Assembly: GCA_016207825.1 (NCBI GenBank)
Contig: JACQZI010000008.1
Span: forward strand, 78,133 to 142,132
DNA: 64,000 nt
Direction: 5' to 3'
Origin: Planctomycetota bacterium
GTDB taxonomy: Bacteria; Planctomycetota; MHYJ01; JACQXL01; JACQZI01
The notes under the pieces are model-generated. The model saw nothing but the letters and a program-made list of their open reading frames with translations. It was not told the DNA's origin and made no database searches. The position numbers were made by a program, and so were the translations under genes. Of this stretch, positions 1 to 64,000 are shown in pieces. Positions within the stretch are counted from its first letter, which is position 1; every line of letters starts with the position of its first letter.

Positions 1-2302
1 CTTTTTCCGCCTGGTCGGATTTCATGTAGGATATCCCAAGTTTAAAATGCGTGCCGAAATCATCCGCGCCGGAAGCTAGGGCTTTGTTGTAATATTCTAT
101 GGCAGTTGAATAGCGGCGTTTTGACTGATGGTAAAATATATCACCCATGGTAATCAGTGCTTCCGTATTCTTGGGATTTATTGCCAATGCCTTATCCGCC
201 AGTTCCTGTGCTTCAAGCAGGCTTTCCTTGACCAGGGCAATCCTTGCCAGGGCGGATAACGCTTCTTCGTCTCCCGTATTCTTTGCCAGGCGTTCATTCA
301 ATGTCTTTTCTTCTTTTAACCGGGGTTGTTTCCTTATCTTAATCCTTTTAATCCAGTCGTTTTCGAAATACTGGAAGAATTCTTTGTCAAAATCGCTTAA
401 ACTTTTACCGAGGCATTCCTGGAAAACGACATCCTGTTTTTTACGTTCTCCGAACCCCTTGAGCATGGCAATTATTTTATCCATCCCGTATTTATTATAA
501 ATATATTCTATAACAATCGAGCTTAAAAGGTAAGTATGGAGGAGGTCGAATCCCTTTTTCTGTGTGAAGCTTTCCATGTGTTGAAGTTTGCCGGATTCAT
601 ACGCCTGGTAAATTGGGGTTTCCAGCGTGCGCGCCCAGTTGGGGTTGATGAGTTTTTCAGACCAGACCGAACATCCCTCGGTAAACCAGCGGGGGACTCG
701 GAACTTGCTTAATTGCAGGGTGATGATGTGCTTGAATTCGTGAACAGTTACCGTGCCCCAATGGAAACGCTTGCGCAGTTTTTCCTGGACTTCCGGAGAA
801 TATACCAGGAATGTCTTGGCAAAGCACACGCCCAGCGCGAAATCGACTCCCGGCAACCCCGTCATCCTTACGGAGAAATCATTCATGCTTGGGAAGACCT
901 CACAAAGAAGAGGCGGTTCCGGTTTGAATTTATATAAATCCGTGAATTTCTTATACGCTTTTTCCAGTAGTTCGGTCATATACGGGGCTAACATCTCCGC
1001 TTCGGACTTGTTCAATTTAATAGTAAAGTGTTCGGTTTTGATTTCAACGAACTCCGCTTTTATTGCGTCGAGCAGTTTCAATGTGTTTTTTACCGTCGGA
1101 TGGAACGGGTCGCGGTTGTGAGCTTCTTCCAAAAGTTTTATCGCTTCTTCTTCTGCCTCTGGTCCGCATTTCAATCCGTTAAGGCCCAGTGCAATATAAC
1201 CCGCCCATAATTGCGGGTCAAGCTCAACCGCTTTCTTATAAAACGGCTGGGCATCCAGGTATAACATGCGGAACATGCTCGCGCAGTTGTTACCGAGAAT
1301 GTAATAAAACAGCGCCGGTTTGGGGTTTATTTTAATGATTTCAGCACAGGCCTTGTCGAATTCCTTGATGTCGTTATTAAGGTAATAAATGCTCGCCTTG
1401 GTGGCGTTAAAAGAAATAGAATTCGGATTGATTGCCAACGCTTTATCGATTGACTTTAATGCCTCATCGGGTTGCTCTTCCGCAAGGTTAGCGAGCGCCA
1501 AAAGCTCTAATGCCTCCGGGTAATTCGGGTTGATGGCTAACAGCTTTTCCAGGATGGCTTTGGTCGTTTCCGGGCTTTCCATGAACTGGCAGTAAGCCAT
1601 GCCGAGGATTGCTTGCGGGTATTCGGGATTTATTTTCAGGGCGGATTGGAAACAATTAATCGCTTCCGGGATATCGTCTTTATCCAGGTAGCAGGTTCCC
1701 CAGAATGTGTAGAGGCGCGGATTTGCTTTATCAAGCTCTTCCACCGAAGGCAGGACAAAGTTATTGACGAAATGGAAGGTGTTCAAATCACCATTGCGGG
1801 TCGCAAACATCCACAAGCCTTCTGCCAGCGTGATAAGGTCATCCGCCGAAGTGAGTTTCTGGATATCTTGTTCCGTAAGCTTGGTAAATACTTCCGCTTC
1901 CTTTTCCGTTTCGGCATATTTGCCGGTTTCCATGTAAAGCTTGCATCGCAACAAGCGCGCCTTTAGGTTATTCGGGTCAGTTTTCATAATCGCGTCCAGC
2001 AGGGTTTCTGCTCCTTTATAATCTCCGCGGATAAAAAGCACTTCTGCCTTGCCGCTTTGCGCTTTGATATTGGCGGGCTCTTTTACCAGGAGCTCGTCAT
2101 AGAGTTTCAGGCATTCGTCATATTTGCCTTTAATAAGGAGTTCCGTTGCCGGGTCCGCGTTTGGGGCGGGGCTCTGCGGCTGCTCCGCTTTTTCTGGTTC
2201 CGGTAGGGGTGTTTCATTCACCGCATCCTGCGCGGTAACGGTTATGGAAACGAGTAAAACTAAAATACAAGCTTTTAAGATTAATCCGGAAGCTTTAATC
2301 AT
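1..2302 (-). CDS. Exported TPR protein with gluzincin (peptidase MA-like) domain, 3' end outside window
   Basis: The reading frame is open from an ATG at 2302 to the window edge (767 codons), so the C-terminus is missing. The start has an AGGAG ribosome site eight bases upstream and is followed by a signal peptide of about 22 residues. Tetratricopeptide-type helical repeats fill roughly residues 50-480 and return after about 640. Between them lies HEFKH at residues 521-525, an exact HExxH zinc motif. About 20 residues later comes FTEGCSVWSE, which supplies the second glutamate in the WxxEGxAxxxE-like arrangement of the peptidase MA family. I infer a periplasmic zinc metallopeptidase or a chaperone-like relative flanked by protein-binding repeats. 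The substrate is unknown. No neighbour explains its job. Confidence 0.8.
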   Translation of the reverse strand, partial: MIKASGLILKACILVLLVSITVTAQDAVNETPLPEPEKAEQPQSPAPNADPATELLIKGKYDECLKLYDELLVKEPANIKAQSGKAEVLFIRGDYKGAETLLDAIMKTDPNNLKARLLRCKLYMETGKYAETEKEAEVFTKLTEQDIQKLTSADDLITLAEGLWMFATRNGDLNTFHFVNNFVLPSVEELDKANPRLYTFWGTCYLDKDDIPEAINCFQSALKINPEYPQAILGMAYCQFMESPETTKAILEKLLAINPNYPEALELLALANLAEEQPDEALKSIDKALAINPNSISFNATKASIYYLNNDIKEFDKACAEIIKINPKPALFYYILGNNCASMFRMLYLDAQPFYKKAVELDPQLWAGYIALGLNGLKCGPEAEEEAIKLLEEAHNRDPFHPTVKNTLKLLDAIKAEFVEIKTEHFTIKLNKSEAEMLAPYMTELLEKAYKKFTDLYKFKPEPPLLCEVFPSMNDFSVRMTGLPGVDFALGVCFAKTFLVYSPEVQEKLRKRFHWGTVTVHEFKHIITLQLSKFRVPRWFTEGCSVWSEKLINPNWARTLETPIYQAYESGKLQHMESFTQKKGFDLLHTYLLSSIVIEYIYNKYGMDKIIAMLKGFGERKKQDVVFQECLGKSLSDFDKEFFQYFENDWIKRIKIRKQPRLKEEKTLNERLAKNTGDEEALSALARIALVKESLLEAQELADKALAINPKNTEALITMGDIFYHQSKRRYSTAIEYYNKALASGADDFGTHFKLGISYMKSDQAEK

Positions 2303-2325
2303 AATCAATTCTCCTGATAGTTAAT

Positions 2326-2353
2326 GTTATATTATTAAACAATCAAGTGACAA
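2326..2353 (-). promoter_or_regulatory. Candidate sigma-70-type promoter of the TPR/peptidase gene
   Basis: Reading the minus strand, TTGTCA (2353-2348) is separated by 16 bases from TATAAC (2331-2326). The ATG lies 23 bases beyond the -10 and has a normal Shine-Dalgarno, unlike several leader-poor promoters elsewhere in the window. Confidence 0.4.
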
Positions 2354-2380
2354 ATAAGTCTAATAAAAAATTACGTATTG

Positions 2381-3871
2381 TTACTTTGTATTGGGCTCGA
2401 CGATAGATTTGATGGTTTCTTTCATGATAGGCAGGGTGATTTTGGCGGTGGTGCCCTGGTTGCGCTTGCTTTCCAGCGTGATTTTGCCTCCGTGGTTTTC
2501 GATGATATTAAAGGCAACCGATAATCCCAGCCCGGTTCCTTTACCTGGCTCTTTGCTGGTATAAAAAAGGTCGAATGCCTGCTTGATTTCATTTTCGGAC
2601 ATGCCTATGCCGTCATCCTTGACCGAGATGGTCAGGGCGCGGGCGTTTACCTCGTGGAAGATCTCTATCTTGCCCCTGTTCGCATCGGGTTTCTGCTGCC
2701 TGACGGTAAGAATGGCGTCTATCGCGTTCATCATCAGGTTCAAAAATACCTGCTGTAGTTCATTACCTTCTCCGAAAATACTGGGCAGACTGAGCGGGAC
2801 GGAATTTTCCACTGTGATATTATTGCTTTCAAGCCGGTGCTGGACCAGCAAGATGGCGCGGTCAATGACCGGTTTCAAATCCACCGCCTGCGGAGCCAGT
2901 TTCCTCGGGAAGAACTGCAATATTTTCTTTACCGTTTCCGCAATCCGGTCAAGCCCGTCTATGATTAAATCCAGGTATTCATCGGCTTTTTCCTTATCCA
3001 GTTTGCCGCCTTTCAGGGATTCCGCAGCGTTAATGATTCCTCCCAGAGGATTGTTTATTTCGTGGGCGATTCCGGCGGCAAGAGTGCCCGTTGCCGATAG
3101 GCGCTGGGCGATAATAAGCTGTTCCTCAGTGGTTTTTATCTTTACCTGTGCTTCTTCAATCTTCGTTTCCATGTGCCCGCGGTGTTCCTTGATTTCATTG
3201 AGCATCAGGTTGAAAGTGTTGATGAGGTTGGTTACCTCGTCATTGCCGCTGACAGGCTTGATTTCAACATTATAATCTCCCTTGGCGATATGGCTGCTTG
3301 TCTTTGAAAGTGTTTCGATTGGCTTAATGACCAATCTTGTCAGCAAGAAATAAATGCTCAGGATAAGGAGAATCGTTCCTAAGGGCATTATGAGGAGGAT
3401 GATTACAATGGAATCCCACGGGTCAAATTTGGAAAGGGTAAGGTATTGCATATCCATCTTAACGCCGACCGATTTGCCGTCTTTGGGCATAATCAGCCAG
3501 GTGGAAACGTTGCTTCCATTGATAAAGACGTGAGAATCAATCCTCATCGCCATCATAAGGTCGTTATCCTGCTTATAGGCGGTGCGTTCTTGGCTTGATA
3601 GCGGTGCGCTTGATGAAAGCACTTCAAAATCGCTGTCTACAATCACCCATTTGGAAAAAAGACCGGTTGAATTGAGCCTTCCCTGGAGAATTTTCCAGTC
3701 GTTGATATTAGCCAGCCAGTCCTGGACGATTTTAAGGTTAAGCTGGGCGATTTCGTTCTGGGTGGCCTTGATACGCGTTTCGGTATCGACATAGAGGCTT
3801 AAAGTAAGAAGCCCCAGTATCAAGACCATTACACTGATAATGGCGATAAGTATTTTATAGCGCAGAGACAT
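2381..3871 (-). CDS. Membrane sensor histidine kinase (HAMP, HisKA, HATPase)
   Basis: This 496-residue protein has a transmembrane segment at 7-27, an extracytoplasmic sensor region at 28-150 and a second membrane segment near 154-180. A HAMP linker follows at about 181-235. The phosphoacceptor H270 lies in GIAHEINNPLGG. The ATPase domain carries the N box NLMMNAIDA, the G1 motif DDGIGMS and the G2 motif GKGTGLGLS. It should autophosphorylate on H270 and pass the phosphate to a response regulator, but none is encoded next to it, so it is an orphan here. The NtrB-like kinase core often pairs with sigma-54 activators. The two activators in this window lack receiver domains, however, so a link to them is not supported. 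No good ribosome site is seen before the ATG. Confidence 0.92.
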   Translation of the reverse strand: MSLRYKILIAIISVMVLILGLLTLSLYVDTETRIKATQNEIAQLNLKIVQDWLANINDWKILQGRLNSTGLFSKWVIVDSDFEVLSSSAPLSSQERTAYKQDNDLMMAMRIDSHVFINGSNVSTWLIMPKDGKSVGVKMDMQYLTLSKFDPWDSIVIILLIMPLGTILLILSIYFLLTRLVIKPIETLSKTSSHIAKGDYNVEIKPVSGNDEVTNLINTFNLMLNEIKEHRGHMETKIEEAQVKIKTTEEQLIIAQRLSATGTLAAGIAHEINNPLGGIINAAESLKGGKLDKEKADEYLDLIIDGLDRIAETVKKILQFFPRKLAPQAVDLKPVIDRAILLVQHRLESNNITVENSVPLSLPSIFGEGNELQQVFLNLMMNAIDAILTVRQQKPDANRGKIEIFHEVNARALTISVKDDGIGMSENEIKQAFDLFYTSKEPGKGTGLGLSVAFNIIENHGGKITLESKRNQGTTAKITLPIMKETIKSIVEPNTK

Positions 3872-3920
3872 GGCAGTATTCTAGCTAATTTATAGTTTCC
3901 GGATTAAGTAAATCCGGTAA

Positions 3921-5207
3921 TTACTTGCCGCCGCCGATATTCTGCATCAAGGAGACTAGCGGCATAAATAGCGCCACGACGATAAAGCCGACCGCGCCTC
4001 CCAAAAAGATAATAATCATCGGTTCAAGGATACTGGTTAGCGAGCCGACCAGGATATCCACTTCTGATTCATAAGTATCGGCTATTTTCATCAGCATCTT
4101 ATCGAGTTCGCCGGTTTCCTCGCCGACTTCTATCATATCTATGACCATATCCTCAAAAACACCGCTTTGCCCTAGGGGACCAGCGATGCTTTCGCCTTCG
4201 CGGATACTGTCGTGTGTTTTCTGGATGGCCGCGGCAATGACTTCGTTGCCGATGGCGTTGCGGACGATAGTTAAGGCTTCCAGGATAGGCACGCCGCTGG
4301 CCAGGAGTGTTCCGAACGTCCGGCAAAAACGGGCGATAGCAGCTTTGCGGACGATTATTCCCAAAAGGGGCATTCTTAACCGCATCATATCAAGCGTGAA
4401 TCTTCCCTTTTCCGAACGGCTCATCGCGACGAAAATCAGGTAAAACCCCAAGGGAATTCCCGGGATGAGGTACCAGAAATTCTGCACGGTTGTCGCAACG
4501 TTAAGCACTATCTGGGTCATCATCGGCAAGCCTTCCTTGCCGGCCAGTTCCTTAAAGACTTTCTCGAACTGCGGGATGACCTGTGTCATGATTACCGCCA
4601 GGATTATGACCGCCACGATAATGACTACCGCCGGATAAGCCATAGCGCCGATGACTTTTCTTTTTAATGCCTGTGATTTTTCCATGAATGTAGCCAGCCT
4701 GTTTAAGATGGTATCCAAAACGCCGCCGATTTCTCCGGCTTTAACCATGTTGACATATAGTTTGTCAAACGCCTTGGGATGTTTTGACATGGCGTCGGAT
4801 AGGGTGCTGCCGCCTTCGACATCATCCGCGACATCCTGGACCATATATTTTAAAGGAGAAGGTTTTATCTGGTTAGAGAGAATTTTAAGGCTTCTTAATA
4901 ATGGAAGTCCGGCATTTTGTAAAACGGCCAGCTGAGTGGTGAATTGGCTCAATTGTTTGTTGCTTACCCCGCCGAAGCGGCTTAAGTTGAATCCGCCGGA
5001 TTTCTTTCCCGGGACGACTCCGACCGGACCGCCTTTTTGGCCGGCAGAGGGCGAAGCGCTTTTGGCGCCGGCTTTTTCCTTGACCGCAGTCGGGAAATAG
5101 CCCATCTTGCGGATTTTATCCGCAGCTTCCTGTCCGTTAGCCGCATCGATTTCTGATTTAAATTTCTTGCCTGAACGGTCTACTGCTTCGTATGAAAATA
5201 CTGCCAT
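3921..5207 (-). CDS. Type II secretion/type IV pilus inner-membrane platform protein (GspF/PilC family)
   Basis: The protein has 428 residues and the usual layout of the family: an N-terminal domain beginning MAVFSYEAVDRSGKK, a linker at about 48-75 rich in Gly, Ser and Lys, then two homologous T2SSF cytoplasmic domains separated by membrane segments (about 190-215 and 240-262), and a C-terminal membrane segment near 395-420. The motif LLASGVPILEAL in the second domain is characteristic. It anchors the assembly ATPase and pseudopilus machinery at the inner membrane. The ATG has AAGGAGC seven bases upstream. No other pilus or secretion gene lies within the window, so GspF versus PilC cannot be decided from context. 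Confidence 0.9.
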   Translation of the reverse strand: MAVFSYEAVDRSGKKFKSEIDAANGQEAADKIRKMGYFPTAVKEKAGAKSASPSAGQKGGPVGVVPGKKSGGFNLSRFGGVSNKQLSQFTTQLAVLQNAGLPLLRSLKILSNQIKPSPLKYMVQDVADDVEGGSTLSDAMSKHPKAFDKLYVNMVKAGEIGGVLDTILNRLATFMEKSQALKRKVIGAMAYPAVVIIVAVIILAVIMTQVIPQFEKVFKELAGKEGLPMMTQIVLNVATTVQNFWYLIPGIPLGFYLIFVAMSRSEKGRFTLDMMRLRMPLLGIIVRKAAIARFCRTFGTLLASGVPILEALTIVRNAIGNEVIAAAIQKTHDSIREGESIAGPLGQSGVFEDMVIDMIEVGEETGELDKMLMKIADTYESEVDILVGSLTSILEPMIIIFLGGAVGFIVVALFMPLVSLMQNIGGGK

Positions 5208-5252
5208 AAATCGCTCCTTTATATAAAGGTTACGTGCGAATTATAATAGATT

Positions 5253-5278
5253 AAATCACTTTAATAGTCAAGTGATTT
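5253..5278. promoter_or_regulatory. AAATCACTT / AAGTGATTT dyad in front of the GspF/PilC gene
   Basis: A perfect 9-bp inverted repeat (5253-5261 and 5270-5278) lies in the 84-bp gap between pyrC and the downstream GspF/PilC gene. It encloses a minus-strand TTGACT (5271-5266). TATAAT follows at 5245-5240, but the 20-bp spacing is too long for a standard promoter. It may be an operator or a weak AT-rich terminator. Confidence 0.3.
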
Positions 5279-5291
5279 TAGTGTTTTAGTG

Positions 5292-6587
5292 TTAATTTGC
5301 GGAAACCGGCTGTCCGGCGATAATCACCTGAACAGTTTTGCCTTTTACTTTCCACCCGGCAAACGGGCAGTTGCGGCTCTTGGATTTGAATTCTTCCGGA
5401 TTAATCGTCCATTCCTTATTAAGGTTTATGATGGTAATATCCGCGTCCGCACCCGGTGATAGGGTGCCCTTGGGGATTCCAAGTATCCGCGCCGGATTGA
5501 CGGTTACTTTGGCAATCGCTTCGGAAAGCGAGAGTATTTTCTTGTGGACCAGTTCGGTCAGCATAATCGGCAGGACGGTTTCCAGCCCTATTACTCCGAA
5601 GGGCGCTACGCTGAATTCGACATCCTTCTTTTCCGGAGAATGGGGCGCGTGGTCGGAGGCGATTACGTCTATCGTTCCGTTCTTTAATCCGTCTAATAAT
5701 GCTTGCCGGTCTTCTTCTGTCCGTAACGGCGGATTCATCTTGAAGTTTGTATTAAATCCGTCGCCGCCGAAACGGGGTGTTTTAATGGCGTCATCGGTTA
5801 AAGTGAAGTGGTGGGGTGTAACCTCGGCAGTAACTTTCAGACCTTCCTTCTTGGCATTGGCGACCAGATTGACCGCCTCAGCCGTTGAAATATGGGCGAT
5901 ATGCAGTTTGCCGCCGGTTAAGCGCGCCAGGGCGATATCGCGATAGACCATGATTTCTTCCGCCACCGCGGGGATCCCGGGCAGTCCTAAAAGTGTGGAA
6001 ATATAGCCTTCGTTCATTACGCCTTCTTTGATAAGCGTTTTATTCTCGCAATGGGCGATGATGGCTTTATTGAACATAGACGAATATTCCAGCCCGCGCC
6101 GCATTACCTCGGCGGAAGCGACCGGGTCGCCGTCATCGGAAAATGCCACGGCGCCGCCTCGGGCGAGCTGTCCGATTTCCGCCAGTTCCTCGCCTTTCCG
6201 TCCCTTAGTCACCGCGCCGATAGGGAAGACATTCGCCTTCCCGCTTCGCTTTGCCTGTATATAAACGAATTCCGCGGACGCTTCGTTATCAACCGGAGGG
6301 TCGGTATTGGGCATGCAGGCAACAGAGGTAAACCCGCCGTTTATCGCCGCGGCAGAACCTGAAGCGATGGTTTCTTCATCTTCTTTGCCCGGTTCGCGCA
6401 AATGGACGTGCATATCAATCAAGCCCGGCGTTACGACCAATCCCTTGGCGTTGATTGTCTTATCAGCTTTTGGAGCTTTGGTGCCGACTGAGACAATTTT
6501 ACCGTCTTTGATAAATACATTGGCGGTTTTATTAATCTTATTCGCCGGGTCTATCACCAAGCCGTTTTTTATAAGTAAGGTTGTCAT
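5292..6587 (-). CDS. pyrC: Dihydroorotase, class I
   Basis: This protein of 431 residues catalyses reversible cyclisation of N-carbamoyl-aspartate to dihydroorotate, the third step of pyrimidine synthesis. The metal motif [10 protein letters not shown] places the zinc-binding histidines at H60 and H62. ASDHAPH, near residue 310, is the conserved aspartate-histidine segment of the amidohydrolase barrel, and TAEVTPHHF is also typical. Its length and motifs fit the class I type found beside pyrB. The ATG overlaps the stop of the upstream secreted-protein gene as ATGA, so translation is probably coupled. It is the last gene of the pyrR-pyrB cluster. Confidence 0.96.
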
Positions 6588-7231
6588 TTCTTTTCCTCTT
6601 CCGCAAACAGGGCGGAAAGTTCTGGTAAGAATATCGGACTCCAGTCGGGAGAACTGTCGCTTTTAGGATTATTTGTCAATCTTGTCTGGTTTTTGCCGTC
6701 GGCATCCATCACATAAATTTCACTATTACCATCCCGCTCTGATACAAAGGCAATCTTCTTGCCATCCGGGCTCCAACGAGGAGATATATCGTTTTTAGGG
6801 CTGTCCGTCAATCTGGTCTGATTCTTGCCATCTGCGTCCATCGTATAAATATCAGAATTGCCATCCCGATTTGAGTCAAAGGCAATCTTTGGATGGCAGA
6901 GAGAATAAAGGGACTGGCGTATTCTATTAGCACGCATATTTAATTCCGGGTTTTTATCGGTTGAGGCTTCTTTAATAAGCTTGGAGAATTTTTCTATCTC
7001 TGATTTTATCTTGTCCCGGAGTTTAGAATCCGCTTTCCAATACTTTTCAATCATCTTATCACCGATTTGGGTCAATTCATTTTGCGCTTTATCCCGTGCC
7101 TCAAAATCATCATCGCCAAGCTGCTTAATCAACTCCTTGACACGGTCAGTAGGGGCTTTCCCCTCATCTGCTGAGTAAACAAAGTGGAAACATAAAACGC
7201 AAAGCAGACAAAGTATTAATAACCCTTTCAT
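6584..7231 (-). CDS. Exported protein: charged N-domain plus two PD40 (TolB-like) propeller repeats
   Basis: The protein has 215 residues. A signal peptide (1-20) is followed by a segment at about 29-100 starting [19 protein letters not shown]. This resembles the start of two HEAT lipoproteins at 43654 and 55987. The C-terminal half holds two almost identical 42-residue PD40 repeats, each with [23 protein letters not shown]. Two blades cannot close a propeller, so it may be a truncated or oligomerising relative of TolB-like proteins. Its position inside the pyrimidine cluster, 36 bp after pyrB and overlapping pyrC, is unexpected because it shows no link to nucleotide synthesis. Confidence 0.8.
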
Positions 7232-7267
7232 AATAGATTCATTTCTGCGTTTATCTGTGGTTAATAT

Positions 7268-8254
7268 TTATTCTTCCGTCGGGGTTTTTATCCCCATCAT
7301 TTTATCCCTAAAAGATGAAACCAGATACAGGACCGCCATCCTGACCGCCAATCCGTTGGTTACCTGACGGAGGATTACCGAATGCGCTCCATCCGCCACT
7401 TCCGGGGTTATTTCCACCCCGCGGTTAATCGGGCCCGGATGCATAATCAGGACATCCTTCTTGGCGTGTTTCATGCGCTCGGAATTTATCCCGAAAAGCC
7501 GGGAGTATTCGCGGATGGACGGGAAGAGGTTGGATTTCTGCCGTTCCATCTGGATTCTTAAAATATTTATCACATCCAGTTCATCAATGATTTCATCGAT
7601 ATCATAGCATATCTTTACGCCCAGCTTGGTCAGTTCCTTGGGAATTAAGGTTGCTGGCCCGACCGCGATAACCTCGGCGCCCAGTTTGGTCAGTCCCCAG
7701 ATATTGGAGCGCGCCACCCGGCTGTGCTGGATATCGCCGACTACGGCGACCTTCAATCCTTTAATCTGTTTCTTTTTCTCACGCATCGTGAAGATGTCAA
7801 GCAAGCCTTGTGTCGGGTGTTCGTGCGCGCCGTCTCCGGCATTGACGATGCTGGCGTCTATGATGCGCGAAAGAAGATGCGGCGTTCCCGGCGCCGTATG
7901 GCGTATAATTACGATATCCACTCCCATGGCTTCTATGTTCTTGGCGGTGTCCTTGAGCGTCTCGCCTTTGGAAAGGCTGCTGGTGGATGGGGAGAAATCC
8001 ACGATATCCGCGCTCAGGCGCTTGGCGGCAAGCGAGAAGGAGATTTTAGTCCGCGTGCTCGCCTCGACAAACATATTGACCACGACCTTGCCGCGCAATG
8101 CCGGAACTTTCTTGATATTGCGGGTGGAAACTTCCTTGAAAGAGGCGGCGGTATCGAGTATGTAAGTAATCTCTTCCGCGGTCAGGTGTTCTAAGCCCAG
8201 AAGATGCTTGTGCTTCCATTCAAAACCCTGCTTTTCTTTATGGGCTTTTGTCAT
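7268..8254 (-). CDS. pyrB: Aspartate carbamoyltransferase catalytic subunit
   Basis: This protein of 328 residues condenses carbamoyl phosphate with aspartate, the committed step of pyrimidine synthesis. The carbamoyl-phosphate loop appears as STRTK near residue 64, with lysine in place of the usual arginine. HEHPTQGLLDIFT near residue 140 and HPGPINRGVEI near residue 265 are the other conserved segments. The ATG overlaps the stop of pyrR as ATGA. No pyrI regulatory subunit is seen, consistent with the PyrR-associated type of ATCase. Confidence 0.96.
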   Translation of the reverse strand: MTKAHKEKQGFEWKHKHLLGLEHLTAEEITYILDTAASFKEVSTRNIKKVPALRGKVVVNMFVEASTRTKISFSLAAKRLSADIVDFSPSTSSLSKGETLKDTAKNIEAMGVDIVIIRHTAPGTPHLLSRIIDASIVNAGDGAHEHPTQGLLDIFTMREKKKQIKGLKVAVVGDIQHSRVARSNIWGLTKLGAEVIAVGPATLIPKELTKLGVKICYDIDEIIDELDVINILRIQMERQKSNLFPSIREYSRLFGINSERMKHAKKDVLIMHPGPINRGVEITPEVADGAHSVILRQVTNGLAVRMAVLYLVSSFRDKMMGIKTPTEE

Positions 8255-8781
8255 TTCAGCCTCACCTCGTCAAATCCGTCGGTTTCTTCGAATCTGACTT
8301 CTACGATTTCGTTGTCTTTGGTCGCTATTGTCTTGCCGGCATAATCCGCGGCAATCGGGAGTTCCCTGTGCCCGCGGTCAATCAAAACGGCTAATCGGAT
8401 GCATTTCGGGCGTCCGAAATCCGAAAGCTCATTTAAAGCCGCGCGGACGGTCCGGCCGGTATATAAAACGTCGTCAACCAGGATGACGACTTTATCGGTA
8501 AGGTTGAAATTGATATCGGTTGCCTTGACGATAGGGGCGGGGCCGACGGTTGCCAGGTCGTCGCGGTAAAGGGTGATATCCAAGGCGCCTAGCGGGGTTT
8601 TCTTTTTGGTGGATGATTCAAGCTCTTCCTGAAGGCGTTTGGCTAAGGTAAGCCCTCGCGTATAAATACCGATAAGGGCGAGCGATTTCAAATCCGACTT
8701 GTTGGCGGCAATACTCTTGGCGAGTTCTTTAATGGCCTTGGTGACTTCATTGGCCGTGAAAACCAATTTAGCCTTTTTCAT
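8251..8781 (-). CDS. pyrR: PyrR: pyrimidine operon regulator / uracil phosphoribosyltransferase
   Basis: The chosen start at 8781 gives 176 residues. The PRPP-binding signature VILVDDVLYTGRT and the downstream segment VLIDRGHRELPI are typical of PyrR. An upstream in-frame ATG at 8802 is less likely. It would add seven residues, has no ribosome site and falls within the promoter, whereas MKKAKLVFTANEV matches the usual PyrR N-terminus. The gene leads the pyr cluster. In many Gram-positive bacteria PyrR binds an attenuator in the leader mRNA. Here almost no leader seems to exist, so it may act mainly as a phosphoribosyltransferase. Confidence 0.92.
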   Translation of the reverse strand: MKKAKLVFTANEVTKAIKELAKSIAANKSDLKSLALIGIYTRGLTLAKRLQEELESSTKKKTPLGALDITLYRDDLATVGPAPIVKATDINFNLTDKVVILVDDVLYTGRTVRAALNELSDFGRPKCIRLAVLIDRGHRELPIAADYAGKTIATKDNEIVEVRFEETDGFDEVRLK

Positions 8782-8792
8782 ATTGAGTGTGT

Positions 8793-8821
8793 TTTTTACC
8801 ATAAGAGGGGCAATAAGTCAA
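8793..8821 (-). promoter_or_regulatory. Candidate promoter of the pyrR-pyrB-pyrC cluster
   Basis: On the minus strand TTGACT (8821-8816), a 17-bp spacer and TAAAAA (8798-8793, four of six consensus bases) stand 11 bases before the ATG at 8781. The spacing matches several stronger promoters in the window that predict leaderless or nearly leaderless messages. Confidence 0.4.
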
Positions 8822-8942
8822 ATAATTTAGAGTATCTAACAGTATATGCCACTAAGGCAGTGCGAGTTTAACGAGCCTCCCTTTAGGGACAAAGACACAA
8901 AGAATACAAGGGCTTTTAATCCTTTGAACTATTGAGCGGTTG

Positions 8943-8972
8943 TCCGCCAAAGGCGGATCCGCCTCAGGCGGA
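8943..8972. repeat. Two adjacent TCCGCC-NNN-GGCGGA palindromes
   Basis: Two perfect 15-bp hairpins (8943-8957 and 8958-8972) stand back to back, with loops AAA and TCA. TTGAACTATTGAGCGG precedes them, and the reverse complement of this arrangement recurs at 14852-14866, so they belong to a dispersed palindrome family. Confidence 0.7.
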
Positions 8973-9000
8973 AACAGTTGAACTCTCCGGTATAATTGGC

Positions 9001-9028
9001 TTGACTTAATAGGAAAGGATTATATAAT
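9001..9028 (+). promoter_or_regulatory. Sigma-70-type promoter with the start codon 11 bases beyond the -10
   Basis: TTGACT (9001-9006), a 16-bp spacer and a perfect TATAAT (9023-9028) precede the ATG at 9040. The predicted transcript start near 9035 leaves only about five untranslated bases. Confidence 0.6.
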
Positions 9029-9039
9029 AACGAAATCAT

Positions 9040-9558
9040 ATGACATTATATACACATAAAAGACTTATCCAGGTTTGTGGATTATTGCTGTTAATATGGG
9101 CGGGGATACTCGTTGTGGAGTTTATTGAACTGATTGGTGGGCTTAATGCGCTGAATAGGTGGATATCTGAAGCAAAATACGAAGAGCTTATCTCGAAATT
9201 GGAAAAAAAACGTCTTGAGCAATATATTTCTCTTATTTTTACCGTGCTTTTAATTGTCCCAAGCATAGTCACGGCATTAGGTCTTTGGTTTTATAAAAAT
9301 TGGGCAAGGATATCAGCGGTTGTAATAAGCAGTATTTCTGCTTTGTTTGTTTTCTATGTGGGCATCAAGGCTTTTATAGCAGATTATAAGTTGCATAAAT
9401 TGATTGAAGAGTCGGAGGGCAGTATTATGTGTATACTGCATGCTGATCCTCCTGTTATTTGGTATTTGATGATAATAGCATGTGCTGTCTTTATTACAGT
9501 AGTTATGCTCAACAAAAACACCAAGCTCCTGTTCGAACGCAAAGGCAAGCTGGAATAA
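9040..9558 (+). CDS. Small four-helix membrane protein of unknown function
   Basis: The protein has 172 residues with four predicted membrane helices (about 10-30, 62-84, 88-110 and 136-158) and a charged, lysine-rich loop between the first two. I do not recognise the family and see no catalytic motif. Support for it being a real gene comes from the promoter directly in front, the membrane-protein pattern, and the absence of competing frames. It is monocistronic: it is divergent from pyrR upstream and followed by a gene-free island. Confidence 0.65.
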   Translation: MTLYTHKRLIQVCGLLLLIWAGILVVEFIELIGGLNALNRWISEAKYEELISKLEKKRLEQYISLIFTVLLIVPSIVTALGLWFYKNWARISAVVISSISALFVFYVGIKAFIADYKLHKLIEESEGSIMCILHADPPVIWYLMIIACAVFITVVMLNKNTKLLFERKGKLE

Positions 9559-10637
9559 TAATTATCTTTTAGCTGTATTAACTCTGCGCTCTCCCGCCCC
9601 GACGTAATGTCGGGGACGAGGCTCCCGCCTATAATGGCGTCGCCCTTCGGGACGAACCTCGCCCGTATGGGCGGGATGTCCGCCTGTGGGCGACGCCCCG
9701 ATACATCGGGGCGGCTGTGGCTAATCGTTCAGGGTAATAGGGGATAGGGCTGTTAACCCATCCTTTATCCGAATAGGCGGTCAGGAGTATTCTTTAACCC
9801 ATATCTCTTTAATCATACCATGGCTGGTCGTAATGATTAATAGGGGTGGGGTAGGTTAACCATCCGGCTATTCCGTATCATTCCGCTATCCTAATCCATT
9901 CATCCATCCGGCCAGTATATTTCCTTTAACCAGCCCGGACTATTCTTTAGAGTGGGGTAGAGTTATTGCCCCACTAGGTGGTCATGTAGATATAGTCAAT
10001 AGGTCATAGTATTATTGTTCATTTTAGATAGTTATATCTCAGGCATGGGGTAGTTATATAGCTTATAGCGCATATAAATACAGACGGATGGATATATAGA
10101 TAGTGCCGTAATGGCATAATTATACATTCTATAGGACAAATAATATATGCGGTTTTGGCAATATATATAAGCATACATGGCATAAATATGGTGAGCAGGG
10201 GGCATAATGGCATAGAGGGGGGGAGAGGGGGGCCATGCCCCCCTATGGTAGTATATATAGTAGCCTGGTTTTAGGCGTTATACTACCTATTGTGGTCGTA
10301 AGAATGGATATCCGGCGGGAAATGGAGGCGGGAGAGGTGGAAGACAGAGGCGCATCTCGCGTCCCTATGGGACCCCGGGTTGAGGGTAAGGAGAAGGTTA
10401 AGCAGGGATATTCTATAGGGGATTAATTATTATGGATAGAGTGAATAAGTGGCAGAGAAGGTGGCCGATAAGGAAATAGGATGGGGTGGTAGATGGCAGG
10501 GGAGAGTGATTAAACGACTAAGGGTTTAATGGTTTAAGTGCTAATATCTTTATATGGTTAATTTATTATCCGATAATAGTTGCAGGAGGTATTGGGAGAG
10601 ATTAAAATACAGCCACAGATTCACTGATTAATAAAAC
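9559..10637. other. Gene-free island: GC palindromes, then TA-step-rich low-complexity DNA
   Basis: No convincing gene lies in these 1,079 bases. The first part (about 9590-9720) is a cluster of GC-rich palindromes. From about 9720 to 10430 the sequence changes to short quasi-repetitive words rich in the dinucleotide TA, such as ATATAT, ATAGTAT and TATAGTAG. Inside is a strong hairpin AGGGGGGC-CAT-GCCCCCCT (10226-10244) followed by TATGGTAGTATATATAG. The style closely resembles the island at 46020-46892. Short open frames here have no codon structure or ribosome sites. Confidence 0.6.
9597..9712. repeat. Cluster of extragenic palindromes (CCCCGAC/GTCGGGG family)
   Basis: At least three hairpins occur: CCCCGAC-N5-GTCGGGG at 9597-9615, a CGCCC-gtat-GGGCG type at about 9659-9673, and GCCCCGAT-AC-ATCGGGGC at 9695-9712. 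The word GAACCTCGCC beside the second recurs at the palindrome inside the next gene (10679-10688). This indicates one element family. Confidence 0.7.
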
Positions 10638-12053
10638 ATGAAACTAATTGTTCATTGCTCATTGCCGCCCATATGGGCGAACCTCGCCTTTGGCGGGTTC
10701 ATTGCATCAATATTGGTGTTTGCCGGCTGTGAGGGGGCGAGCCGGGAAGAAGTTATTGCCGGGGGAAGCGGCACTCCCAAGCCGCCTTCCAACCTCAGAA
10801 CCACTGCCATTCTTCCCACCCAGATAAGCCTTGCCTGGGATGATAATTCCACCAATGAAACCGGATTCAAATTAGAGCGTAAAAAGTCGACAGAAGAAGC
10901 GTATTCCCTGATTAAAACCCTTCCGGAAAATACGCTTGCCGGTTCTGATACAGGGCTTTTACCTGCGGCTTTGTATTCTTACCGCGTTAAAGCGTATAAT
11001 AGCGCTGGAGACAGTGCTGCTTCCGCTGAAATACCGGTGCTTACACCGTGGCAGATTGATTCGATTGATACGGTTAATTCCACAGGCAGATACAGTTCTA
11101 TCGCGCTTGATTCTGTTAATGACATACATATTAGTTATTTTAACGAGACGTTAGGCGACTTGAAATACGCCACTAATTCAAGCGGTGTCTGGAGTGCTAT
11201 TACGCTTGAAGGGATTAATACGGTCGGTTCATTTACCTCCATCGCGGTCGATGAGAATAATAAGACGCATATCAGCTACCGCAATGCCGATGCCGGAACC
11301 CTTAAATACGCCACCAATGCCACTAACGCATGGATTACTTCGGTAATTGATAACAGCGCGGATGTGGGTGAATATACCTCTATCGCTACGGATGCCAACA
11401 GCAAGGTGTATATAAGTTATTACGATATTACCCATACCTCGCTTATGTATGCGACCAACGTTTCCGGCACATGGGTAACCGCCACCATTGATAATAGCGG
11501 CGATGTCGGCAAATACACTTCTATCGCGGTTGATTCGGTTTTCGGAGTTCACATCAGCTATTTTGATGAGACCAATACCGCGCTCAAGTATGCCTATAAC
11601 GTAACAGGCACATGGAATACGGTTTTTGTAACGGACGCCGCTGAACCGGTTAACGAGGGCAGCTATACTTCCATAGGCGTAACTTCTGCCGGTAAGATTT
11701 TTATCAGTTATTTTGATGATACCAATAATTCACTCAAGTGCGCCACCAATAAGTTAGGCAATTGGGATGTTTTTACCATCGATTCAAACGTTGATGCGGG
11801 TGGATATAATTCGCTAAAGTTAAGTGAAGATGGTATTGCTTATATTGCCTATTATGATATGACAAATCTTGATTTGCGCTATGCTACTTTTTATATCACT
11901 TCAGAATTTGTCAACATCACCACGTATCCTGCGGTGGATAGCTCCGGGGATGTCGGGCAGTATTGTTCCATAGCGATAGACTCGGATAAAGGGATTTATA
12001 TCAGCTATTACGACCTGACCAATGGCGACCTCAAATGCGCCATCGGGAGATAA
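10638..12053 (+). CDS. Exported FN3 plus propeller-repeat protein, probable lipoprotein
   Basis: The protein has 471 residues. The N-terminus has a hydrophobic stretch ending LVFAGC, an imperfect lipobox with Phe at -3, so outer-membrane anchoring is possible. A fibronectin type III domain (about 50-135, starting PPSNLRTTAI) is followed by about eight repeats of roughly 40 residues with the pattern YTSIAVD....HISY.......LKYATN...W. They likely form a beta-propeller. Codons 10-20 are supplied by a GC palindrome also found between genes, so the signal-peptide region appears to have been reshaped by an inserted element. No ribosome site is visible. The role is presumably surface binding, but the ligand is unknown. 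Confidence 0.8.
   Translation: MKLIVHCSLPPIWANLAFGGFIASILVFAGCEGASREEVIAGGSGTPKPPSNLRTTAILPTQISLAWDDNSTNETGFKLERKKSTEEAYSLIKTLPENTLAGSDTGLLPAALYSYRVKAYNSAGDSAASAEIPVLTPWQIDSIDTVNSTGRYSSIALDSVNDIHISYFNETLGDLKYATNSSGVWSAITLEGINTVGSFTSIAVDENNKTHISYRNADAGTLKYATNATNAWITSVIDNSADVGEYTSIATDANSKVYISYYDITHTSLMYATNVSGTWVTATIDNSGDVGKYTSIAVDSVFGVHISYFDETNTALKYAYNVTGTWNTVFVTDAAEPVNEGSYTSIGVTSAGKIFISYFDDTNNSLKCATNKLGNWDVFTIDSNVDAGGYNSLKLSEDGIAYIAYYDMTNLDLRYATFYITSEFVNITTYPAVDSSGDVGQYCSIAIDSDKGIYISYYDLTNGDLKCAIGR
10666..10695. repeat. Palindromic element inside a signal-peptide coding region
   Basis: A perfect 14-bp palindrome CGCCCATATGGGCG (10666-10679) and a second hairpin CGCC-TTT-GGCG (10685-10695), joined by AACCT, lie within codons 10-20 of the exported protein gene. 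They match the extragenic palindromes at 9650-9673 in order and wording. Confidence 0.65.
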
Positions 12054-12070
12054 CCTCAAAGGCGAATGCT

Positions 12071-12143
12071 AACACGAATCCCACGAATGGAACGAATCTC
12101 ACAAATAATTCGTTTTATTCGCCATATTCGTGTTATTCGTGTT
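12071..12143. terminator. CACGAAT-type inverted repeat between convergent genes
   Basis: Three ACGAAT words on the left (12071-12097) face four ATTCGT/ATTCGC words on the right (12108-12143), giving a long imperfect hairpin. It lies between the convergent 3' ends of the propeller gene and dacB. A bidirectional terminator is likely, although no clean U-tract follows. Confidence 0.45.
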
Positions 12144-12176
12144 CTCTTCTTTGCGACTCTGTGGCAAATTAAGGTG

Positions 12177-13811
12177 TCAATCCTTCAGCAATAGTTTCAC
12201 CACTTCATCCTGGAACTTCCGCGCATTGGAGAGGTCGGAGAAGTTGTTTATTATTATGGAGAAGGCATAGTTTTTGTGGTTAGTGATATAACCTGAAAGG
12301 GCGGAGACTCCGCTGATATAACCGGTTTTTGCCCAGACGGTTTTGGCCAGCCCTTTGCCGTTAATGCGGTTTTTCAGGCTTCCGTCATCCCCGTTGGCGG
12401 GGAGTGTTTCTATGAAATCTTTACCGTATTTCTGGCTGGCAATATAGCGCAGGAGTTTTACCATCGCGTCCGGCGTGATTTTATTGCCTCTTGATAATCC
12501 GGAACCGTCCACCTGTTCGTAGGTTTTCGTGCTTGTTACGATTTTCTGCCCCAGAAGGAATTTTTCTATCTGTGCCGCGCCGCCTTTAAATGAGCCGGAG
12601 CTTCTGAAATAAGAGCCGAGTGTTTTCAGTATCTGTTCGGCGTAAAAATTTTGGCTGTTTTTATTGGTGACCGTTATGGTGGTTAATAAATCCGTCTTGG
12701 ATGATGCCAACTCTGTCAGGTGATCTGATTTCCGGTTATAGGTTTTATCCGTTAACTTGATTTCGCCAAGGACAGGGATGGATTTTTTACGGGAAAAAGT
12801 TTCCTTTAAGACCGTCCCGAAATAAAGCGGCGGGTTTTCTATGGTGATTGATTCCTTATACGGCTCGGCATGGATATAAAATCTACCGCTGATAACGATG
12901 GTGTTTGTACTTTCTTTCCGGCGCAGACTGACTGCGTGGTTGGAACTGCGCGTCGTTGAACTACAGTCATTAATTATTGTTACATAATCGGTATTTGGCT
13001 CAAGGCGGTAGGATACCTCATCTTTTTTATCATTATAATAAACCGTGATATCGATGCAGTTGTCGTTAAAGGAAACCCCGCCAACCGGTGCGCAATACCA
13101 GGCGGAAAGCTGGTTTTCCGGCCAGGAGCATACCAGGTATTCGCGGTCAAAGGCAGTGTCGTCAATGATGATATTTCCTTCTACCCGGTTGATTCCCAGT
13201 TTTTTCAGTATCTTTACCCATTCCTCAAAGACCGCCGTGGAATTGCCGTTATAGAACCTGCCGGAAATATTCGGGTTGCCGTTGCTTTTGACTATCAAGT
13301 TCCCTTTGAGCGCACCGTCTATAACCGGCCCCTGGCGGTAAAGGGTGGTTTCGTATTTAAAATCAGGACCTAAAAGGCATAAAGCCGCGCCGGTGGTAAA
13401 CACCTTAAGGTTAGAGGCCGGCATGAGTGGGGTGCCGGAGTTTTTATCACAGATTACCTTATTATCATTAAGCGAAACCGCCTTGATTCCTATTTTTGCC
13501 TTGGAGAGGTGGTATTTACTTACAAGGCGTGAAATCTTTTCCCCCATTTCGCGGCAGGCGGCGGCATCGATTGTTTCTTCAGGGTACGGAACGGGTTTTA
13601 ATTCAGGAGGGAGGTAATTATGGCTGTTTTGTATGCTGATGGGGTTAGCGGCAGAACTAGTATTGTTATCCCTTGCGGAAACCGTGATGAATACCAAAAG
13701 AGTGCATAGTAAGACCAGGAGAGGAATTATTTTTAGGATTGATGCCTGTCTGCCAAAGAGACTGGGTAAGGCCTTTTTTATTTCAGGAGCTTGGGTGATT
13801 TGGTTATACAT
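12177..13811 (-). CDS. dacB: D-alanyl-D-alanine carboxypeptidase/endopeptidase, PBP4 (DacB) type
   Basis: The protein has 544 residues. A membrane anchor or uncleaved signal lies at about 25-46. The penicillin-binding triad is present: MPASNLKVF with the SxxK serine near residue 132, the segment VDGSGLSRGN that carries the second motif, and KTG near 492 in WAKTGYISG. The long insert between the first and second motifs is characteristic of class C enzymes. It trims D-Ala-D-Ala or cleaves peptide cross-links in the periplasm. The start overlaps the 3' end of gpsA by 34 bases, suggesting coupled expression. It is the last gene of the rplL-to-dacB series. Confidence 0.93.
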   Translation of the reverse strand: MYNQITQAPEIKKALPSLFGRQASILKIIPLLVLLCTLLVFITVSARDNNTSSAANPISIQNSHNYLPPELKPVPYPEETIDAAACREMGEKISRLVSKYHLSKAKIGIKAVSLNDNKVICDKNSGTPLMPASNLKVFTTGAALCLLGPDFKYETTLYRQGPVIDGALKGNLIVKSNGNPNISGRFYNGNSTAVFEEWVKILKKLGINRVEGNIIIDDTAFDREYLVCSWPENQLSAWYCAPVGGVSFNDNCIDITVYYNDKKDEVSYRLEPNTDYVTIINDCSSTTRSSNHAVSLRRKESTNTIVISGRFYIHAEPYKESITIENPPLYFGTVLKETFSRKKSIPVLGEIKLTDKTYNRKSDHLTELASSKTDLLTTITVTNKNSQNFYAEQILKTLGSYFRSSGSFKGGAAQIEKFLLGQKIVTSTKTYEQVDGSGLSRGNKITPDAMVKLLRYIASQKYGKDFIETLPANGDDGSLKNRINGKGLAKTVWAKTGYISGVSALSGYITNHKNYAFSIIINNFSDLSNARKFQDEVVKLLLKD

Positions 13812-14809
13812 AAGTCCTCGGTCTCGCTTTTCGCACGGCGTCCCATTAAATCGCGAACGGCCTGTTTCGGGTCTTTACGGCGGAACAGGATATTATAGAC
13901 TTCCTTTGTTATCGGCATTTCTATTTTGTATTGATTAGACAATTTTATCGCGGCCTTTGTCGTCCAGACGCCTTCCGCAACCATCTCCATGGAAGCCATG
14001 ATTTGCCTGAGTGTTTTGCCCTGCCCGAGTTGCATTCCGACCGCGCGGTTCCTGCCGTGGGGTGAGACACAGGTGGTGATGAGGTCGCCCAGCCCGGAAA
14101 GGCCGAAGAATGTGTTTTGATGCGCGCCCATGGCTTTGCCAAGCCGTGCGATTTCAGCCAGCCCGCGGGTTAAAAGAGCTGATTTGGTGTTGTCGCCCAG
14201 CTTCAGCCCGTCGCAGATGCCGGCGGCAATGGCGATGATATTCTTTATAGCGCCGCCCAGTTCCACTCCCGTAATATCCGAATGGGTATAAGGGCGGAAA
14301 TGGCTGTTCATAAATGCGGATTGCGCCATTTTTGCCAGTTCCATATTCTTAGAGGCAATGACCACGCTTGCCGGGAGGCCGCGGCTGACTTCTTCCGCGT
14401 GGCTGGGGCCGGAAAGGACAGCAATTTTATCCGTTCCCAATACTTCCGTTATTATCTCACTTGGGCGTTTAAGCGTTCCCATTTCCAACCCTTTGGCTAC
14501 GGAGACGATGGGGATGGTAGATTTTAGATTGTAGATTTTAGTTTTTAGTTTGGATAAAACCGAGCGCGAGTATTGGGTGGGAATAGCCATGACCACCAGG
14601 TTACAGGTTATAAGTTGTAAGTTAGAGGTTATTTTGATAGAAGAGGGGAGTTTGATGCCGGGGAGGAATTTCGTGTTTTCCCGTTTCTTTGCCATAAGGC
14701 GGGCGTAATCAGGGAAATTGCTCCAGAGCGTTACGTTATGCCCGTTCTTATCCAGGAGCAGAGCTATCGCCGTTCCCCAGCCGCCGTCGCCTAAAACTAA
14801 TATGTTCAT
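13778..14809 (-). CDS. gpsA: Glycerol-3-phosphate dehydrogenase [NAD(P)+]
   Basis: The protein has 343 residues and makes sn-glycerol 3-phosphate from dihydroxyacetone phosphate for phospholipid synthesis. The nucleotide-binding loop is LGDGGWGTA at residues 5-13. The C-terminal domain shows GAIKNIIAIAAGICDGLKLG and LSGLGDL, both conserved in GpsA. It follows plsY, which consumes its product, so the pair forms a functional step. The family is cytosolic. The C-terminus is somewhat longer than usual and overlaps dacB. Confidence 0.96.
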   Translation of the reverse strand: MNILVLGDGGWGTAIALLLDKNGHNVTLWSNFPDYARLMAKKRENTKFLPGIKLPSSIKITSNLQLITCNLVVMAIPTQYSRSVLSKLKTKIYNLKSTIPIVSVAKGLEMGTLKRPSEIITEVLGTDKIAVLSGPSHAEEVSRGLPASVVIASKNMELAKMAQSAFMNSHFRPYTHSDITGVELGGAIKNIIAIAAGICDGLKLGDNTKSALLTRGLAEIARLGKAMGAHQNTFFGLSGLGDLITTCVSPHGRNRAVGMQLGQGKTLRQIMASMEMVAEGVWTTKAAIKLSNQYKIEMPITKEVYNILFRRKDPKQAVRDLMGRRAKSETEDLCITKSPKLLK

Positions 14810-14815
14810 AACAAT

Positions 14816-14869
14816 AGTTCAATGGTTCAAATGTTCAACAGTTCAATAGTTTCCGCCTTTGGCGGACAA
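14816..14869. repeat. GTTCAA repeats joined to a TCCGCC-TTT-GGCGGA palindrome
   Basis: Four copies of GTTCAA with short varied spacers (14817-14846) lead into the perfect palindrome at 14852-14866. The reverse complement of the same combination occurs at about 8929-8990. Here it fills the gap between gpsA and plsY. Confidence 0.6.
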
Positions 14870-14873
14870 TAGG

Positions 14874-15596
14874 TTAAGGGTTTAATGTTTTATCGTCTTT
14901 TCGCCGTCTAAAGTTGACCTTAGGTTCTGTTCCAGCCATTAATCGTTTTATGTTAGGGATATGTTTGATAATAATCAATGCGACAATAAAACTTGTCGCA
15001 TATAAAATCGGAATATAATTATATCGGACTAAAGGAAGTCCGAGTATCGGTTGTTGAATTATTGTTTCTCCGAAAGTAAATAATAACCATAAATTAATAA
15101 GCAGAAGAAAAGATGATAATATTGATGCCAAGGAAATATATCTAAAAATGATAACCAATAATAGCCAAATACATAATGAAATTATTGTTAGAAATGGCAT
15201 AATAATGATGAAAAAGCCAAATGACGTTGCGATGCCTTTTCCTCCTTTGAATTTAAACCAGACAGGAAAGATATGCCCAAAAACAGATAAGAATCCGCAC
15301 TGTATGGAGACTTCAAATGATATTACGCCTTCAAAAAGAGAATACCTATCTCCGGCTAAGTGAAACATAATGAGAAATGCTAAAACAAAAGCACCTACTC
15401 CCTTAAAAGCATCTAATAGGAATGCTAAAATTCCGATTGGCCATCCCATAACACGAGCCACATTCGTTGCACCGATATTGCCGCTGCCGATGGTGCGGAT
15501 ATCAATTCCCTTAGCAAGCTTTACGATAATATAGCCGAACGGAATAGAGCCAATAAGATATCCGGCAAGAGCGCAAATTATGTGGTAGGTTTCCAT
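14874..15596 (-). CDS. plsY: Glycerol-3-phosphate acyltransferase (acyl-phosphate type)
   Basis: This 240-residue polytopic membrane protein transfers an acyl chain from acyl phosphate to position 1 of glycerol 3-phosphate. The family signatures are all seen: GSIPFGYIIVKL, the loop IGSGNIGATNVAR, and FKGGKGIATSFG. Length is slightly above the usual 195-220 because of loops in the C-terminal half. The start codon overlaps the gmhA stop as TAATG, so translation is coupled. The next gene, gpsA, supplies its substrate. Confidence 0.95.
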   Translation of the reverse strand: METYHIICALAGYLIGSIPFGYIIVKLAKGIDIRTIGSGNIGATNVARVMGWPIGILAFLLDAFKGVGAFVLAFLIMFHLAGDRYSLFEGVISFEVSIQCGFLSVFGHIFPVWFKFKGGKGIATSFGFFIIIMPFLTIISLCIWLLLVIIFRYISLASILSSFLLLINLWLLFTFGETIIQQPILGLPLVRYNYIPILYATSFIVALIIIKHIPNIKRLMAGTEPKVNFRRRKDDKTLNP

Positions 15597-16174
15597 TAGA
15601 ATGATGCTTCAATTAACCCGCAAATCACGTGCCCGACTGTGATATGGCATTCCTGTATGCGGGCAGTGGTGTTTGACGGTGCGCAGAAGGCGAAGTCAAC
15701 TATGTCTTTTAGTTTTCCCCCGTCTTGGCCGGTAAGCCCGATTGTTTTTACATGGAGCTTTTTGCATAATTTGACCGCTTCCAGCACGTTGGGGGAGTTC
15801 CCGCTGGTCGAGATGGCAATCGCGACGTCGCCTTTTTTTGCCAGCGCCTGTATCTGCCAGCTGAAAACAGAATCAAACCCGTAATCGTTGGCGATAGCGG
15901 TAATCAAGGAGGTGTTGGTGGTCAAGGCGATAGCCGGCAGGGGATGCCGCTTATCCTTAGTGAAGCGCCCGATTAATTCCGCGGCAATATGCTGTGAATC
16001 GGCGGCGCTACCGCCGTTACCGAATAGTATTATTTTATTCCCCCTTTTTAAGGCAGTAATTGTCAGTTCGGCAAGGCGAGTGATAAACGGCGCGCAATCT
16101 ACCAGCATGTAATTTGACTGGCAAGCTTCCAGCAGACTTTCCTTGGTAAGAGAGAGCAGATTATTTTTTCTCAT
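15596..16174 (-). CDS. gmhA: Sedoheptulose-7-phosphate isomerase (SIS family)
   Basis: The protein has 192 residues with the single SIS domain of Gmh[21 protein letters not shown] is the active-site segment with the conserved histidine and glutamate. [13 protein letters not shown] is the sugar-phosphate-binding loop, and [16 protein letters not shown] is the C-terminal catalytic segment. It converts sedoheptulose 7-phosphate to D-glycero-D-manno-heptose 7-phosphate, the entry to ADP-heptose. HldE, two genes upstream, performs the following kinase and nucleotidyl-transfer steps. No gmhB phosphatase is present nearby. Confidence 0.95.
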
Positions 16175-16625
16175 CTTTTAACGCTTTCTCTAAATCGTCT
16201 TTTAGTTTTTTGGCTTTAATCATTGCCTGGATAAGCTGTTTTTCCTCTTCTTCAGGCAGGTTTTTGGGCCGGGTTTGGTAGGCCTTAATCAGGTTGTCTA
16301 TGATTTTCTGGGCATTTTGCTGGATAATGCGGGCAATATCCTCTTTTGAAGGCACACGGCTTTTAAGGCGGACGCGCGGGCCCGAATAGTAATCTAATGA
16401 TTCCATTTCCTCTGTTTCTTCCGGGTCGTTTTCCCACGGGGCTTCCTTGAATTGCTGCACGACCAGCCGCCCATCGTTTTTTACTAATTCAGTAAATTCT
16501 TCAAGAGTTGGCATATTCGGAGTGTTTTCGTCCCGCAGTGTTTCCCAGAGCTTCTTTACCGGGACAAAGAAATCCACGGCGGTTTCCAAATCAGCAATAA
16601 TCATATCAACGATAGTATGTTTCAT
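16161..16625 (-). CDS. Small charged helical protein between hldE and gmhA, function unknown
   Basis: The protein has 154 residues, no signal peptide and no membrane segment. It is rich in Glu and Lys and mostly helical, with a probable coiled coil at about 95-150. I recognise no domain. It starts within the last codons of hldE (ATGA overlap) and ends inside gmhA (14-bp overlap). Such tight packing suggests a real, co-translated cytosolic protein, perhaps an accessory to heptose synthesis. That role is inference from position only. Confidence 0.75.
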
Positions 16626-18073
16626 GATAATTTTTGTATTATTTTTGTCGTAGAAATGCCCTTTTCCAGTGGAGCAAAGACGATTTTGCCGCCGGTTGAT
16701 TTTATTATGTCTTCTCCGACTACCTTTTTCCCTTTCCAGTCAATCCCTTTGACCAGGATATTCGGCTTGATGTTGCTTATAAGCTTGTATGGGGTGGGTT
16801 CGTCAAAGATTACGATATAATCAACCGATTCTAGGGAGGCGATTGAATGGCTCCTGAGTTCCTGGTTAAAAATAGGTCTGCCTTTGCCTTTAATCAAACG
16901 GACGGATTTATCGGAATTCAGCCCGACGACAAGAATATCACCCTGCGCGCGTGCGAAATTGAGCGATTTTATATGTCCTGGATGCAGAATATCGAAACAT
17001 CCATTGGTGAAAACAATGTGTTTATCTGGAAAAGCTTTGCGCATATTTATTATTTCATCCAAGGTTTTTATCTTTATTGCCGGCGGGGTGAATGTATGTT
17101 TTGAATAGTGTTCGATTATTTCATCCTTGGAAACGGTTGCCGTGCCCAATTTGCCGACAACCACTCCGGCCGCCAGGTTAGCCAAATGGATGGATTGGGC
17201 ATAATTTAATCCTGAAACGAGGCTGATACACAGTGTTGCCAGCACCGTATCGCCTGCGCCGGTAACGTCGTAAACGGATAATGATTTTGTACGGCCTTCA
17301 ATTTCCTGCCCTTTCCTCGAAAGCAAATAGATGCCGTGTTCACCGCGGGTGATTACCACGAATTCCAGATTCAGTGTGGTGATTAACTTTTTAGCCGCTT
17401 CTTTTAATGATTTAGCATCCTTTATTTCTATCCCGCTTGCCATTTCCGCTTCCAAGCGGTTGGGTGTAATCGCAGTGGAGCCTTTATATTTACTATAGTC
17501 TTTTCCCTTCGGTCCGATAAGCAGTTTTTTGTGGTGTTGTCTGCATAGCCTGCAGAGGAATTTCATCAGGGAATCGGTCAAAACTCCCTTACAGTAATCA
17601 GATGCAACGACCAAATCGGCGTTTTTAATATTAGCGCGGAGATGTTTAATAATTATTTGCTCGGTAGTTTTGGAAATAGGCTCGGCTTTTTCCGTATCGA
17701 CCCTTAGCACCTGCCTTTTATGGGTTGAATCGACAAAACGGTTTTTAACCGTGGTGACGCGGTGTTTTTCGGTAATGACGAGCCTCGTATTAATACCAAT
17801 TGCTTTCAGCTTATTTTTAAAAAGTTTCCCATTTTCATCATCGCCTACCGCTCCGAGGCAGATGACTTTTGCGCCAAGTGTGATGAGGTTATGGGCAACA
17901 TTGGCCGCTCCGCCGACATGCAGCTTTTCTGCTTGGAAATCCAGTATTTGAAAAGGGGCTTCGGGCGATATACGGCCGGCTTTGCCCCATGTATAGCGGT
18001 CAAGGATAAGGTCTCCGACCACTAAAACATAAGGACGCTTAAACCTGTTGATGACATCAATTAAAGTGTCCAC
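16622..18073 (-). CDS. hldE: Bifunctional heptose-7-phosphate kinase / heptose-1-phosphate adenylyltransferase
   Basis: The protein has 483 residues. Residues 1-320 are a PfkB-type kinase with GGAANVAHNL near the substrate site and the catalytic motif DVTGAGDTV. From about 345 comes a nucleotidyltransferase domain with FTNGCFDILHPGHIKS, which contains the HxGH-type motif. The enzyme phosphorylates heptose 7-phosphate at C1 and later adenylates heptose 1-phosphate. The start is GTG, with AAGGTG just upstream and 11 bp after rpoC, so it should be read as part of the rpoBC transcript. This implies a Gram-negative envelope with ADP-heptose-containing glycan or LPS. Confidence 0.95.
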   Translation of the reverse strand: MDTLIDVINRFKRPYVLVVGDLILDRYTWGKAGRISPEAPFQILDFQAEKLHVGGAANVAHNLITLGAKVICLGAVGDDENGKLFKNKLKAIGINTRLVITEKHRVTTVKNRFVDSTHKRQVLRVDTEKAEPISKTTEQIIIKHLRANIKNADLVVASDYCKGVLTDSLMKFLCRLCRQHHKKLLIGPKGKDYSKYKGSTAITPNRLEAEMASGIEIKDAKSLKEAAKKLITTLNLEFVVITRGEHGIYLLSRKGQEIEGRTKSLSVYDVTGAGDTVLATLCISLVSGLNYAQSIHLANLAAGVVVGKLGTATVSKDEIIEHYSKHTFTPPAIKIKTLDEIINMRKAFPDKHIVFTNGCFDILHPGHIKSLNFARAQGDILVVGLNSDKSVRLIKGKGRPIFNQELRSHSIASLESVDYIVIFDEPTPYKLISNIKPNILVKGIDWKGKKVVGEDIIKSTGGKIVFAPLEKGISTTKIIQKLS

Positions 18074-18084
18074 AGGAAATCACC

Positions 18085-21000
18085 TTAAACTGCTTTTTTA
18101 TCAGAATCAATGTTTAAGATGGATTCTGAATCGGATTTCTGTAGTTCAATATCCAGATTTTTCCTGAATCCGGTTCCGCAGGGAACAATATGTCCCAGTA
18201 TGACGTTTTCCTTCAAACCGCGCAATAAATCTTTCCTGCCGCCCAAAGCCGCTTCGGTCAGGACACGCGTCGTTTCCTGGAACGATGCGGCCGCGATGAA
18301 GCTGTCTGATTGCAAACTGGCTTTGGTTATGCCCAAAAGCAGCGGCTTGGCTGACGCCGGTTTTTTGCTCTTCTTGATTCCCGCCTGGTTTTCTTCCGCA
18401 AACTTGAATTTATCCACTATCTCTCCGGTGATAAATTCAGTATCTCCTCCGGTTGAAATGCGGACTTTGCGGAGCATCTGGGCGACAATCAGTTCAATGT
18501 GCTTGTCGTTTATTGTAACGTTCTGTGAACGGTATACGTTCTGGACTTCCCGGAGCATATATTCCTGCAAAGCTTCAAGCCCGTTAATTCTTAAGATGTC
18601 CTGCAAGACTCTCGGCCCTTCAACCAGCGGGTCTCCTGCGCGGACGCGGTCGCCGCTGTGGACTATCAGGTGTTTGCCGGGCGGAACAAGGTGTTCTTTT
18701 TCCATTGCGGTTTCCGGGTCCTTGACGACGATTGTCCTTTTTCCGCCTTTCCTCTGTCCGAGTTCGATCAGCCCGTCTATTTCAGCCACAATGGCCGGTT
18801 CTTTGGGGCGGCGTGCTTCAAAGAGTTCTGTAATGCGAGGAAGGCCTCCTGTGATATCCTGTGTGCCGCCCAATCCTCTGGGTGTTTTTGCCAGCAAAGT
18901 GCCGGTTTCTATTTTCTCGCCTTCATCCACTTCCAGATGGGCTTTTTCCGGGATGGCGTAAACTCCCAGAATGTTTCCTTTTTCGTCCTCAATGATTATC
19001 TGCGGGTGTAATTCCCCTTTGTGCTCGATAATAACCTTGCTTTTGACATTACTTTTTACGTCAACTTCCTCTTTCATAGTGACGTTTTTGACGACATCTT
19101 CATACCGCACCGAGCCGCCTTTTTCCGCGATAATCGGGACATTGTGCGGGTCCCAGTTTGCGAGCACCATCTGTGCTTTTATTTTCTGGTTTTCTTTTAC
19201 ATTCAAAACCGCACCGGGCGGGATAATATATCTTTCAAGCTCGCGCTCTTTGTTATCCACAAGGATTATTTCTCCGTTCCTGTTTACGACGACCATTTCG
19301 TTTTTCAGGTTAGTCGCTATTTTGACGTTGTTGAATCTTACGTTCCCTTCATTTTTGGAAATAATCTGGGATTCTTCAATCGTTCGCGAAGCCGTTCCGC
19401 CGATATGGAAGGTTCTCATGGTTAATTGCGTACCCGGTTCACCGATCGATTGCGCCGCTACGATTCCGACGGCCAGCCCTTCTTCCACTAATTTGCCAGT
19501 GGAAAGGTCCATTCCGTAACACTTGGCGCACATGCCAAGCGGAGCTTCGCAGACAAGCGGGGAGCGGACTTGTATTTTAGGCAGCCCCAATTCTTCAATA
19601 CGCGCCACAATGTGCTCGGTGATAAGTTCATTTTCCTCCACAACCACTTCGTCCGTGATAACATCAACAATGTTATGCCTTGAGACTCGTCCCATGATGC
19701 TTTGGCTTAAGGGCACCTCTATTTTTTCGCCTTTATAAATGACGCTTTTGGGAACCCCTTTAAGCGTTCCGCAGTCTTTCATTGTGACGACTACATTTTG
19801 AGACACATCAACGAGTTTCCTGGTGAGGTATCCCGCATTAGCCGTTTTAAGGGCTGTATCAGCCAAACCTTTTCGTGCGCCGTGGGTAGAGCTGAAATAT
19901 TCAAGAACGCTTAATCCTTCACGAAAGTTTGATTTAATAGGGGTTTCTATGATTTCACCTGATGGTTTTGCCATCAAACCGCGCATACCGGCCAATTGAC
20001 GCACCTGGTCAATGCTTCCCCTTGCCCCGGAGAACACCATGAGATAAAGCGGGTTGAAGTATTTCTTGCCGAAACGCGTGTCATCTTTTAAGCCCTTTAT
20101 CATGGCATCCGCAACTCTTTCCCTGGCGAATGTCCAACAGTCGATTATCTGGTTATAACGTTCGCCGGTTGTGATAATACCGTTGCGGTAGTTCTGCTCG
20201 ATTTTATCGATGGTTTTTTCCGCGTCCTGGATAATCTTTCCTTTTTCCTCCGGTACTTTCAGGTCATCTTTGCATATGGATAATCCGCCGATAGTGGCAT
20301 AATGGAAACCTAATTCCTTTATGCCGTCCAGTATTTTGAGCGTTTCCATCTTGCCTAGTTTTTTGTGGCATCTGTTAACAATCTGGCTGACGCCTTTTTT
20401 ATCAAGCGAATAATTATAGAAAGGCATTTCTTTCGGCAGCACGCTATTGAAAATAATTCTGCCAAGGGTTGTTCGGTACCTGCCGAATTTTGACTGGGTC
20501 GTTCCTGATTTTGTTACCACTTCTTTATTCCCCGGAAGCTTGACTTCGATCAATGCGTGCAAGCTTATAATATTCCTGTCATAAGCCAGCGAGACTTCGT
20601 CCGGCGAGCCGAAAACTTTTCCTTCCCCCGGTTCTTCATGGCGTTCCGTGGTCAAGTAGTGAACGCCCATGATTATATCCTGTGTCGGGGTAATGATGGG
20701 GTTGCCGTGGGCAGGGGAGAAAATATTCTGTGTTGAATGAATCAACAGTTGCGTTTCTAAAATCGCCTCAACAGAAAGCGGAAGATGCACGGCCATTTGG
20801 TCGCCGTCAAAGTCAGCGTTAAATCCGCCGCAAACGAGCGGATGGAGCCTGATGGAATTTCCTTCAACCAGGACCGGATCAAACGCCTGGATTCCCATCC
20901 TGTGGAGGGTTGGTGCGCGGTTGAGCATTACAGGATGGTTTTTTATGACCTGTTCCAAAACATCCCATATTTCATCGGCGCGCTGTTCAACCATCTTTTT

Positions 21001-22179
21001 AGCGCTCTTGATTGTATCGGCTACGCCCAGTTCTTTTAAGCGCCTGATGATAAACGGTTGGTATAATTCCAAGGCGATTCTTTTGGGAAGACCGCATTGG
21101 TTCAGCTTTAATTCCGGCCCGACCACGATGACAGAGCGTGCGGAATAATCCACGCGTTTGCCGAGCAGATTTCCGCGGAAACGGCCCTGTTTGCCTTTAA
21201 TCATATCGGTAAGTGATTTTAAGGGGCGTCCGTTGCTGTCTAGGACCTGTCGGCGGCTGCGCTCATTGTCAAAAAGCGCGTCAACCGATTGCTGGAGCAT
21301 TCTTTTTTCGTTGCGGATAATAACTTCCGGGGCATTCAGTTCCATAAGCCTTTTCAGGCGGTTGTTTCGGTTAATCAGCCTGCGGTAAAGGTCGTTCAGG
21401 TCTGAAGTGGCAAAGTTACCGCTTTCCAGCTGGACTAAAGGCCGTAAATCCGGAGGAATTACCGGAATTACTTCCAGAACCATCCAATCCGGTTTATTAT
21501 TGGAAGATAAAAACATTTCAACCAATTTGAGGCGCTTCGTAATTTCATTGGATTTCTGCCAGGAAGATGTTTTCTTAAGCTGTTTTTCCAACTCATTTTT
21601 GACTTCATTTAGATCCATATTATGCAATAATGCTTTTATGGCTTTGGCTCCTATATCAACCGTAAAGCCGTCCGGGAACCGTTCTTTATATTCATTAACC
21701 TGGTCTTCAGTCAGCAATTGCCCCACTTTTAAGGGGCAGTTTTTGGTTTTAATGGTTGTTACCACGAAATCCTGGTAATAAATCACTCTTTCCAATTCGG
21801 ATGTTTTCATATCCAGAAGGGTTCCCATGGGGGAGGGCATAATTTTGAAAAACCAGATATGGGCAACCGGCGTGGCTAATTTAATATGCCCCATCCTTTT
21901 GCGGCGCACGCGAGATTCGGTTATTTCGACTCCGCAACGGTCGCAGATGACGCCTTTGTATTTGATGCCTTTATATTTGCCGCAAAAGCATTCCCAATCC
22001 TTTTCCGGCCCGAAAATACGTTCGCAGAAAAGCCCATCACGTTCCGGACGATAAGTCCGATAGTTAATGGTTTCAGGCTTTTTTATTTCCCCATAAGACC
22101 ATGTTTTTATTTCTTCAGGGGAAGCCAGCCTGATTGTTGCCGTGGTAAACTCGTTGATTTTATCATAATTAACGTCCAT
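18085..22179 (-). CDS. rpoC: RNA polymerase beta' subunit
   Basis: The protein has 1,364 residues. The absolute signature [12 protein letters not shown] near residue 455 carries the three magnesium-binding aspartates. The N-terminal zinc ribbon (CFCG...CDRCG, about 62-81) and the second zinc site (CGTLKG...[11 protein letters not shown]) are complete. [19 protein letters not shown] marks the bridge-helix region. The start has AAGGAGC at a good distance. It follows rpoB after 23 bp. The wording of the N-terminus resembles planctomycetal RpoC, a weak taxonomic hint from memory. Confidence 0.98.
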
Positions 22180-22202
22180 TTTGGTTGCTCCTTAAGAATT
22201 AA

Positions 22203-25200
22203 TTATAAAATACTTTTCTTTTTATCTTTTTCCAGTTTCAAACTCAGGCATAACCCTCTTATTTCATTCGTCAACACTTCAAATGATGTTGGTACGTTAG
22301 GTTCCAGGGTGTTTTCTCCCTTGATAATAGATTCGTATATTTTTGTTCTGCCATCGACATCATCACTTTTTACCGTAAGCATTTCTTGGAGTGTATGTGC
22401 GGCTCCGTATGCTTCCAGCGCCCACACTTCCATTTCGCCGAATCGCTGGCCGCCGTAACGGGCTTTGCCGCCGAGCGGTTGCTGGGTGATAAGCGAATAA
22501 GGTCCGATTGCCCTGGCATGAATCTTATCATCAACAAGGTGGTTCAGTTTCATGATATAAGCATAACCGATCATGACTTTTTCCTTGAAAGGCAGTCCTG
22601 TCCTGCCGTCATACAAGGATATTTTTCCGTCAGTCGGCAACTTCATTTCATTCAAGGAGTCATTAATTTTTTGTTCGGTTGGCCCGTCAAACACCGGTGT
22701 TTGAATCCGGATATTCATGTTTTTCGCGTATAAACCGAGGTGCGTTTCCAGTATTTGCCCGACGTTCATTCTTGACGGGACGCCCAGTGGGTTAAGTATA
22801 ATATCCACGGGAGTGCCATCTTCCATGTAAGGCATGTCTTCTTCGGGCACTATTTTAGATACGACACCTTTATTCCCGTGCCTTCCGGCAAGTTTATCTC
22901 CCACGGAAAGGTTACGCTTAATTGAGATTTTTACCCTGACCATTTCTTGGACTCCGGTGGGTAAATCATCACCGCGCATCAGGGTGTTTACTTTGTTGTC
23001 TTTGTCGTTTTCTATTTTCTCGCATTTGTTAATCAGTCTTTGAATTCTTGATTCAACCTGGTCTTTTTCGCTGCGGTTGGAAAATTCAATACCTTTTTCA
23101 TTCAAGTTAAGTTTTACTTTAAGGTCACTGATATCTTTTATTGTTCCGCGCGAACCGTAAGTAACCGGCCTGGGCAATAATCGTTTGCCTGTAATTTTTT
23201 CTATCGGTTTGATATTTTCAGCTAATTCAAGCTCTATTTTATTGTAAAAATCACGTTCGATTCTTTTGACTTTTCTTTCCACTTCCGTTTTTTCTTTTTC
23301 GCTAACATATAAACGTCGTGCGAAGTGCTTGGTATCTATGACCACTCCTTCTACTCCAGGCGGCACTTCCAGTGACTCGTTTTTCACGTCTTCACCGGCC
23401 TTGCCGAAGATGGCATGCAAAAGTTTTTCTTCCGGAGTCAACTCACTTTTACTTTTTGGTGCGATTTTGCCTACCAGGATGTCGCCCGGCTTAACTTTTG
23501 TCCCTACGCGGATAATCCCTTTTTCATCCAGGTTTTTCAAGGCTTTTTCGGAAATATTCGGAATATCGCGTGTGAATTCTTCGCGTCCAAGCTTGGTTTC
23601 CCTAAGCTCGGCTTCGAACTCTTCTATGTGAATTGACGTTAAAGTGTTTTCCTTAACCAGGTGTTCACTGACAACAATCGCGTCTTCAAAGTTGTAACCT
23701 TCCCATGGCATAAAAGCGATCAGTATGTTTTTCCCGAGTGATAATTCGGCGTTGCATATTCCCGGTCCATCGGCGATTACTTGCCCTTTCTTGATTTCAT
23801 CGCCTTCGCGCACGATTGCTTTTTGGTTGATGCAGGTCCTTTCTGTCGAACCGGCGTATTTGCGAAGCTTGTATATTTCCACATCCGTATTGCCTTCTTC
23901 TTCGCTGCGGATGGCAATTTCATCTCCGGTTACTTTGATTACGGTTCCTTCCCTGGTAGCACGGACGACCATCGCCGAGTTTTTAGCGGCATATTTTTCT
24001 ATTCCGGTTGAAACTAAAGGTTGTTCAAGGTTCATGAGAGGAACGGCCTGGCGCTGCATATTCGCGCCCATCAACGCACGGTTTGCGTCGTCATGTTCCA
24101 AAAACGGAATCAAACTGGCGGTAAGCCCGATAATTTGCTGAGGGGAAACATCAATATACTCGATTTTATCAACCGGAGTAGAATGGAATTCCCCGTTAAT
24201 ACGCGCAATTATTTTAGTTCCGATAAGCCTGTTATACTGGTCAATCGGAGTATCAGCCGATGCGATGGCTTTGTCTTTTTCTTCATCAGCGCGTAAATAA
24301 TGGATATCATCAGATATTTTACCTTTTTCCACTTTGCGGTAAGGGGTGACTAAAAATCCGTATTTGTCAACCGAGGCGTATATTCCAAGCGAAGTGATTA
24401 ATCCGATGTTTGCGCCTTCCGGTGTTTCGATAGGGCAGATGCGCCCGTAATGTGAAATATGGACGTCACGCACTTCAAATCCGGCGCGCTTGCGGTTCAA
24501 TCCTCCCGGGCCCAATGCGCTCAATCGTCTTTCATGCGTCAGTTGGGCAATCGGGTTAGTCTGGTCGACGACCTGGGAAAGTTCGCTTCTTTCGAAGAAA
24601 TATTCAAGGAATGAAGAAACCATTTTAGAGTTAATTAAGCCTCTTGGCGTAATTTCCGGATCTAACTGATGGCTTAATCTTTCCGTAATGGCACGTTTCA
24701 TGCGTAAAAATCCCTTGCGCATTTCATCCGTAGCAAGTTCATCAATGGTACGGACACGCCTATTGCCTAAATCATCAATATCATCCGGGGTTCCTTCGCC
24801 ACGTAACACTTTAATTAAATATTTAGTGGATTCGATAATATCGTCTTTCTGCACGGTATTTTGGGTTTCCGGTATGTTCAATCCGAATTTGCGGTTTATC
24901 CTGAAACGCCCGACCTTGCCGAGTTGATAACGGTTTTCATCAAAGAACCGTTCGTGGAATACGGTTTTTGCCCTATCTAATTGGATTGGCATTCCCGGAC
25001 GCAAACGCTGGTAAATTTTTTGTAAGGCTTCTTCATGAGATTTGGTTGCGTCTTCGGCCAGAGTGTTAATAATCATCAGATTATGCTCGGAGTCGGCTAT
25101 TATTTTAAGGGATTTTATCTTTGATTCGGAAAGGAAACGGACTGTGCTTTCCGTGATTTTTTCACCTGCTTTTAAGACGGTTTTGTTGTTTTCCGAATCA

Positions 25201-25898
25201 ATGACATCCTCGGCCGCATACTTATCCTGAGCAGCTAAGACGTCTTTTTCCAGATTGATTTTTTCCACTTTGTAGAAAGCGTTGATAATCTGTGCATTGG
25301 TGGATAAAGATTCATCCATTGCCCTTAAGAATGTGGTCACAGGTAATTTACCACCCTGGTCAATCCTGAGGAAAACAATTTCTTTCTTGCCGATAGTTAT
25401 TTCAATCCAGCTGCCGCGTTGTGGGATAATCCAGGCGGAGTAGTCTTTCTTTTCCCCTGTTTTTTCCACCCGGAAATCAACTCCCGGTGAACGGTGTAAC
25501 TGGCTTACGACGATTCTTTCCACGCCGTTAATGACGAATTCCCCTCCGCCTATCATAAGCGGGATTTCTCCAAGATAGACAGTTTCCTCGATAGGTTCCG
25601 GTTTATTTAAACGTAACCTGGCTTTTAACGGTGCGCCGTAAGTCCTTTTTAAATCGCGGCATTCATCGGGTGTGTAACGCGGGGGAGTTATTTCATAATA
25701 AAGGTATTCCAGTGATACGCTGCCGTCATAAGATTTAATGGGGAATGTTTCGCTGAAAAGCAATTCCAGGCCGATTCTTTTCCTGCGTCCAGGTAATAAT
25801 TCTTTCTGGACGAAGCGTTCATAGGCTTCTAATTGAAGTGAATCCGAGGAAGGTGCCATATATTTTGTTTGGGATCTCTGGTAGCTTACTTGTTGCAT
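22203..25898 (-). CDS. rpoB: RNA polymerase beta subunit
   Basis: The protein has 1,231 residues with all major landmarks: GLITSLGIYASVDKYGF after the ETPEGANIG segment (about 490), EGYNFEDAIVVSE, and the KLAGRHGNKGVVSKI segment near residue 1000. The C-terminal VWALEAYGAAHTLQEMLTVKSDD is also present. A possible alternative start at M14 exists, but the chosen ATG follows an AGAAAA purine run rather than a full Shine-Dalgarno. Transcription probably begins upstream of rplL, with a 261-bp spacer between the two genes that may hold a processing or attenuation site. Confidence 0.98.
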   Translation of the reverse strand: MQQVSYQRSQTKYMAPSSDSLQLEAYERFVQKELLPGRRKRIGLELLFSETFPIKSYDGSVSLEYLYYEITPPRYTPDECRDLKRTYGAPLKARLRLNKPEPIEETVYLGEIPLMIGGGEFVINGVERIVVSQLHRSPGVDFRVEKTGEKKDYSAWIIPQRGSWIEITIGKKEIVFLRIDQGGKLPVTTFLRAMDESLSTNAQIINAFYKVEKINLEKDVLAAQDKYAAEDVIDSENNKTVLKAGEKITESTVRFLSESKIKSLKIIADSEHNLMIINTLAEDATKSHEEALQKIYQRLRPGMPIQLDRAKTVFHERFFDENRYQLGKVGRFRINRKFGLNIPETQNTVQKDDIIESTKYLIKVLRGEGTPDDIDDLGNRRVRTIDELATDEMRKGFLRMKRAITERLSHQLDPEITPRGLINSKMVSSFLEYFFERSELSQVVDQTNPIAQLTHERRLSALGPGGLNRKRAGFEVRDVHISHYGRICPIETPEGANIGLITSLGIYASVDKYGFLVTPYRKVEKGKISDDIHYLRADEEKDKAIASADTPIDQYNRLIGTKIIARINGEFHSTPVDKIEYIDVSPQQIIGLTASLIPFLEHDDANRALMGANMQRQAVPLMNLEQPLVSTGIEKYAAKNSAMVVRATREGTVIKVTGDEIAIRSEEEGNTDVEIYKLRKYAGSTERTCINQKAIVREGDEIKKGQVIADGPGICNAELSLGKNILIAFMPWEGYNFEDAIVVSEHLVKENTLTSIHIEEFEAELRETKLGREEFTRDIPNISEKALKNLDEKGIIRVGTKVKPGDILVGKIAPKSKSELTPEEKLLHAIFGKAGEDVKNESLEVPPGVEGVVIDTKHFARRLYVSEKEKTEVERKVKRIERDFYNKIELELAENIKPIEKITGKRLLPRPVTYGSRGTIKDISDLKVKLNLNEKGIEFSNRSEKDQVESRIQRLINKCEKIENDKDNKVNTLMRGDDLPTGVQEMVRVKISIKRNLSVGDKLAGRHGNKGVVSKIVPEEDMPYMEDGTPVDIILNPLGVPSRMNVGQILETHLGLYAKNMNIRIQTPVFDGPTEQKINDSLNEMKLPTDGKISLYDGRTGLPFKEKVMIGYAYIMKLNHLVDDKIHARAIGPYSLITQQPLGGKARYGGQRFGEMEVWALEAYGAAHTLQEMLTVKSDDVDGRTKIYESIIKGENTLEPNVPTSFEVLTNEIRGLCLSLKLEKDKKKSIL

Positions 25899-26159
25899 AG
25901 TTTTCTCCGTTTATTTATATATATCGCGCTGCCGATGTATGGCAGATTAGATTTAAGGCATTAAAGCCGCCTGGTAGTTAGGGTTTTTTCGCTTTAGTTA
26001 AAGAAACCGCGAATTGAACTATCAGAATTTTGTTTCGGTTCACGATAACTTCTTCAATTTGTTACAACTAAACCCGTTTGTTGAACCAATTTAAAAGTTT
26101 CCACGGAAAGCAGTACAACGCCTTTGCTGACTGCTGGATGTGAGTATTCGAAAAAGGCG
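25899..26159 (-). other. rplL-rpoB intercistronic spacer
   Basis: The 261 bases between rplL and rpoB hold no gene. On the minus strand a short dyad CTTTAACTAAAG lies near 25990-26010, and a purine-rich run of A's follows. In other bacteria this gap carries a partial terminator or RNase processing site. I see no clean GC stem with a U-tract, so the role is only suggested by position. Confidence 0.3.
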
Positions 26160-26591
26160 CTATTTAATTTCTACTTTTGCACCGGCCGCTTCGAATTCTT
26201 TCTTTATCTTTTCTGCTTCTTCTTTAGGTATGCCTGTTTTAACCGGCTTCGGCGCGCCGTCGACTAAATCTTTTGATTCCTTTAATCCGAGGCTGGTTAC
26301 GGTCCGGACTACTTTGATGACCTGGATTTTATTGGCGCCGGCTTCCTTGAGAATCAGGTCGAAGGTCGTTTTTTCTTCGGCTTTTTCGGCGGCTGGGGCT
26401 GCTCCGGCGGCTGCGCCGCCCATTGCCATTGCGGGCATTGCGGCCGTCACGCCGAATTTCTCTTCGAATGTCTTAACAAAATTATTCAGCCATAATACGC
26501 TGGAATTGCTTATTACTTCCAATAACAGCTGGCTTTTTTCCTCGTCTTTTAACCCTTTTGTGGATTCGATTATCTCATTAACTCCTGGCAT
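26160..26591 (-). CDS. rplL: Ribosomal protein bL12 (L7/L12)
   Basis: The protein has 143 residues, about 15-20 longer than usual. The N-terminal dimerisation domain is followed by an alanine-glycine hinge (about 50-70) and a normal C-terminal domain with [28 protein letters not shown], the elongation-factor contact region. The ATG has a strong GGAGGAG site. It heads the rpoBC series here. No rplJ is directly upstream: the next gene (26838-27530) is unrelated, so the common rplJ-rplL pairing is broken. Confidence 0.97.
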
Positions 26592-26722
26592 ACACTCCTC
26601 CTTTTATAAATAGATGATTAAAACGATATAGTTTAAACAAATATAAAAACAAAGTCAAGAAAAAATATATTATTTATAAAAATAAATTTTACGGTGAAGC
26701 GGGGCGGGGCGATAGTTTGCTC

Positions 26723-26781
26723 GAGGTTACAAGAAGTTACGGAGCAACCATTGCAACTTTCCGTAACTTTAATGTAACCTC
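26723..26781. repeat. Long near-perfect hairpin upstream of rplL
   Basis: The outer arms GAGGTTACA and TGTAACCTC (26723-26731 and 26773-26781), middle arms AGTTACGG/CCGTAACT and inner GCAA/TTGC form a nested stem covering 59 bases. More GTAACC copies follow to about 26805, and a CCCGA..TCGGG palindrome stands at 26811-26832. It lies after the 26838-27530 gene and before rplL on the same strand, so it may be a terminator or a small mobile repeat. Confidence 0.55.
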
Positions 26782-26837
26782 ATTAAGTAACCTTCTGTGT
26801 AACCTCCCAGCCCGAACGACCGAATGGTCGGGCAGGT

Positions 26838-27530
26838 TTATTCAATCACTATCTGCAAGCCTTTGCTCCAGGAACCGGAATTTTCCGGGTTGGTCAGGTT
26901 GACCCATCTGAAGAATCCCCAGAAAGTCTCCCCGGTATTGCCCGGCCCGCAATAGATGATAACGCTCGCCTTTTTGGAGTTCAGGGTGTTTTTGCAATCA
27001 GCCGGCTCTCCCGGAGGCATCTCGCCTTTGGGCACGATGGTGTACCGGCATTCAATCCCGTCGGCGATTGCGAGCATGCTCACCCGGGTGGCGTCTTTTT
27101 CGGTTTGTGACCGGACTTCAATGACGCCGCTGGCGGCGGGCTTGAGGTTGACATAGGGGGTGAGCTCAATCTTACAGCTTGGAGTCGGCTCAGTATCCAG
27201 CAGGTCACCGCCTAAAAGCAGTTTTTCCTGGGCCGGCATATCGCCGTCTTCAATCCATTTATTCCAAAACAGGCGTAACTTTTTCAGATATTGCTCCGCG
27301 GCAAGTTTGTGCGCGGCAACATCGGCCCTGGTTCTGGAATTCATATTCTGGCATTTATGGTAGAGCGGCTCGTATATGGCGCGTTCCGCGACCAGCGCGG
27401 CCACATCCGCAGGTGGGATGCCCCAGGCCACGGCATTAGCCACCACGACATTGACAAAATTACCCTGGATGTTAAAAAGGTTATCGTGGGTTACCTTCCC
27501 CTTGCCCAACGGACTTGTTGTGTCTTTCAT
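26838..27530 (-). CDS. Two-domain protein of unknown function (helical N-half, beta C-half)
   Basis: The protein has 230 residues and no signal peptide. The N-terminal half (about 20-105) is helical, with TRADVAAHKLAAEQYLKKL. It is followed by a linker rich in Pro, Thr and Asp, and a C-terminal half (about 125-230) that looks like a beta-sandwich ending WSKGLQIVIE. It reminds me of a recurring uncharacterised family of 210-230 residues in environmental bacteria, but I cannot name it. The ATG has AAGGAAG upstream. Four 21-bp tandem repeats stand directly in front of the gene. Its link to rplL is positional only. Confidence 0.7.
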   Translation of the reverse strand: MKDTTSPLGKGKVTHDNLFNIQGNFVNVVVANAVAWGIPPADVAALVAERAIYEPLYHKCQNMNSRTRADVAAHKLAAEQYLKKLRLFWNKWIEDGDMPAQEKLLLGGDLLDTEPTPSCKIELTPYVNLKPAASGVIEVRSQTEKDATRVSMLAIADGIECRYTIVPKGEMPPGEPADCKNTLNSKKASVIIYCGPGNTGETFWGFFRWVNLTNPENSGSWSKGLQIVIE

Positions 27531-27567
27531 AATACATCTTCCTTTCTTATTGAGCCGGACACGGCTC

Positions 27568-27651
27568 GTTTTGAGCAGAACACTGCGCGCCTTGAGCAGA
27601 GCACTGCGCGTCTTGAGCAGAATACTGCGCGGTTTGAGCAGAACACTGCCC
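27568..27651. repeat. Four tandem 21-bp repeats
   Basis: Four 21-bp units (starting at 27568, 27589, 27610 and 27631) share the core TTGAGCAGA-N2-ACTGC, with one to four differences between copies and a decayed fifth copy after them. One plus-strand frame reads as a seven-residue repeat (ARFEQNT/ARLEQST). One minus-strand frame reads as a Cys- and Gln-containing heptad, but neither has a convincing start in place. The length and lack of spacers exclude CRISPR. Confidence 0.8.
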
Positions 27652-27722
27652 GGTTAAAGAGAAACATTCCTGGTTTTAAGACCTTGGGTTATGATTTTGA
27701 GAGGTGATTTTCGATATGCCCT

Positions 27723-27763
27723 CCCCGACATTATGTCGGGGCCGAGGCTCGCCCATGCGGGCG
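27723..27763. repeat. CCCCGAC/GTCGGGG and CGCCC/GGGCG palindromes
   Basis: CCCCGAC-N5-GTCGGGG (27723-27741) is separated by a short GAGGCT-containing spacer from CGCCCATGCGGGCG (27750-27763). The same pair with similar spacer wording occurs at 9597-9673. Confidence 0.7.
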
Positions 27764-28049
27764 GCCGAAACATCGCCTAAGATGTCCCTGCCGACGGCGG
27801 GAACAAACAACCTGTATTTAGCCGGTTTTTTTATTGCCTGCCCCCCAGCCCGACAGAGTCGTTCTGGCGGGGTTCCGCAGGCGGGTTAGCGCAGGCACGG
27901 GGTTTTCGGGGGCACCTTACTCATCTCGATTATCAATAGCACTTCTTACATCAGTGTAAACAGGGTTATAGAAAAATTGGCATATTCCTGTCAAGCAAAA
28001 ATTAAGCCACAGGCTAAGCCGCAAGCTTTACCTTTTCATTCTAATTATA

Positions 28050-28079
28050 TTGACAGTTCCCTTTTCTTCATGGTATAGG
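28050..28079 (+). promoter_or_regulatory. Candidate hutU promoter
   Basis: A perfect TTGACA (28050-28055) is followed after 18 bases by TATAGG (28074-28079). The predicted transcript start near 28086 coincides with the left arm of the leader hairpin. Confidence 0.5.
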
Positions 28080-28087
28080 AAATTGCA

Positions 28088-28169
28088 AACACGAAATCAC
28101 GAGACTAAAACACGGAAACGCGAAAGATTACCATTTCGTGATTTCGTAGCATTCAGCGCTTTCGTGTTA
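28088..28169 (+). promoter_or_regulatory. Structured hutU leader (CACGAAA inverted repeats)
   Basis: AACACGAAATCACGA (28088-28102) can pair with TTTCGTGATTTCGT (28134-28147). The outer AACACG..GCGAAAG words can also pair with CTTTCGTGTT (28160-28169). The alternatives are mutually exclusive, and the last arm ends directly before the AAAAGGAG ribosome site. It could modulate translation, or it may simply be a dispersed CACGAA-type palindrome like the one at 12071. Confidence 0.4.
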
Positions 28170-28186
28170 AAAGGAGATTAAAATAT

Positions 28187-29848
28187 ATGACATCATATGA
28201 ATATAAGCCGGTCAAAGCCCCGCGCGGAACAAAACTCACCTGTAAATCATGGCAGACCGAAGCGCCCATGCGCATGCTGATGAATAATCTCGACCCCGAT
28301 GTTGCCGAAGACCCGAAAAACCTGGTCGTCTACGGCGGTTCGGGCCGCGCCGCCCGCAGTTGGGAAGCTTTTCACAATATTGTCAGCACCCTTAAGAAGC
28401 TGGAAATGGATGAGACTCTGCTGATTCAATCCGGAAAGCCGGTGGCGGTTTTTCCGACCCATGAATTCGCTCCCAGGGTGATTATTGCCAACAGCCTTCT
28501 TGTGCCTGCCTGGGCGAATTGGGATTATTTCCGTAAACTCGAAGCGATGGGATTAATAATGTATGGGCAGATGACCGCCGGCAGTTGGATTTATATTGGC
28601 ACACAGGGAATCCTTCAGGGAACTTACGAAACCTTTGCCGCGGCCGCACAGAAGCATTTTAAGAGTGATTTAACCGGCAGGCTTGTGGTTTCAGCCGGAT
28701 TAGGCGGAATGGGCGGCGCTCAGCCATTGTCCGTAACCATGAATAACGGTGTTTTTATCGGAGTGGAAGTTGACCGAAGCAGGATTGAGCGCCGCATTAA
28801 AACAGGGTATTGCGATGTCATGCTGGAAAACCTTGACAGCGCTTTGAAGATGGCTGCCGAAGCGCAAAAAGCCAAAAAGCCGCTTTCCATAGGATTGGTC
28901 GGGAATGCCGCCGATATTATTCCAGAACTCGCCCGTCGCAATATCGTTCCGGATATCCTGACAGACCAGACCAGCGCGCATGATACGCTTAACGGGTATG
29001 TTCCGAATAAGATGTCGTTGGAAGAAGCAAAGCGATTAAGGAAATCAAACCCAAAAGAATATGTAAAGCGTTCTGTCGCGGCGATAGTCGAGCATGTCAA
29101 AGGGATGCTGGCATTGCAGAAAAAAGGAAGCGTAACATTTGATTACGGCAATAACCTGCGCCAGGAGGCAAAGATGGGCGGAGTGGAAAACGCCTTTGAT
29201 TATCCCGGATTTGTTCCGGCATATATCAGGGATTTATTCTGCCAGGGAAAAGGCCCTTTCAGGTGGGTGGCGCTTTCCGGTGACCCGAAAGATATTCATA
29301 CCACGGACGAAGTGATCAAGAAAGAATTTAAGGATAACCATGCCCTTGTTCATTGGATAAATATGGCGCAGCAAAAAGTCAAGTTCCAGGGGTTGCCTGC
29401 CCGCATATGCTGGCTTGGGCAGGGTGACCGGGCCAAATTCGGCGCCGTTATTAACAAGCTGGTTGCCAGCGGTAAAATATCCGCCCCGATAGCCATCGGA
29501 CGCGACCATCTTGATACCGGTTCGGTTGCTTCGCCTAACCGCGAGACCGAAAGCATGAAAGATGGTAGCGATGCCATTGCCGATTGGCCGGTATTAAACG
29601 CGCTTCTTAACGCCTCAGGCGGGGCGACTTGGGTTTCCGTCCATCACGGCGGGGGAGTGGGCATCGGTTATTCTATCCATGCCGGCATGGTCATTGTAGC
29701 AGACGGGACTAAGCTGGCTGAAAAGAAACTATCATTGGTTTTGAACAACGACCCGGGAATCGGGGTTGCCCGCCATGCTGATGCCGGATATGAAATTGCA
29801 ATTAATACCGCCAGGAAACACAAAATAAAACTCCCTTCGATAAAATAG
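28187..29848 (+). CDS. hutU: Urocanate hydratase
   Basis: The protein has 553 residues, the normal length. It adds water to urocanate using tightly bound NAD+, the second step of histidine degradation. The NAD-binding segment [28 protein letters not shown], the [15 protein letters not shown] segment and [17 protein letters not shown] are all conserved. The ATG has AAGGAG at a good distance. No hutH, hutI or hutG gene lies in the window, so either the pathway is dispersed or the enzyme acts alone on imported urocanate. The leader is strongly structured. Confidence 0.97.
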
Positions 29849-29939
29849 GAAGTGGGGTAAAGCAGCTTCGATATTTTGTCTAGAAGGGTGCAATCTCTGT
29901 GCGTTAATCCAAGTAAATATTTCAGTTGAAACATTCATC

Positions 29940-29968
29940 TTGACAACAATCCCATTTTAAATTACAAA
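29940..29968 (+). promoter_or_regulatory. Candidate promoter of the first sigma-54 activator gene
   Basis: A perfect TTGACA (29940-29945), 17-bp spacer and TACAAA (29963-29968) stand 10 bases before the GTG start at 29979. The arrangement mirrors that before the paralogous activator (52948-52976). Confidence 0.45.
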
Positions 29969-29978
29969 TGAGGGTATT

Positions 29979-31949
29979 GTGAAACGCAAGAAGTTATCTG
30001 AATATCTCACCCAAATCAAAGTAGCTTTGGGTAAAAAAGATGATTTTAAAGTAAAACGATATGGTGAGATTGCCCTAAAAAAAATATCCGGCCTTTCTTT
30101 TTCCCCTGTTGAGGAATATGAGTTTTATGATGTTTTGGGGTCTGTTTACTATAATCTGTCTGAATTTTCCAAGTCACTGGATATGTTTTACAAGGCGCAT
30201 TTAGCGGCACTGAAGCATCGTTTTAAACCGGCTGAAATCTGTTATCCTTTACTTAGGATGGCCCATAATTTCCTGGTTATCGGAAACATCAAAGAGGCTT
30301 TTGAGCAATTCCAAAAGGCGGAAAAATATTATCAAAAATATGGTGATGGTGTTTTCCCTATGACCAGAGTGAGATATTTTACCGTTCTTCTTGGGTTGGG
30401 ATATTGCTATTTGCATAAGGGAGAGCTTGAAAAAGCGAATGAAATAGTGGATACAAAAATTCCGGAAATTTTACAATCTTTAGACTACAAATTCGCGCCA
30501 ATGGATTATAACCACCTTAAAGGCGAGTATTTAATGGCTGTAAAAGAATATCATAAAGCCAAAGATGCGTTTAATGAATGCGTTAAAGTCGGCGACCAAT
30601 TTAATTTTCCACGCGGGTCTCTTGAAGCTAAAACCCACCTCGCCGCAATTGAAGTAATGGAAAATAATATCGATTCGGCATCCCGCATTCTGCAGAGGAT
30701 TATTAATGAGTCGAAACGTTTGAAATTAAATGATCTTGTTTGTGAAGCATCACTTATGCTCAGTAAGATTTACTTTATTAAAAATATCCCTGAAAAAGCC
30801 ATGTTGGTGGAAAAAAGAATCAAGCCGGTTTTAGCCAAGCTTGATATGATTTGGCTTTACGAAAAAACAAGAGAATTTGATAGGCTGTATCGCCAGTTAG
30901 ATATTAAAAATGATAAAAATTATTCTATGGCAAAAACCCCGGAAGTTCTGATTGATGTCTTAAAACAGCGCCAGGGTTTATTGCCATATCGAAAGGTTGT
31001 TATAGGGAATTCGGTGGTTATGCAGGATGTTTATAATTTAATAGAAAAGATTGCGCCGACAGATTTACCGGTTTTGATACAGGGTGAAACAGGGACAGGT
31101 AAAGAGCTTGTGGCTAATATTATTCATCAGAACAGCTTGCGCGCGAATGCGCATTGCCTGGCTTTTAACAGTGGGGCTTTACCGGAAACCTTGATAGAAA
31201 GCCACCTTTTTGGTTATACTAAAGGTGCTTTTACCGGAGCTGCCGGTGATAGCAAAGGATATATAGAACTCGCCTCAGGCGGAACGCTTTTTGTGGATGA
31301 GATTGCTAATATGCCGCCATCCATGCAGCAGAAACTATTGCGCATCTTGGAGGAAAAACTTTTGTGGCAGCTAGGAGCACAGAAGCCGATTCAGATAAAT
31401 ACACGTTTTATCTTTGCCAGCAATCAGAATATTGAACAAATGGTCCGGCAAAAACTATTCCGGGAAGATTTGTTTTATAGAATAAATACTATAGTTATTA
31501 ATCTTCCGCATTTACGCAACCGCAAGGAGGATATTCCTATTCTGGTCCAACACTTTCTCTCGAAACATTCTTCTGCTAAAATCAGTAACCTGCCTGTAAT
31601 TTCCCCTTCGGCAATGCAACTTTTGATTGCCTATCCCTGGCCAGGTAATGTTCGTGAATTGGAAAATGAAATAAAGAGGATATATGTTTTATATCCGGGG
31701 AATGGGGAAATCAATGAGTCTATGCTTTCCGAACCCATACGTCGTTACAAAAATGGTATTGGGTCATCTAATGCGAAAACCCTCAAGGAGTTGACAGAAT
31801 TATACCAGAAGAATATCATTACCGAGGCTTTACAAAGTTTTGGAGGCAGTGTCAGCCAGGCAGCGCGGGCTCTTGGATATGATAGGGTTAATCTTTACCG
31901 GAAGATGAAGCAATTAAAAATGATTTCATCTAAAATGTTACCAAAATGA
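29979..31949 (+). CDS. Sigma-54-dependent activator with TPR sensor (TPR-AAA+-Fis)
   Basis: The protein has 656 residues. Residues 1-330 are TPR-like helical repeats, with no receiver, GAF or PAS domain. The AAA+ domain has Walker A GETGTGK near 369, the sigma-54 contact loop GAFTGA at 416-421 and Walker B GGTLFVDE near 434. A Fis-type helix-turn-helix (about 625-650, LGYDRVNLYRKMKQ) ends the protein. It should remodel sigma-54 polymerase at the promoter 130 bp downstream and bind the dyad at 31956-31974. The start is GTG, because the nearby ATG at 29968 runs into a stop after three codons. It is about 50 percent similar along its length to the activator at 52987. Confidence 0.93.
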   Translation: MKRKKLSEYLTQIKVALGKKDDFKVKRYGEIALKKISGLSFSPVEEYEFYDVLGSVYYNLSEFSKSLDMFYKAHLAALKHRFKPAEICYPLLRMAHNFLVIGNIKEAFEQFQKAEKYYQKYGDGVFPMTRVRYFTVLLGLGYCYLHKGELEKANEIVDTKIPEILQSLDYKFAPMDYNHLKGEYLMAVKEYHKAKDAFNECVKVGDQFNFPRGSLEAKTHLAAIEVMENNIDSASRILQRIINESKRLKLNDLVCEASLMLSKIYFIKNIPEKAMLVEKRIKPVLAKLDMIWLYEKTREFDRLYRQLDIKNDKNYSMAKTPEVLIDVLKQRQGLLPYRKVVIGNSVVMQDVYNLIEKIAPTDLPVLIQGETGTGKELVANIIHQNSLRANAHCLAFNSGALPETLIESHLFGYTKGAFTGAAGDSKGYIELASGGTLFVDEIANMPPSMQQKLLRILEEKLLWQLGAQKPIQINTRFIFASNQNIEQMVRQKLFREDLFYRINTIVINLPHLRNRKEDIPILVQHFLSKHSSAKISNLPVISPSAMQLLIAYPWPGNVRELENEIKRIYVLYPGNGEINESMLSEPIRRYKNGIGSSNAKTLKELTELYQKNIITEALQSFGGSVSQAARALGYDRVNLYRKMKQLKMISSKMLPK

Positions 31950-31955
31950 AACAAC

Positions 31956-31974
31956 TATAGTCGTTTTGACTACA
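31956..31974. promoter_or_regulatory. Candidate activator binding dyad (first module)
   Basis: TnTAGTC-N5-GACTAnA forms an imperfect inverted repeat centred 114 bp upstream of the -24 GG of the sigma-54 promoter. A related dyad with TGTAG/CTACA arms stands 117 bp upstream of the second sigma-54 promoter. Confidence 0.55.
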
Positions 31975-32077
31975 GACTGCATATAAGTTGCATTTACCTT
32001 TATACCCCCTCGCATTCTAACGCCTTGTTTTTCAACACGTTATAATATCGTATTCAATGCTTGGTTTTGGCTTATAT

Positions 32078-32093
32078 TGGCACGAAATTTGCT
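32078..32093 (+). promoter_or_regulatory. Sigma-54 promoter, exact consensus (first module)
   Basis: TGGCAC-GAAAT-TTGCT matches the -24/-12 consensus TGGCAC-N5-TTGCW at every position, with the GG and GC separated by ten bases. The predicted transcript start is near 32104, 40 bp before the small protein gene. Confidence 0.9.
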
Positions 32094-32143
32094 ATAATGA
32101 TTATATATTATGTAAATGGAAATTTATGTAAATAAGGAGATTT

Positions 32144-32401
32144 ATGAGTAAAAGTGTTGCAGGGACTCTTAATGTAGAAACCAAGAACCCCGTTTGCCCC
32201 CCGTTAACAACTGGGGATATTGTCACTCTTCGAGGTAAGCCAATGGTTAAAATAATAAAACCCGGTAACAAGAACGCTGGGAGAGAATTACGCCTGACAC
32301 AAAAGGAAGAATGGGTTTATTTGTCCATCCAGGATAATTCCAACGAACATTACTTCTTTGATGGGGAGCATCTTGTCGGTTGGAAGAAAACTAAAAGATG
32401 A
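32144..32401 (+). CDS. Small first-gene protein of a sigma-54 module, family not recognised
   Basis: The protein has 85 residues, no signal peptide and no membrane segment. It is clearly homologous to the 90-residue product at 50652. Shared words are CPPLT, DI.T..GKP, KIIKP/KVIKP, EWVY/EWIY, EHYFF and V.WKKT. The pattern of short hydrophobic strands suggests a small beta-barrel (SH3-like). This is inference. It is the first gene after a sigma-54 promoter in both modules, so it may be a regulator, chaperone or dosage-critical adaptor for the exported proteins behind it. AAGGAG precedes the ATG. Confidence 0.85.
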   Translation: MSKSVAGTLNVETKNPVCPPLTTGDIVTLRGKPMVKIIKPGNKNAGRELRLTQKEEWVYLSIQDNSNEHYFFDGEHLVGWKKTKR

Positions 32402-32423
32402 ACTTTTAAAAGGAGGAAAATAT

Positions 32424-34439
32424 ATGGGGGAAAGCATTTGTTTTATTGATCGTCGTAAATTGATTAAATCCTTTAAAATTTTTAGTGTCAACCTTGCCAT
32501 TCTTTTAATAGTGTACTCTTTATCTTTTGCAGATAACTGGTCAGAGACTACCTTTACAGAAGGCGTTTTTACCTCAACCATGGCGGCTAATGATAATAAT
32601 AACCTTACGCTATACTCAAGCGGTATTCGAAAAGTTAATACGGGAAGGACAGGCGACGCTGACATTATGCTGAATTCCGGCGGAACCAGGCATTTAACAC
32701 GCGATTCTAACAATGTCCTTCATATTGTCTGGGAAACGGGCGGTTATGTTTATTATTCTTCCTCAAGTAATGAAGGCACGACCTGGGCGGCGGCGACCAC
32801 CGTTTGGAATACCAATACTAATATTATATGTTCTGATATTATTGTGGACGGTAATAATAATATCCATTGTGTTTTTGCATATAATGCCAGTGATGATAAC
32901 AGGATGTATCACAGGAGAAAAACTGCCGCAGGCGCATGGGATGCGACCCGTACAGTAAATGCCGGGCATGCTTCTTCGGACGAGGCAATATATATGCCCC
33001 AGTCTGTTGTAGATTCCGCGAATACGCTTTATATAATTTATGACCGCGCCCACTATAGAGGTTACGGGATGAAATCGTTTGATGGCGCTAACTGGAGCGC
33101 CGTAACGGCAATATATGACCAGGGTAGTAATGATGCTTATTACCAGGCGGCTCAAGCAATAGGCACCAATTTGTATCATATCTCCCGTATGTCTAGCGAT
33201 CAATATTATTATTTTATCAGGCGGACCGGCGGCGCTTGGGTTACTCCTCATGTGGCAATAACTAATTTTAAGGCGCTCTATCCTTCTATGATTGTGGATA
33301 AAGACGATAATATCTGGGTTTTTCTGAATGATATTACATCCAGTCCATATCCTTTAAAAGCCCGAAAATATACGGTATCTACCAATACATGGGATGCTGC
33401 CTGGACAACCATAGATTCCGGGGCGTCTTCTTGCGCCTATCCTTCGGCTACGGTGAATTCAGCGGGTGATATCTATGTTTTTTATAATATAGGAGCTAAT
33501 ATATATTATAAAGTGAGGAATTATTCCACAGGCGTTTGGGGAGCAAGGACTCAGTTGACAGACAGTGCTACAGACGGTGCTTGTTACTTTCCAAATGTAA
33601 AATACCAGCGATATAACCATCATCTGCCGGACAAAATTGAATTAACATGCCGTCAAGGGGCAGGAGCTCCTTATAACATATATTATATAGCTATTGACAA
33701 TTCTTATGTCGCTACAGGCACCTATATTTCATCGGCGATTACTGCCGCGGATGTTTCTTACTGGGGATTTTTGAATTATACCATTGTCTCTCCTGCCAAT
33801 ACGGCTTTAACCGTAGATGTATTAAATTCATCTGATAATTCGTTGTTGGTGGCGAGTGTTCCTTCCGGCACTAATTTACAAGAGGCATATCCCGCGACAT
33901 TTAACGGAATTAGCGGTATAAAACTCAGGGCGAATTTATCAACATCTGACCAAGAGTGCACGCCGACCTTATCAGATTGGAGGATAGATTATTACTCCGG
34001 GACAGTGGTTACCACTACCAACTGGGTGGATTTAATTAACGGCGCTCCCATACGGATGGGGCAATCGGTTGCCATGGTGAAATTCGATATGAAAACCGTT
34101 TCCGGAGCGTCTTACTGGAAAAAGATAAGGATAGATAAAGGGTTAAAAACATATACCAATATTGCCTGCCCTGATAGCAAAATAGAAATTCAAATATGGT
34201 GTGAAAATAACGGTAACGGTTTTTGGGATATCGGCGATATGTTTATTGCAAAGGATTCATTCGGAAGCGGTGTTGCCTGGATTAATACGAAACGATGGCT
34301 GGTGACGACTACTTCCAAGACTTACTATATTGTTTACAAGCTGTCAAGCGATATCGGCGGGGGACAAAGGGCTGGAGTAAAAATATTAGATAGCAGTTAT
34401 CTTGAATTTGAGAATGCGACATGCGTAGGCGTTCCTTAA
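32424..34439 (+). CDS. Exported propeller-like protein with conserved C-terminal domain (first module)
   Basis: The start at 32424 is chosen because AGGAGG stands eight bases before it. This gives 671 residues and a signal peptide ending near SLSFA. An upstream in-frame ATG at 32358 lies inside the previous gene and has no such site. Residues about 60-420 hold repeats with a VVDSAN-type ..D..N.(I/L)(H/Y).V pattern, probably propeller blades. Residues 430-520 form a beta domain, and 528-671 are a C-terminal domain shared with the products at 34510 and 50994, ending QRAGVKILDSSYLEFENATCVGVP-like. I infer surface or extracellular location. The function is unknown. Confidence 0.85.
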   Translation: MGESICFIDRRKLIKSFKIFSVNLAILLIVYSLSFADNWSETTFTEGVFTSTMAANDNNNLTLYSSGIRKVNTGRTGDADIMLNSGGTRHLTRDSNNVLHIVWETGGYVYYSSSSNEGTTWAAATTVWNTNTNIICSDIIVDGNNNIHCVFAYNASDDNRMYHRRKTAAGAWDATRTVNAGHASSDEAIYMPQSVVDSANTLYIIYDRAHYRGYGMKSFDGANWSAVTAIYDQGSNDAYYQAAQAIGTNLYHISRMSSDQYYYFIRRTGGAWVTPHVAITNFKALYPSMIVDKDDNIWVFLNDITSSPYPLKARKYTVSTNTWDAAWTTIDSGASSCAYPSATVNSAGDIYVFYNIGANIYYKVRNYSTGVWGARTQLTDSATDGACYFPNVKYQRYNHHLPDKIELTCRQGAGAPYNIYYIAIDNSYVATGTYISSAITAADVSYWGFLNYTIVSPANTALTVDVLNSSDNSLLVASVPSGTNLQEAYPATFNGISGIKLRANLSTSDQECTPTLSDWRIDYYSGTVVTTTNWVDLINGAPIRMGQSVAMVKFDMKTVSGASYWKKIRIDKGLKTYTNIACPDSKIEIQIWCENNGNGFWDIGDMFIAKDSFGSGVAWINTKRWLVTTTSKTYYIVYKLSSDIGGGQRAGVKILDSSYLEFENATCVGVP

Positions 34440-34461
34440 TATGAAAAATAATCGCCGGAAT

Positions 34462-34479
34462 CCCGACCGAAGCGTCGGG
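34462..34479. repeat. CCCGAC-N6-GTCGGG palindrome at the 5' edge of the glycine-rich protein gene
   Basis: A perfect 6-bp stem with a 6-base loop lies between the previous stop codon and the favoured start at 34510. It belongs to the dispersed family also seen at 9597, 27723 and 43521. Confidence 0.65.
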
Positions 34480-34509
34480 TTATCGGTGTGCCATAAATCA
34501 AGGAGCTTT

Positions 34510-36858
34510 ATGAGAAACTGGAATTTAATAATTGTGAAGCGAAGCGCCCCCTACGGCCGAAGGTCCCTATTATCTGGTGCCCTGTTCGGCCGAGCGCTCA
34601 CGACGAAGACCGTAATGAAATGGAGCGGGGGAGTCCCGATTCTCATCGGGGGGATTTGTTTGGTAATTGTGTTTTGGTCATTGAAATTTGCGCCGCCTCT
34701 GGCGGCGGATTCCTGGTCACAGACGACCTTTACCGATGGAACATTTTCCGATACGGTGACATCTACCGGAGCGGCTGACGTTAAGTTGAAAAATGATATG
34801 GATATCAGCACCATCGGCAATGGTTCTGATGGTGCAATAACGATAGCCGCTTCCAAAAATATTAATACAGATATTATTGCCTCTGAACGGACGGCCGCCG
34901 ATGGCGTTAACTGGCAAATTTCAAATGATGTTGCTTCAGGGCAGGCTACGATTTCATCAGGAGTTGCAAGACCGAACGGATTTGCCATCGGAGATGAAAT
35001 CATGATAATTAATCTTAAAGGCACATCGGGCAATTATGCCGGTGTGGGATTATATGAGTTTAAAAGAATTACCGCGCTTCCTGATGGCACTTCTATTACG
35101 GTCAATTCTAATCTGACTAATTCCTATGACGGAACTACCCAGAAGATAATGGTCCAGCGCGTGCCGAATTATACTGATGTAACTATTAATGGCGGTATTT
35201 CGCTTACCTGCAGTTCCTGGAATGGAATAACCGGAGGGGTTGTTGCATTTAGGTCTAATGGCATAGTCAGTATCAATGCTACCGGTTATATTGACGCGTC
35301 AGGAAAAGGATTTAGGGGCGGCACAGGGGTGGCATATAATGTAAACGCCCCGGCCGGGGAAACACATTTTGGGGGATTGTATAATTCAGGTGGGGTTCAT
35401 GGCGCTAACGCTGTGGCTACTGCGAATCCGGGAGGCGGAGGAGGTGGCGGCGGTGCTTCAAGTTTTACGGGTGCGTCAGGAACTTCCGGGTCTGCAGGGG
35501 GTGGCGGTGGTGGAGCATATTATATGGGTTGGTTTCCCAATGGCGGTGGTGGCGGTGGTGGTGGATATGGTTCTATCGGCGTAAACGGCGCAGGGTTTAC
35601 TATGGGAGCTTCGGCCTCAGGGGTTACTGGTGGAACTGGAGGTAATGGAGGTAGCGGTGCTTCGTATGCTTATGCAGGCGGTGGAGGCGGAGGCGGAACA
35701 TATGGGGATTCTCAAACATTAAATAGCCATGCGTATTTAGGCGCAGGCGGCGGCGCAGGAGGAGGAGCTTTTAGTTGGGCTTCTGATGGCGGTCCCGGTG
35801 GTAATGGAGGAACCGGCGGCGGTATTGTTTTTATCGGAGCTAACCAGATTATTTGCGGTAATATTCTGGCAGACGGCGTCCCAGGAAGCGCAGGGTTAAA
35901 GGTTGACCGTGCGGCTCGTGGTGGTGGCGGTGGCGGAGCCGGCGGCTCAATAATAATCATGGCGTATGACATACAAAATAATAATTTAATCAGGGCGAAT
36001 GGTGGAGCAGGCGGAACTTCATCTACTTATGCAGGCGGCGCAGGCGGCGGCGGAAGGACCTATGCCATATATAATTATTTGAACGGTAACGCACCGACTC
36101 CAAATTATGCGGTTGGGGCATATTGCGTTGCTCCCGGCACATATATTTCACCCCCAATTACGAGCACCGTTTTCTATTGGGGCGTCTTGACCTATGCTAA
36201 GACCACTCCGGTTGGCACTAATTTGACCGTGGATATATTAAACGCCTCGGATAATTCACTCTTGGTTGCCAATGTTTTATCAGGGACTGCTTTGTGGGAT
36301 ACCTACCCCTCTACTTTTAACGGTATGACAAGCATTAAATTGAGATGTAATTTTTCTCCTTCAGGTGATGGGCAAACACCGACCCTCTCCGATTGGGGAA
36401 TACATTATACAGGCGGTAATACAACGGTTACCACGTCTAACTGGGCGGATTTGTTGAATGGCAATCCTGTTAAAATGGGACAATTAATTGCATACGTCAA
36501 ATTTGATATGCAATCGGCAGGCGGAGCCGCTATCTGGAAACGTTTCCGCGTTGATAAAGGGGTGAAAACATACGGCAACATTGCCTGCCCGGATAATAAA
36601 ATAGAGGTGCAAGTCTGGTGCGAAAATACGGGTAACGGTTTATGGGATGCAGGTGATACATTTATCGCCAAAGGAAATTTCACCAATGGCGCCTGCTGGC
36701 TTAACATGAAGCGCTGGAAAGTAACGATGGCTTCCAGGACATATTATATTGTCTATGAGCTGTCAAATGACATTGGCGGTGGCCAGAGGGCGGGAGTAAA
36801 AATATTAGATAGTAGTTATCTTGAATTTGAAAATGCTTCGTGTGTAGGGGTTCCTTAA
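34510..36858 (+). CDS. Exported glycine-rich protein with the shared C-terminal domain (first module)
   Basis: An ATG at 34441 also opens the frame, but AGGAG stands four bases before 34510, so this start is preferred (782 residues). The membrane-crossing signal is pushed to about residues 42-66 by GC-palindrome codons (34635-34650), making an unusually long n-region. Residues about 290-520 are extremely glycine-rich, with runs of six to eight Gly and alternating Ala, Ser and Tyr, reminiscent of PGRS or elastic surface proteins. A beta domain (about 545-635) and the shared C-terminal domain (638-782) follow. It is probably translated from the same message as the previous gene, whose stop is 70 bp upstream. 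Confidence 0.85.
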   Translation: MRNWNLIIVKRSAPYGRRSLLSGALFGRALTTKTVMKWSGGVPILIGGICLVIVFWSLKFAPPLAADSWSQTTFTDGTFSDTVTSTGAADVKLKNDMDISTIGNGSDGAITIAASKNINTDIIASERTAADGVNWQISNDVASGQATISSGVARPNGFAIGDEIMIINLKGTSGNYAGVGLYEFKRITALPDGTSITVNSNLTNSYDGTTQKIMVQRVPNYTDVTINGGISLTCSSWNGITGGVVAFRSNGIVSINATGYIDASGKGFRGGTGVAYNVNAPAGETHFGGLYNSGGVHGANAVATANPGGGGGGGGASSFTGASGTSGSAGGGGGGAYYMGWFPNGGGGGGGGYGSIGVNGAGFTMGASASGVTGGTGGNGGSGASYAYAGGGGGGGTYGDSQTLNSHAYLGAGGGAGGGAFSWASDGGPGGNGGTGGGIVFIGANQIICGNILADGVPGSAGLKVDRAARGGGGGGAGGSIIIMAYDIQNNNLIRANGGAGGTSSTYAGGAGGGGRTYAIYNYLNGNAPTPNYAVGAYCVAPGTYISPPITSTVFYWGVLTYAKTTPVGTNLTVDILNASDNSLLVANVLSGTALWDTYPSTFNGMTSIKLRCNFSPSGDGQTPTLSDWGIHYTGGNTTVTTSNWADLLNGNPVKMGQLIAYVKFDMQSAGGAAIWKRFRVDKGVKTYGNIACPDNKIEVQVWCENTGNGLWDAGDTFIAKGNFTNGACWLNMKRWKVTMASRTYYIVYELSNDIGGGQRAGVKILDSSYLEFENASCVGVP
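34635..34650. repeat. CCCGAT-N4-ATCGGG palindrome inside signal-sequence codons
   Basis: A perfect 6-bp stem encodes VPILIGG within the hydrophobic core of the export signal. Together with the palindrome in the 10638 gene, this suggests that such elements are tolerated in signal peptides. Confidence 0.6.
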
Positions 36859-36885
36859 GACGAATTGTATCCCGAAAATATTTTA

Positions 36886-36899
36886 GGGCATATTCGCCC
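36886..36899 (+). terminator. Weak hairpin after the glycine-rich protein gene
   Basis: GGGC-ATATTC-GCCC is followed after GGTA by TTTTT. The stem is short, so termination may be partial and the following genes may be read through. Confidence 0.3.
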
Positions 36900-36928
36900 G
36901 GTATTTTTATGGTGAAAAAGAGAAATTT

Positions 36929-37477
36929 ATGATGAAAGTGAAAAAATGTATTATCATATGGTTAATTCTGGTAATAAGCACTATTACTATCTGCGCCGAA
37001 GGCAAAGGCTGTTGGGGGCAGGAGCTTAGCGAAAGGGTGGACACAGTAAGCGGAAGCAGTGGCGCAGGCGGCGGGAGCAGTGGAGGTGGCGGAGGAGGAA
37101 GCGGTTCAAGCGGAGGAGGTAATCCTGTTGTCCTGGTGCTTCCGGATAAACCGATGAATCCTCAACCGTTAAACGGTGCCTTGGGAATAAGCCGTCAGCT
37201 TGCCGCGACAAACGGCGCTTTGATATGCGAAGTTGCCGCTGACCCTTCTATAGAATATACGGTATATTTCGGAACTGATTATCCTTTGACCGAAAGTAAC
37301 TTTCTGACATGGGCCTACGACGACAATGATGGCGCAACAGACGGTATTTTAACGATTGATTTATCCGGATTATTGTTAAATATATTAGATCCCCAAACCA
37401 CATATTATTGGCGTGTTGATGCGGCCGGTTATGATGGAACTACCATCGGAGATACCTGGTGGTTTGTTACCCAGTAA
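36929..37477 (+). CDS. Short exported Ser/Gly-linker protein
   Basis: The protein has 182 residues: a signal peptide (about 1-24), the segment GCWGQELSERVDTVSGSSG, a Ser/Gly linker to about 65, then a beta domain with EYTVYFGTDYPL and TYYWRVDAAGYDG. It ends DTWWFVTQ. The Y..(Y/W)RV pattern resembles fibronectin-like modules that compare attribute pairs. Signal, linker and the last eight residues match the next gene almost exactly. It is the fourth gene of the first sigma-54 module, 70 bp after the glycine-rich protein. Confidence 0.8.
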   Translation: MMKVKKCIIIWLILVISTITICAEGKGCWGQELSERVDTVSGSSGAGGGSSGGGGGGSGSSGGGNPVVLVLPDKPMNPQPLNGALGISRQLAATNGALICEVAADPSIEYTVYFGTDYPLTESNFLTWAYDDNDGATDGILTIDLSGLLLNILDPQTTYYWRVDAAGYDGTTIGDTWWFVTQ

Positions 37478-37489
37478 CCATCGATTTTT

Positions 37490-38647
37490 ATGGGTAAAAT
37501 AAATAAATTTTTGGTTATTGCTTGTTGCTTAATCATGATTGCTTCTCTTTCAATCGGAGGCGAAGCGCGCGGTTGCTGGGGTCAGGAGCTTAGCGAAAGG
37601 GTGGACACAGTAAGCGGAAGCAGTGGTTCAGGTGACGGTAGCCGTGGAGGTGGCGGAGGAGGAAGCGGTTCAAGCGGCGATGGAGGCGGAACAGTAACGC
37701 AAGCAACTGGAGGTTGGGCCAGACAAACCCCATCCGGAGCGGGCGGATTGCCTGTAGGCAGGCGCTCTCACGGAATGGTTTGGGACGGAATCAGGGTGAT
37801 AATGTTCGGCGGGTATGACGGTGCCAATAATCGAAACGACCTCTGGTGGTACGGCCCTTCCGCCAATACTTGGACGCAGATGCGCCTAAACGGGGCGGCT
37901 GGCTCACCATCAGCAAGGCAGGCTTTTACTATGGTGTGGGATGGGACAAGAGTAATCATGTTTGGAGGCTCAACCGGGGCCGCTTTCCCAAATGACCTTT
38001 GGTGGTATAATCCGAATACGAATACCTGGACACAACAGATTGCTGATGGTGTCGCCACTTCTCCTATCGGCAGGTTTAATGCCAGTATGGCCTGGGATGG
38101 AACCAGGGCGATTCTTTTCGGAGGGCAGGATATCTGGGAAACATTCCTTAATGATGTCTGGGCGTATAATCCGAATACGAATTCCTGGACACAGCTTTCG
38201 GCGCAAGGCGCGGCAGGCTCTCCTTCCGCCAGGACAGGGCATACGCTTGTCTCAAACGGTTCGGGTATTTTGCTCTTTGGCGGACTGGGTCCTCTGACGT
38301 CTTACCGGAATGATTTATGGCTTTATGATACGGTTGGCAACAGCTGGTCTGAATTGATTCCGAACGGCGCCGCGAATTCTCCCAATGCCAGATTATTCCA
38401 TTCCATGTCATGGTGCGGTAGCCAGGGAATTATGTTTGGCGGAAGTCTTCCAGGTTTACGAAATGATTTGTGGATATGTTCATCCGGAGGAAGCTGGACA
38501 CAGCGTATAAGTAACGGTGCGGCGACTTCACCGGCTGTGCGTGAGCGCGCCGGAATGGTCTGGGATGGCAGTAAAATTATCATGTTCGGCGGCGAAGGAG
38601 ATAATTCCAATGAATTGAGCGATACCTGGTGGTTTATTACGCAGTAA
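37490..38647 (+). CDS. Exported kelch-repeat protein
   Basis: The protein has 385 residues: a signal peptide, the same GCWGQELSERVDTVSG start and Ser/Gly linker as the previous gene, then six kelch-type repeats with the pattern MVWDG.R.IMFGG....NDLW.Y.P..N.W.Q. These should form one six-bladed propeller. The end is DTWWFITQ. The repeats resemble those in the exported protein at 50994 of the second module. It starts 12 bp after the previous stop, so the two are co-transcribed. The role is presumably surface binding. The ligand is unknown. Confidence 0.88.
   Translation: MGKINKFLVIACCLIMIASLSIGGEARGCWGQELSERVDTVSGSSGSGDGSRGGGGGGSGSSGDGGGTVTQATGGWARQTPSGAGGLPVGRRSHGMVWDGIRVIMFGGYDGANNRNDLWWYGPSANTWTQMRLNGAAGSPSARQAFTMVWDGTRVIMFGGSTGAAFPNDLWWYNPNTNTWTQQIADGVATSPIGRFNASMAWDGTRAILFGGQDIWETFLNDVWAYNPNTNSWTQLSAQGAAGSPSARTGHTLVSNGSGILLFGGLGPLTSYRNDLWLYDTVGNSWSELIPNGAANSPNARLFHSMSWCGSQGIMFGGSLPGLRNDLWICSSGGSWTQRISNGAATSPAVRERAGMVWDGSKIIMFGGEGDNSNELSDTWWFITQ
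37583..37677 (+). repeat. Recently duplicated signal/linker segment
   Basis: A 44-bp identical stretch (37019-37062 and 37583-37626) and a 33-bp identical stretch (37081-37113 and 37645-37677) are shared by the two adjacent genes. The rest of the two genes is unrelated, so domain shuffling or local gene conversion is indicated. Confidence 0.8.
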
Positions 38648-38687
38648 GTTTATTTGTGGATAGGATTAAATAATATGTTTCTTAATC

Positions 38688-40445
38688 TTAATCCGGCTTA
38701 CTGGTAAAAACATGGTCTAAAATAGCCAATCTTATGTCATAGTTGGTGTCAGCTGTAATTTTATACAACGGGTTTATTTTCTCAGTATCGAGTATGAATC
38801 CTATTGCGAACATTGCATACTGCCTCATGTCAGGGTTTTGTTCCCCATCGTAAAAGTCCATTACTTTTTCCAGCGATGATTTATCCCCGATATAGGCGAT
38901 TCCATGAAGCGCATGTAAAACGAATTGAGGCATTAATTCTTTGTTATTAATTCTGTTGTGAAGCGTTTCCAATATTTCCTGTCTTTTCCCCAACATTGCC
39001 AAAGAAACGGTTAAATTGTTATATACATTTGCCGCAACCGCAAGTTCTTTTTGGGCTTTTTGGTATATTTTCTCTACAGCGTTAATAGCTGATTCATCAC
39101 CAATCATTCCCAGTGCTTGGCAGGCATAAAGCCAGCTTACAGGGTCGGTAAATTCTTCCTTCTCCAAAATCTCAAGCAATAACGGCACGGATTTTTTATC
39201 CTTAAGAAGCCCGAGTGCAATTACCGTTGCAGATCTTGCGGGCGTGTTTTTTTTGGTTAAAAGCTCTCTTAAAGTGTCGCAAGCTTTTTCTTCCCCTAAA
39301 ATGCCTAAGGCAATAATTGCGAATTCCTTTAAGCCTAAAACGATTTCCTTCCCCTTGACGACATCAAGGATAATATTATATGCTGATTTATCCCCTAACT
39401 GTGCCAAAGAGATTACCGCAAATTGCCGGACAGTAGGGATTTTATCTTTGGCCAAAAGTTCTATCAGGGTGTTTTTTGCCTCGGGCGATTTGATTAAGCC
39501 AAATGCAATGGTTATACTGGCGCGTAGTTTGGGTGTTTTATGGGCGTCTTTTAACGCCGTATTTAAAAGCGGTATTGCTTCTGCGTCACCCATCCTTCCC
39601 AACGCCAGAGCCGCATATGACCGTATATCTTCCTCAAGCTTAGAATTATTAAGTATTTTTTCTATCAGCGGGATTTGCGCCTTTTCCTGTAGATTCCCCA
39701 AAGAAAGCAGGGCGGAACAAACGATATCTTTTTCAATCTTTTCCCCATCCTTTAAAACAAGAAGTTCTTTAAGTGTTTCTACTGATTTATTATCTTTAAT
39801 ATATCCGAGTCCCAGAACCGCGTAAGCGCGCGTTACGCTTATGAGTTTTTTGGTGAAGATTATTTTTCTTAAGTCTTCTACAGCCGAAGGGTCGCCTGTC
39901 AGGCCGAGCGAAAGGCATACCACATTTTGAACGAAAAACTCCTTGTCATTTTCTAAAGATTCCTTGAGGTGCTTAACAACATTCCTGTTCTTTGTTTTAC
40001 CCAGCGCCAGGGCGGCCATGGCTCTGGTTAAGGCGACTTTATCATTCTTTAAAACAGCAGCAATGCGGTCTATGAGCTTGTTCTTATTTTGTTGGACGGC
40101 AATGGTTTCGTCCTGGCCAATTGGTTTTTCTTCATCCCAGACAAGCGGTGTCTTGAAAGGCAGATAATTAAGGCGGTTTTTTATCCACCATACTTCCCAC
40201 ATGCCGAAATTATTCGGGACAGGAGAAGGTGGGTTTAATACTAATGGTTCAAGTCCGGTGCTGGTGGGTGGCCGGGGTGGGACTTTTGGTGTTTCTTGGA
40301 TTTTAGGTTTAGGGGGCAATACAGGCGGTGGCGGAGTTCCACCGGATGGGCAACAACTGTAAGCATGGTTAAAATCACTCAAAGATAAAACCGTTATCGC
40401 CAGGAATGAAATTACCGTTAGCCAGGCAATATTTTTAGGATTCAT
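38688..40445 (-). CDS. Exported HEAT-repeat (PBS-lyase type) protein
   Basis: The protein has 585 residues. A signal peptide (about 1-29) is followed by a proline-rich segment (about 32-75) and then some 13 HEAT-like repeats of about 35 residues, with words such as ALALGRMGD, AVISLAQLGDKSA and VIALGLLKDKKS. Such solenoids bind proteins rather than catalyse. It is convergent with the kelch gene (40 bp between stops), so it is not part of that operon. A GGATTAA..TTAATCC hairpin at 38663-38694 covers both 3' ends. Confidence 0.85.
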   Translation of the reverse strand: MNPKNIAWLTVISFLAITVLSLSDFNHAYSCCPSGGTPPPPVLPPKPKIQETPKVPPRPPTSTGLEPLVLNPPSPVPNNFGMWEVWWIKNRLNYLPFKTPLVWDEEKPIGQDETIAVQQNKNKLIDRIAAVLKNDKVALTRAMAALALGKTKNRNVVKHLKESLENDKEFFVQNVVCLSLGLTGDPSAVEDLRKIIFTKKLISVTRAYAVLGLGYIKDNKSVETLKELLVLKDGEKIEKDIVCSALLSLGNLQEKAQIPLIEKILNNSKLEEDIRSYAALALGRMGDAEAIPLLNTALKDAHKTPKLRASITIAFGLIKSPEAKNTLIELLAKDKIPTVRQFAVISLAQLGDKSAYNIILDVVKGKEIVLGLKEFAIIALGILGEEKACDTLRELLTKKNTPARSATVIALGLLKDKKSVPLLLEILEKEEFTDPVSWLYACQALGMIGDESAINAVEKIYQKAQKELAVAANVYNNLTVSLAMLGKRQEILETLHNRINNKELMPQFVLHALHGIAYIGDKSSLEKVMDFYDGEQNPDMRQYAMFAIGFILDTEKINPLYKITADTNYDIRLAILDHVFTSKPD

Positions 40446-40523
40446 ATCATTTCCTTTCTCGTTTGATACAAGGTTCTCCTGTATAATACAATCTAAACAG
40501 GCGAAAGTTTTATAAAAATAGTT

Positions 40524-41357
40524 TTAATCCAAATTTATTGAGCAGCGAAACCCATTACCGTTGCAATAGCCATCCGGGCCCGGATTGTCACGGTCGGTTG
40601 AACGGCAATTTTTGATTTCATTAAACCACCCGCCGCCTCTGACCACATGATAAGAACCTGTTAACGGGCCAATCGGATTCTTCACGGGCATATCAAAATA
40701 ATTAGTTAAATATTGGTAATAATCTTCGCCGTACCAATCATAACACCATTCCCAGACATTTCCGATCATATCATATAATCCGAAACCGTTTGGTTTTTTC
40801 TTTCCTACAGGCTGGGTTGTTTCCATTGAATTTTTTTTATACCAAAGGAATTTTTCATCTTCATCGTCTCCCCAGTAAAACAGGGTAGTTGTTCCTGCCC
40901 GGCAGGCATATTCCCATTCTGCTTCTGTCGGCAACTTCAACCCTGTTTTTCTGCAAAAGATAATGCTGTCTTCCCATGAAACCATCTCTACAGGATACTC
41001 ATTCCCTTTGTTAAACCCTGACGGATTGTTTTTCATAATCGTTTTCCATACGCCTTGGGTCACTTCATACTTTCCGATTAAAAAACTGTCTATTTTAACT
41101 TCGTGAACCGGTCGTTCGTCTCCATCGCCATTGGTGTTTCCCATTTGGAATATTCCTCCAGGTATAAGCACAAAAGCCATGCCGGTTTGAATGTGATTGT
41201 ATTCTTTATACCCTTGTTGGTTGATGCCGATAAACTTCATTCCTTTAACAGTCGGTGTTATATCCGATGGGGTAGCCGTGCATGAAAGGCATAATATACA
41301 AAATGTTATGGTGATAAATACGATAAGGTAAACAGGACGTTCGATATGTTTAATCAT
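40524..41357 (-). CDS. Exported FGE/sulfatase-modifying-factor fold protein lacking one active-site Cys
   Basis: The start at ATG 41357 (277 residues) is preferred to the GTG four codons upstream because of the promoter spacing. The N-terminus is a signal or lipoprotein leader with cysteines near 20-26. The domain has GGIFQMGN, YEVTQGVW, LPTEAEWEYACRAGT, IGNVWEWCYDWYG and VRGGGWFNE, the full FGE-sulfatase pattern. Formylglycine-generating enzymes use a Cys pair in the RGGSW-C....CR segment. Here only the second (NCR) is kept. Catalytic formylglycine formation is therefore unlikely, and a binding role is probable. No sulfatase gene is nearby. Confidence 0.88.
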   Translation of the reverse strand: MIKHIERPVYLIVFITITFCILCLSCTATPSDITPTVKGMKFIGINQQGYKEYNHIQTGMAFVLIPGGIFQMGNTNGDGDERPVHEVKIDSFLIGKYEVTQGVWKTIMKNNPSGFNKGNEYPVEMVSWEDSIIFCRKTGLKLPTEAEWEYACRAGTTTLFYWGDDEDEKFLWYKKNSMETTQPVGKKKPNGFGLYDMIGNVWEWCYDWYGEDYYQYLTNYFDMPVKNPIGPLTGSYHVVRGGGWFNEIKNCRSTDRDNPGPDGYCNGNGFRCSINLD

Positions 41358-41376
41358 AATTGTATGCACTTATTTA

Positions 41377-41405
41377 TATATATGCCAAAAAAAGGCATTT
41401 GTCAA
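41377..41405 (-). promoter_or_regulatory. Strong promoter of the FGE-fold gene
   Basis: On the minus strand a perfect TTGACA (41405-41400), exactly 17 bp, then TATATA (41382-41377). The ATG is 20 bases beyond the -10, leaving about 13 untranslated bases and no Shine-Dalgarno. Confidence 0.65.
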
Positions 41406-41484
41406 TATATATGCTTGGTATTTATAGGGCATATTCTCGCAATCCACTATTACAAATAAAAGGGATAACATCTTAAGGTTTTTC

Positions 41485-41512
41485 TTGACTTAGAATCGGA
41501 GTTAAATATAGT
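41485..41512 (+). promoter_or_regulatory. Possible promoter of the vWA-like protein gene
   Basis: TTGACT (41485-41490), 16 bp, TATAGT (41507-41512). The ATG at 41584 is about 65 bases beyond the expected transcript start. Confidence 0.35.
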
Positions 41513-41583
41513 ATAAAACTATTAGGTGTTTTTGCAATAGCATGGTATAATTTATTATGTAGTATGTTGGGAAATAGTGGATT

Positions 41584-43533
41584 ATGATTCAGCAATCAAT
41601 GAGAGTGGTAGTTATCTGCATCATTATTTTAATAGCCTGTTTTAACGGGTTTATATTAACACAGAATGCTGAGGAAGAAGGGGTAGACGAGGATTTTATC
41701 GAAGATTTGGAGGGTTCGATAGAAGGATGGGAAGAAGAAGGGGAAGGGGCCGGTTTAGGTGAAGACCAGGGATTAAATGAGGATGACGGGATAGTAGAAG
41801 ACGGGGAAGAAGAAATAGAAGAGCCGCTGCCAAAAGAACCTGTAAAACCTGAAGAGGTTATTCGCTCGTCGGATATTACGGTTTATAACCTGGATATCAA
41901 CCAGATTGTGGCGCGTATTTGTTCGGAAAGGACGGGGAATGCTTCCAAAGGAGGCAAGGATGCCAATGGGATGCCTCTGATTATCTGGCTGGTTGATAAT
42001 ACTACTTATGTAAAGGATAAGAAATGCCACGAAGAGCTGTCCAAGGCTATTGATAAAACATTCCGTAAGGCTGGATCTTTTCAAATGGCGGTTGTCAAAT
42101 TTTCCTCCAAGCCTGAAATAGTTGCCAAAGCCGATAAGGAACTTAAAAATGCCTGCAAGGCAATCAGTGAGATATGCCGGACGCCCGATGACAACCCGAA
42201 GGATTATTGCGAGGCAACCAGGTTTTGTGTCGAATCATTCAAAGATTATCCGCACAAAAAACACCTAGTCCTTTTTACGCTGCAAAACAATAACATAGAA
42301 TATGATTTGGAAAAGACCCTGTCTATGCTCAAAGGGAATATGACGCTCGATGTCATAAGCGGCGGAGCGGGTTTCCAGGAGCATAATTTGTATGTATCAA
42401 TACGCAAATCAGGCGGGCGTGTCTCGACTGATTCTGCGAATTCCGAGCTTCACAGGTATAGCCGCGCCGGTTCTTTTATCATCCCGCGTTATTTCCTTAA
42501 TCAGTATGTCTCTTCCGGATATGGTTATTATGGCCTGGGCCGCCTGGCAGCCTATAGCGGCGGTAAATATTATATGTATTACCCGCCGGGCGGAGGGGAT
42601 GCCAAATCTTTCTGCGAACTTCATAAGTGCATCTGGTGCGAGAAAAACCAGGCCCACGATTGCGGTACTTCTTATACCAAGCTTTTCCCGGCTTTGGGGC
42701 CGGCGCTGGTTTCCCGTCTTTATTATGAAGAGCTTTATAAATCGGACCCGCTTTACCAGTTTATTAAGGACGAAGGCAAAGCGATTGGCGTAATGGGTAA
42801 TATCCCGCGCGATTTAAAAACAATCTTCAGCGAAGGGAAAAAGGCCTCCGCGGCCGTGCTTAAGCAGGTGGAATCGGTAATCAAAAAATACGACGAGCGG
42901 ATTGCCGAAACGGAAAAGGTGCTGGAAGAAAACCGGGGAAAAGGTGTTTTACGGTTCAGGGCGCACGCCATGGTTGCGCTGGCACAATATTATGTCGAGC
43001 GTTTTAACCTGGAACAATATAAGGCCTATTTAGAGCAGTTGAAAAAACCCAAGAACGCCAACTGGGAAAACGGTTATATCGTAGGAAATGCCGATTGCCT
43101 TTGCCACCTGGAGTTCGCTTTCAAGGATAAAGATGACTATATCAAAACCAATCTCCGGCAGGATTTGAAAAAATCAGTAAAGATGATGACCGGCCGTAAA
43201 GAATTCAGGTTTTATGTTAAGGACGAAGACGGTGAGGAAAAATTGGCTAAAGCACTTGAGGGGGTTGCTAAAATTATCGTCCAGTGGAAAAATACCCCCT
43301 GGGAATTAGTTGCAAGAAGGATTCCTTTGGTGATTGAATTTGACATCAGCTATTCGTTTGCCCAATCCAGGGCGCGCCGTTCAAAGCCGCCTCCGCCGCC
43401 CGTTACGCCCAAGCCTTCTCCGACCCCGACTCCTTCGCCCACGCCGACGCCAACCCCTGACCCGGCACCTGCGCCGGCGCCTGCTCCCGGGCCTTCGCCC
43501 ACGCCGACACCTACGCCTACCCCGACGAAATAG
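41584..43533 (+). CDS. Exported vWA-like protein with acidic N-region and Pro-rich tail
   Basis: The protein has 649 residues. A signal peptide (about 1-28) precedes a very acidic stretch (30-80, runs of Glu, Asp and Gly). Residues about 125-260 look like a von Willebrand A fold: LIIWLVDNTTYVK in the first strand, then FQMAVVKFSS and HLVLFTLQNN. The metal site DxSxS is altered to DNTTY, so metal binding is doubtful. Three close Cys pairs occur in the middle. Residues 595-649 are a tail of alternating Pro with Thr, Ser and Ala, likely a cell-wall-spanning spacer. The stop codon sits in the loop of a palindrome. Confidence 0.75.
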   Translation: MIQQSMRVVVICIIILIACFNGFILTQNAEEEGVDEDFIEDLEGSIEGWEEEGEGAGLGEDQGLNEDDGIVEDGEEEIEEPLPKEPVKPEEVIRSSDITVYNLDINQIVARICSERTGNASKGGKDANGMPLIIWLVDNTTYVKDKKCHEELSKAIDKTFRKAGSFQMAVVKFSSKPEIVAKADKELKNACKAISEICRTPDDNPKDYCEATRFCVESFKDYPHKKHLVLFTLQNNNIEYDLEKTLSMLKGNMTLDVISGGAGFQEHNLYVSIRKSGGRVSTDSANSELHRYSRAGSFIIPRYFLNQYVSSGYGYYGLGRLAAYSGGKYYMYYPPGGGDAKSFCELHKCIWCEKNQAHDCGTSYTKLFPALGPALVSRLYYEELYKSDPLYQFIKDEGKAIGVMGNIPRDLKTIFSEGKKASAAVLKQVESVIKKYDERIAETEKVLEENRGKGVLRFRAHAMVALAQYYVERFNLEQYKAYLEQLKKPKNANWENGYIVGNADCLCHLEFAFKDKDDYIKTNLRQDLKKSVKMMTGRKEFRFYVKDEDGEEKLAKALEGVAKIIVQWKNTPWELVARRIPLVIEFDISYSFAQSRARRSKPPPPPVTPKPSPTPTPSPTPTPTPDPAPAPAPAPGPSPTPTPTPTPTK

Positions 43534-43538
43534 TCGGG
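43521..43538. repeat. CCCGAC-N6-GTCGGG palindrome containing a stop codon
   Basis: The 6-bp stem brackets GAAATA, and the TAG stop of the vWA-like gene (43531-43533) is formed at the loop-stem junction. The element therefore defines the present C-terminus. Confidence 0.65.
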
Positions 43539-43617
43539 TAATAAGTAGATAAGGAACTAAGTTGATAGGGATTAATTTTATTATTCCTCACCTGGCGCGT
43601 GTATTACCATTTCACTC

Positions 43618-43646
43618 TTGACAAGCGGCTTGTTTAGAAGTATACT
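43618..43646 (+). promoter_or_regulatory. Strong promoter implying a leaderless mRNA
   Basis: A perfect TTGACA (43618-43623), 17 bp, TATACT (43641-43646). The ATG at 43654 starts eight bases beyond the -10, exactly where transcription should begin. Confidence 0.7.
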
Positions 43647-43653
43647 CAATCCT

Positions 43654-45072
43654 ATGAAGTATGTTGTGCTGATATGCGGTATGGTGTTATTGATTGCATC
43701 TTGTCAGACGGAGAAACCAGTAGCCAGGGAAGATCAAAACCCCTCGATACCCGCTACTCAATACTCGCTACTAATTTCCCAGCTCGGTGGCGATGATTGG
43801 GAAACACGGGAATCCGCTCAAAAGAAACTGGAAGACTGGCCCGCAGACACAATAGGCGAAATAGAACCGGCCGTTAAAGAAGCCGCAGAAAGCAATGACC
43901 CGGAAACCCGTACCCGTGCCATCCGTATTTATGACATAATTAAAATCAGAAAGCGGGTAAAGTTCTCCGATAGTTTCTTGAAGGAATTCCCTGATATCTA
44001 CCGCGATTTAACTAAACTTGACGCAAGCGGCAGGTTTGGATGCCTTCAAAAGATTACTGGCACAAATCAAAAAGACATGTTTGAACCCATTAAATTTATA
44101 TATAAAGATAAAGTATTAAACACTGATATTGCCGGTTTGATTGGCGAGATTATCCAAGATAATATTAAAGGAGTATCCGACAAACAGAAACAAATTATTC
44201 TCTCTATAGTTAGCGGTGAACTGTATCATGACCCGCTGTCTTCCAGCACGGATATTGAAGGAGGATGGTGCGATATCATCCCGGAAGCTGCTCCATACGT
44301 CATAAAACTTCTAAAAGATGATAACTATGTTTGCGCAAAAGCTGCGGAAGCTCTTGGAAAACTTGGGGCGAAAGAAGCTATTCCTAGAATAAAGGAACTT
44401 ATGAACCGTCAAAATGAATATGTCCATATGTGCGCTGTCGTGGCTCTTGGCCGCCTTGGCGCCAAAGAAATTATTCCCGATTTAATGAAATTCTTAAAGT
44501 CCGGATACGTTCGCGGTTCAGTCGCTCAAGCCCTTGGTTATTTAGGAGTAAAAGAAGCCATACCTGATATAATAAAGCTCCTAAAGGATGGTGCTTGGGA
44601 TGTTCGGTGGTCTGCGGTTAGCGCTCTTGGATTACTTAACGCTAAAGAATCTGTTCCCGAGATAATAAAACTCTTGGAAGACGAGCATCATGATGTTCGC
44701 CAGTGCGCTGTGAAAACGCTTGAGCAACTCGGCGACAAAGAAATTATTCCTGCAATGAGAAAATTATTAAATGACAAAGACCTGTATATGATAGGCTATG
44801 CTGTTATGACTCTTGCTAAGCTGGGAGATAAAGAATCAATCACAAAAATAATAAGGCTAATGGGATTTAATTATCCTGGTTATGGCGGACTTAGAGGGCT
44901 TTTTGCTATTGCACTCGTCGAGCTTGGCGCAAAGGATAAGGTAACCCAGGATATAGTAGATGATATTAATATCATCGCGGTAAATTGGCATGATGGTTAC
45001 AAATCCCGCGCCCGCGCCGCGCTAAAGGAATTAGGCGTTTCCGATGAAGAAATAGAAAAGGCGAAGGAATGA
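43654..45072 (+). CDS. HEAT-repeat lipoprotein
   Basis: The protein has 472 residues from ATG 43654. An in-frame TTG at 43618 is part of the -35 box and is rejected. The signal ends LLIASC, a good lipobox. Residues about 35-100 form a charged module beginning ISQLGGDDWETRESAQKKL, shared with the lipoprotein at 55987 and the exported protein at 7231. HEAT repeats follow from about 210, with words like ALGKLGAKEAIP and ALGRLGAKEIIP. The last 70 residues (ALVELGAKDKVTQ...) also match the 55987 product, so the two are paralogues. It is probably periplasm-facing and protein-binding. Confidence 0.85.
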   Translation: MKYVVLICGMVLLIASCQTEKPVAREDQNPSIPATQYSLLISQLGGDDWETRESAQKKLEDWPADTIGEIEPAVKEAAESNDPETRTRAIRIYDIIKIRKRVKFSDSFLKEFPDIYRDLTKLDASGRFGCLQKITGTNQKDMFEPIKFIYKDKVLNTDIAGLIGEIIQDNIKGVSDKQKQIILSIVSGELYHDPLSSSTDIEGGWCDIIPEAAPYVIKLLKDDNYVCAKAAEALGKLGAKEAIPRIKELMNRQNEYVHMCAVVALGRLGAKEIIPDLMKFLKSGYVRGSVAQALGYLGVKEAIPDIIKLLKDGAWDVRWSAVSALGLLNAKESVPEIIKLLEDEHHDVRQCAVKTLEQLGDKEIIPAMRKLLNDKDLYMIGYAVMTLAKLGDKESITKIIRLMGFNYPGYGGLRGLFAIALVELGAKDKVTQDIVDDINIIAVNWHDGYKSRARAALKELGVSDEEIEKAKE

Positions 45073-45218
45073 AACTTCTATAGAGTATTCTCTGTGCACT
45101 CCGCGCCTCTGCGGGGATATCTACTTCCTCGCCACTTGTATATCCAATGGCTATCAAAAGTGGTAAATAGCTCTGAAACGGAAAGGATATAGACACTCGT
45201 ACGGGACACATCGCTAAT

Positions 45219-46019
45219 TCACTTTTGCGTTACTTTCATCTCCAGGTAAAAAAGCTTCACCGGGTCGTTGGCGAAATTGATAAACGACTTGCCGCCGGTT
45301 TCAAACGGGTATAAATTCAACGCCGGGTCAACAAACCCCTGCACCATCTCGTTGGTCTCGTCGTTCTGCACCTTGATTATATCCTGGCCGTAAGCGCTTT
45401 TGACAATAGCCGAGCCTGCCTGTATGATTCTCTGGTTAATCGCGGCTTTAAACGAGCCTTTCCTTCTTAGCTTGGTTAAACAGAACGGGTTGCCGGCAAT
45501 CAGTTTGTCGGATGATTGCAAGATACCTTCCACAATCGAATCCGCGGTCAGCCATAAAGCGACTAATGGTGCAATCCCCAGCCCTTCCGCACGCGTGCCG
45601 GTAAACATAAGCGTCCGGGCGGCCATGCCTCGCGCGTAATTTTCCTTGCTGTGGTCAACCGCATCTTTGAACCGCTTGGCAGGAATCCCGTCAACCGTTT
45701 CGTATGCCGCGTCTATCTTGGACTGGTATTTTTTGTAGGAGCGGCTTAAGTTAGCCGAATGCTTGGTAATAATGTCATTGGCGTCCAGCCCGGCCCGGCT
45801 GACAAAATCAGGATGGACCATATTCCGGTATTTCTTGGTCGCCACCCCGACCAGGCGCGATTGGTAATCCTCCTCGTTCTTTATTTTCATCTTGCGTTTT
45901 TCGTTGATGCGTTCGGCATTGACGTGAAAACCGTCACGCCACTGTTCGGCAATCCTTTGCGGAGACCAATCGCTTGGGCTTAAGTGCCTTATAAAATGGG
46001 TTAGTATCTTGTCCGGCAT
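45219..46019 (-). CDS. Conserved-looking cytosolic protein of unknown function
   Basis: The protein has 266 residues. The start at 46019 is fixed by GGAGGTG six bases upstream. A longer frame from 46121 has no such site. There is no signal peptide. It has a basic, lysine- and arginine-rich middle (about 45-125, KKYRNMVHPDFVSRAG and SRSYKKYQSK) and a more hydrophobic stretch (about 140-180), but I recognise no domain. The C-terminal half has VQGFVDPALNLYPFE. It stands alone between a HEAT lipoprotein gene (convergent) and a gene-free island that must hold its promoter. Confidence 0.65.
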   Translation of the reverse strand: MPDKILTHFIRHLSPSDWSPQRIAEQWRDGFHVNAERINEKRKMKIKNEEDYQSRLVGVATKKYRNMVHPDFVSRAGLDANDIITKHSANLSRSYKKYQSKIDAAYETVDGIPAKRFKDAVDHSKENYARGMAARTLMFTGTRAEGLGIAPLVALWLTADSIVEGILQSSDKLIAGNPFCLTKLRRKGSFKAAINQRIIQAGSAIVKSAYGQDIIKVQNDETNEMVQGFVDPALNLYPFETGGKSFINFANDPVKLFYLEMKVTQK

Positions 46020-46892
46020 ATTCACCTCCTCGTTAATACTCACCGCCAAGACCCAAAGGTCATGAGGGATGAGCCTGTTATTCTTCACTCCCGCCGGGTA
46101 GGGGAGGGGGTTAAAATCCAAAGCAAGTTATAGCCCCGTGAGTAACCCGGCACAGGCTAATTATCAGGAATATCAATCCTGCGGCAATATTCCGTCCGCC
46201 AACAGATAAAGGCATTATAGAAATAAATTATGCATATGTCAAGAATAATTTATGCCAATCGTATCTCCCACCCAACAAGATATCCCAGCTATGATATGTG
46301 TATTAATCACATTAACTATGTGTAATACCAACAATATACCTATGTTGAGATAAGATAAACTATATTATGGTGTTAGATTAATAATATATAGTTATTAGAT
46401 ATGGTATATATAACAATAACACAAATAATGTGTAATATTAACACATAGAATATCTAATGCCTAACTATAGTATATATTATGGTTAGATAAGATTTAAGTA
46501 ATAATAAGATATAATATAAGTAGATATAGCATTCGTATTATGTAGGGGGGACATACCCCCTATGTAGCACCCACATATAGTATAAATGGAGCATATGGTA
46601 GGTATGGGGAACCACGCTTAGTGATTGCCTTATGTGGATTATATGCTTGGCTGGTTATAAGGGGCGCTGTTATTAGAGTGCAGTGATATGCGTTAGAGTG
46701 ATTATCCATTATGGAGAGTTAGTATGCAGGCACGGCTTTATGCGATTTAGGGATAAAGGAAACTTGGGTGGGGATTTATTTCCTCTTTGCCAGATGGGAG
46801 TGGTAAGTCCTGCCCCACCGGTTTTAACCCGTCCTCCGTAGCAGTCAGCAGCTGCTATTGCGGGGGGTTAGATATGGCGAATGCCGATGGTA
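46020..46892. other. Second gene-free, TA-step-rich island
   Basis: No gene is supported here. From about 46240 to 46760 the sequence is dense in TA, ATAT, AATAATAT and GTGTAATA words and short imperfect repeats of AACACAxAATxTGTAAT type. It contains TAGGGGGG-ACATA-CCCCCTA (46543-46562), closely like the G6/C6 hairpin in the first island, again followed by TATG and an ATATAGTAT run. The two islands look like the same kind of element. Confidence 0.6.
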
Positions 46893-47066
46893 TTATTTAA
46901 CCATTCCTTTTCTAATCTTTTCCCTGAACTTCTTTTCTTTGTCGGTTAATGCCCGAAAAGTAAGTTTATTAACCTCTTCCAGCCAATTAAGTTTCCATTC
47001 AGGCGAAGCATCGCGGAATTTACGTAATATTTCCTTCGGATATGTGTAAACAATACCTTTTTTCAT
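46893..47066 (-). CDS. Small basic protein paired with a nucleotidyltransferase
   Basis: The protein has 57 residues, starting at ATG 47066, four bases after the stop of the upstream gene. An AAGGAAAAGG purine site lies within the end of that gene. It is highly basic and helical, with FRDASPEWKLNWLEEVN in the middle. Small proteins like this often sit beside minimal nucleotidyltransferases in two-gene units, some of which are toxin-antitoxin systems. I do not recognise it as a known antitoxin. Confidence 0.6.
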   Translation of the reverse strand: MKKGIVYTYPKEILRKFRDASPEWKLNWLEEVNKLTFRALTDKEKKFREKIRKGMVK

Positions 47067-47070
47067 AGGG

Positions 47071-47565
47071 TCATTTAGCCTTTTCCTTAGCAAGCGAATT
47101 CAACATTGCGATATCGGATAAATCAGTAGTTCGTCCTGCTTTCTTCTTCATCTTAATAAGGTCGGAAATTGCCACGATCGGGATTAATAAATTACGGGCA
47201 CGTTTGGTTATTTTTCTTTTTAATGCCTGTTCCGGCTTTACAGGAGCAGTCACCAGAATATCAATTTCCTGGACAGGAATACGGTGGTGATAAAAGCTAA
47301 AAACCTTCATATTTTTCTCGGTTATCCATTGATGGCGTGTAAAGGGGTCTGCAATAAGTTCGGGATTTAACGGTAATTTCGACCTGTATCCTAAAGATTT
47401 TAATACTTTTACTAATTTCTTTACATTATCTTGGGTTAGGACAACTAATAAATCAAGGTCTTGCGTCATGCGTGGAATGCCATGTAAATTCACCGCAATC
47501 CCGCCAGCGACTACATATTTAACTTTTGCCTTATTAAGCGCCCTGAATACTTTTTCGTAGAACAT
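47071..47565 (-). CDS. Minimal nucleotidyltransferase-fold protein
   Basis: The protein has 164 residues. The motif VAGGIAVNLHGIPRMTQDLDLLV places GG at 21-22 and the metal-binding pair D36 and D38. A third acidic position is in VQEIDILVT near 107. This is the Pol-beta-like fold of MNT and AbiEii-type proteins. Conserved acidic residues suggest activity in transferring nucleotides to a protein or RNA target. It forms a two-gene unit with the 57-residue protein. A toxin-antitoxin or regulatory role is possible but not shown. Confidence 0.8.
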   Translation of the reverse strand: MFYEKVFRALNKAKVKYVVAGGIAVNLHGIPRMTQDLDLLVVLTQDNVKKLVKVLKSLGYRSKLPLNPELIADPFTRHQWITEKNMKVFSFYHHRIPVQEIDILVTAPVKPEQALKRKITKRARNLLIPIVAISDLIKMKKKAGRTTDLSDIAMLNSLAKEKAK

Positions 47566-47839
47566 AATAAGATATTTTAGTTAAAAGCGGGATAAAAGCA
47601 AGGAAATTATGAAGCGCCACTCGTTTATACCCATTTTATCTTTCATTATCTTCGGCGGAATCAACCGAACCATCCTCCTTTTCGGCGGGATGGCCTTCTG
47701 CGTAGGCGAGCGGCTTGCCAGAATATTTTTCCTGCTCCTAATCAAATGATTAACTGGCGAAACGATAGGGCTATAATGCCAGATAGGCGCATTAAACAGA
47801 TAAACTGATAATCGGATGAGTTGTTATAATAGCGAAACA

Positions 47840-48187
47840 TCAGGAATTCAATTTGCTAAGAGCCGTTTTTATATCGGGTACGATGTCAATTATCTTATCC
47901 ACCCCCAGTAATCTAAATATATCTTTGACTTCTGAATGAGGGTTAACCAATATAATACTGCCTTTGTTTTCTTTGGTGACGGCGTGGACGCCCATGAAAA
48001 TCCCGGCCCCGACACTGGTCATATAATTTACTTTAGACAGGTCAACGACGATTTTATATTTCCCCTCATTTATTAGCTTATTGACGGAATCTTCAAGTTG
48101 GCGGCATGAATAAACATCGATGGTCCCTTCGAGCGAAAATATGATGGCGTTCTTTTCCGTGTTTTCCTGGATTTCGATTTGTAGCAT
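47840..48187 (-). CDS. STAS-domain protein (anti-anti-sigma factor type)
   Basis: The protein has 115 residues from ATG 48187, chosen because AAGGAGG lies eight bases upstream. A longer frame to 48244 has none. The STAS fold is shown by the central segment VDLSKVNYMTSVGAGIF, with the phosphorylatable serine at S58. Such proteins release a sigma factor or partner when dephosphorylated. No anti-sigma kinase or phosphatase is next to it. It follows the diguanylate cyclase gene after 69 bp on the same strand and is probably in its operon. Confidence 0.9.
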   Translation of the reverse strand: MLQIEIQENTEKNAIIFSLEGTIDVYSCRQLEDSVNKLINEGKYKIVVDLSKVNYMTSVGAGIFMGVHAVTKENKGSIILVNPHSEVKDIFRLLGVDKIIDIVPDIKTALSKLNS

Positions 48188-48256
48188 CTGGACAACCTCC
48201 TTTTTATTACGGTATCTTTTTAAAATACACGCAATAATTTCCATTCCAAAAGCTGG

Positions 48257-49198
48257 TTATTTGCCCCCTGCCTGCGCAACCAACCTGGTTCCCGTATCAA
48301 TTGATATACAATTACGCCCAGCTTTTTTGCTTTGATACATCAATTTATCAGCTTTTTTTATTACTCCATCTACGGTATCGGTTGTTTTCCCGATAATCGC
48401 ACCTATCGAGATGGTAAATTTGATATTATAAATACGAACCATAAATTTATGCTCTTCAACGGCACGGCGCAAGCGGTTTGCCAGGGTGGAAATTGAATCC
48501 TGGTTGATTCCCATGACGGTGGCAATAAATTCTTCTCCGCCCCAGCGCCCGAGTGAATCATATGGCCGTAAATTGCGCTTCAAGACGCCGGCGATAATCT
48601 TAAGCAGTTCATCGCCAGTATCATGCCCGTATTTATCGTTGACTTTTTTGAAATGATCGATATCGATAAAGAAAATCCCGAATTTCCATGAATAACGGGA
48701 AAGCTCATCCAGCCGCCTTTGGATATTCATTTCCAAATAGCGCCGGTTGCCTACCCCGGTCAGAGGATCAATATACGCCAGCAGTTCTTGTTCCGTCGCA
48801 TATTTGATGCCGGCCATTTTATAGATATTAACACAAGACAGGCCCACCGCGCCGATAATTTGATTATGCGCATTTTTGAGCGGTGCGGCACGCAGGTAAA
48901 TCGGCACCTGGTAGCCGTCTTTGTGATGAAGGTAAAATTCTTTTTCGTCGGCGCAGCCATATTTTATGGAATTTAATAGAATACATTGTTTTTGGTTGCA
49001 GGAATGGTCGCCGCTGCGGTCGAAATAGAAGAATTTTTTATTAGTACAGGGATGCCCGGTCACCGTTTGAGACCTTATCCCGGTTATTTTTTCCATAGAT
49101 CTGTTCCAGTACCTGATTTTCGCCTTGTTATCTATGACATACACTCCGTGAGAAATATTATCTAAAATATTCTTACAGAAATTACGACTCATATTCAT
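48257..49198 (-). CDS. PAS-GGDEF diguanylate cyclase
   Basis: The protein has 313 residues. A PAS domain (about 8-125) has four cysteines (C51, C67, C72, C82), a pattern that could bind metal or sense redox. The GGDEF domain (about 140-305) has the intact active site GGEEF at 220-224 and an RxxD inhibitory site at 211-214, five residues before it, so product inhibition by cyclic di-GMP is expected. There is no membrane segment, so the protein is cytosolic. AAAGGGAAAG precedes the ATG. The following STAS gene suggests a combined signalling unit. Confidence 0.93.
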   Translation of the reverse strand: MNMSRNFCKNILDNISHGVYVIDNKAKIRYWNRSMEKITGIRSQTVTGHPCTNKKFFYFDRSGDHSCNQKQCILLNSIKYGCADEKEFYLHHKDGYQVPIYLRAAPLKNAHNQIIGAVGLSCVNIYKMAGIKYATEQELLAYIDPLTGVGNRRYLEMNIQRRLDELSRYSWKFGIFFIDIDHFKKVNDKYGHDTGDELLKIIAGVLKRNLRPYDSLGRWGGEEFIATVMGINQDSISTLANRLRRAVEEHKFMVRIYNIKFTISIGAIIGKTTDTVDGVIKKADKLMYQSKKAGRNCISIDTGTRLVAQAGGK

Positions 49199-49351
49199 AT
49201 TCTTTCCCTTTCCGCAGTAAATTATGGGCTCGTAAAACGCTGTATAATGAGTATTTCACAAAAAATGCGACAAAATCCCTCCCTTGTTAATTTCATTTCT
49301 AAAAAAGACACTACCTAAGTGCTAAGGTAATAACCGGTCTCCCCGTAAAAA

Positions 49352-49546
49352 CTAAAAGGCCAACCCCCCTTTATTACAACAAAACGAGCTGTTGGCAATG
49401 CGTGTGTTTTTCAATAGGTGCGGCAACTCGTAATAATTCTTGTAGAGTGTTTTGCCTGGCGCTGAATTTTTAATGGTGTCATCCGGATAAAGTTTATTCT
49501 TTGTCCCAAAGTAAAAATCCGAAAATATTTTTTTCGTTCGTTTCAT
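49352..49546 (-). CDS. Possible 64-residue basic protein
   Basis: From ATG 49546 the frame encodes 64 residues, basic and rich in Lys, Tyr and Asn, with one CC pair near the end. No domain is recognised. The main support is the promoter directly upstream. Against it are the lack of a ribosome site and the short length. Confidence 0.3.
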   Translation of the reverse strand: MKRTKKIFSDFYFGTKNKLYPDDTIKNSAPGKTLYKNYYELPHLLKNTRIANSSFCCNKGGLAF

Positions 49547-49566
49547 ATTGAACTCGTAATATAATA

Positions 49567-49594
49567 AATATACACTATATTCCTGTTTTGTCAA
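49567..49594 (-). promoter_or_regulatory. Promoter-like TTGACA/TATATT pair
   Basis: Minus strand: TTGACA (49594-49589), 16 bp, TATATT (49572-49567). It may drive the possible small gene at 49546 or read on into the GGDEF-STAS pair. Confidence 0.4.
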
Positions 49595-49739
49595 GGGAAA
49601 TTTTTTGCAATGCCGATTTTTTTTAGTGTAATCGGCTGCGATAACTTTTGATTAGGGGTTTTCATCGCTTTCCTGCTTACGCGATTAAGTTTGTGAGTGG
49701 CTTTTAGCCTTCGCCCGTGTTTTGCCGATATACAGTATT

Positions 49740-50411
49740 ATGGTCGTTTCCCGGAAATTGCGTATTGTAAGCGCATCTCTTGCGTTATTAGCTCTGCTTC
49801 TGTCTATAAGCGCCGTGATGATGAACCATAGCATCGCTTCTGGATATAGCAATCGTATCTATGATATTAATGAGGTGCCAGCGTGCGAGGTCGGTCTGGT
49901 TCTTGGGGCTTTAGTCTGGAACAGCGGCCAGCCTTCCGATATCCTTGAAGACAGGTTGCTGACAGCAATCGAATTATATAGGCTCGGCAAGGTGAAGAAA
50001 CTCCTGATATCTGGTGACCACGGCACCAAGCAATATGACGAAGTCAATGTGATGAAGGCGTTCATGCTTAAATGCGGTGTAAAGTGCGAGGATATTTTCA
50101 TGGACCATGCGGGTTTTCGCACCTACGACAGCTGTTACCGGGCGCGGGATGTCTTCGGCGTCCGTTCCATGGTTGTTATTACCAACGAATTCCATCTCCC
50201 GCGCGCGCTATATATTGCCAATAAGATGGGGATTGGCGCGGTGGGGGTGAAATCAGACCGGCGCAGGTATCTCAGCGCCAATTATAACAATGCGCGCGAA
50301 TTCCTGGCCTGTTGCAAGGCGTATCTGGATGTTAATATTATAAAGCCATTGCCGAAATATCTTGGAGTTCGGATTGACATCCACGGCAACGGTGAAGTCA
50401 CACAGGATTGA
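49740..50411 (+). CDS. sanA: SanA/YdcF-type (DUF218) membrane-anchored protein
   Basis: From ATG 49740 the protein has 223 residues. A leading TTG at 49722 is rejected as a start. One membrane anchor lies at about 7-27. The DUF218 domain follows with VGLVLGALVW, DRLLTAIELYRLGKVKKLLISGDHG, and the Asn-Glu-Phe-His segment ITNEFHLPRALYIA near residue 150. SanA in enterics affects envelope permeability and vancomycin exclusion. The biochemical activity is not settled. It precedes the second sigma-54 module but ends 184 bp before its promoter, so it is separate. Confidence 0.85.
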   Translation: MVVSRKLRIVSASLALLALLLSISAVMMNHSIASGYSNRIYDINEVPACEVGLVLGALVWNSGQPSDILEDRLLTAIELYRLGKVKKLLISGDHGTKQYDEVNVMKAFMLKCGVKCEDIFMDHAGFRTYDSCYRARDVFGVRSMVVITNEFHLPRALYIANKMGIGAVGVKSDRRRYLSANYNNAREFLACCKAYLDVNIIKPLPKYLGVRIDIHGNGEVTQD

Positions 50412-50470
50412 ATTGTTTCTCCTTTTGTCCTACCGGTTTAATACATCTCTTGTCGGCAAAACGCAACAAT

Positions 50471-50488
50471 TGTAGGCTTTTGGCTACA
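50471..50488. promoter_or_regulatory. Candidate activator binding dyad (second module)
   Basis: TGTAG-N8-CTACA forms a perfect-armed dyad whose full wording TGTAGGCTTTTGGCTACA resembles the one at 31956-31974. Its centre lies 117 bp upstream of the sigma-54 -24 GG. Confidence 0.55.
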
Positions 50489-50594
50489 ACTTGTATTATG
50501 ATTCTGTCTTATTCGTCATGAGGTGTTTTATCGTAACCGCTGTGTTTACATTCGGTTATAGCAATAAAAAAAACTATGGTGTTGCAGAAAAACT

Positions 50595-50610
50595 TGGCAC
50601 GATATTTGCT
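50595..50610 (+). promoter_or_regulatory. Sigma-54 promoter, exact consensus (second module)
   Basis: TGGCAC-GATAT-TTGCT matches the consensus completely, with GG and GC ten bases apart. Both sigma-54 promoters share the longer frame TTGGCACGAxATTTGCTATA, so they are clearly duplicates. Confidence 0.9.
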
Positions 50611-50651
50611 ATATATTAATATAGGGTGATAAGCAACTTAAACTGGCTGAA

Positions 50652-50924
50652 ATGAAAATTATGGATAGAGCAATTAGCTTTCTGAAGAAGAATAACTTCC
50701 GAAACCGGAATAATTTGTCATGTCCACCGTTAACGCCAAGCGATATTCTTACTGTGAAAGGCAAGCCTTCATTAAAAGTAATTAAGCCGTATAAGAAACA
50801 AAATGTGCTTGTTGAGCAGGCAGAACAGGAATGGATTTATGTGATTCTTAACCCAATGAAATCAAAAGAACATTATTTTTTCAAGGGTGGTTATTTAGTT
50901 AACTGGAAAAAAACCGCGTTGTAG
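50652..50924 (+). CDS. Small first-gene protein of the second sigma-54 module
   Basis: The protein has 90 residues and is a paralogue of the one at 32144. The shared core is SCPPLT.SDI.TVKGKP, KVIKP, EWIYV, KEHYFFKGG and VNWKKT, nearly half of all positions. The N-terminal 20 residues are basic and differ. There is no signal peptide. A later in-frame ATG at 50661 could also serve, since no clear ribosome site marks either. Its conserved place after a sigma-54 promoter suggests it is needed early in expression of the module. Confidence 0.82.
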   Translation: MKIMDRAISFLKKNNFRNRNNLSCPPLTPSDILTVKGKPSLKVIKPYKKQNVLVEQAEQEWIYVILNPMKSKEHYFFKGGYLVNWKKTAL

Positions 50925-50993
50925 TTGATAAAAGGATGATGGAATGCCGTATCCGAATATAAATTTAGGCCCTAACGAATAAGGAGCCGGTTT

Positions 50994-52913
50994 ATGAAAA
51001 GCAAAAACCATAAAGAAATGATTCCTGTTTTAATGTTGCTTTTTCTGGCATGTTTTATGATTTATCCGGCAGGAAGGAATTTATTCCTCTTTGCCCAGAC
51101 CCAAATGGTTTTTAGCTTTACCGAATCTTTTTCAAACAACAACTATAAAGATGTTGTCAATACCACGGCTAACTGGAATACCGTGACAGGTTTGGTGTCC
51201 CTCATCAGCGGCGGTTCGTCAAATATATGGGATACGACAAAGCCTACCACTACAAATGCCCCGACCGCCAGAGCAAATTTCAGCGCTGTCTGGACAGGCT
51301 CCAAAATGATTGTTTGGGGCGGGCAAGATAGCGGAGGTTTTAAAAATAATGGCGGTGTCTACGACCCGGCAACTAACACCTGGGATACGACAAAACCAAC
51401 TACTACTAATGCCCCTTCTGCGCGAGGATATCACCGTGCTGTCTGGACAGGCTCAAAAATGATTGTCTGGGGAGGCTGGAATGGCAGTTCTGATTTGAAT
51501 AACGGCGGTATCTATGACCCGGCGACCGATACTTGGGATACGACTAAACCTACCACTACCGGTGCTCCTACGGCAAGGGATTGTTTCAGTGTAGTTTGGG
51601 ATAGCGCTAATAATAAAATGATTATCTGGGGTGGTTGGATAGATGCCAGCCAAAGTGATGTAAATAATGGCGGTATCTGGACATTATCAACCAACACCTG
51701 GGATACGACCAAACCTACCACTACTGGCGCCCCTTCTGCAAGAGAGTCACATAATGCAGTTTGGGATAGTCTTAATAACAAGATGCTTGTCTGGGGTGGT
51801 GCATGGTATGATGTTGACTTTGAAGAATATAGCTGTTATAATAACGGAGGTTCGTATAATCCGGCAACCAATACATGGGATTTAACTAAACCCACTTCTA
51901 CCGGTGCTCCTACAGCAAGGTTAGCCCATAGTGCGGTTTGGGACAGCACTAACAATAAGATGATTGTTTGGGGCGGTGATGACAGTTTTGACGGTGTAGG
52001 ATATAATAACGGCGGATTTTATAATCCAGCAACTAATACATGGGATTTGACTAAACCGACTACCACCGGCGCGCCTAATAACACCAGGCATGATGCCGTA
52101 TATACCGGAACTAAGATGATTGTTTGGGGTGGCTGGAGCGGAGCGGCTTACCAAAACACGGGCGCTTTTTACATAATTTCCGCCAGCGAATATACGACAC
52201 CGGCAATTGCCCGTTCTTTGACGGTGGATAACACACCGGATACGATTAATTCTGTAATACTATCTGTTTCCGCAACTTTGCCAGCAAATACAACGATTAC
52301 CTATGAAATCACCGCTAATTCCGGCACAAATTGGTATCAGGTAACACCAACGAATGATTTCGCTATTCCAGTCGTAGGTCGGGCAAGCGATCTCAGGTGG
52401 CGGGCGAATCTTTCCACCGCAGATAGCCAGCAGACGCCGTTATTGGATTGGGTAACTATTACATATTCCACCGCCGCAGTGGTTACGACTTCCAATTGGA
52501 CCGCATTAACTAACGGTAACACGCCGGTAAGAATGGGACAGTCTGTCTGTCATGTTAAATTTAATATGAAAACGGATTTTGGCACGGCATACTGGAAACG
52601 TTTCCGCATAGATAAAGGCATTACTGGTGTTACTACTCCCGTTCCTGATAATAAAATAGAAGTGCAAATATGGGTGGAAAATAATAACAACGGGTTCTGG
52701 GATGCTAATGATATCCTGATAACTAAAGGCGGTTTTGTTAACGGTGTTTGTTATCTTAATATGCGGCAATGGCAGGTAACGACCACGACTAAAACCTATT
52801 ATATTGTTTATAAACTGGCCGGGGATATTGGCGGAGGCCAGCGCGCCGGAGTAAAGATAGCGGATAGTTCTTATTTAGAGTTTGAAAATGCTACGTGTGT
52901 AGGTGTTCAGTAG
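50994..52913 (+). CDS. Exported kelch-like repeat protein with the shared C-terminal domain (second module)
   Basis: The protein has 639 residues with AAGGAG before the ATG and a signal peptide of about 33 residues. Residues 70-395 hold about seven repeats with WDTTKPTTT.APTAR......VW.....K(M/L)(I/V)(V/I)WGG, kelch-like blades separated by a Thr-Pro-rich motif. Residues 400-490 are a beta domain similar in position to that of the first-module proteins. Residues 495-639 match their C-terminal domain and end YLEFENATCVGVQ. Repeats are similar enough at DNA level to allow slippage. I infer a surface adhesin or scaffold. Confidence 0.88.
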   Translation: MKSKNHKEMIPVLMLLFLACFMIYPAGRNLFLFAQTQMVFSFTESFSNNNYKDVVNTTANWNTVTGLVSLISGGSSNIWDTTKPTTTNAPTARANFSAVWTGSKMIVWGGQDSGGFKNNGGVYDPATNTWDTTKPTTTNAPSARGYHRAVWTGSKMIVWGGWNGSSDLNNGGIYDPATDTWDTTKPTTTGAPTARDCFSVVWDSANNKMIIWGGWIDASQSDVNNGGIWTLSTNTWDTTKPTTTGAPSARESHNAVWDSLNNKMLVWGGAWYDVDFEEYSCYNNGGSYNPATNTWDLTKPTSTGAPTARLAHSAVWDSTNNKMIVWGGDDSFDGVGYNNGGFYNPATNTWDLTKPTTTGAPNNTRHDAVYTGTKMIVWGGWSGAAYQNTGAFYIISASEYTTPAIARSLTVDNTPDTINSVILSVSATLPANTTITYEITANSGTNWYQVTPTNDFAIPVVGRASDLRWRANLSTADSQQTPLLDWVTITYSTAAVVTTSNWTALTNGNTPVRMGQSVCHVKFNMKTDFGTAYWKRFRIDKGITGVTTPVPDNKIEVQIWVENNNNGFWDANDILITKGGFVNGVCYLNMRQWQVTTTTKTYYIVYKLAGDIGGGQRAGVKIADSSYLEFENATCVGVQ

Positions 52914-52947
52914 AGTTCCAGACTGCCCTGATGGCCGGGATATTCAT

Positions 52948-52976
52948 TTGACAATTCCCTGGTTACTTTGTATATA
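52948..52976 (+). promoter_or_regulatory. Strong promoter of the second sigma-54 activator gene
   Basis: A perfect TTGACA (52948-52953), 17 bp, TATATA (52971-52976). The ATG at 52987 lies 11 bases beyond the -10, so the message should begin within about four bases of the start codon. Confidence 0.65.
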
Positions 52977-52986
52977 TACTAATGCC

Positions 52987-54987
52987 ATGAAACCCCAAAA
53001 ACAATTATCTGATTTCCTCGTTTTAATGAAGTCTGTTTTAGCCAAAGGAAAATATGTCCAAGCAGCTCGGATGGGAGAGCCCGTTTTAAAATCACTTTCT
53101 TCCTTTTCCGGTTCCAGTGTAAACAAGTATCTTTTGTATTACTTTTTGTCGAGTGCTTATTTCTATTTGGAGAAATACTCCCAGGCATTAGATGTTTTGA
53201 ATAAGGCAAGCTTGATTTCCAAAAACCTTTCCTCTTCTCACCAGGTCCTTGCTTCCAATATGCTTGGGCGTGTTTTTATGGGCATACGGAATACCAGGCA
53301 AGCGTTTGGACACTACCAGAAAGTCTACCGTTATTATAAGGAATATGGAACTAAAAATGACCCTTTAAGTGAAAAACAATATTTTATTACACTTACAGGT
53401 TTAGCATATTGTTATCTTTATACAAACGAACTGGAAAAAGCCGGTGGAATCATTGAAAAAGAATTACCGGATATTTTGCCTTCCATGTTTAGCGGTAATT
53501 CTATAGGGATGTTAGATTATTATCATCTTAAAGGGGAATATCTTATCGCACGAAAAGATTACGCGGATGCGCGGAAATCATTTTTGGAATGTGTTAAAAT
53601 CGGCGAACAATGCAGTTTTTTCAGGGGTGTTCTTGAGGCGAGAACGCATCTGGCGATAATTGATATTCTGGAAGGGCGGTTGGATTCGGCTATTCAGTTA
53701 TTGAGAAATTTGTTCCGTGAAGCGTCGCGGTTAAAGCTTCGTAGCCTGGTTTGTGAATCCGGCCTTCTGTTAAGCAAAAGTTTCCATCTTAAGGGATATC
53801 CTGAAAAAGCCGAAATGATCGAAAAACGGATTAAACCCATTCTCGACAAACTTGATACGATTTGGTTATATGAGAAAATACGGGAATTCAATAAGATCCA
53901 TCGGCAGTTGCAAACGACTGATTTCAGCAGGCAATCGTTTAAGCCCGACCGTATTTTATTATCCGTGCCTATCCCGGATAGCCTGTCAGATGTTTTCCGG
54001 AAGCGTTCAGAAAACGCATCTTATAAGGAAATAATTATTGGTAATTCCTTGGTGATGCATGACACCTGGAACTTAATCGAAAAAATAGCCCCTACGGATT
54101 TGCCGGTGTTAATCCAGGGAGAAACTGGGACAGGCAAGGAATTGGTTGCCAATATTATTCATCACCGCAGTTTGAGAGCTAAAACAACATGGTTGGCTTT
54201 CAATAGCGGCACAACTCCGGAGCCGCTTATAGAAACGACGCTTTTCGGCCATACTAGAGGCGCATTTACCGGAGCGGAAAAAGAAAGGAAAGGCTATATT
54301 GAATTAGCCGATAATGGGACTCTTTTTATAGATGAAATTGCTAATATGTCTCAGGCGATGCAGCAAAAACTATTGAGGGTATTAGAGGAAAAACTCATCT
54401 GGCGGGTAGGTGACCAAAAATCTATCCCGGTTGATACGCGTTTTGTCTTTGCTTCTAACCAGGATATAGAAAAGATGGTTCAGCAAAAACTATTCCGGGA
54501 AGATTTATTCTATCGGATTAATACGATTGTAATTACTCTTCCTCCCCTGCGCGACCGCAAAGACGACATCCCATTGTTAATCCAGCACTTCCTGCAAAAA
54601 CATGGCCGCTTTTCGTCCCATCTATTGCCGGTCACGTCTCGTTTCTCGCCTTCTGCTTTTGCTCTTCTCGCATCCTACGCCTGGCCCGGTAATGTTCGTG
54701 AGCTGGAAAATGAGATGAAAAGAATATCCGTATTATATTCACAAGCAAAAATCATCACAGAGGAAATGCTATCGGCGACAATCAGAAGCTATATTCCCTC
54801 CTTTTCTCTTGCAGACAGCCATGCGGCAGGCTTAAAAGAGTTGAGGGATTCTTTTGAGAGAAATATTATTACAGAAACATTACAAAGGTGTAATAATAAT
54901 GTTGCGGAAGCTTCGCGTTTGCTTAAGTATGACCGCGCAAGTTTGTATAAGAAGGCTAAAAGTTTGAAGATAAGATTTCCGGGATAG
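52987..54987 (+). CDS. Sigma-54-dependent activator with TPR sensor, paralogue of the 29979 product
   Basis: The protein has 666 residues from ATG 52987. An in-frame upstream ATG at 52903 is rejected because its 28 codons cover the promoter and have no match in the paralogue. TPR-like helices occupy 1-340. Walker A GETGTGK is near 378, GAFTGA at 425-430, and Walker B GTLFIDE follows. A Fis-type helix-turn-helix (LKYDRASLYKKAKS) ends the protein. No receiver or ligand domain is seen, so the signal is probably a protein or peptide bound by the TPR region. It follows the operon it should control, whereas the paralogue precedes its operon. Confidence 0.93.
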   Translation: MKPQKQLSDFLVLMKSVLAKGKYVQAARMGEPVLKSLSSFSGSSVNKYLLYYFLSSAYFYLEKYSQALDVLNKASLISKNLSSSHQVLASNMLGRVFMGIRNTRQAFGHYQKVYRYYKEYGTKNDPLSEKQYFITLTGLAYCYLYTNELEKAGGIIEKELPDILPSMFSGNSIGMLDYYHLKGEYLIARKDYADARKSFLECVKIGEQCSFFRGVLEARTHLAIIDILEGRLDSAIQLLRNLFREASRLKLRSLVCESGLLLSKSFHLKGYPEKAEMIEKRIKPILDKLDTIWLYEKIREFNKIHRQLQTTDFSRQSFKPDRILLSVPIPDSLSDVFRKRSENASYKEIIIGNSLVMHDTWNLIEKIAPTDLPVLIQGETGTGKELVANIIHHRSLRAKTTWLAFNSGTTPEPLIETTLFGHTRGAFTGAEKERKGYIELADNGTLFIDEIANMSQAMQQKLLRVLEEKLIWRVGDQKSIPVDTRFVFASNQDIEKMVQQKLFREDLFYRINTIVITLPPLRDRKDDIPLLIQHFLQKHGRFSSHLLPVTSRFSPSAFALLASYAWPGNVRELENEMKRISVLYSQAKIITEEMLSATIRSYIPSFSLADSHAAGLKELRDSFERNIITETLQRCNNNVAEASRLLKYDRASLYKKAKSLKIRFPG

Positions 54988-55039
54988 TGCCACAGAGATA
55001 CAGAGTTTGCGGAGGAGATAAGCAATCGTTTCATTTGTT

Positions 55040-55987
55040 TTATTCTTTAGGTGCGCCGAGTTTATTGAGTGCGGATTCAAGGCGTTTCCTGTATTCTCCT
55101 GTTTCGTTATCCAGGGTAGATTTCATTTCCTTGATTACCTCCTGGGTGACCTTGTCCTTTGCGCCTGATTCAACCAACGCAATTGCCGCCCAGACGCGGA
55201 TATTTGCTTTTTTGTGATCCAGTAATTTTGTCAAAGCCGCGATATAGTTTTTCCCCTCAGTTTCCACACGCAGATTAGGCAAGGCCTGAGCGACTTGCTT
55301 TTTTATATCCTTATCTTCATCGTTAAAAAGGGGAATGATATCAGCCAGTATCACAGTTGTATAATAACGTCCGGCGGCGCCGAGGAAGGCGTATTTTAAA
55401 TCCGTGGAAGGTTCGCTGATGCCTTTGAGTAACCCTTTGATGATTAGCGCTTTTTCGTCGTCCGTGACCTTCCGGATATATTTTGCCGGCTCGGCCTGGG
55501 GTAGGTTCTTTAGTTCTTCCGGAGTCCACTGGCGAGGAATGCTGAAATTATCCCCGGTGATATCATAAAGGAGGTTCAGGCGTTCCTGTGAATCGTCCTT
55601 GCTTAACCTGTCCCATATTTCCGGTGTTTCTTCGCGGATGTGTTCGGAGAGATAAGGTTTTACCGTAACATATCTGATAATCCGTTCTGTGCGGCTTTTT
55701 ATCTCGGCGTTAGCGGTTGTTTTATTCGTTTCTGTAATAAGTGTGAAATCAGGAGCATCGGGCATGAGCAGAGTGATTAATTCCTTTTCCGCGGCATCGC
55801 GTTTTTCCCAGTCGTCGTTTCCTAGTTGTTCTATTAGCAGCGCGTAGCCAGTAGCGGGGGGTGAAGGCTTTTTGCTCGTTGCTGATTGTTCGTTACTGGT
55901 TACTTTAGCCGTGCAGCCTGAAAATACAATCCAAAGGCTAACAACTAAAAACCAGCAACCAACAACCAATAAGCGTTTCATATCCAT
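55040..55987 (-). CDS. HEAT-type lipoprotein, paralogue of the 43654 product
   Basis: The protein has 315 residues. The signal ends VFSGC, a normal lipobox. The module LLIEQLGNDDWEKRDAAEKEL opens the mature part. HEAT-like repeats follow at about 180-300, and the end IALVESGAKDKVTQEVI...ALNKLG matches the 43654 lipoprotein, but the middle is shorter. It is convergent with the second activator gene (52 bp apart), so not part of that module. Function is not known. The repeats suggest a binding scaffold at the outer membrane. Confidence 0.85.
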   Translation of the reverse strand: MDMKRLLVVGCWFLVVSLWIVFSGCTAKVTSNEQSATSKKPSPPATGYALLIEQLGNDDWEKRDAAEKELITLLMPDAPDFTLITETNKTTANAEIKSRTERIIRYVTVKPYLSEHIREETPEIWDRLSKDDSQERLNLLYDITGDNFSIPRQWTPEELKNLPQAEPAKYIRKVTDDEKALIIKGLLKGISEPSTDLKYAFLGAAGRYYTTVILADIIPLFNDEDKDIKKQVAQALPNLRVETEGKNYIAALTKLLDHKKANIRVWAAIALVESGAKDKVTQEVIKEMKSTLDNETGEYRKRLESALNKLGAPKE

Positions 55988-56005
55988 TAAATCCAGTTAT
56001 TGACG

Positions 56006-56033
56006 ATTATACTATTTACCTTTGGACTGTCAA
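56006..56033 (-). promoter_or_regulatory. Strong promoter of the 55987 lipoprotein gene
   Basis: Minus strand: TTGACA (56033-56028), 16 bp, perfect TATAAT (56011-56006). The ATG is 19 bases beyond the -10 and no ribosome site is present. Confidence 0.7.
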
Positions 56034-56128
56034 GTGGAAAAGAGATGTGATTTAAGCAGGCTAACCGTATTTTTTCCTTTACTTAATCTTCGGTTTATGT
56101 TATGGTAAATAGATTTAAGAGGCATGCT

Positions 56129-57880
56129 ATGATTAGACTGAAGATAGCCAGGTTATCTCTTTGGGTTTGCTTTACATTTATATTGCTCGTTGGGATTGCC
56201 TGGCCGGGTGATACGGAAACCGTTCATACCGGGGTGTGGGAGGCGGTTTCTCCGTCCATCGTTGGAATTAACTGCGAATTAAGCCAGGGAGGAAATCTCC
56301 TTAATTTTTACGGCACAGGTGCAATTATCCATGAGAACGGGCTGGTTCTTACCATAACCGGCGTCGTCCCGCCAAAGGCTAAAAATATCACGGTTTTCCT
56401 TTCAGACGGTCGCCGTTATAAAGCCCAAGCCGTATTCACCGATGAAAACAAGGAGATAACCCTGCTTGATATAGGCGCGACCAATCTTCCCTCATTGTCT
56501 TTTGACGATTCTGAAGAGATTAAGGTGGGCGAAACCGCTTATACTTTCGGCAATGTCCTGGGCAGCATAAATAATGATTACCAGGTGTCATTGGCGGTCG
56601 GCGTGATAAGCGGTATTTATTCCTTGGAAAAAGAGGGCAAATATTACCTGGAAAAACTGACCGGTAAATATAAAGGCGAGGTGATAGAAACAACCGCTGC
56701 GGTTAATGGAGGTGTTGACGGAGGCCCCTTGGTTTCCGCGAAAGGTAAAATACGGGGTTTAATCATACTTTCATATTCCAAATCACGCCGTTTGGGGATT
56801 GCTATTCCTTCAAAAGTGATAAAACCACTTCTGGCAAAATACATGGAAAAGTCTAATCCGAAGGATGATTTAAAGCTTTCAAGCGCGCCTTCCTTTGAAC
56901 ATATTTTCCATAAGCTGTCTCCTTATGTGGTGGGGTTAAAGGTGACTTATGAACAGAAGCCCAAAACTCCGGATCCCACGCCATTGCCCAGGGAGCCCGG
57001 TGTCGTGAAACCCGTGCCGCCTGATATGATGAAAGAGCTTACTGATTATTCCACCAGGCCTGACGGGCTTTATTCCGGAGTGCTGATTGAGCCATCTAAC
57101 GGTTATATACTGACAAGTTATCATAATATTGATGGAAAAATAAGGGAAATCAAGGTTATCCGGCAGACTGATACGGATAAGAAAGAATACAGTGCAAAGG
57201 TTATCGGCTGGTGCCAGGATTTGGATTTGGCATTGCTTAAGACAGAAAAGGGTTTACCCGGATTTAACCTGGAGCTAAATAAAGGAGGGAATCTTAAAGT
57301 GGGGCAGTGGACGGTCATTTTGGGTAATAATCCCGACCCGACCAGTGCGAATCCTGTAATGACGGTGGGTGTGGTGAGTGCCCTGGACAGGTTAGTCAGT
57401 GGTAAGGCCATGCAGGTGGATGCGGGAATTAATTACGCAAACCTAGGCGCGCCGATTTTTGATATTGACGGTAATTTCATTGGGATGGCAGGATTATTTG
57501 CCCGCCCGGTTGAATGGGGTTGGAATTCCGGAGTCGGGCTTGCTGTAGAGGCTTCGGCTATTAATGGCTTGATTCCTGATTTGAAAGACGGAAAAAAGAT
57601 GGAAAAGACACCCGTTCCGTTTCTCGGTATCCAGTTTAGCAAAGGGTCTTTTGACGAACCGGGTGTGATCGTGGATATGGTGATTGATGGCGCCGCGGCA
57701 GATAAAGCCGGTATTAAAAAGGATGATATCATCCTTGAGTTTAACGGGCGCGCAGTTAATACATGGCGCGATTTGATTAATTTTATCCGTGATTCCAAGG
57801 TCGATGATAATGTTAAACTGAAAATTAAGCGTAAAGGTGAAATAATCGAACTGGAAGCGATGTTAGGACAAAGGTCATGA
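56129..57880 (+). CDS. Exported tandem trypsin-fold pseudoprotease with PDZ domain
   Basis: From ATG 56129 (AAGAGG six bases upstream) the protein has 583 residues and a signal peptide. A longer frame begins at 56102. Two trypsin-like HtrA folds are arranged in tandem, followed by a PDZ domain near 495-580. In the first fold, the His segment reads LTITGVV and the nucleophile segment NGGVDGGPLV, so both His and Ser are lost. In the second fold, TSYHNI and DLALLK keep His and Asp, but the Ser segment is NYANLGAPI. The protein should be catalytically dead. The stop overlaps the start of an intact HtrA gene, suggesting it is its regulator or substrate adaptor. Confidence 0.85.
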   Translation: MIRLKIARLSLWVCFTFILLVGIAWPGDTETVHTGVWEAVSPSIVGINCELSQGGNLLNFYGTGAIIHENGLVLTITGVVPPKAKNITVFLSDGRRYKAQAVFTDENKEITLLDIGATNLPSLSFDDSEEIKVGETAYTFGNVLGSINNDYQVSLAVGVISGIYSLEKEGKYYLEKLTGKYKGEVIETTAAVNGGVDGGPLVSAKGKIRGLIILSYSKSRRLGIAIPSKVIKPLLAKYMEKSNPKDDLKLSSAPSFEHIFHKLSPYVVGLKVTYEQKPKTPDPTPLPREPGVVKPVPPDMMKELTDYSTRPDGLYSGVLIEPSNGYILTSYHNIDGKIREIKVIRQTDTDKKEYSAKVIGWCQDLDLALLKTEKGLPGFNLELNKGGNLKVGQWTVILGNNPDPTSANPVMTVGVVSALDRLVSGKAMQVDAGINYANLGAPIFDIDGNFIGMAGLFARPVEWGWNSGVGLAVEASAINGLIPDLKDGKKMEKTPVPFLGIQFSKGSFDEPGVIVDMVIDGAAADKAGIKKDDIILEFNGRAVNTWRDLINFIRDSKVDDNVKLKIKRKGEIIELEAMLGQRS

Positions 57881-59172
57881 AGAAATATTTTTATTGTGCG
57901 GTATTTTTACTTATAACGGCATTATTTATTTGCCAGCCTGTTACGGCTGATTATGCTGATGGGATTAAAGCGGCTAAGGAACTCCAAAAGAAAGTCGTGG
58001 AAATCACCCAAAAATCCATTCCCTCTTATGTTTTTATCGGGGGTGGTTCAGGCGTTATCATTTCCGCTGATGGTTATGTCTTGACCAACTATCACGTGAT
58101 TGAAAAATCTAAAGCTGATAAATTAGAGGCTTATACAGCAAACGGTAAGTCATACGAAGCGAAAATAATCGGCTATGATCCGCGCGGCGATATCGCTCTT
58201 CTTAAACTTAACGCAAAAGAAGATTTGCCGTATTTGGAATTGGGTGATTCTGATTCCGTGAAAATAGGGCAGCCGGTTATCGCTTTGGGTAACCCTTTTG
58301 GCATGGCGATGTATGATTCCGCTCCGACCCTTACCTTCGGGGTAATTAGTGCAATGCATTTAAACCAGGATACGTATTCGGATGCTATCCAGACGGATGC
58401 GCCGATTAATCCGGGAAATTCAGGCGGTCCGCTTATTACACTGGACGGGAAAGTTGTCGGCATAAACGGCAAGATTGAAATGCGTTTCGGTTTTATCGTT
58501 GCCAATACAGGCATAGGTTATGCGATACCGGCAAATCAGGTTAAGAAGTTTTTGCCTAAGCTTAAAGACGGCGGCAGGGTGGCTCACGGAGAAATAAAAG
58601 GGCTGGATATAAAGACAGATTTGGATATGGATGCGGAAACCAATAAGGTTTCGGTAAAAGTAACCGGTATTGCCAAGGGCTCAACTGCTGATAAAGCGGG
58701 ATTCAAAGAAGGGGATTATATTATTAAGGTTGATGAATATTTTGTTTACAGCGACAGGCGTTTCTGGGGAGTTATCGGGGTTTATCCGGCCGGATCGGTG
58801 GTTAATATCAAGCTTAAAATGGATGGAAAAGAAGTTACATTGCCGGTGACTTTGAAGGCGCGTGAAACGATTATGGAAACCGCCCTGGCTCATGATAATG
58901 TGCCCTATCTGGGTATCCGCCTGGCAAAGCAGGAAAATAATAATCTTGTGTTGATTGAAGAAATAGATGCCGGTTCGCCCGCAGCTAAATCTGATTTAAA
59001 GGAAGGTGATATTATTCTTGAACTCGCTGGCGAAAAAGTTGATAATATAAATCACCTGCAGGAACTTATACAAAAACATAAGCCCGGTGATGAAGTGGAA
59101 ATAAAAGTAAGGCGCGGGCCGGAAGAAGAAACCATTAAAATAATTCTGGAAGAAAAGCAAAGGGATAATTAG
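57877..59172 (+). CDS. HtrA/DegP-type serine protease with two PDZ domains
   Basis: The protein has 431 residues and a signal peptide (about 1-24). The catalytic triad is complete: His in LTNYHVIE, Asp in GDIALLKL, Ser in NPGNSGGPLI. Two PDZ domains follow at about 235-325 and 340-425 (YLGIRLAKQ and LLEGD-type GDIILEL). It should degrade or refold damaged exported proteins in the periplasm. The ATGA overlap with the pseudoprotease gene implies that the two are made in step. Confidence 0.95.
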   Translation: MKKYFYCAVFLLITALFICQPVTADYADGIKAAKELQKKVVEITQKSIPSYVFIGGGSGVIISADGYVLTNYHVIEKSKADKLEAYTANGKSYEAKIIGYDPRGDIALLKLNAKEDLPYLELGDSDSVKIGQPVIALGNPFGMAMYDSAPTLTFGVISAMHLNQDTYSDAIQTDAPINPGNSGGPLITLDGKVVGINGKIEMRFGFIVANTGIGYAIPANQVKKFLPKLKDGGRVAHGEIKGLDIKTDLDMDAETNKVSVKVTGIAKGSTADKAGFKEGDYIIKVDEYFVYSDRRFWGVIGVYPAGSVVNIKLKMDGKEVTLPVTLKARETIMETALAHDNVPYLGIRLAKQENNNLVLIEEIDAGSPAAKSDLKEGDIILELAGEKVDNINHLQELIQKHKPGDEVEIKVRRGPEEETIKIILEEKQRDN

Positions 59173-59182
59173 GAATAATTTT

Positions 59183-60016
59183 ATGGGATGGGATGGCTTA
59201 AGGCGTTTTGTTTTTCACCGTAAATCGGAAGTGCCGGATGGACAATGGACTAAATGTGAAAGTTGCGGCAATCTTATCCAGAAAAAAGCCGTGATAGACA
59301 GGTTAAATACCTGCCCGGAGTGCAATTTCCATTTTACTATTACCAGTGATGAGCGTATCAGGTTGTTGGTAGATGAAGGGACATTTCAGGAATACTGGAT
59401 GAATTTAAGTTCCACCGACCCTTTGCAGTTTACCGCGGTTAGTTCATATAGGGAAAAAATAGCCGAATCGCAAAAAGCTACCGGATTGAAAGATGCCATT
59501 GTTACCGGTAAGGGTAAAATAAATGGGATTGATATTATGCTCGGCGTGACGGATTCCAGGTTTATAATGGGTAGCATGGGGTCTGTTTTGGGCGAAAAGG
59601 TTGCCCGCGCCGCTGAGAAAGCCGCGGAGCTTAAGATTCCTTTGATAATCGTATCCGGTTCGGGCGGTGGAGCCAGAATGTACGAAGGATGCCTTTCTTT
59701 GATGCAGATGGCGAAAACCAGCGCGGCACTGGCACGCCTCCACGAAGCAGGCGTAGTATATATTTCCGTCTTGACCAATCCGACCATGGCAGGTGTTATG
59801 GCCAGCTTTGCCGGGCTGGGCGATATTATGATCGCCGAGCCGAAGTCGTTAATCGGGTTTACCGGGCCCAGGGTAATTGCCCAGACTATTGCCCAGGAAT
59901 TGCCAAAAGGATTCCAAACTTCGGAATTCATGATGGAACACGGTTTGATAGATATGATTATCGAGCGCCCTCGCTTGAAAGATGAATTGGCTAGACTGCT
60001 TAAATATTGCGTGTAA
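59183..60016 (+). CDS. accD: Acetyl-CoA carboxylase carboxyltransferase beta subunit
   Basis: The protein has 277 residues. The zinc ribbon has C25, C28, C44 and C47. The carboxyltransferase core shows VSGSGGGARMYEG and TNPTMAGVMASFAGLGD, with LIGFTGPRVI, all typical of AccD. It transfers carboxyl from biotin to acetyl-CoA with AccA, committing carbon to fatty acid synthesis. No accA is nearby. It begins 10 bp after the HtrA gene with no strong ribosome site, and precedes the oxidoreductase genes whose product may be acetyl-CoA. Confidence 0.96.
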   Translation: MGWDGLRRFVFHRKSEVPDGQWTKCESCGNLIQKKAVIDRLNTCPECNFHFTITSDERIRLLVDEGTFQEYWMNLSSTDPLQFTAVSSYREKIAESQKATGLKDAIVTGKGKINGIDIMLGVTDSRFIMGSMGSVLGEKVARAAEKAAELKIPLIIVSGSGGGARMYEGCLSLMQMAKTSAALARLHEAGVVYISVLTNPTMAGVMASFAGLGDIMIAEPKSLIGFTGPRVIAQTIAQELPKGFQTSEFMMEHGLIDMIIERPRLKDELARLLKYCV

Positions 60017-60020
60017 TTTT

Positions 60021-60037
60021 CCCCGACGTGTATCGGG
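60021..60037. repeat. CCCGA-N6-TCGGG palindrome between accD and the oxidoreductase genes
   Basis: A 5-bp GC stem (60022-60026 and 60033-60037) of the dispersed family lies directly after the accD stop. It is not followed by a T-run, so it is unlikely to terminate. Confidence 0.5.
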
Positions 60038-60059
60038 ATGAGATAAGGAGAGTGTAAAT

Positions 60060-60632
60060 ATGGCAAAAGTGACAGAGATAAGATGGCATGCGCGCGGAGG
60101 ACAGGGCGCGATGCTGGCCGCCAGAACTTTGGCTAGGGTGGCTATTTTACAAGGGAAATACGCCCAGGGAATGCCGGAATTCGGCCCGGAACGTATGGGG
60201 GCTCCTATACGTGCTTATAATCGCGTCAGTGATAATAATTTTTCCTTGTATTGCAATGTGGTCAGCCCTGATGTGGTTGTGGTGCTTGACCCGTCGCTTA
60301 TGAGTGTGGTGGATGTTACCGAAGGGCTTAATAAAGGCGGGACGATTATTATCAATACGCCCAAGACGGCTGATGAAATGCGCAAGAAATTAAAGCTTGC
60401 CAACGGCAGTAAGGTTTATACGGTCGATGCCACGGGCATTTCCATCGCTATGCTTGGCAGACCAATGCCCAATACGCCGATGCTTGGGGCAATCGTTAAA
60501 GCAACCAATGTAATAGGATTGGAAGGATTGCTGGATGATATAAAACATTCGTTCGGCGAGAAGTTTTCCGCCAAGGTGGTGGAAGGGAATCTTAATTCTA
60601 TAAAACAGGGATACGATAGATTAAACGGATAA
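60060..60632 (+). CDS. porG: 2-oxoacid:ferredoxin oxidoreductase, gamma subunit
   Basis: The protein has 190 residues with the family start TEIRWHARGGQGAMLAARTLA and the segment MPEFGPERMGAPI, which belong to the gamma subunit of pyruvate and related 2-oxoacid:ferredoxin oxidoreductases. The gene has AAGGAG upstream. Its companions are the delta (60652) and alpha (60950) subunits. The substrate cannot be fixed from sequence: pyruvate is likely, but 2-oxoisovalerate or 2-oxoglutarate enzymes look alike. Confidence 0.93.
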   Translation: MAKVTEIRWHARGGQGAMLAARTLARVAILQGKYAQGMPEFGPERMGAPIRAYNRVSDNNFSLYCNVVSPDVVVVLDPSLMSVVDVTEGLNKGGTIIINTPKTADEMRKKLKLANGSKVYTVDATGISIAMLGRPMPNTPMLGAIVKATNVIGLEGLLDDIKHSFGEKFSAKVVEGNLNSIKQGYDRLNG

Positions 60633-60651
60633 TAAATAGAGGAGCATCAGA

Positions 60652-60948
60652 ATGAAGAAACAGATGACAGTGAAAGAAATACCGGAGGGTTCAGTGATTG
60701 ATACTCCGGGTAGTTCTCTGGAATACAAGACCGGTGGATGGCGGAATTTAGTGCCGGTTCGAAACATAGAAAAATGCACTAATTGCCTTATCTGCTGGGT
60801 TTATTGCCCCGAAGGCTGTATTAAATTAAAGGAAGGCAAAATTGTTGATATCGACCTTGATTACTGTAAAGGTTGCGGCATTTGCGCCGAAGAATGCCCG
60901 TTGGCAGATAAAGCCATAAAAATGGTAGAAGAGAAGAAGGAGGATTGA
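60652..60948 (+). CDS. porD: 2-oxoacid:ferredoxin oxidoreductase, delta (ferredoxin) subunit
   Basis: The protein has 98 residues and two [4Fe-4S] motifs: CxxCxxCxxxC at C42, C45, C48 and C52, and again at C72, C75, C78 and C82. An extra Cys at 56 follows the first set. The N-terminal tail and the segment KTGGWRNLVPV are typical of the delta subunit. It relays electrons from the thiamine site of the beta subunit to ferredoxin, or here perhaps to the NuoE/NuoF-like proteins downstream. Confidence 0.94.
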   Translation: MKKQMTVKEIPEGSVIDTPGSSLEYKTGGWRNLVPVRNIEKCTNCLICWVYCPEGCIKLKEGKIVDIDLDYCKGCGICAEECPLADKAIKMVEEKKED

Positions 60949-60949
60949 G

Positions 60950-62182
60950 ATGTCAAACTTGCAAACTAAGAAAAAGAGCAGTCCAGCTAAAAGCATAAAA
61001 TCTGCGCGTTTTATGGCGATGACCGGCAACAATGCGATTGCCGAAGCCATGCGCCAAATAAACCCGGATGTGGTGGCGGCTTATCCGATTACCCCCCAGA
61101 CAGAAGCTGTTGAGGAATTCGCGGATTTTGTCGCTAACGGAAAAGTAAAAACGGAATATGTAGCCGTTGAAAGCGAACATAGTTCGCTGAGCGCCTGTAT
61201 CGGCGCATCCGCGGCCGGCGCCAGGACGATGACCACGACATCATCTGCGGGGTTTGCCTTGATGTGGGAAATGCTTCCGATTGCCTCCGGGTTGCGCACC
61301 CCGATAGTGATGTATGTCGCCAACCGTGCCTTCAGCGCGCCGCTTAATATTCATTGCAGCCACGATGATACTATGGGTGGGCGTGATACCGGCTGGGTTC
61401 AAATATACTCGGAAAACGCCCAGGAAGCTTATGATAATTTAATTCAGGCTATTCGCATCGCAGAGGATAAATCTATCCGTCTTCCGGTTATGGTTAGTAT
61501 GGACGGATTTATTATTACCCACTCCGTGGAAAGGGTGGAGGTGCTTGATGACGAAGTCGTCCGCAAGTTTATCGGGGAATTCAAGACGGACAATTATTTG
61601 TTAAACATTGCCAAGCCGATAACCATAGGAGCCTGCGCTCTGCAGGATTATTATACAGAGCATAAGCGCCAGCATTCTCAGGCGTTATTGAACAGCAAAG
61701 ATAAGATACTGGAAGTCGCTGATGAATACGCCAAGATTTCCGGGCGTCGTTACGGATTGTTTGAAGAATACAAACTGAAAGATGCCGAATACGGCATAGT
61801 GATTATTAACTCTGCGGCCGGAGTGGCGAAGATGGTTGTCGATGAACTCCGCGCGAAAGGGATCAAAGTCGGGGTTTTAAAGCCAAGGATTTACCGTCCT
61901 TTCCCGGCTAAGGAAATAAGGGTTGCTTTAAAGCACCTTAAGGCTATTGCCGTAATGGACCGGGTTGATGCCTTTGGCGCCGGTAGCACGCCGACCTTCA
62001 CGGAAGTTAAAGCCGCCATGTACGGGCTTGACAAAGCGCCTCTCATGATTAATTACGTTTATGGCCTAGGTGGGCGCGATATAAGGCTGGAAGATATCCA
62101 AAAGGTTTACCAGAAATTGATAGCCGTAAGTAAGGCAGGTAAAGTGGATAAGATGTTCGATTATTTAACAGTCAGAGAATAA
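60950..62182 (+). CDS. porA: 2-oxoacid:ferredoxin oxidoreductase, alpha subunit
   Basis: The protein has 410 residues. MTGNNAIAEAMRQINPDVVAAYPITPQTE is the domain I signature, and TSSAGFALMWEMLPIASGLR follows. The C-terminal half has VGVLKPRIYRPFP and a short variable end. It starts one base after porD ends. The order gamma-delta-alpha is the usual one, but beta, which holds thiamine diphosphate, should come next and does not. NuoE-like and NuoF-like genes follow instead. Confidence 0.94.
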   Translation: MSNLQTKKKSSPAKSIKSARFMAMTGNNAIAEAMRQINPDVVAAYPITPQTEAVEEFADFVANGKVKTEYVAVESEHSSLSACIGASAAGARTMTTTSSAGFALMWEMLPIASGLRTPIVMYVANRAFSAPLNIHCSHDDTMGGRDTGWVQIYSENAQEAYDNLIQAIRIAEDKSIRLPVMVSMDGFIITHSVERVEVLDDEVVRKFIGEFKTDNYLLNIAKPITIGACALQDYYTEHKRQHSQALLNSKDKILEVADEYAKISGRRYGLFEEYKLKDAEYGIVIINSAAGVAKMVVDELRAKGIKVGVLKPRIYRPFPAKEIRVALKHLKAIAVMDRVDAFGAGSTPTFTEVKAAMYGLDKAPLMINYVYGLGGRDIRLEDIQKVYQKLIAVSKAGKVDKMFDYLTVRE

Positions 62183-62207
62183 TTAGATATATTTTAAGGA
62201 GAATAAG

Positions 62208-62669
62208 ATGACAGATAAAAGTAATTTGGAAGTAAGCAATATCATAGATAAATATCACAGTGATAAGGGTGCATTGATACAGATATTGCTTGATATCCAG
62301 CAGAAAGAAAAATGGTTGTCTAAGGAATCGCTTTCCACGGTGGCGGAAAAGTTAAGCGTTCCTCTTACCTGGGTTTACCACGCCGCGACTTTTTATAAAG
62401 CGTTCAGCCTGGAGCCGCGCGGGCGGCATACCATTACGGTTTGCCTGGGGACTGCCTGCCACGTGCGTGGGGCACCGGTTCTTCTGGATAGGGTTGCCCA
62501 GAAACTTAATATCGAGGTTAATAAAACCACTAAAGATAAAAAGTTTACCCTGGCAACGGTGAATTGTATCGGCTGTTGTGCTTTGGGCCCGGTTTTATCG
62601 ATAGATGATAAATATTACAGCAACCCATCGGGGACGGAATTGGATAACATACTTAATAGTTACGAATAG
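62208..62669 (+). CDS. NuoE/HydC-type [2Fe-2S] subunit
   Basis: The protein has 153 residues with the thioredoxin-like [2Fe-2S] pattern C79-x4-C84 and C120-x3-C124 (CLGTAC and CIGCC). The N-terminal helical part, with LIQILLDIQQKEKWL, is normal for NuoE. It passes electrons to the FMN subunit encoded next. In this position it may belong to an NAD(P)-coupled or electron-bifurcating version of the 2-oxoacid oxidoreductase, to a complex I, or to a bifurcating hydrogenase. Confidence 0.92.
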   Translation: MTDKSNLEVSNIIDKYHSDKGALIQILLDIQQKEKWLSKESLSTVAEKLSVPLTWVYHAATFYKAFSLEPRGRHTITVCLGTACHVRGAPVLLDRVAQKLNIEVNKTTKDKKFTLATVNCIGCCALGPVLSIDDKYYSNPSGTELDNILNSYE

Positions 62670-62683
62670 AGAAAGATAATCAT

Positions 62684-64000
62684 ATGAAAAAAATAACATC
62701 AGTAGCGGATATCGAGGCGATTCGCAAGCAGACCGAGTCGAAATACGCCGGCAAGAAAATTATCACCGTATGCGCCGGCACCGGCTGTCGTGCTTATGGT
62801 GCCCAGAAGATTCTTGATGCGTTTCAGAAGGAGATAGATAAACAGAATCTTAAAGGCAAGGTCATTCTTAGACCGAGCGGTTGCCACGGATTCTGCGAAC
62901 GCGGGCCGATTATCGTCATCTTCCCGGAAGAAATATGTTACCTGAGCGTGAAAGAGGCGGATATCCCGGAAATCATTTCCGAAACAGTCGTTAAGGGTAA
63001 CCAGCTTGAACGCTTGATGTATAAGGATGAAAACGGTAAGCCGGTTCCTTTTGAGCATGAAATACCTTTTTATAAAAACCAGAAACGGATTATCTTGGCG
63101 AACAATACAAGGATTGACCCTGTTAATATTGATGATTATATCGGGGTGGGTGGTTATTCTGCTCTGGGCAAAGTATTATCCGACATGTCACCGGATGATG
63201 TATTGGAAAAGATTAAACAAGCTAATTTAAGGGGAAGAGGAGGCGGTGGTTTTCCGGCCGGCCTTAAGTGGGAAACCACAAAGAATGCGCCGGGAAAAGA
63301 AAAGTATGTGGTGGTTAATGCGGATGAAGGAGATCCCGGCGCCTATATGAACCGAAGCGTCCTGGAAGGCAATCCCCACTCGGTTCTTGAGGGCTTGATT
63401 ATTGCCGGTTATACCATCGGCGCAAAAGAAGGTTTTATATATGTAAGGCAGGAGTATCCGCTCGCACTGGATAATATCCTTAAAGCTATTAAAGATGCGG
63501 AAAATTACGGTTTGTTGGGAGATAAAATATTCGGTTCTGATTTCAGCTTTAAAGTCAAAGTGCACCGTGGTGCAGGTGCTTTTGTCTCCGGTGAATCAAG
63601 CGCTCTTATGACGGCCATAGAAGGAAGGGTAGGCGAACCGAGATTGAAATATATTAAAACCGCGGTAAGCGGACTTTGGGAAAAGCCTACTAACCTTAAT
63701 AACGTGGAGACTTATGCCAATGTCCCTTTAATTATTAATAAGGGTGTTGATTGGTTCAAAAGTATAGGGACAAAAGATAATTACGGCACTAAGGTTTTCT
63801 CTTTAGTAGGCAAGATAAAAAATAGCGGCTTGGTGGAAGTCCCGCTGGGTACTCCGTTAAAAAAGATTATATACGATATCGGCGGAGGTATCAGGAACGG
63901 TAAAAAGTTTAAGGCGGTTCAGACAGGCGGGCCTTCTGGAGGTTGCCTGCCCGAAGATAAACTCGATTTACCGGTTGATTTTGATGAATTAACCAAAGCC
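62684..64000 (+). CDS. NuoF/HydB-type NADH-binding flavoprotein, 3' end outside window
   Basis: The frame is open from ATG 62684 to the window edge (439 codons). The N-terminus has an additional [2Fe-2S] domain with C30, C35, C67 and C71, which marks the HydB/HndC type rather than the classical NuoF. The FMN/NADH-binding domain shows LRGRGGGGFPAGLKW, NADEGDPGAYMNR and GAGAFVSGESSALM. A C-terminal [4Fe-4S] motif would lie beyond the window. It forms a redox pair with the NuoE-like protein, reducing or oxidising NAD(P). Confidence 0.94.
   Translation, partial: MKKITSVADIEAIRKQTESKYAGKKIITVCAGTGCRAYGAQKILDAFQKEIDKQNLKGKVILRPSGCHGFCERGPIIVIFPEEICYLSVKEADIPEIISETVVKGNQLERLMYKDENGKPVPFEHEIPFYKNQKRIILANNTRIDPVNIDDYIGVGGYSALGKVLSDMSPDDVLEKIKQANLRGRGGGGFPAGLKWETTKNAPGKEKYVVVNADEGDPGAYMNRSVLEGNPHSVLEGLIIAGYTIGAKEGFIYVRQEYPLALDNILKAIKDAENYGLLGDKIFGSDFSFKVKVHRGAGAFVSGESSALMTAIEGRVGEPRLKYIKTAVSGLWEKPTNLNNVETYANVPLIINKGVDWFKSIGTKDNYGTKVFSLVGKIKNSGLVEVPLGTPLKKIIYDIGGGIRNGKKFKAVQTGGPSGGCLPEDKLDLPVDFDELTKA

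Follow-up and report, generated by a model that had tools for sequence, protein, structure and literature searches.

Parallel, probably insulated sigma-54 switches for exported proteins in a Planctomycetota bacterium

Why would a bacterium keep two similar sigma-54 modules, each with its own activator, close together on one contig? The window considered here (the whole analyzed stretch, 64,000 nucleotides of a Planctomycetota genome) contains two such loci, and the original prediction was that they represent a duplicated, signal-inducible surface or secretion system. The two loci belong to a much larger family, whose members probably work as parallel and largely insulated sigma-54 switches, each controlling exported surface proteins in which the head varies and the tail, probably a sorting or anchoring unit, stays constant. 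The first locus, in which the activator (A1) precedes its operon, has the following features.

29979..31949, +: activator A1 (656 aa), with an N-terminal TPR region, a sigma-54 AAA+ domain with GAFTGA, and a Fis-type HTH
31937..31952, +: shared upstream element GTTACCAAAATGAAAC, which is GTTAC-N6-GTAAC with one mismatch and overlaps the A1 stop codon
31955..31975, +: cassette-specific inverted repeat CTATAGTC-gtttt-GACTACAG, centered at -113 relative to the promoter; putative A1 operator
32078..32093, +: exact -24/-12 promoter TGGCACGAAATTTGCT
32144..32401, +: S1, a small protein (85 aa) lacking a signal peptide, first gene of the operon
32424..34439, +: exported protein with weak BNR-type propeller similarity and a C-terminal D domain
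34005..34436, +: D domain of the first exported protein
34441..36858, +: exported protein (805 aa) with a region like the AgmC N-domain (below the curated cut-off), a glycine-rich center, and a C-terminal D domain
36424..36855, +: D domain of the second exported protein
36929..37477, +: small exported protein in the same direction, a probable member of the operon
37490..38647, +: exported kelch-repeat protein lacking a D domain

In the second locus, the activator (A2) is the last gene of the operon.

50470..50489, +: cassette-specific inverted repeat TTGTAG-gcttttgg-CTACAA, centered at -115.5; putative A2 operator
50595..50610, +: exact -24/-12 promoter TGGCACGATATTTGCT
50652..50924, +: S2, a small protein (90 aa), first gene of the operon
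50994..52913, +: exported kelch-propeller protein with a C-terminal D domain
52479..52910, +: D domain of the third exported protein
52987..54987, +: activator A2 (TPR-AAA+-Fis), final gene of the S2-D3-A2 operon; its open reading frame (694 aa) spans 52903 to 54987, and the homologous start is the ATG at 52987

Most of what had been proposed for these loci was borne out. Both activators match Sigma54_activat, the AAA lid, and the Fis-type HTH_8, and their TPR matches fall within the first third of the protein; the GAFTGA loop within the AAA+ domain of both copies, together with the Fis-type HTH and the upstream palindromes enriched at -113 (putative activator sites), places them among the bacterial enhancer-binding proteins (bEBPs). 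The two promoters are the sole exact matches to TGGCAC-N5-TTGCW within the window, and sigma-54 control is supported by two rpoN genes in the genome, so that both parts of a sigma-54 regulon, promoter and sigma factor gene, are present. The small proteins are indeed homologous (45% identity) and form one family, here called S, in which 13 residues are invariant over 10 copies. The three large exported proteins share a C-terminal domain, here called D, that is 62 to 66% identical among them, and an exported or surface destination of the cargo is supported.

The number of modules is where the original prediction fell short. At least 16 TPR-AAA+-Fis activators are dispersed through this genome, each beside an exact TGGCAC-N5-TTGCW promoter, which rules out a simple two-copy duplication. 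The activator lies directly upstream of its own promoter in 15 of 16 cases, and the operon-end position of A2 is the one exception. Genome-wide, the promoter pattern has 39 matches versus none for the reversed control pattern; the promoter cores are near identical, and the commonest form is the one found in the second locus. The genome also holds 10 intact S genes, one S remnant, and about 32 D matches. Because many contigs break off within a D gene, the real number of cassettes probably exceeds 16. Apparent gene deserts 3' of some promoters proved to be mostly giant or open-ended ORFs. The word "secretion" also needs qualification: as machinery, a secretion system is not what the cassettes encode, since they encode exported cargo and a regulator, yet one of them adjoins a cluster of type II secretion pseudopilin genes.

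How could so many similar activators be kept apart? Among the paralogs, which share 51 to 57% identity with A1 across most of their length (16 paralogs in all, A1 included), conservation is highest in the AAA+ motor (76%), lower in the TPR region (44%), and lowest in the HTH (38%); three paralogs carry GAFTDA in place of GAFTGA. Similarity in the TPR region is uncorrelated with similarity in the HTH (r = -0.17), and a pair of comparisons makes the point concretely. The activator at C8:170951 shares 77 to 92% of its TPR region with that at C6:54222, with an HTH identity of 35% and different operators; compared with a cassette from another family of the order, the same activator shows 81% identity in the HTH and 34 to 53% in the TPR region, and the operators are similar (79% of 28 bp). 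Judged by these alignments, sensor and DNA-binding domains are reshuffled, and thus inputs and outputs can be re-paired.

The cassette-specific inverted repeats about 113 bp 5' of the promoter, which are new here, provide the other half of the argument. They occur at -118 to -109 in 14 of 24 cassettes, versus a mean of 1.7 and a maximum of 7 in 300 shuffles; they peak sharply in position, and their sequence is different in each cassette. The remaining 10 of the 24 show no clear palindrome there. A solo promoter at C3:3189, upstream of an exported ORF of more than 1,000 aa, carries a near letter-for-letter copy of the C6 operator. Across all pairs, HTH similarity and operator similarity are significantly correlated (r = 0.28 at -128 to -100), but the correlation is just as strong in a control stretch (r = 0.26 at -100 to -72), and we do not take it as proof. 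Since this weak correlation extends beyond the operator stretch, the case for one-to-one recognition rests on the position of the repeats and on the exchange of domains at C8:170951. On these grounds, we infer that each activator would bind its neighboring palindrome.

A second palindrome, GTTAC-N6-GTAAC, is also new here and is shared among cassettes. All nine exact copies lie upstream of sigma-54 promoters, with none in a 398-kb control; when up to one mismatch is allowed, there are 18 copies in 13.65 kb upstream of sigma-54 promoters versus 8 in 697 kb. This element may be the site of a common regulator. It is absent from several cassettes, including the second locus of the window.

What is being switched? 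The D domain is a constant unit of 140 residues behind variable heads (kelch, RCC1, LamG, AgmC-like, and Ig). Its amino acid identity is 71%, versus 38% at fourfold sites (random expectation, 26%); with synonymous sites near saturation, this identity reflects purifying selection, and recent duplication or gene conversion is ruled out. D proteins end in ...SSYLEFENATCVGVP and lack a PEP motif, a transmembrane helix, or a basic tail, so they are not PEP-CTERM/exosortase substrates by that definition. D most likely serves as a tail for sorting or anchoring that a common export machinery reads, although co-occurrence has pointed to no machinery partner for it, which counts against the idea. The gene neighborhood suggests that D proteins are possibly exported through type II secretion: the pseudopilin genes GspG, I, J, and K lie directly 5' of one activator.

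The small protein S lies directly 3' of the sigma-54 promoter for 8 of 10 copies in this genome and in all 4 cassettes in other genera. Its motif order (GKP ... EWxY ... YFFxxGxLVGW) looks similar to that of the BamE/SmpA small domain (PF04355), but S lacks a lipoprotein signal, and PF04355 has no match in the genome even at an E value of 10. A phage DsbA-like match in 1 of 10 members (E = 0.0096, below the cut-off) is taken as chance, and structure models from AF2 (mean pLDDT, 45 for S and 40 for D) are too low in confidence to use. That the modules could not be matched to a named system still stands, in that neither S nor D has a Pfam, NCBIfam, or PDB family above threshold; searches of genome contigs (S and D), viral contigs (S), and plasmids returned no named relatives. 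Of the 392 genomes of the phylum that were covered, only members of this order have S or the TPR activator, and the cassette layout recurs with adhesin-like cargo in two further genera of the order. The proposed co-occurrence with TPR activators holds for S, found in 3 of the 392 genomes with the activator in all three; D, in contrast, is also present at a few sites where no activator is visible. Cassettes with similar TPR domains do not have correspondingly similar S proteins, evidence against the idea that S is a cassette-specific ligand of its own TPR domain. S may be an accessory or feedback protein.

In the proposed mechanism, a one-component enhancer-binding protein (TPR sensor, AAA+ motor, and Fis-type HTH) would receive a signal through its TPR domain and bind a cassette-unique palindrome about 113 bp 5' of a near-identical sigma-54 promoter. 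The bound activator would then switch on an operon for exported proteins, often headed by the small cytosolic S, and the cell would in this way select the surface or secreted proteins that it displays. Copy number, architecture, promoters, palindrome enrichment, reshuffling, selection on D, and the co-occurrence of S with the activator can be read from the sequence itself. Divergence of operators and HTH against a constant background of promoter, motor, and D tail would make the switches parallel and largely insulated, and since each appears to read its own DNA address, many separately controlled changes of the cell surface are suggested. A bolder version is tentative and, in our view, somewhat doubtful: at least 16 mutually insulated switches, assembled from reshuffled TPR and HTH domains, would each use its own palindrome plus a common override (GTTAC-N6-GTAAC, partly in the activator stop codon) to choose among surface proteins with one new sorting domain, and S would be a feedback or export cofactor.

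Could all of this be an ordinary lineage-specific expansion, in which duplicates spread together with their regulator, all activators act on all promoters, and the copies provide dosage or redundancy? The near-identical promoter cores, the strongly conserved motor, and the shared palindrome are consistent with that view, and enhancer-binding proteins, when abundant, can act from solution. The duplications, however, are not recent, given the near saturation of D fourfold sites and the limited identity of the activators to A1, and both the poorly conserved HTH and the fixed-position palindromes that differ among cassettes argue against it as well; we regard this reading as unlikely. A related question is whether the family's true operator is the shared palindrome, with the -113 repeats playing a secondary role or none. 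It is strongly enriched 5' of sigma-54 promoters, and one copy, at C37:25248, sits at about -112, but its absence from several cassettes and the sharp peak of the -113 repeats make this improbable.

Equally improbable to us is a self-regulated secretion unit in which S assists the D proteins as export chaperone or partner, with the TPR activator monitoring the state of export. S is small, lacks a signal peptide, lies beside the cargo genes, and is restricted to genomes with TPR activators, and pseudopilin- or prepilin-like genes adjoin cassettes both in this genome and in genome G004. Against this, 6 of 16 cassettes retain an activator and D cargo with S missing or broken (C11, C23, C25, C37, and C38, plus the remnant at C5:19018), the cargo found with S in other genera has no D, and S and TPR do not covary. 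If the insulated switches that we favor are real, nature would have supplied a set of orthogonal sigma-54 activator/operator pairs in which promoters and motors are near identical, useful for decoding how the Fis-type HTH reads DNA, and such switches would show individual control of a large surface protein repertoire in an uncultivated bacterium. Two protein families, S and D, that lack a Pfam or NCBIfam name are added as well.

How does this arrangement compare with known systems? The likeness to AgmC, an adventurous gliding motility protein, consists of an N-domain match (NF047640) in one D protein of the window (E = 2.5e-21; 76.1 bits versus a cut-off of 275), which falls short of the family and is only a lead. 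The literature searched contained no example of an activator-promoter-cargo cassette massively amplified into paralogs. Sigma-54 has been described as a controller of the bacterial exterior (Francke et al. 2011, PMC3162934; Desulfovibrio vulgaris regulome, PMC4641369), and the cassettes fit that description, with cell-exterior genes behind sigma-54 promoters and activator sites upstream, often by at least 100 bp; TPR activators are unmentioned in Francke et al. A further parallel is PEP-CTERM/EpsH (Haft et al. 2006, PMC1569441), in which many exported proteins likewise share a C-terminal domain and each has a sigma-54 promoter and an upstream activator site. In that system a single two-component activator, PrsR (PrsK-PrsR), acts on every gene by way of a common motif, and a short PEP/transmembrane signal forms the tail; here, in contrast, the tail is 140 aa long with neither a PEP motif nor a transmembrane helix, and the one-component TPR activators number at least 16, each next to its own operon, with operators that differ by cassette.

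Both modules that the original prediction placed in the window were recovered where it had put them upon re-analysis of the sequence. Each contains one TPR-AAA+-Fis activator; the exact -24/-12 sigma-54 promoters lie at 32078 and 50595, and the window has no other exact match; and the homologous first genes encode proteins of 85 and 90 aa that are 45% identical (family S). The exported proteins do have a C-terminal domain in common (domain D, 140 residues), with three copies in the window. The activator lies before the promoter in copy 1 and after the operon genes in copy 2, as follows.

Window, ATG at 52987: start of the copy 2 activator, 73 bp beyond where the exported kelch protein ends

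Given this spacing, the activator closes an S-D-activator operon. The following gene pairs were also seen.

Window 47840-49198 (-): PAS-GGDEF-like and STAS-like genes, between the two modules
L063:10737-12127: a similar pair, downstream of C25:9799, a solo sigma-54 promoter

The activator family has 16 members in the 2.89-Mb draft genome containing the window (G000; 42 contigs), one of them divided between two ORFs and all clearly apart from about 9 other, more distant sigma-54 activators. The genome also has two rpoN genes and 39 exact TGGCAC-N5-TTGCW sites versus 0 for the reversed pattern. There are 10 intact S genes, 1 broken S gene, and 32 D matches; contig ends cut several D genes, and the copy number is therefore a lower bound. 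An exact promoter adjoins all 16 cassette activators, which lie directly upstream of it in every case but window copy 2, the only one with the activator at the end of the operon. D proteins follow in 15/16 cassettes, and in the sixteenth (C6) the contig stops 1.7 kb past the promoter. Of the 10 cassettes with S, 8 have it as their first gene.

Some solo promoters of G000 also precede large exported proteins. Those at C38:5327 (L070) and C4:18897 (L052) have identical upstream DNA with a CTTGTGCACGATGCACAAG palindrome, and each is followed by an HTH-type protein of 112-115 aa and an exported protein of >1,200 aa, which at C4:18897 has RHS and beta-helix repeats; these loci constitute a second cassette type, a small protein plus a giant. 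A TTTCATTAA...TTAAATGAGACA-type upstream motif is common to the C25 solo promoter and that at C5:12914. Behind the solo promoter C25:23000 lie the following.

L064:8187-18694 (contig C25): three large exported proteins, two of which have weak multicopper oxidase matches and PEP-CTERM-like, GPEP-hydrophobic-basic C-terminal tails

Among nine genomes of the order, S occurs in two more genera (G003 and G004), with the order activator, promoter, S in 4/4 S cassettes, followed, where the contig extends far enough, by large exported proteins without D. More activator-promoter pairs in these genomes drive exported ORFs without S, and one such operon of G004 encodes prepilin-like proteins. In a survey of 392 genomes of the phylum, S was found in 3 genomes, and 4 have the TPR activator; all of these belong to this order, and each S-bearing genome has the activator. 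The predicted association thus held for S. D is likewise limited to this order, and a few of its copies have no visible activator (C14, C15, C8:317 kb, and the end of C10), in part because contigs stop there. In G005, another genus of the order, sigma-54 promoters face each other about 195 bp apart in four places (C72, C92, C111, and C129; L130-L133), and these pairs look like a small repeated element.

Two kinds of palindrome lie upstream of the promoters. There are 9 copies of GTTAC-N6-GTAAC in 711 kb, each of them upstream of a sigma-54 promoter, and none in a 398-kb control set. In six cassettes the center of an exact copy falls near -133 or -143, a distance of roughly two or three helical turns from the -113 site described below. 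The end of the activator gene, with its final codons and stop, usually overlaps this element. Window copy 1 has the corresponding DNA with one mismatch and reads it in a different frame, and the C27 copy is located outside the activator gene; conservation is thus of the DNA and not of the protein end. We also scanned 24 cassettes (16 from G000, 5 from G004, and 3 from G003) for inverted repeats, counting from the first base of TGGCAC; these cluster at -118 to -109 in 14/24, versus a mean of 1.7 and a maximum of 7 in 300 shuffles. Their sequences vary by cassette (GTATTATCA-ttt-TGATAATAC, GTGTGGA-ttttg-TCCACAC, and TGTAAAC-cgca-GTTTACA among them), which is the appearance that would be expected of separate operators for separate activators.

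Activator conservation is lowest in the HTH (38%, versus 76% in the AAA+ domain), and TPR similarity and HTH similarity are uncorrelated. The activator at C8:170951 has a TPR region like that of C6:54222 (77-92%) and an HTH like that of a G004 activator (81%), whose cassette also has a putative operator similar to that of C8:170951; this natural swap agrees with operator recognition by the HTH. The C6 operator recurs almost letter for letter at solo promoter C3:3189, upstream of an exported ORF of >1,000 aa. Taken over all cassettes, HTH and operator show a weak Mantel correlation that is not confined to the operator, so that recognition by the HTH is something we still infer.

D, which extends to the C terminus of the exported proteins, has 71% amino acid identity versus 38% at fourfold-degenerate sites (random, 26%), and strong selection thus acts on it. 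Searches of Pfam, NCBIfam, and PDB gave no family match above threshold. The heads of the cargo proteins include kelch, RCC1, and BNR-like propellers and LamG, Ig-like, and AgmC-like regions; those of the cargo in relatives are Big_1, He_PIG, and PKD domains, as commonly seen in adhesins. A GspG-I-J-K cluster lies immediately upstream of the C38 activator, and D-like domains occur on the following protein.

L051:10446-13946 (-), contig C3: secretin-domain protein whose N terminus carries two distant D-like domains

Based on these two observations, export of D proteins by type II secretion would be a reasonable, if unproven, route. A further family, with the C-terminal motif GGxSHLD...LxLEVKVSQV, sometimes adjoins D genes; the one member scanned had no Pfam match.

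L059:12026-12826: family member
L061:6523-7323: family member
L054:14999-15799: family member
L062:6586-8640: family member
Window 45219-46121 (-): possibly a further member

The DNA itself shows the cassettes with their promoters and palindromes, the domain reshuffling, selection acting on D, and the joint occurrence of S and the activator. Beyond this, we posit a model in which the TPR domain receives a signal and, from its site at -113, the activator reaches the sigma-54 polymerase through a loop and turns on its own operon, with D serving the sorting or anchoring of the exported proteins and S acting as an accessory. In window copy 2, the activator within the operon would presumably be activated by itself, forming a positive feedback loop.

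S and D are two unnamed protein families. The published arrangement nearest to this one is that of PEP-CTERM and PrsR, in which a single activator and a single motif are used for all members (PMC1569441); in contrast, each cassette operon has its own activator and, mostly, its own putative operator. Given that sigma-54 control of the cell exterior is a known theme (PMC3162934, PMC4641369), the cassette is a new variant of that theme.
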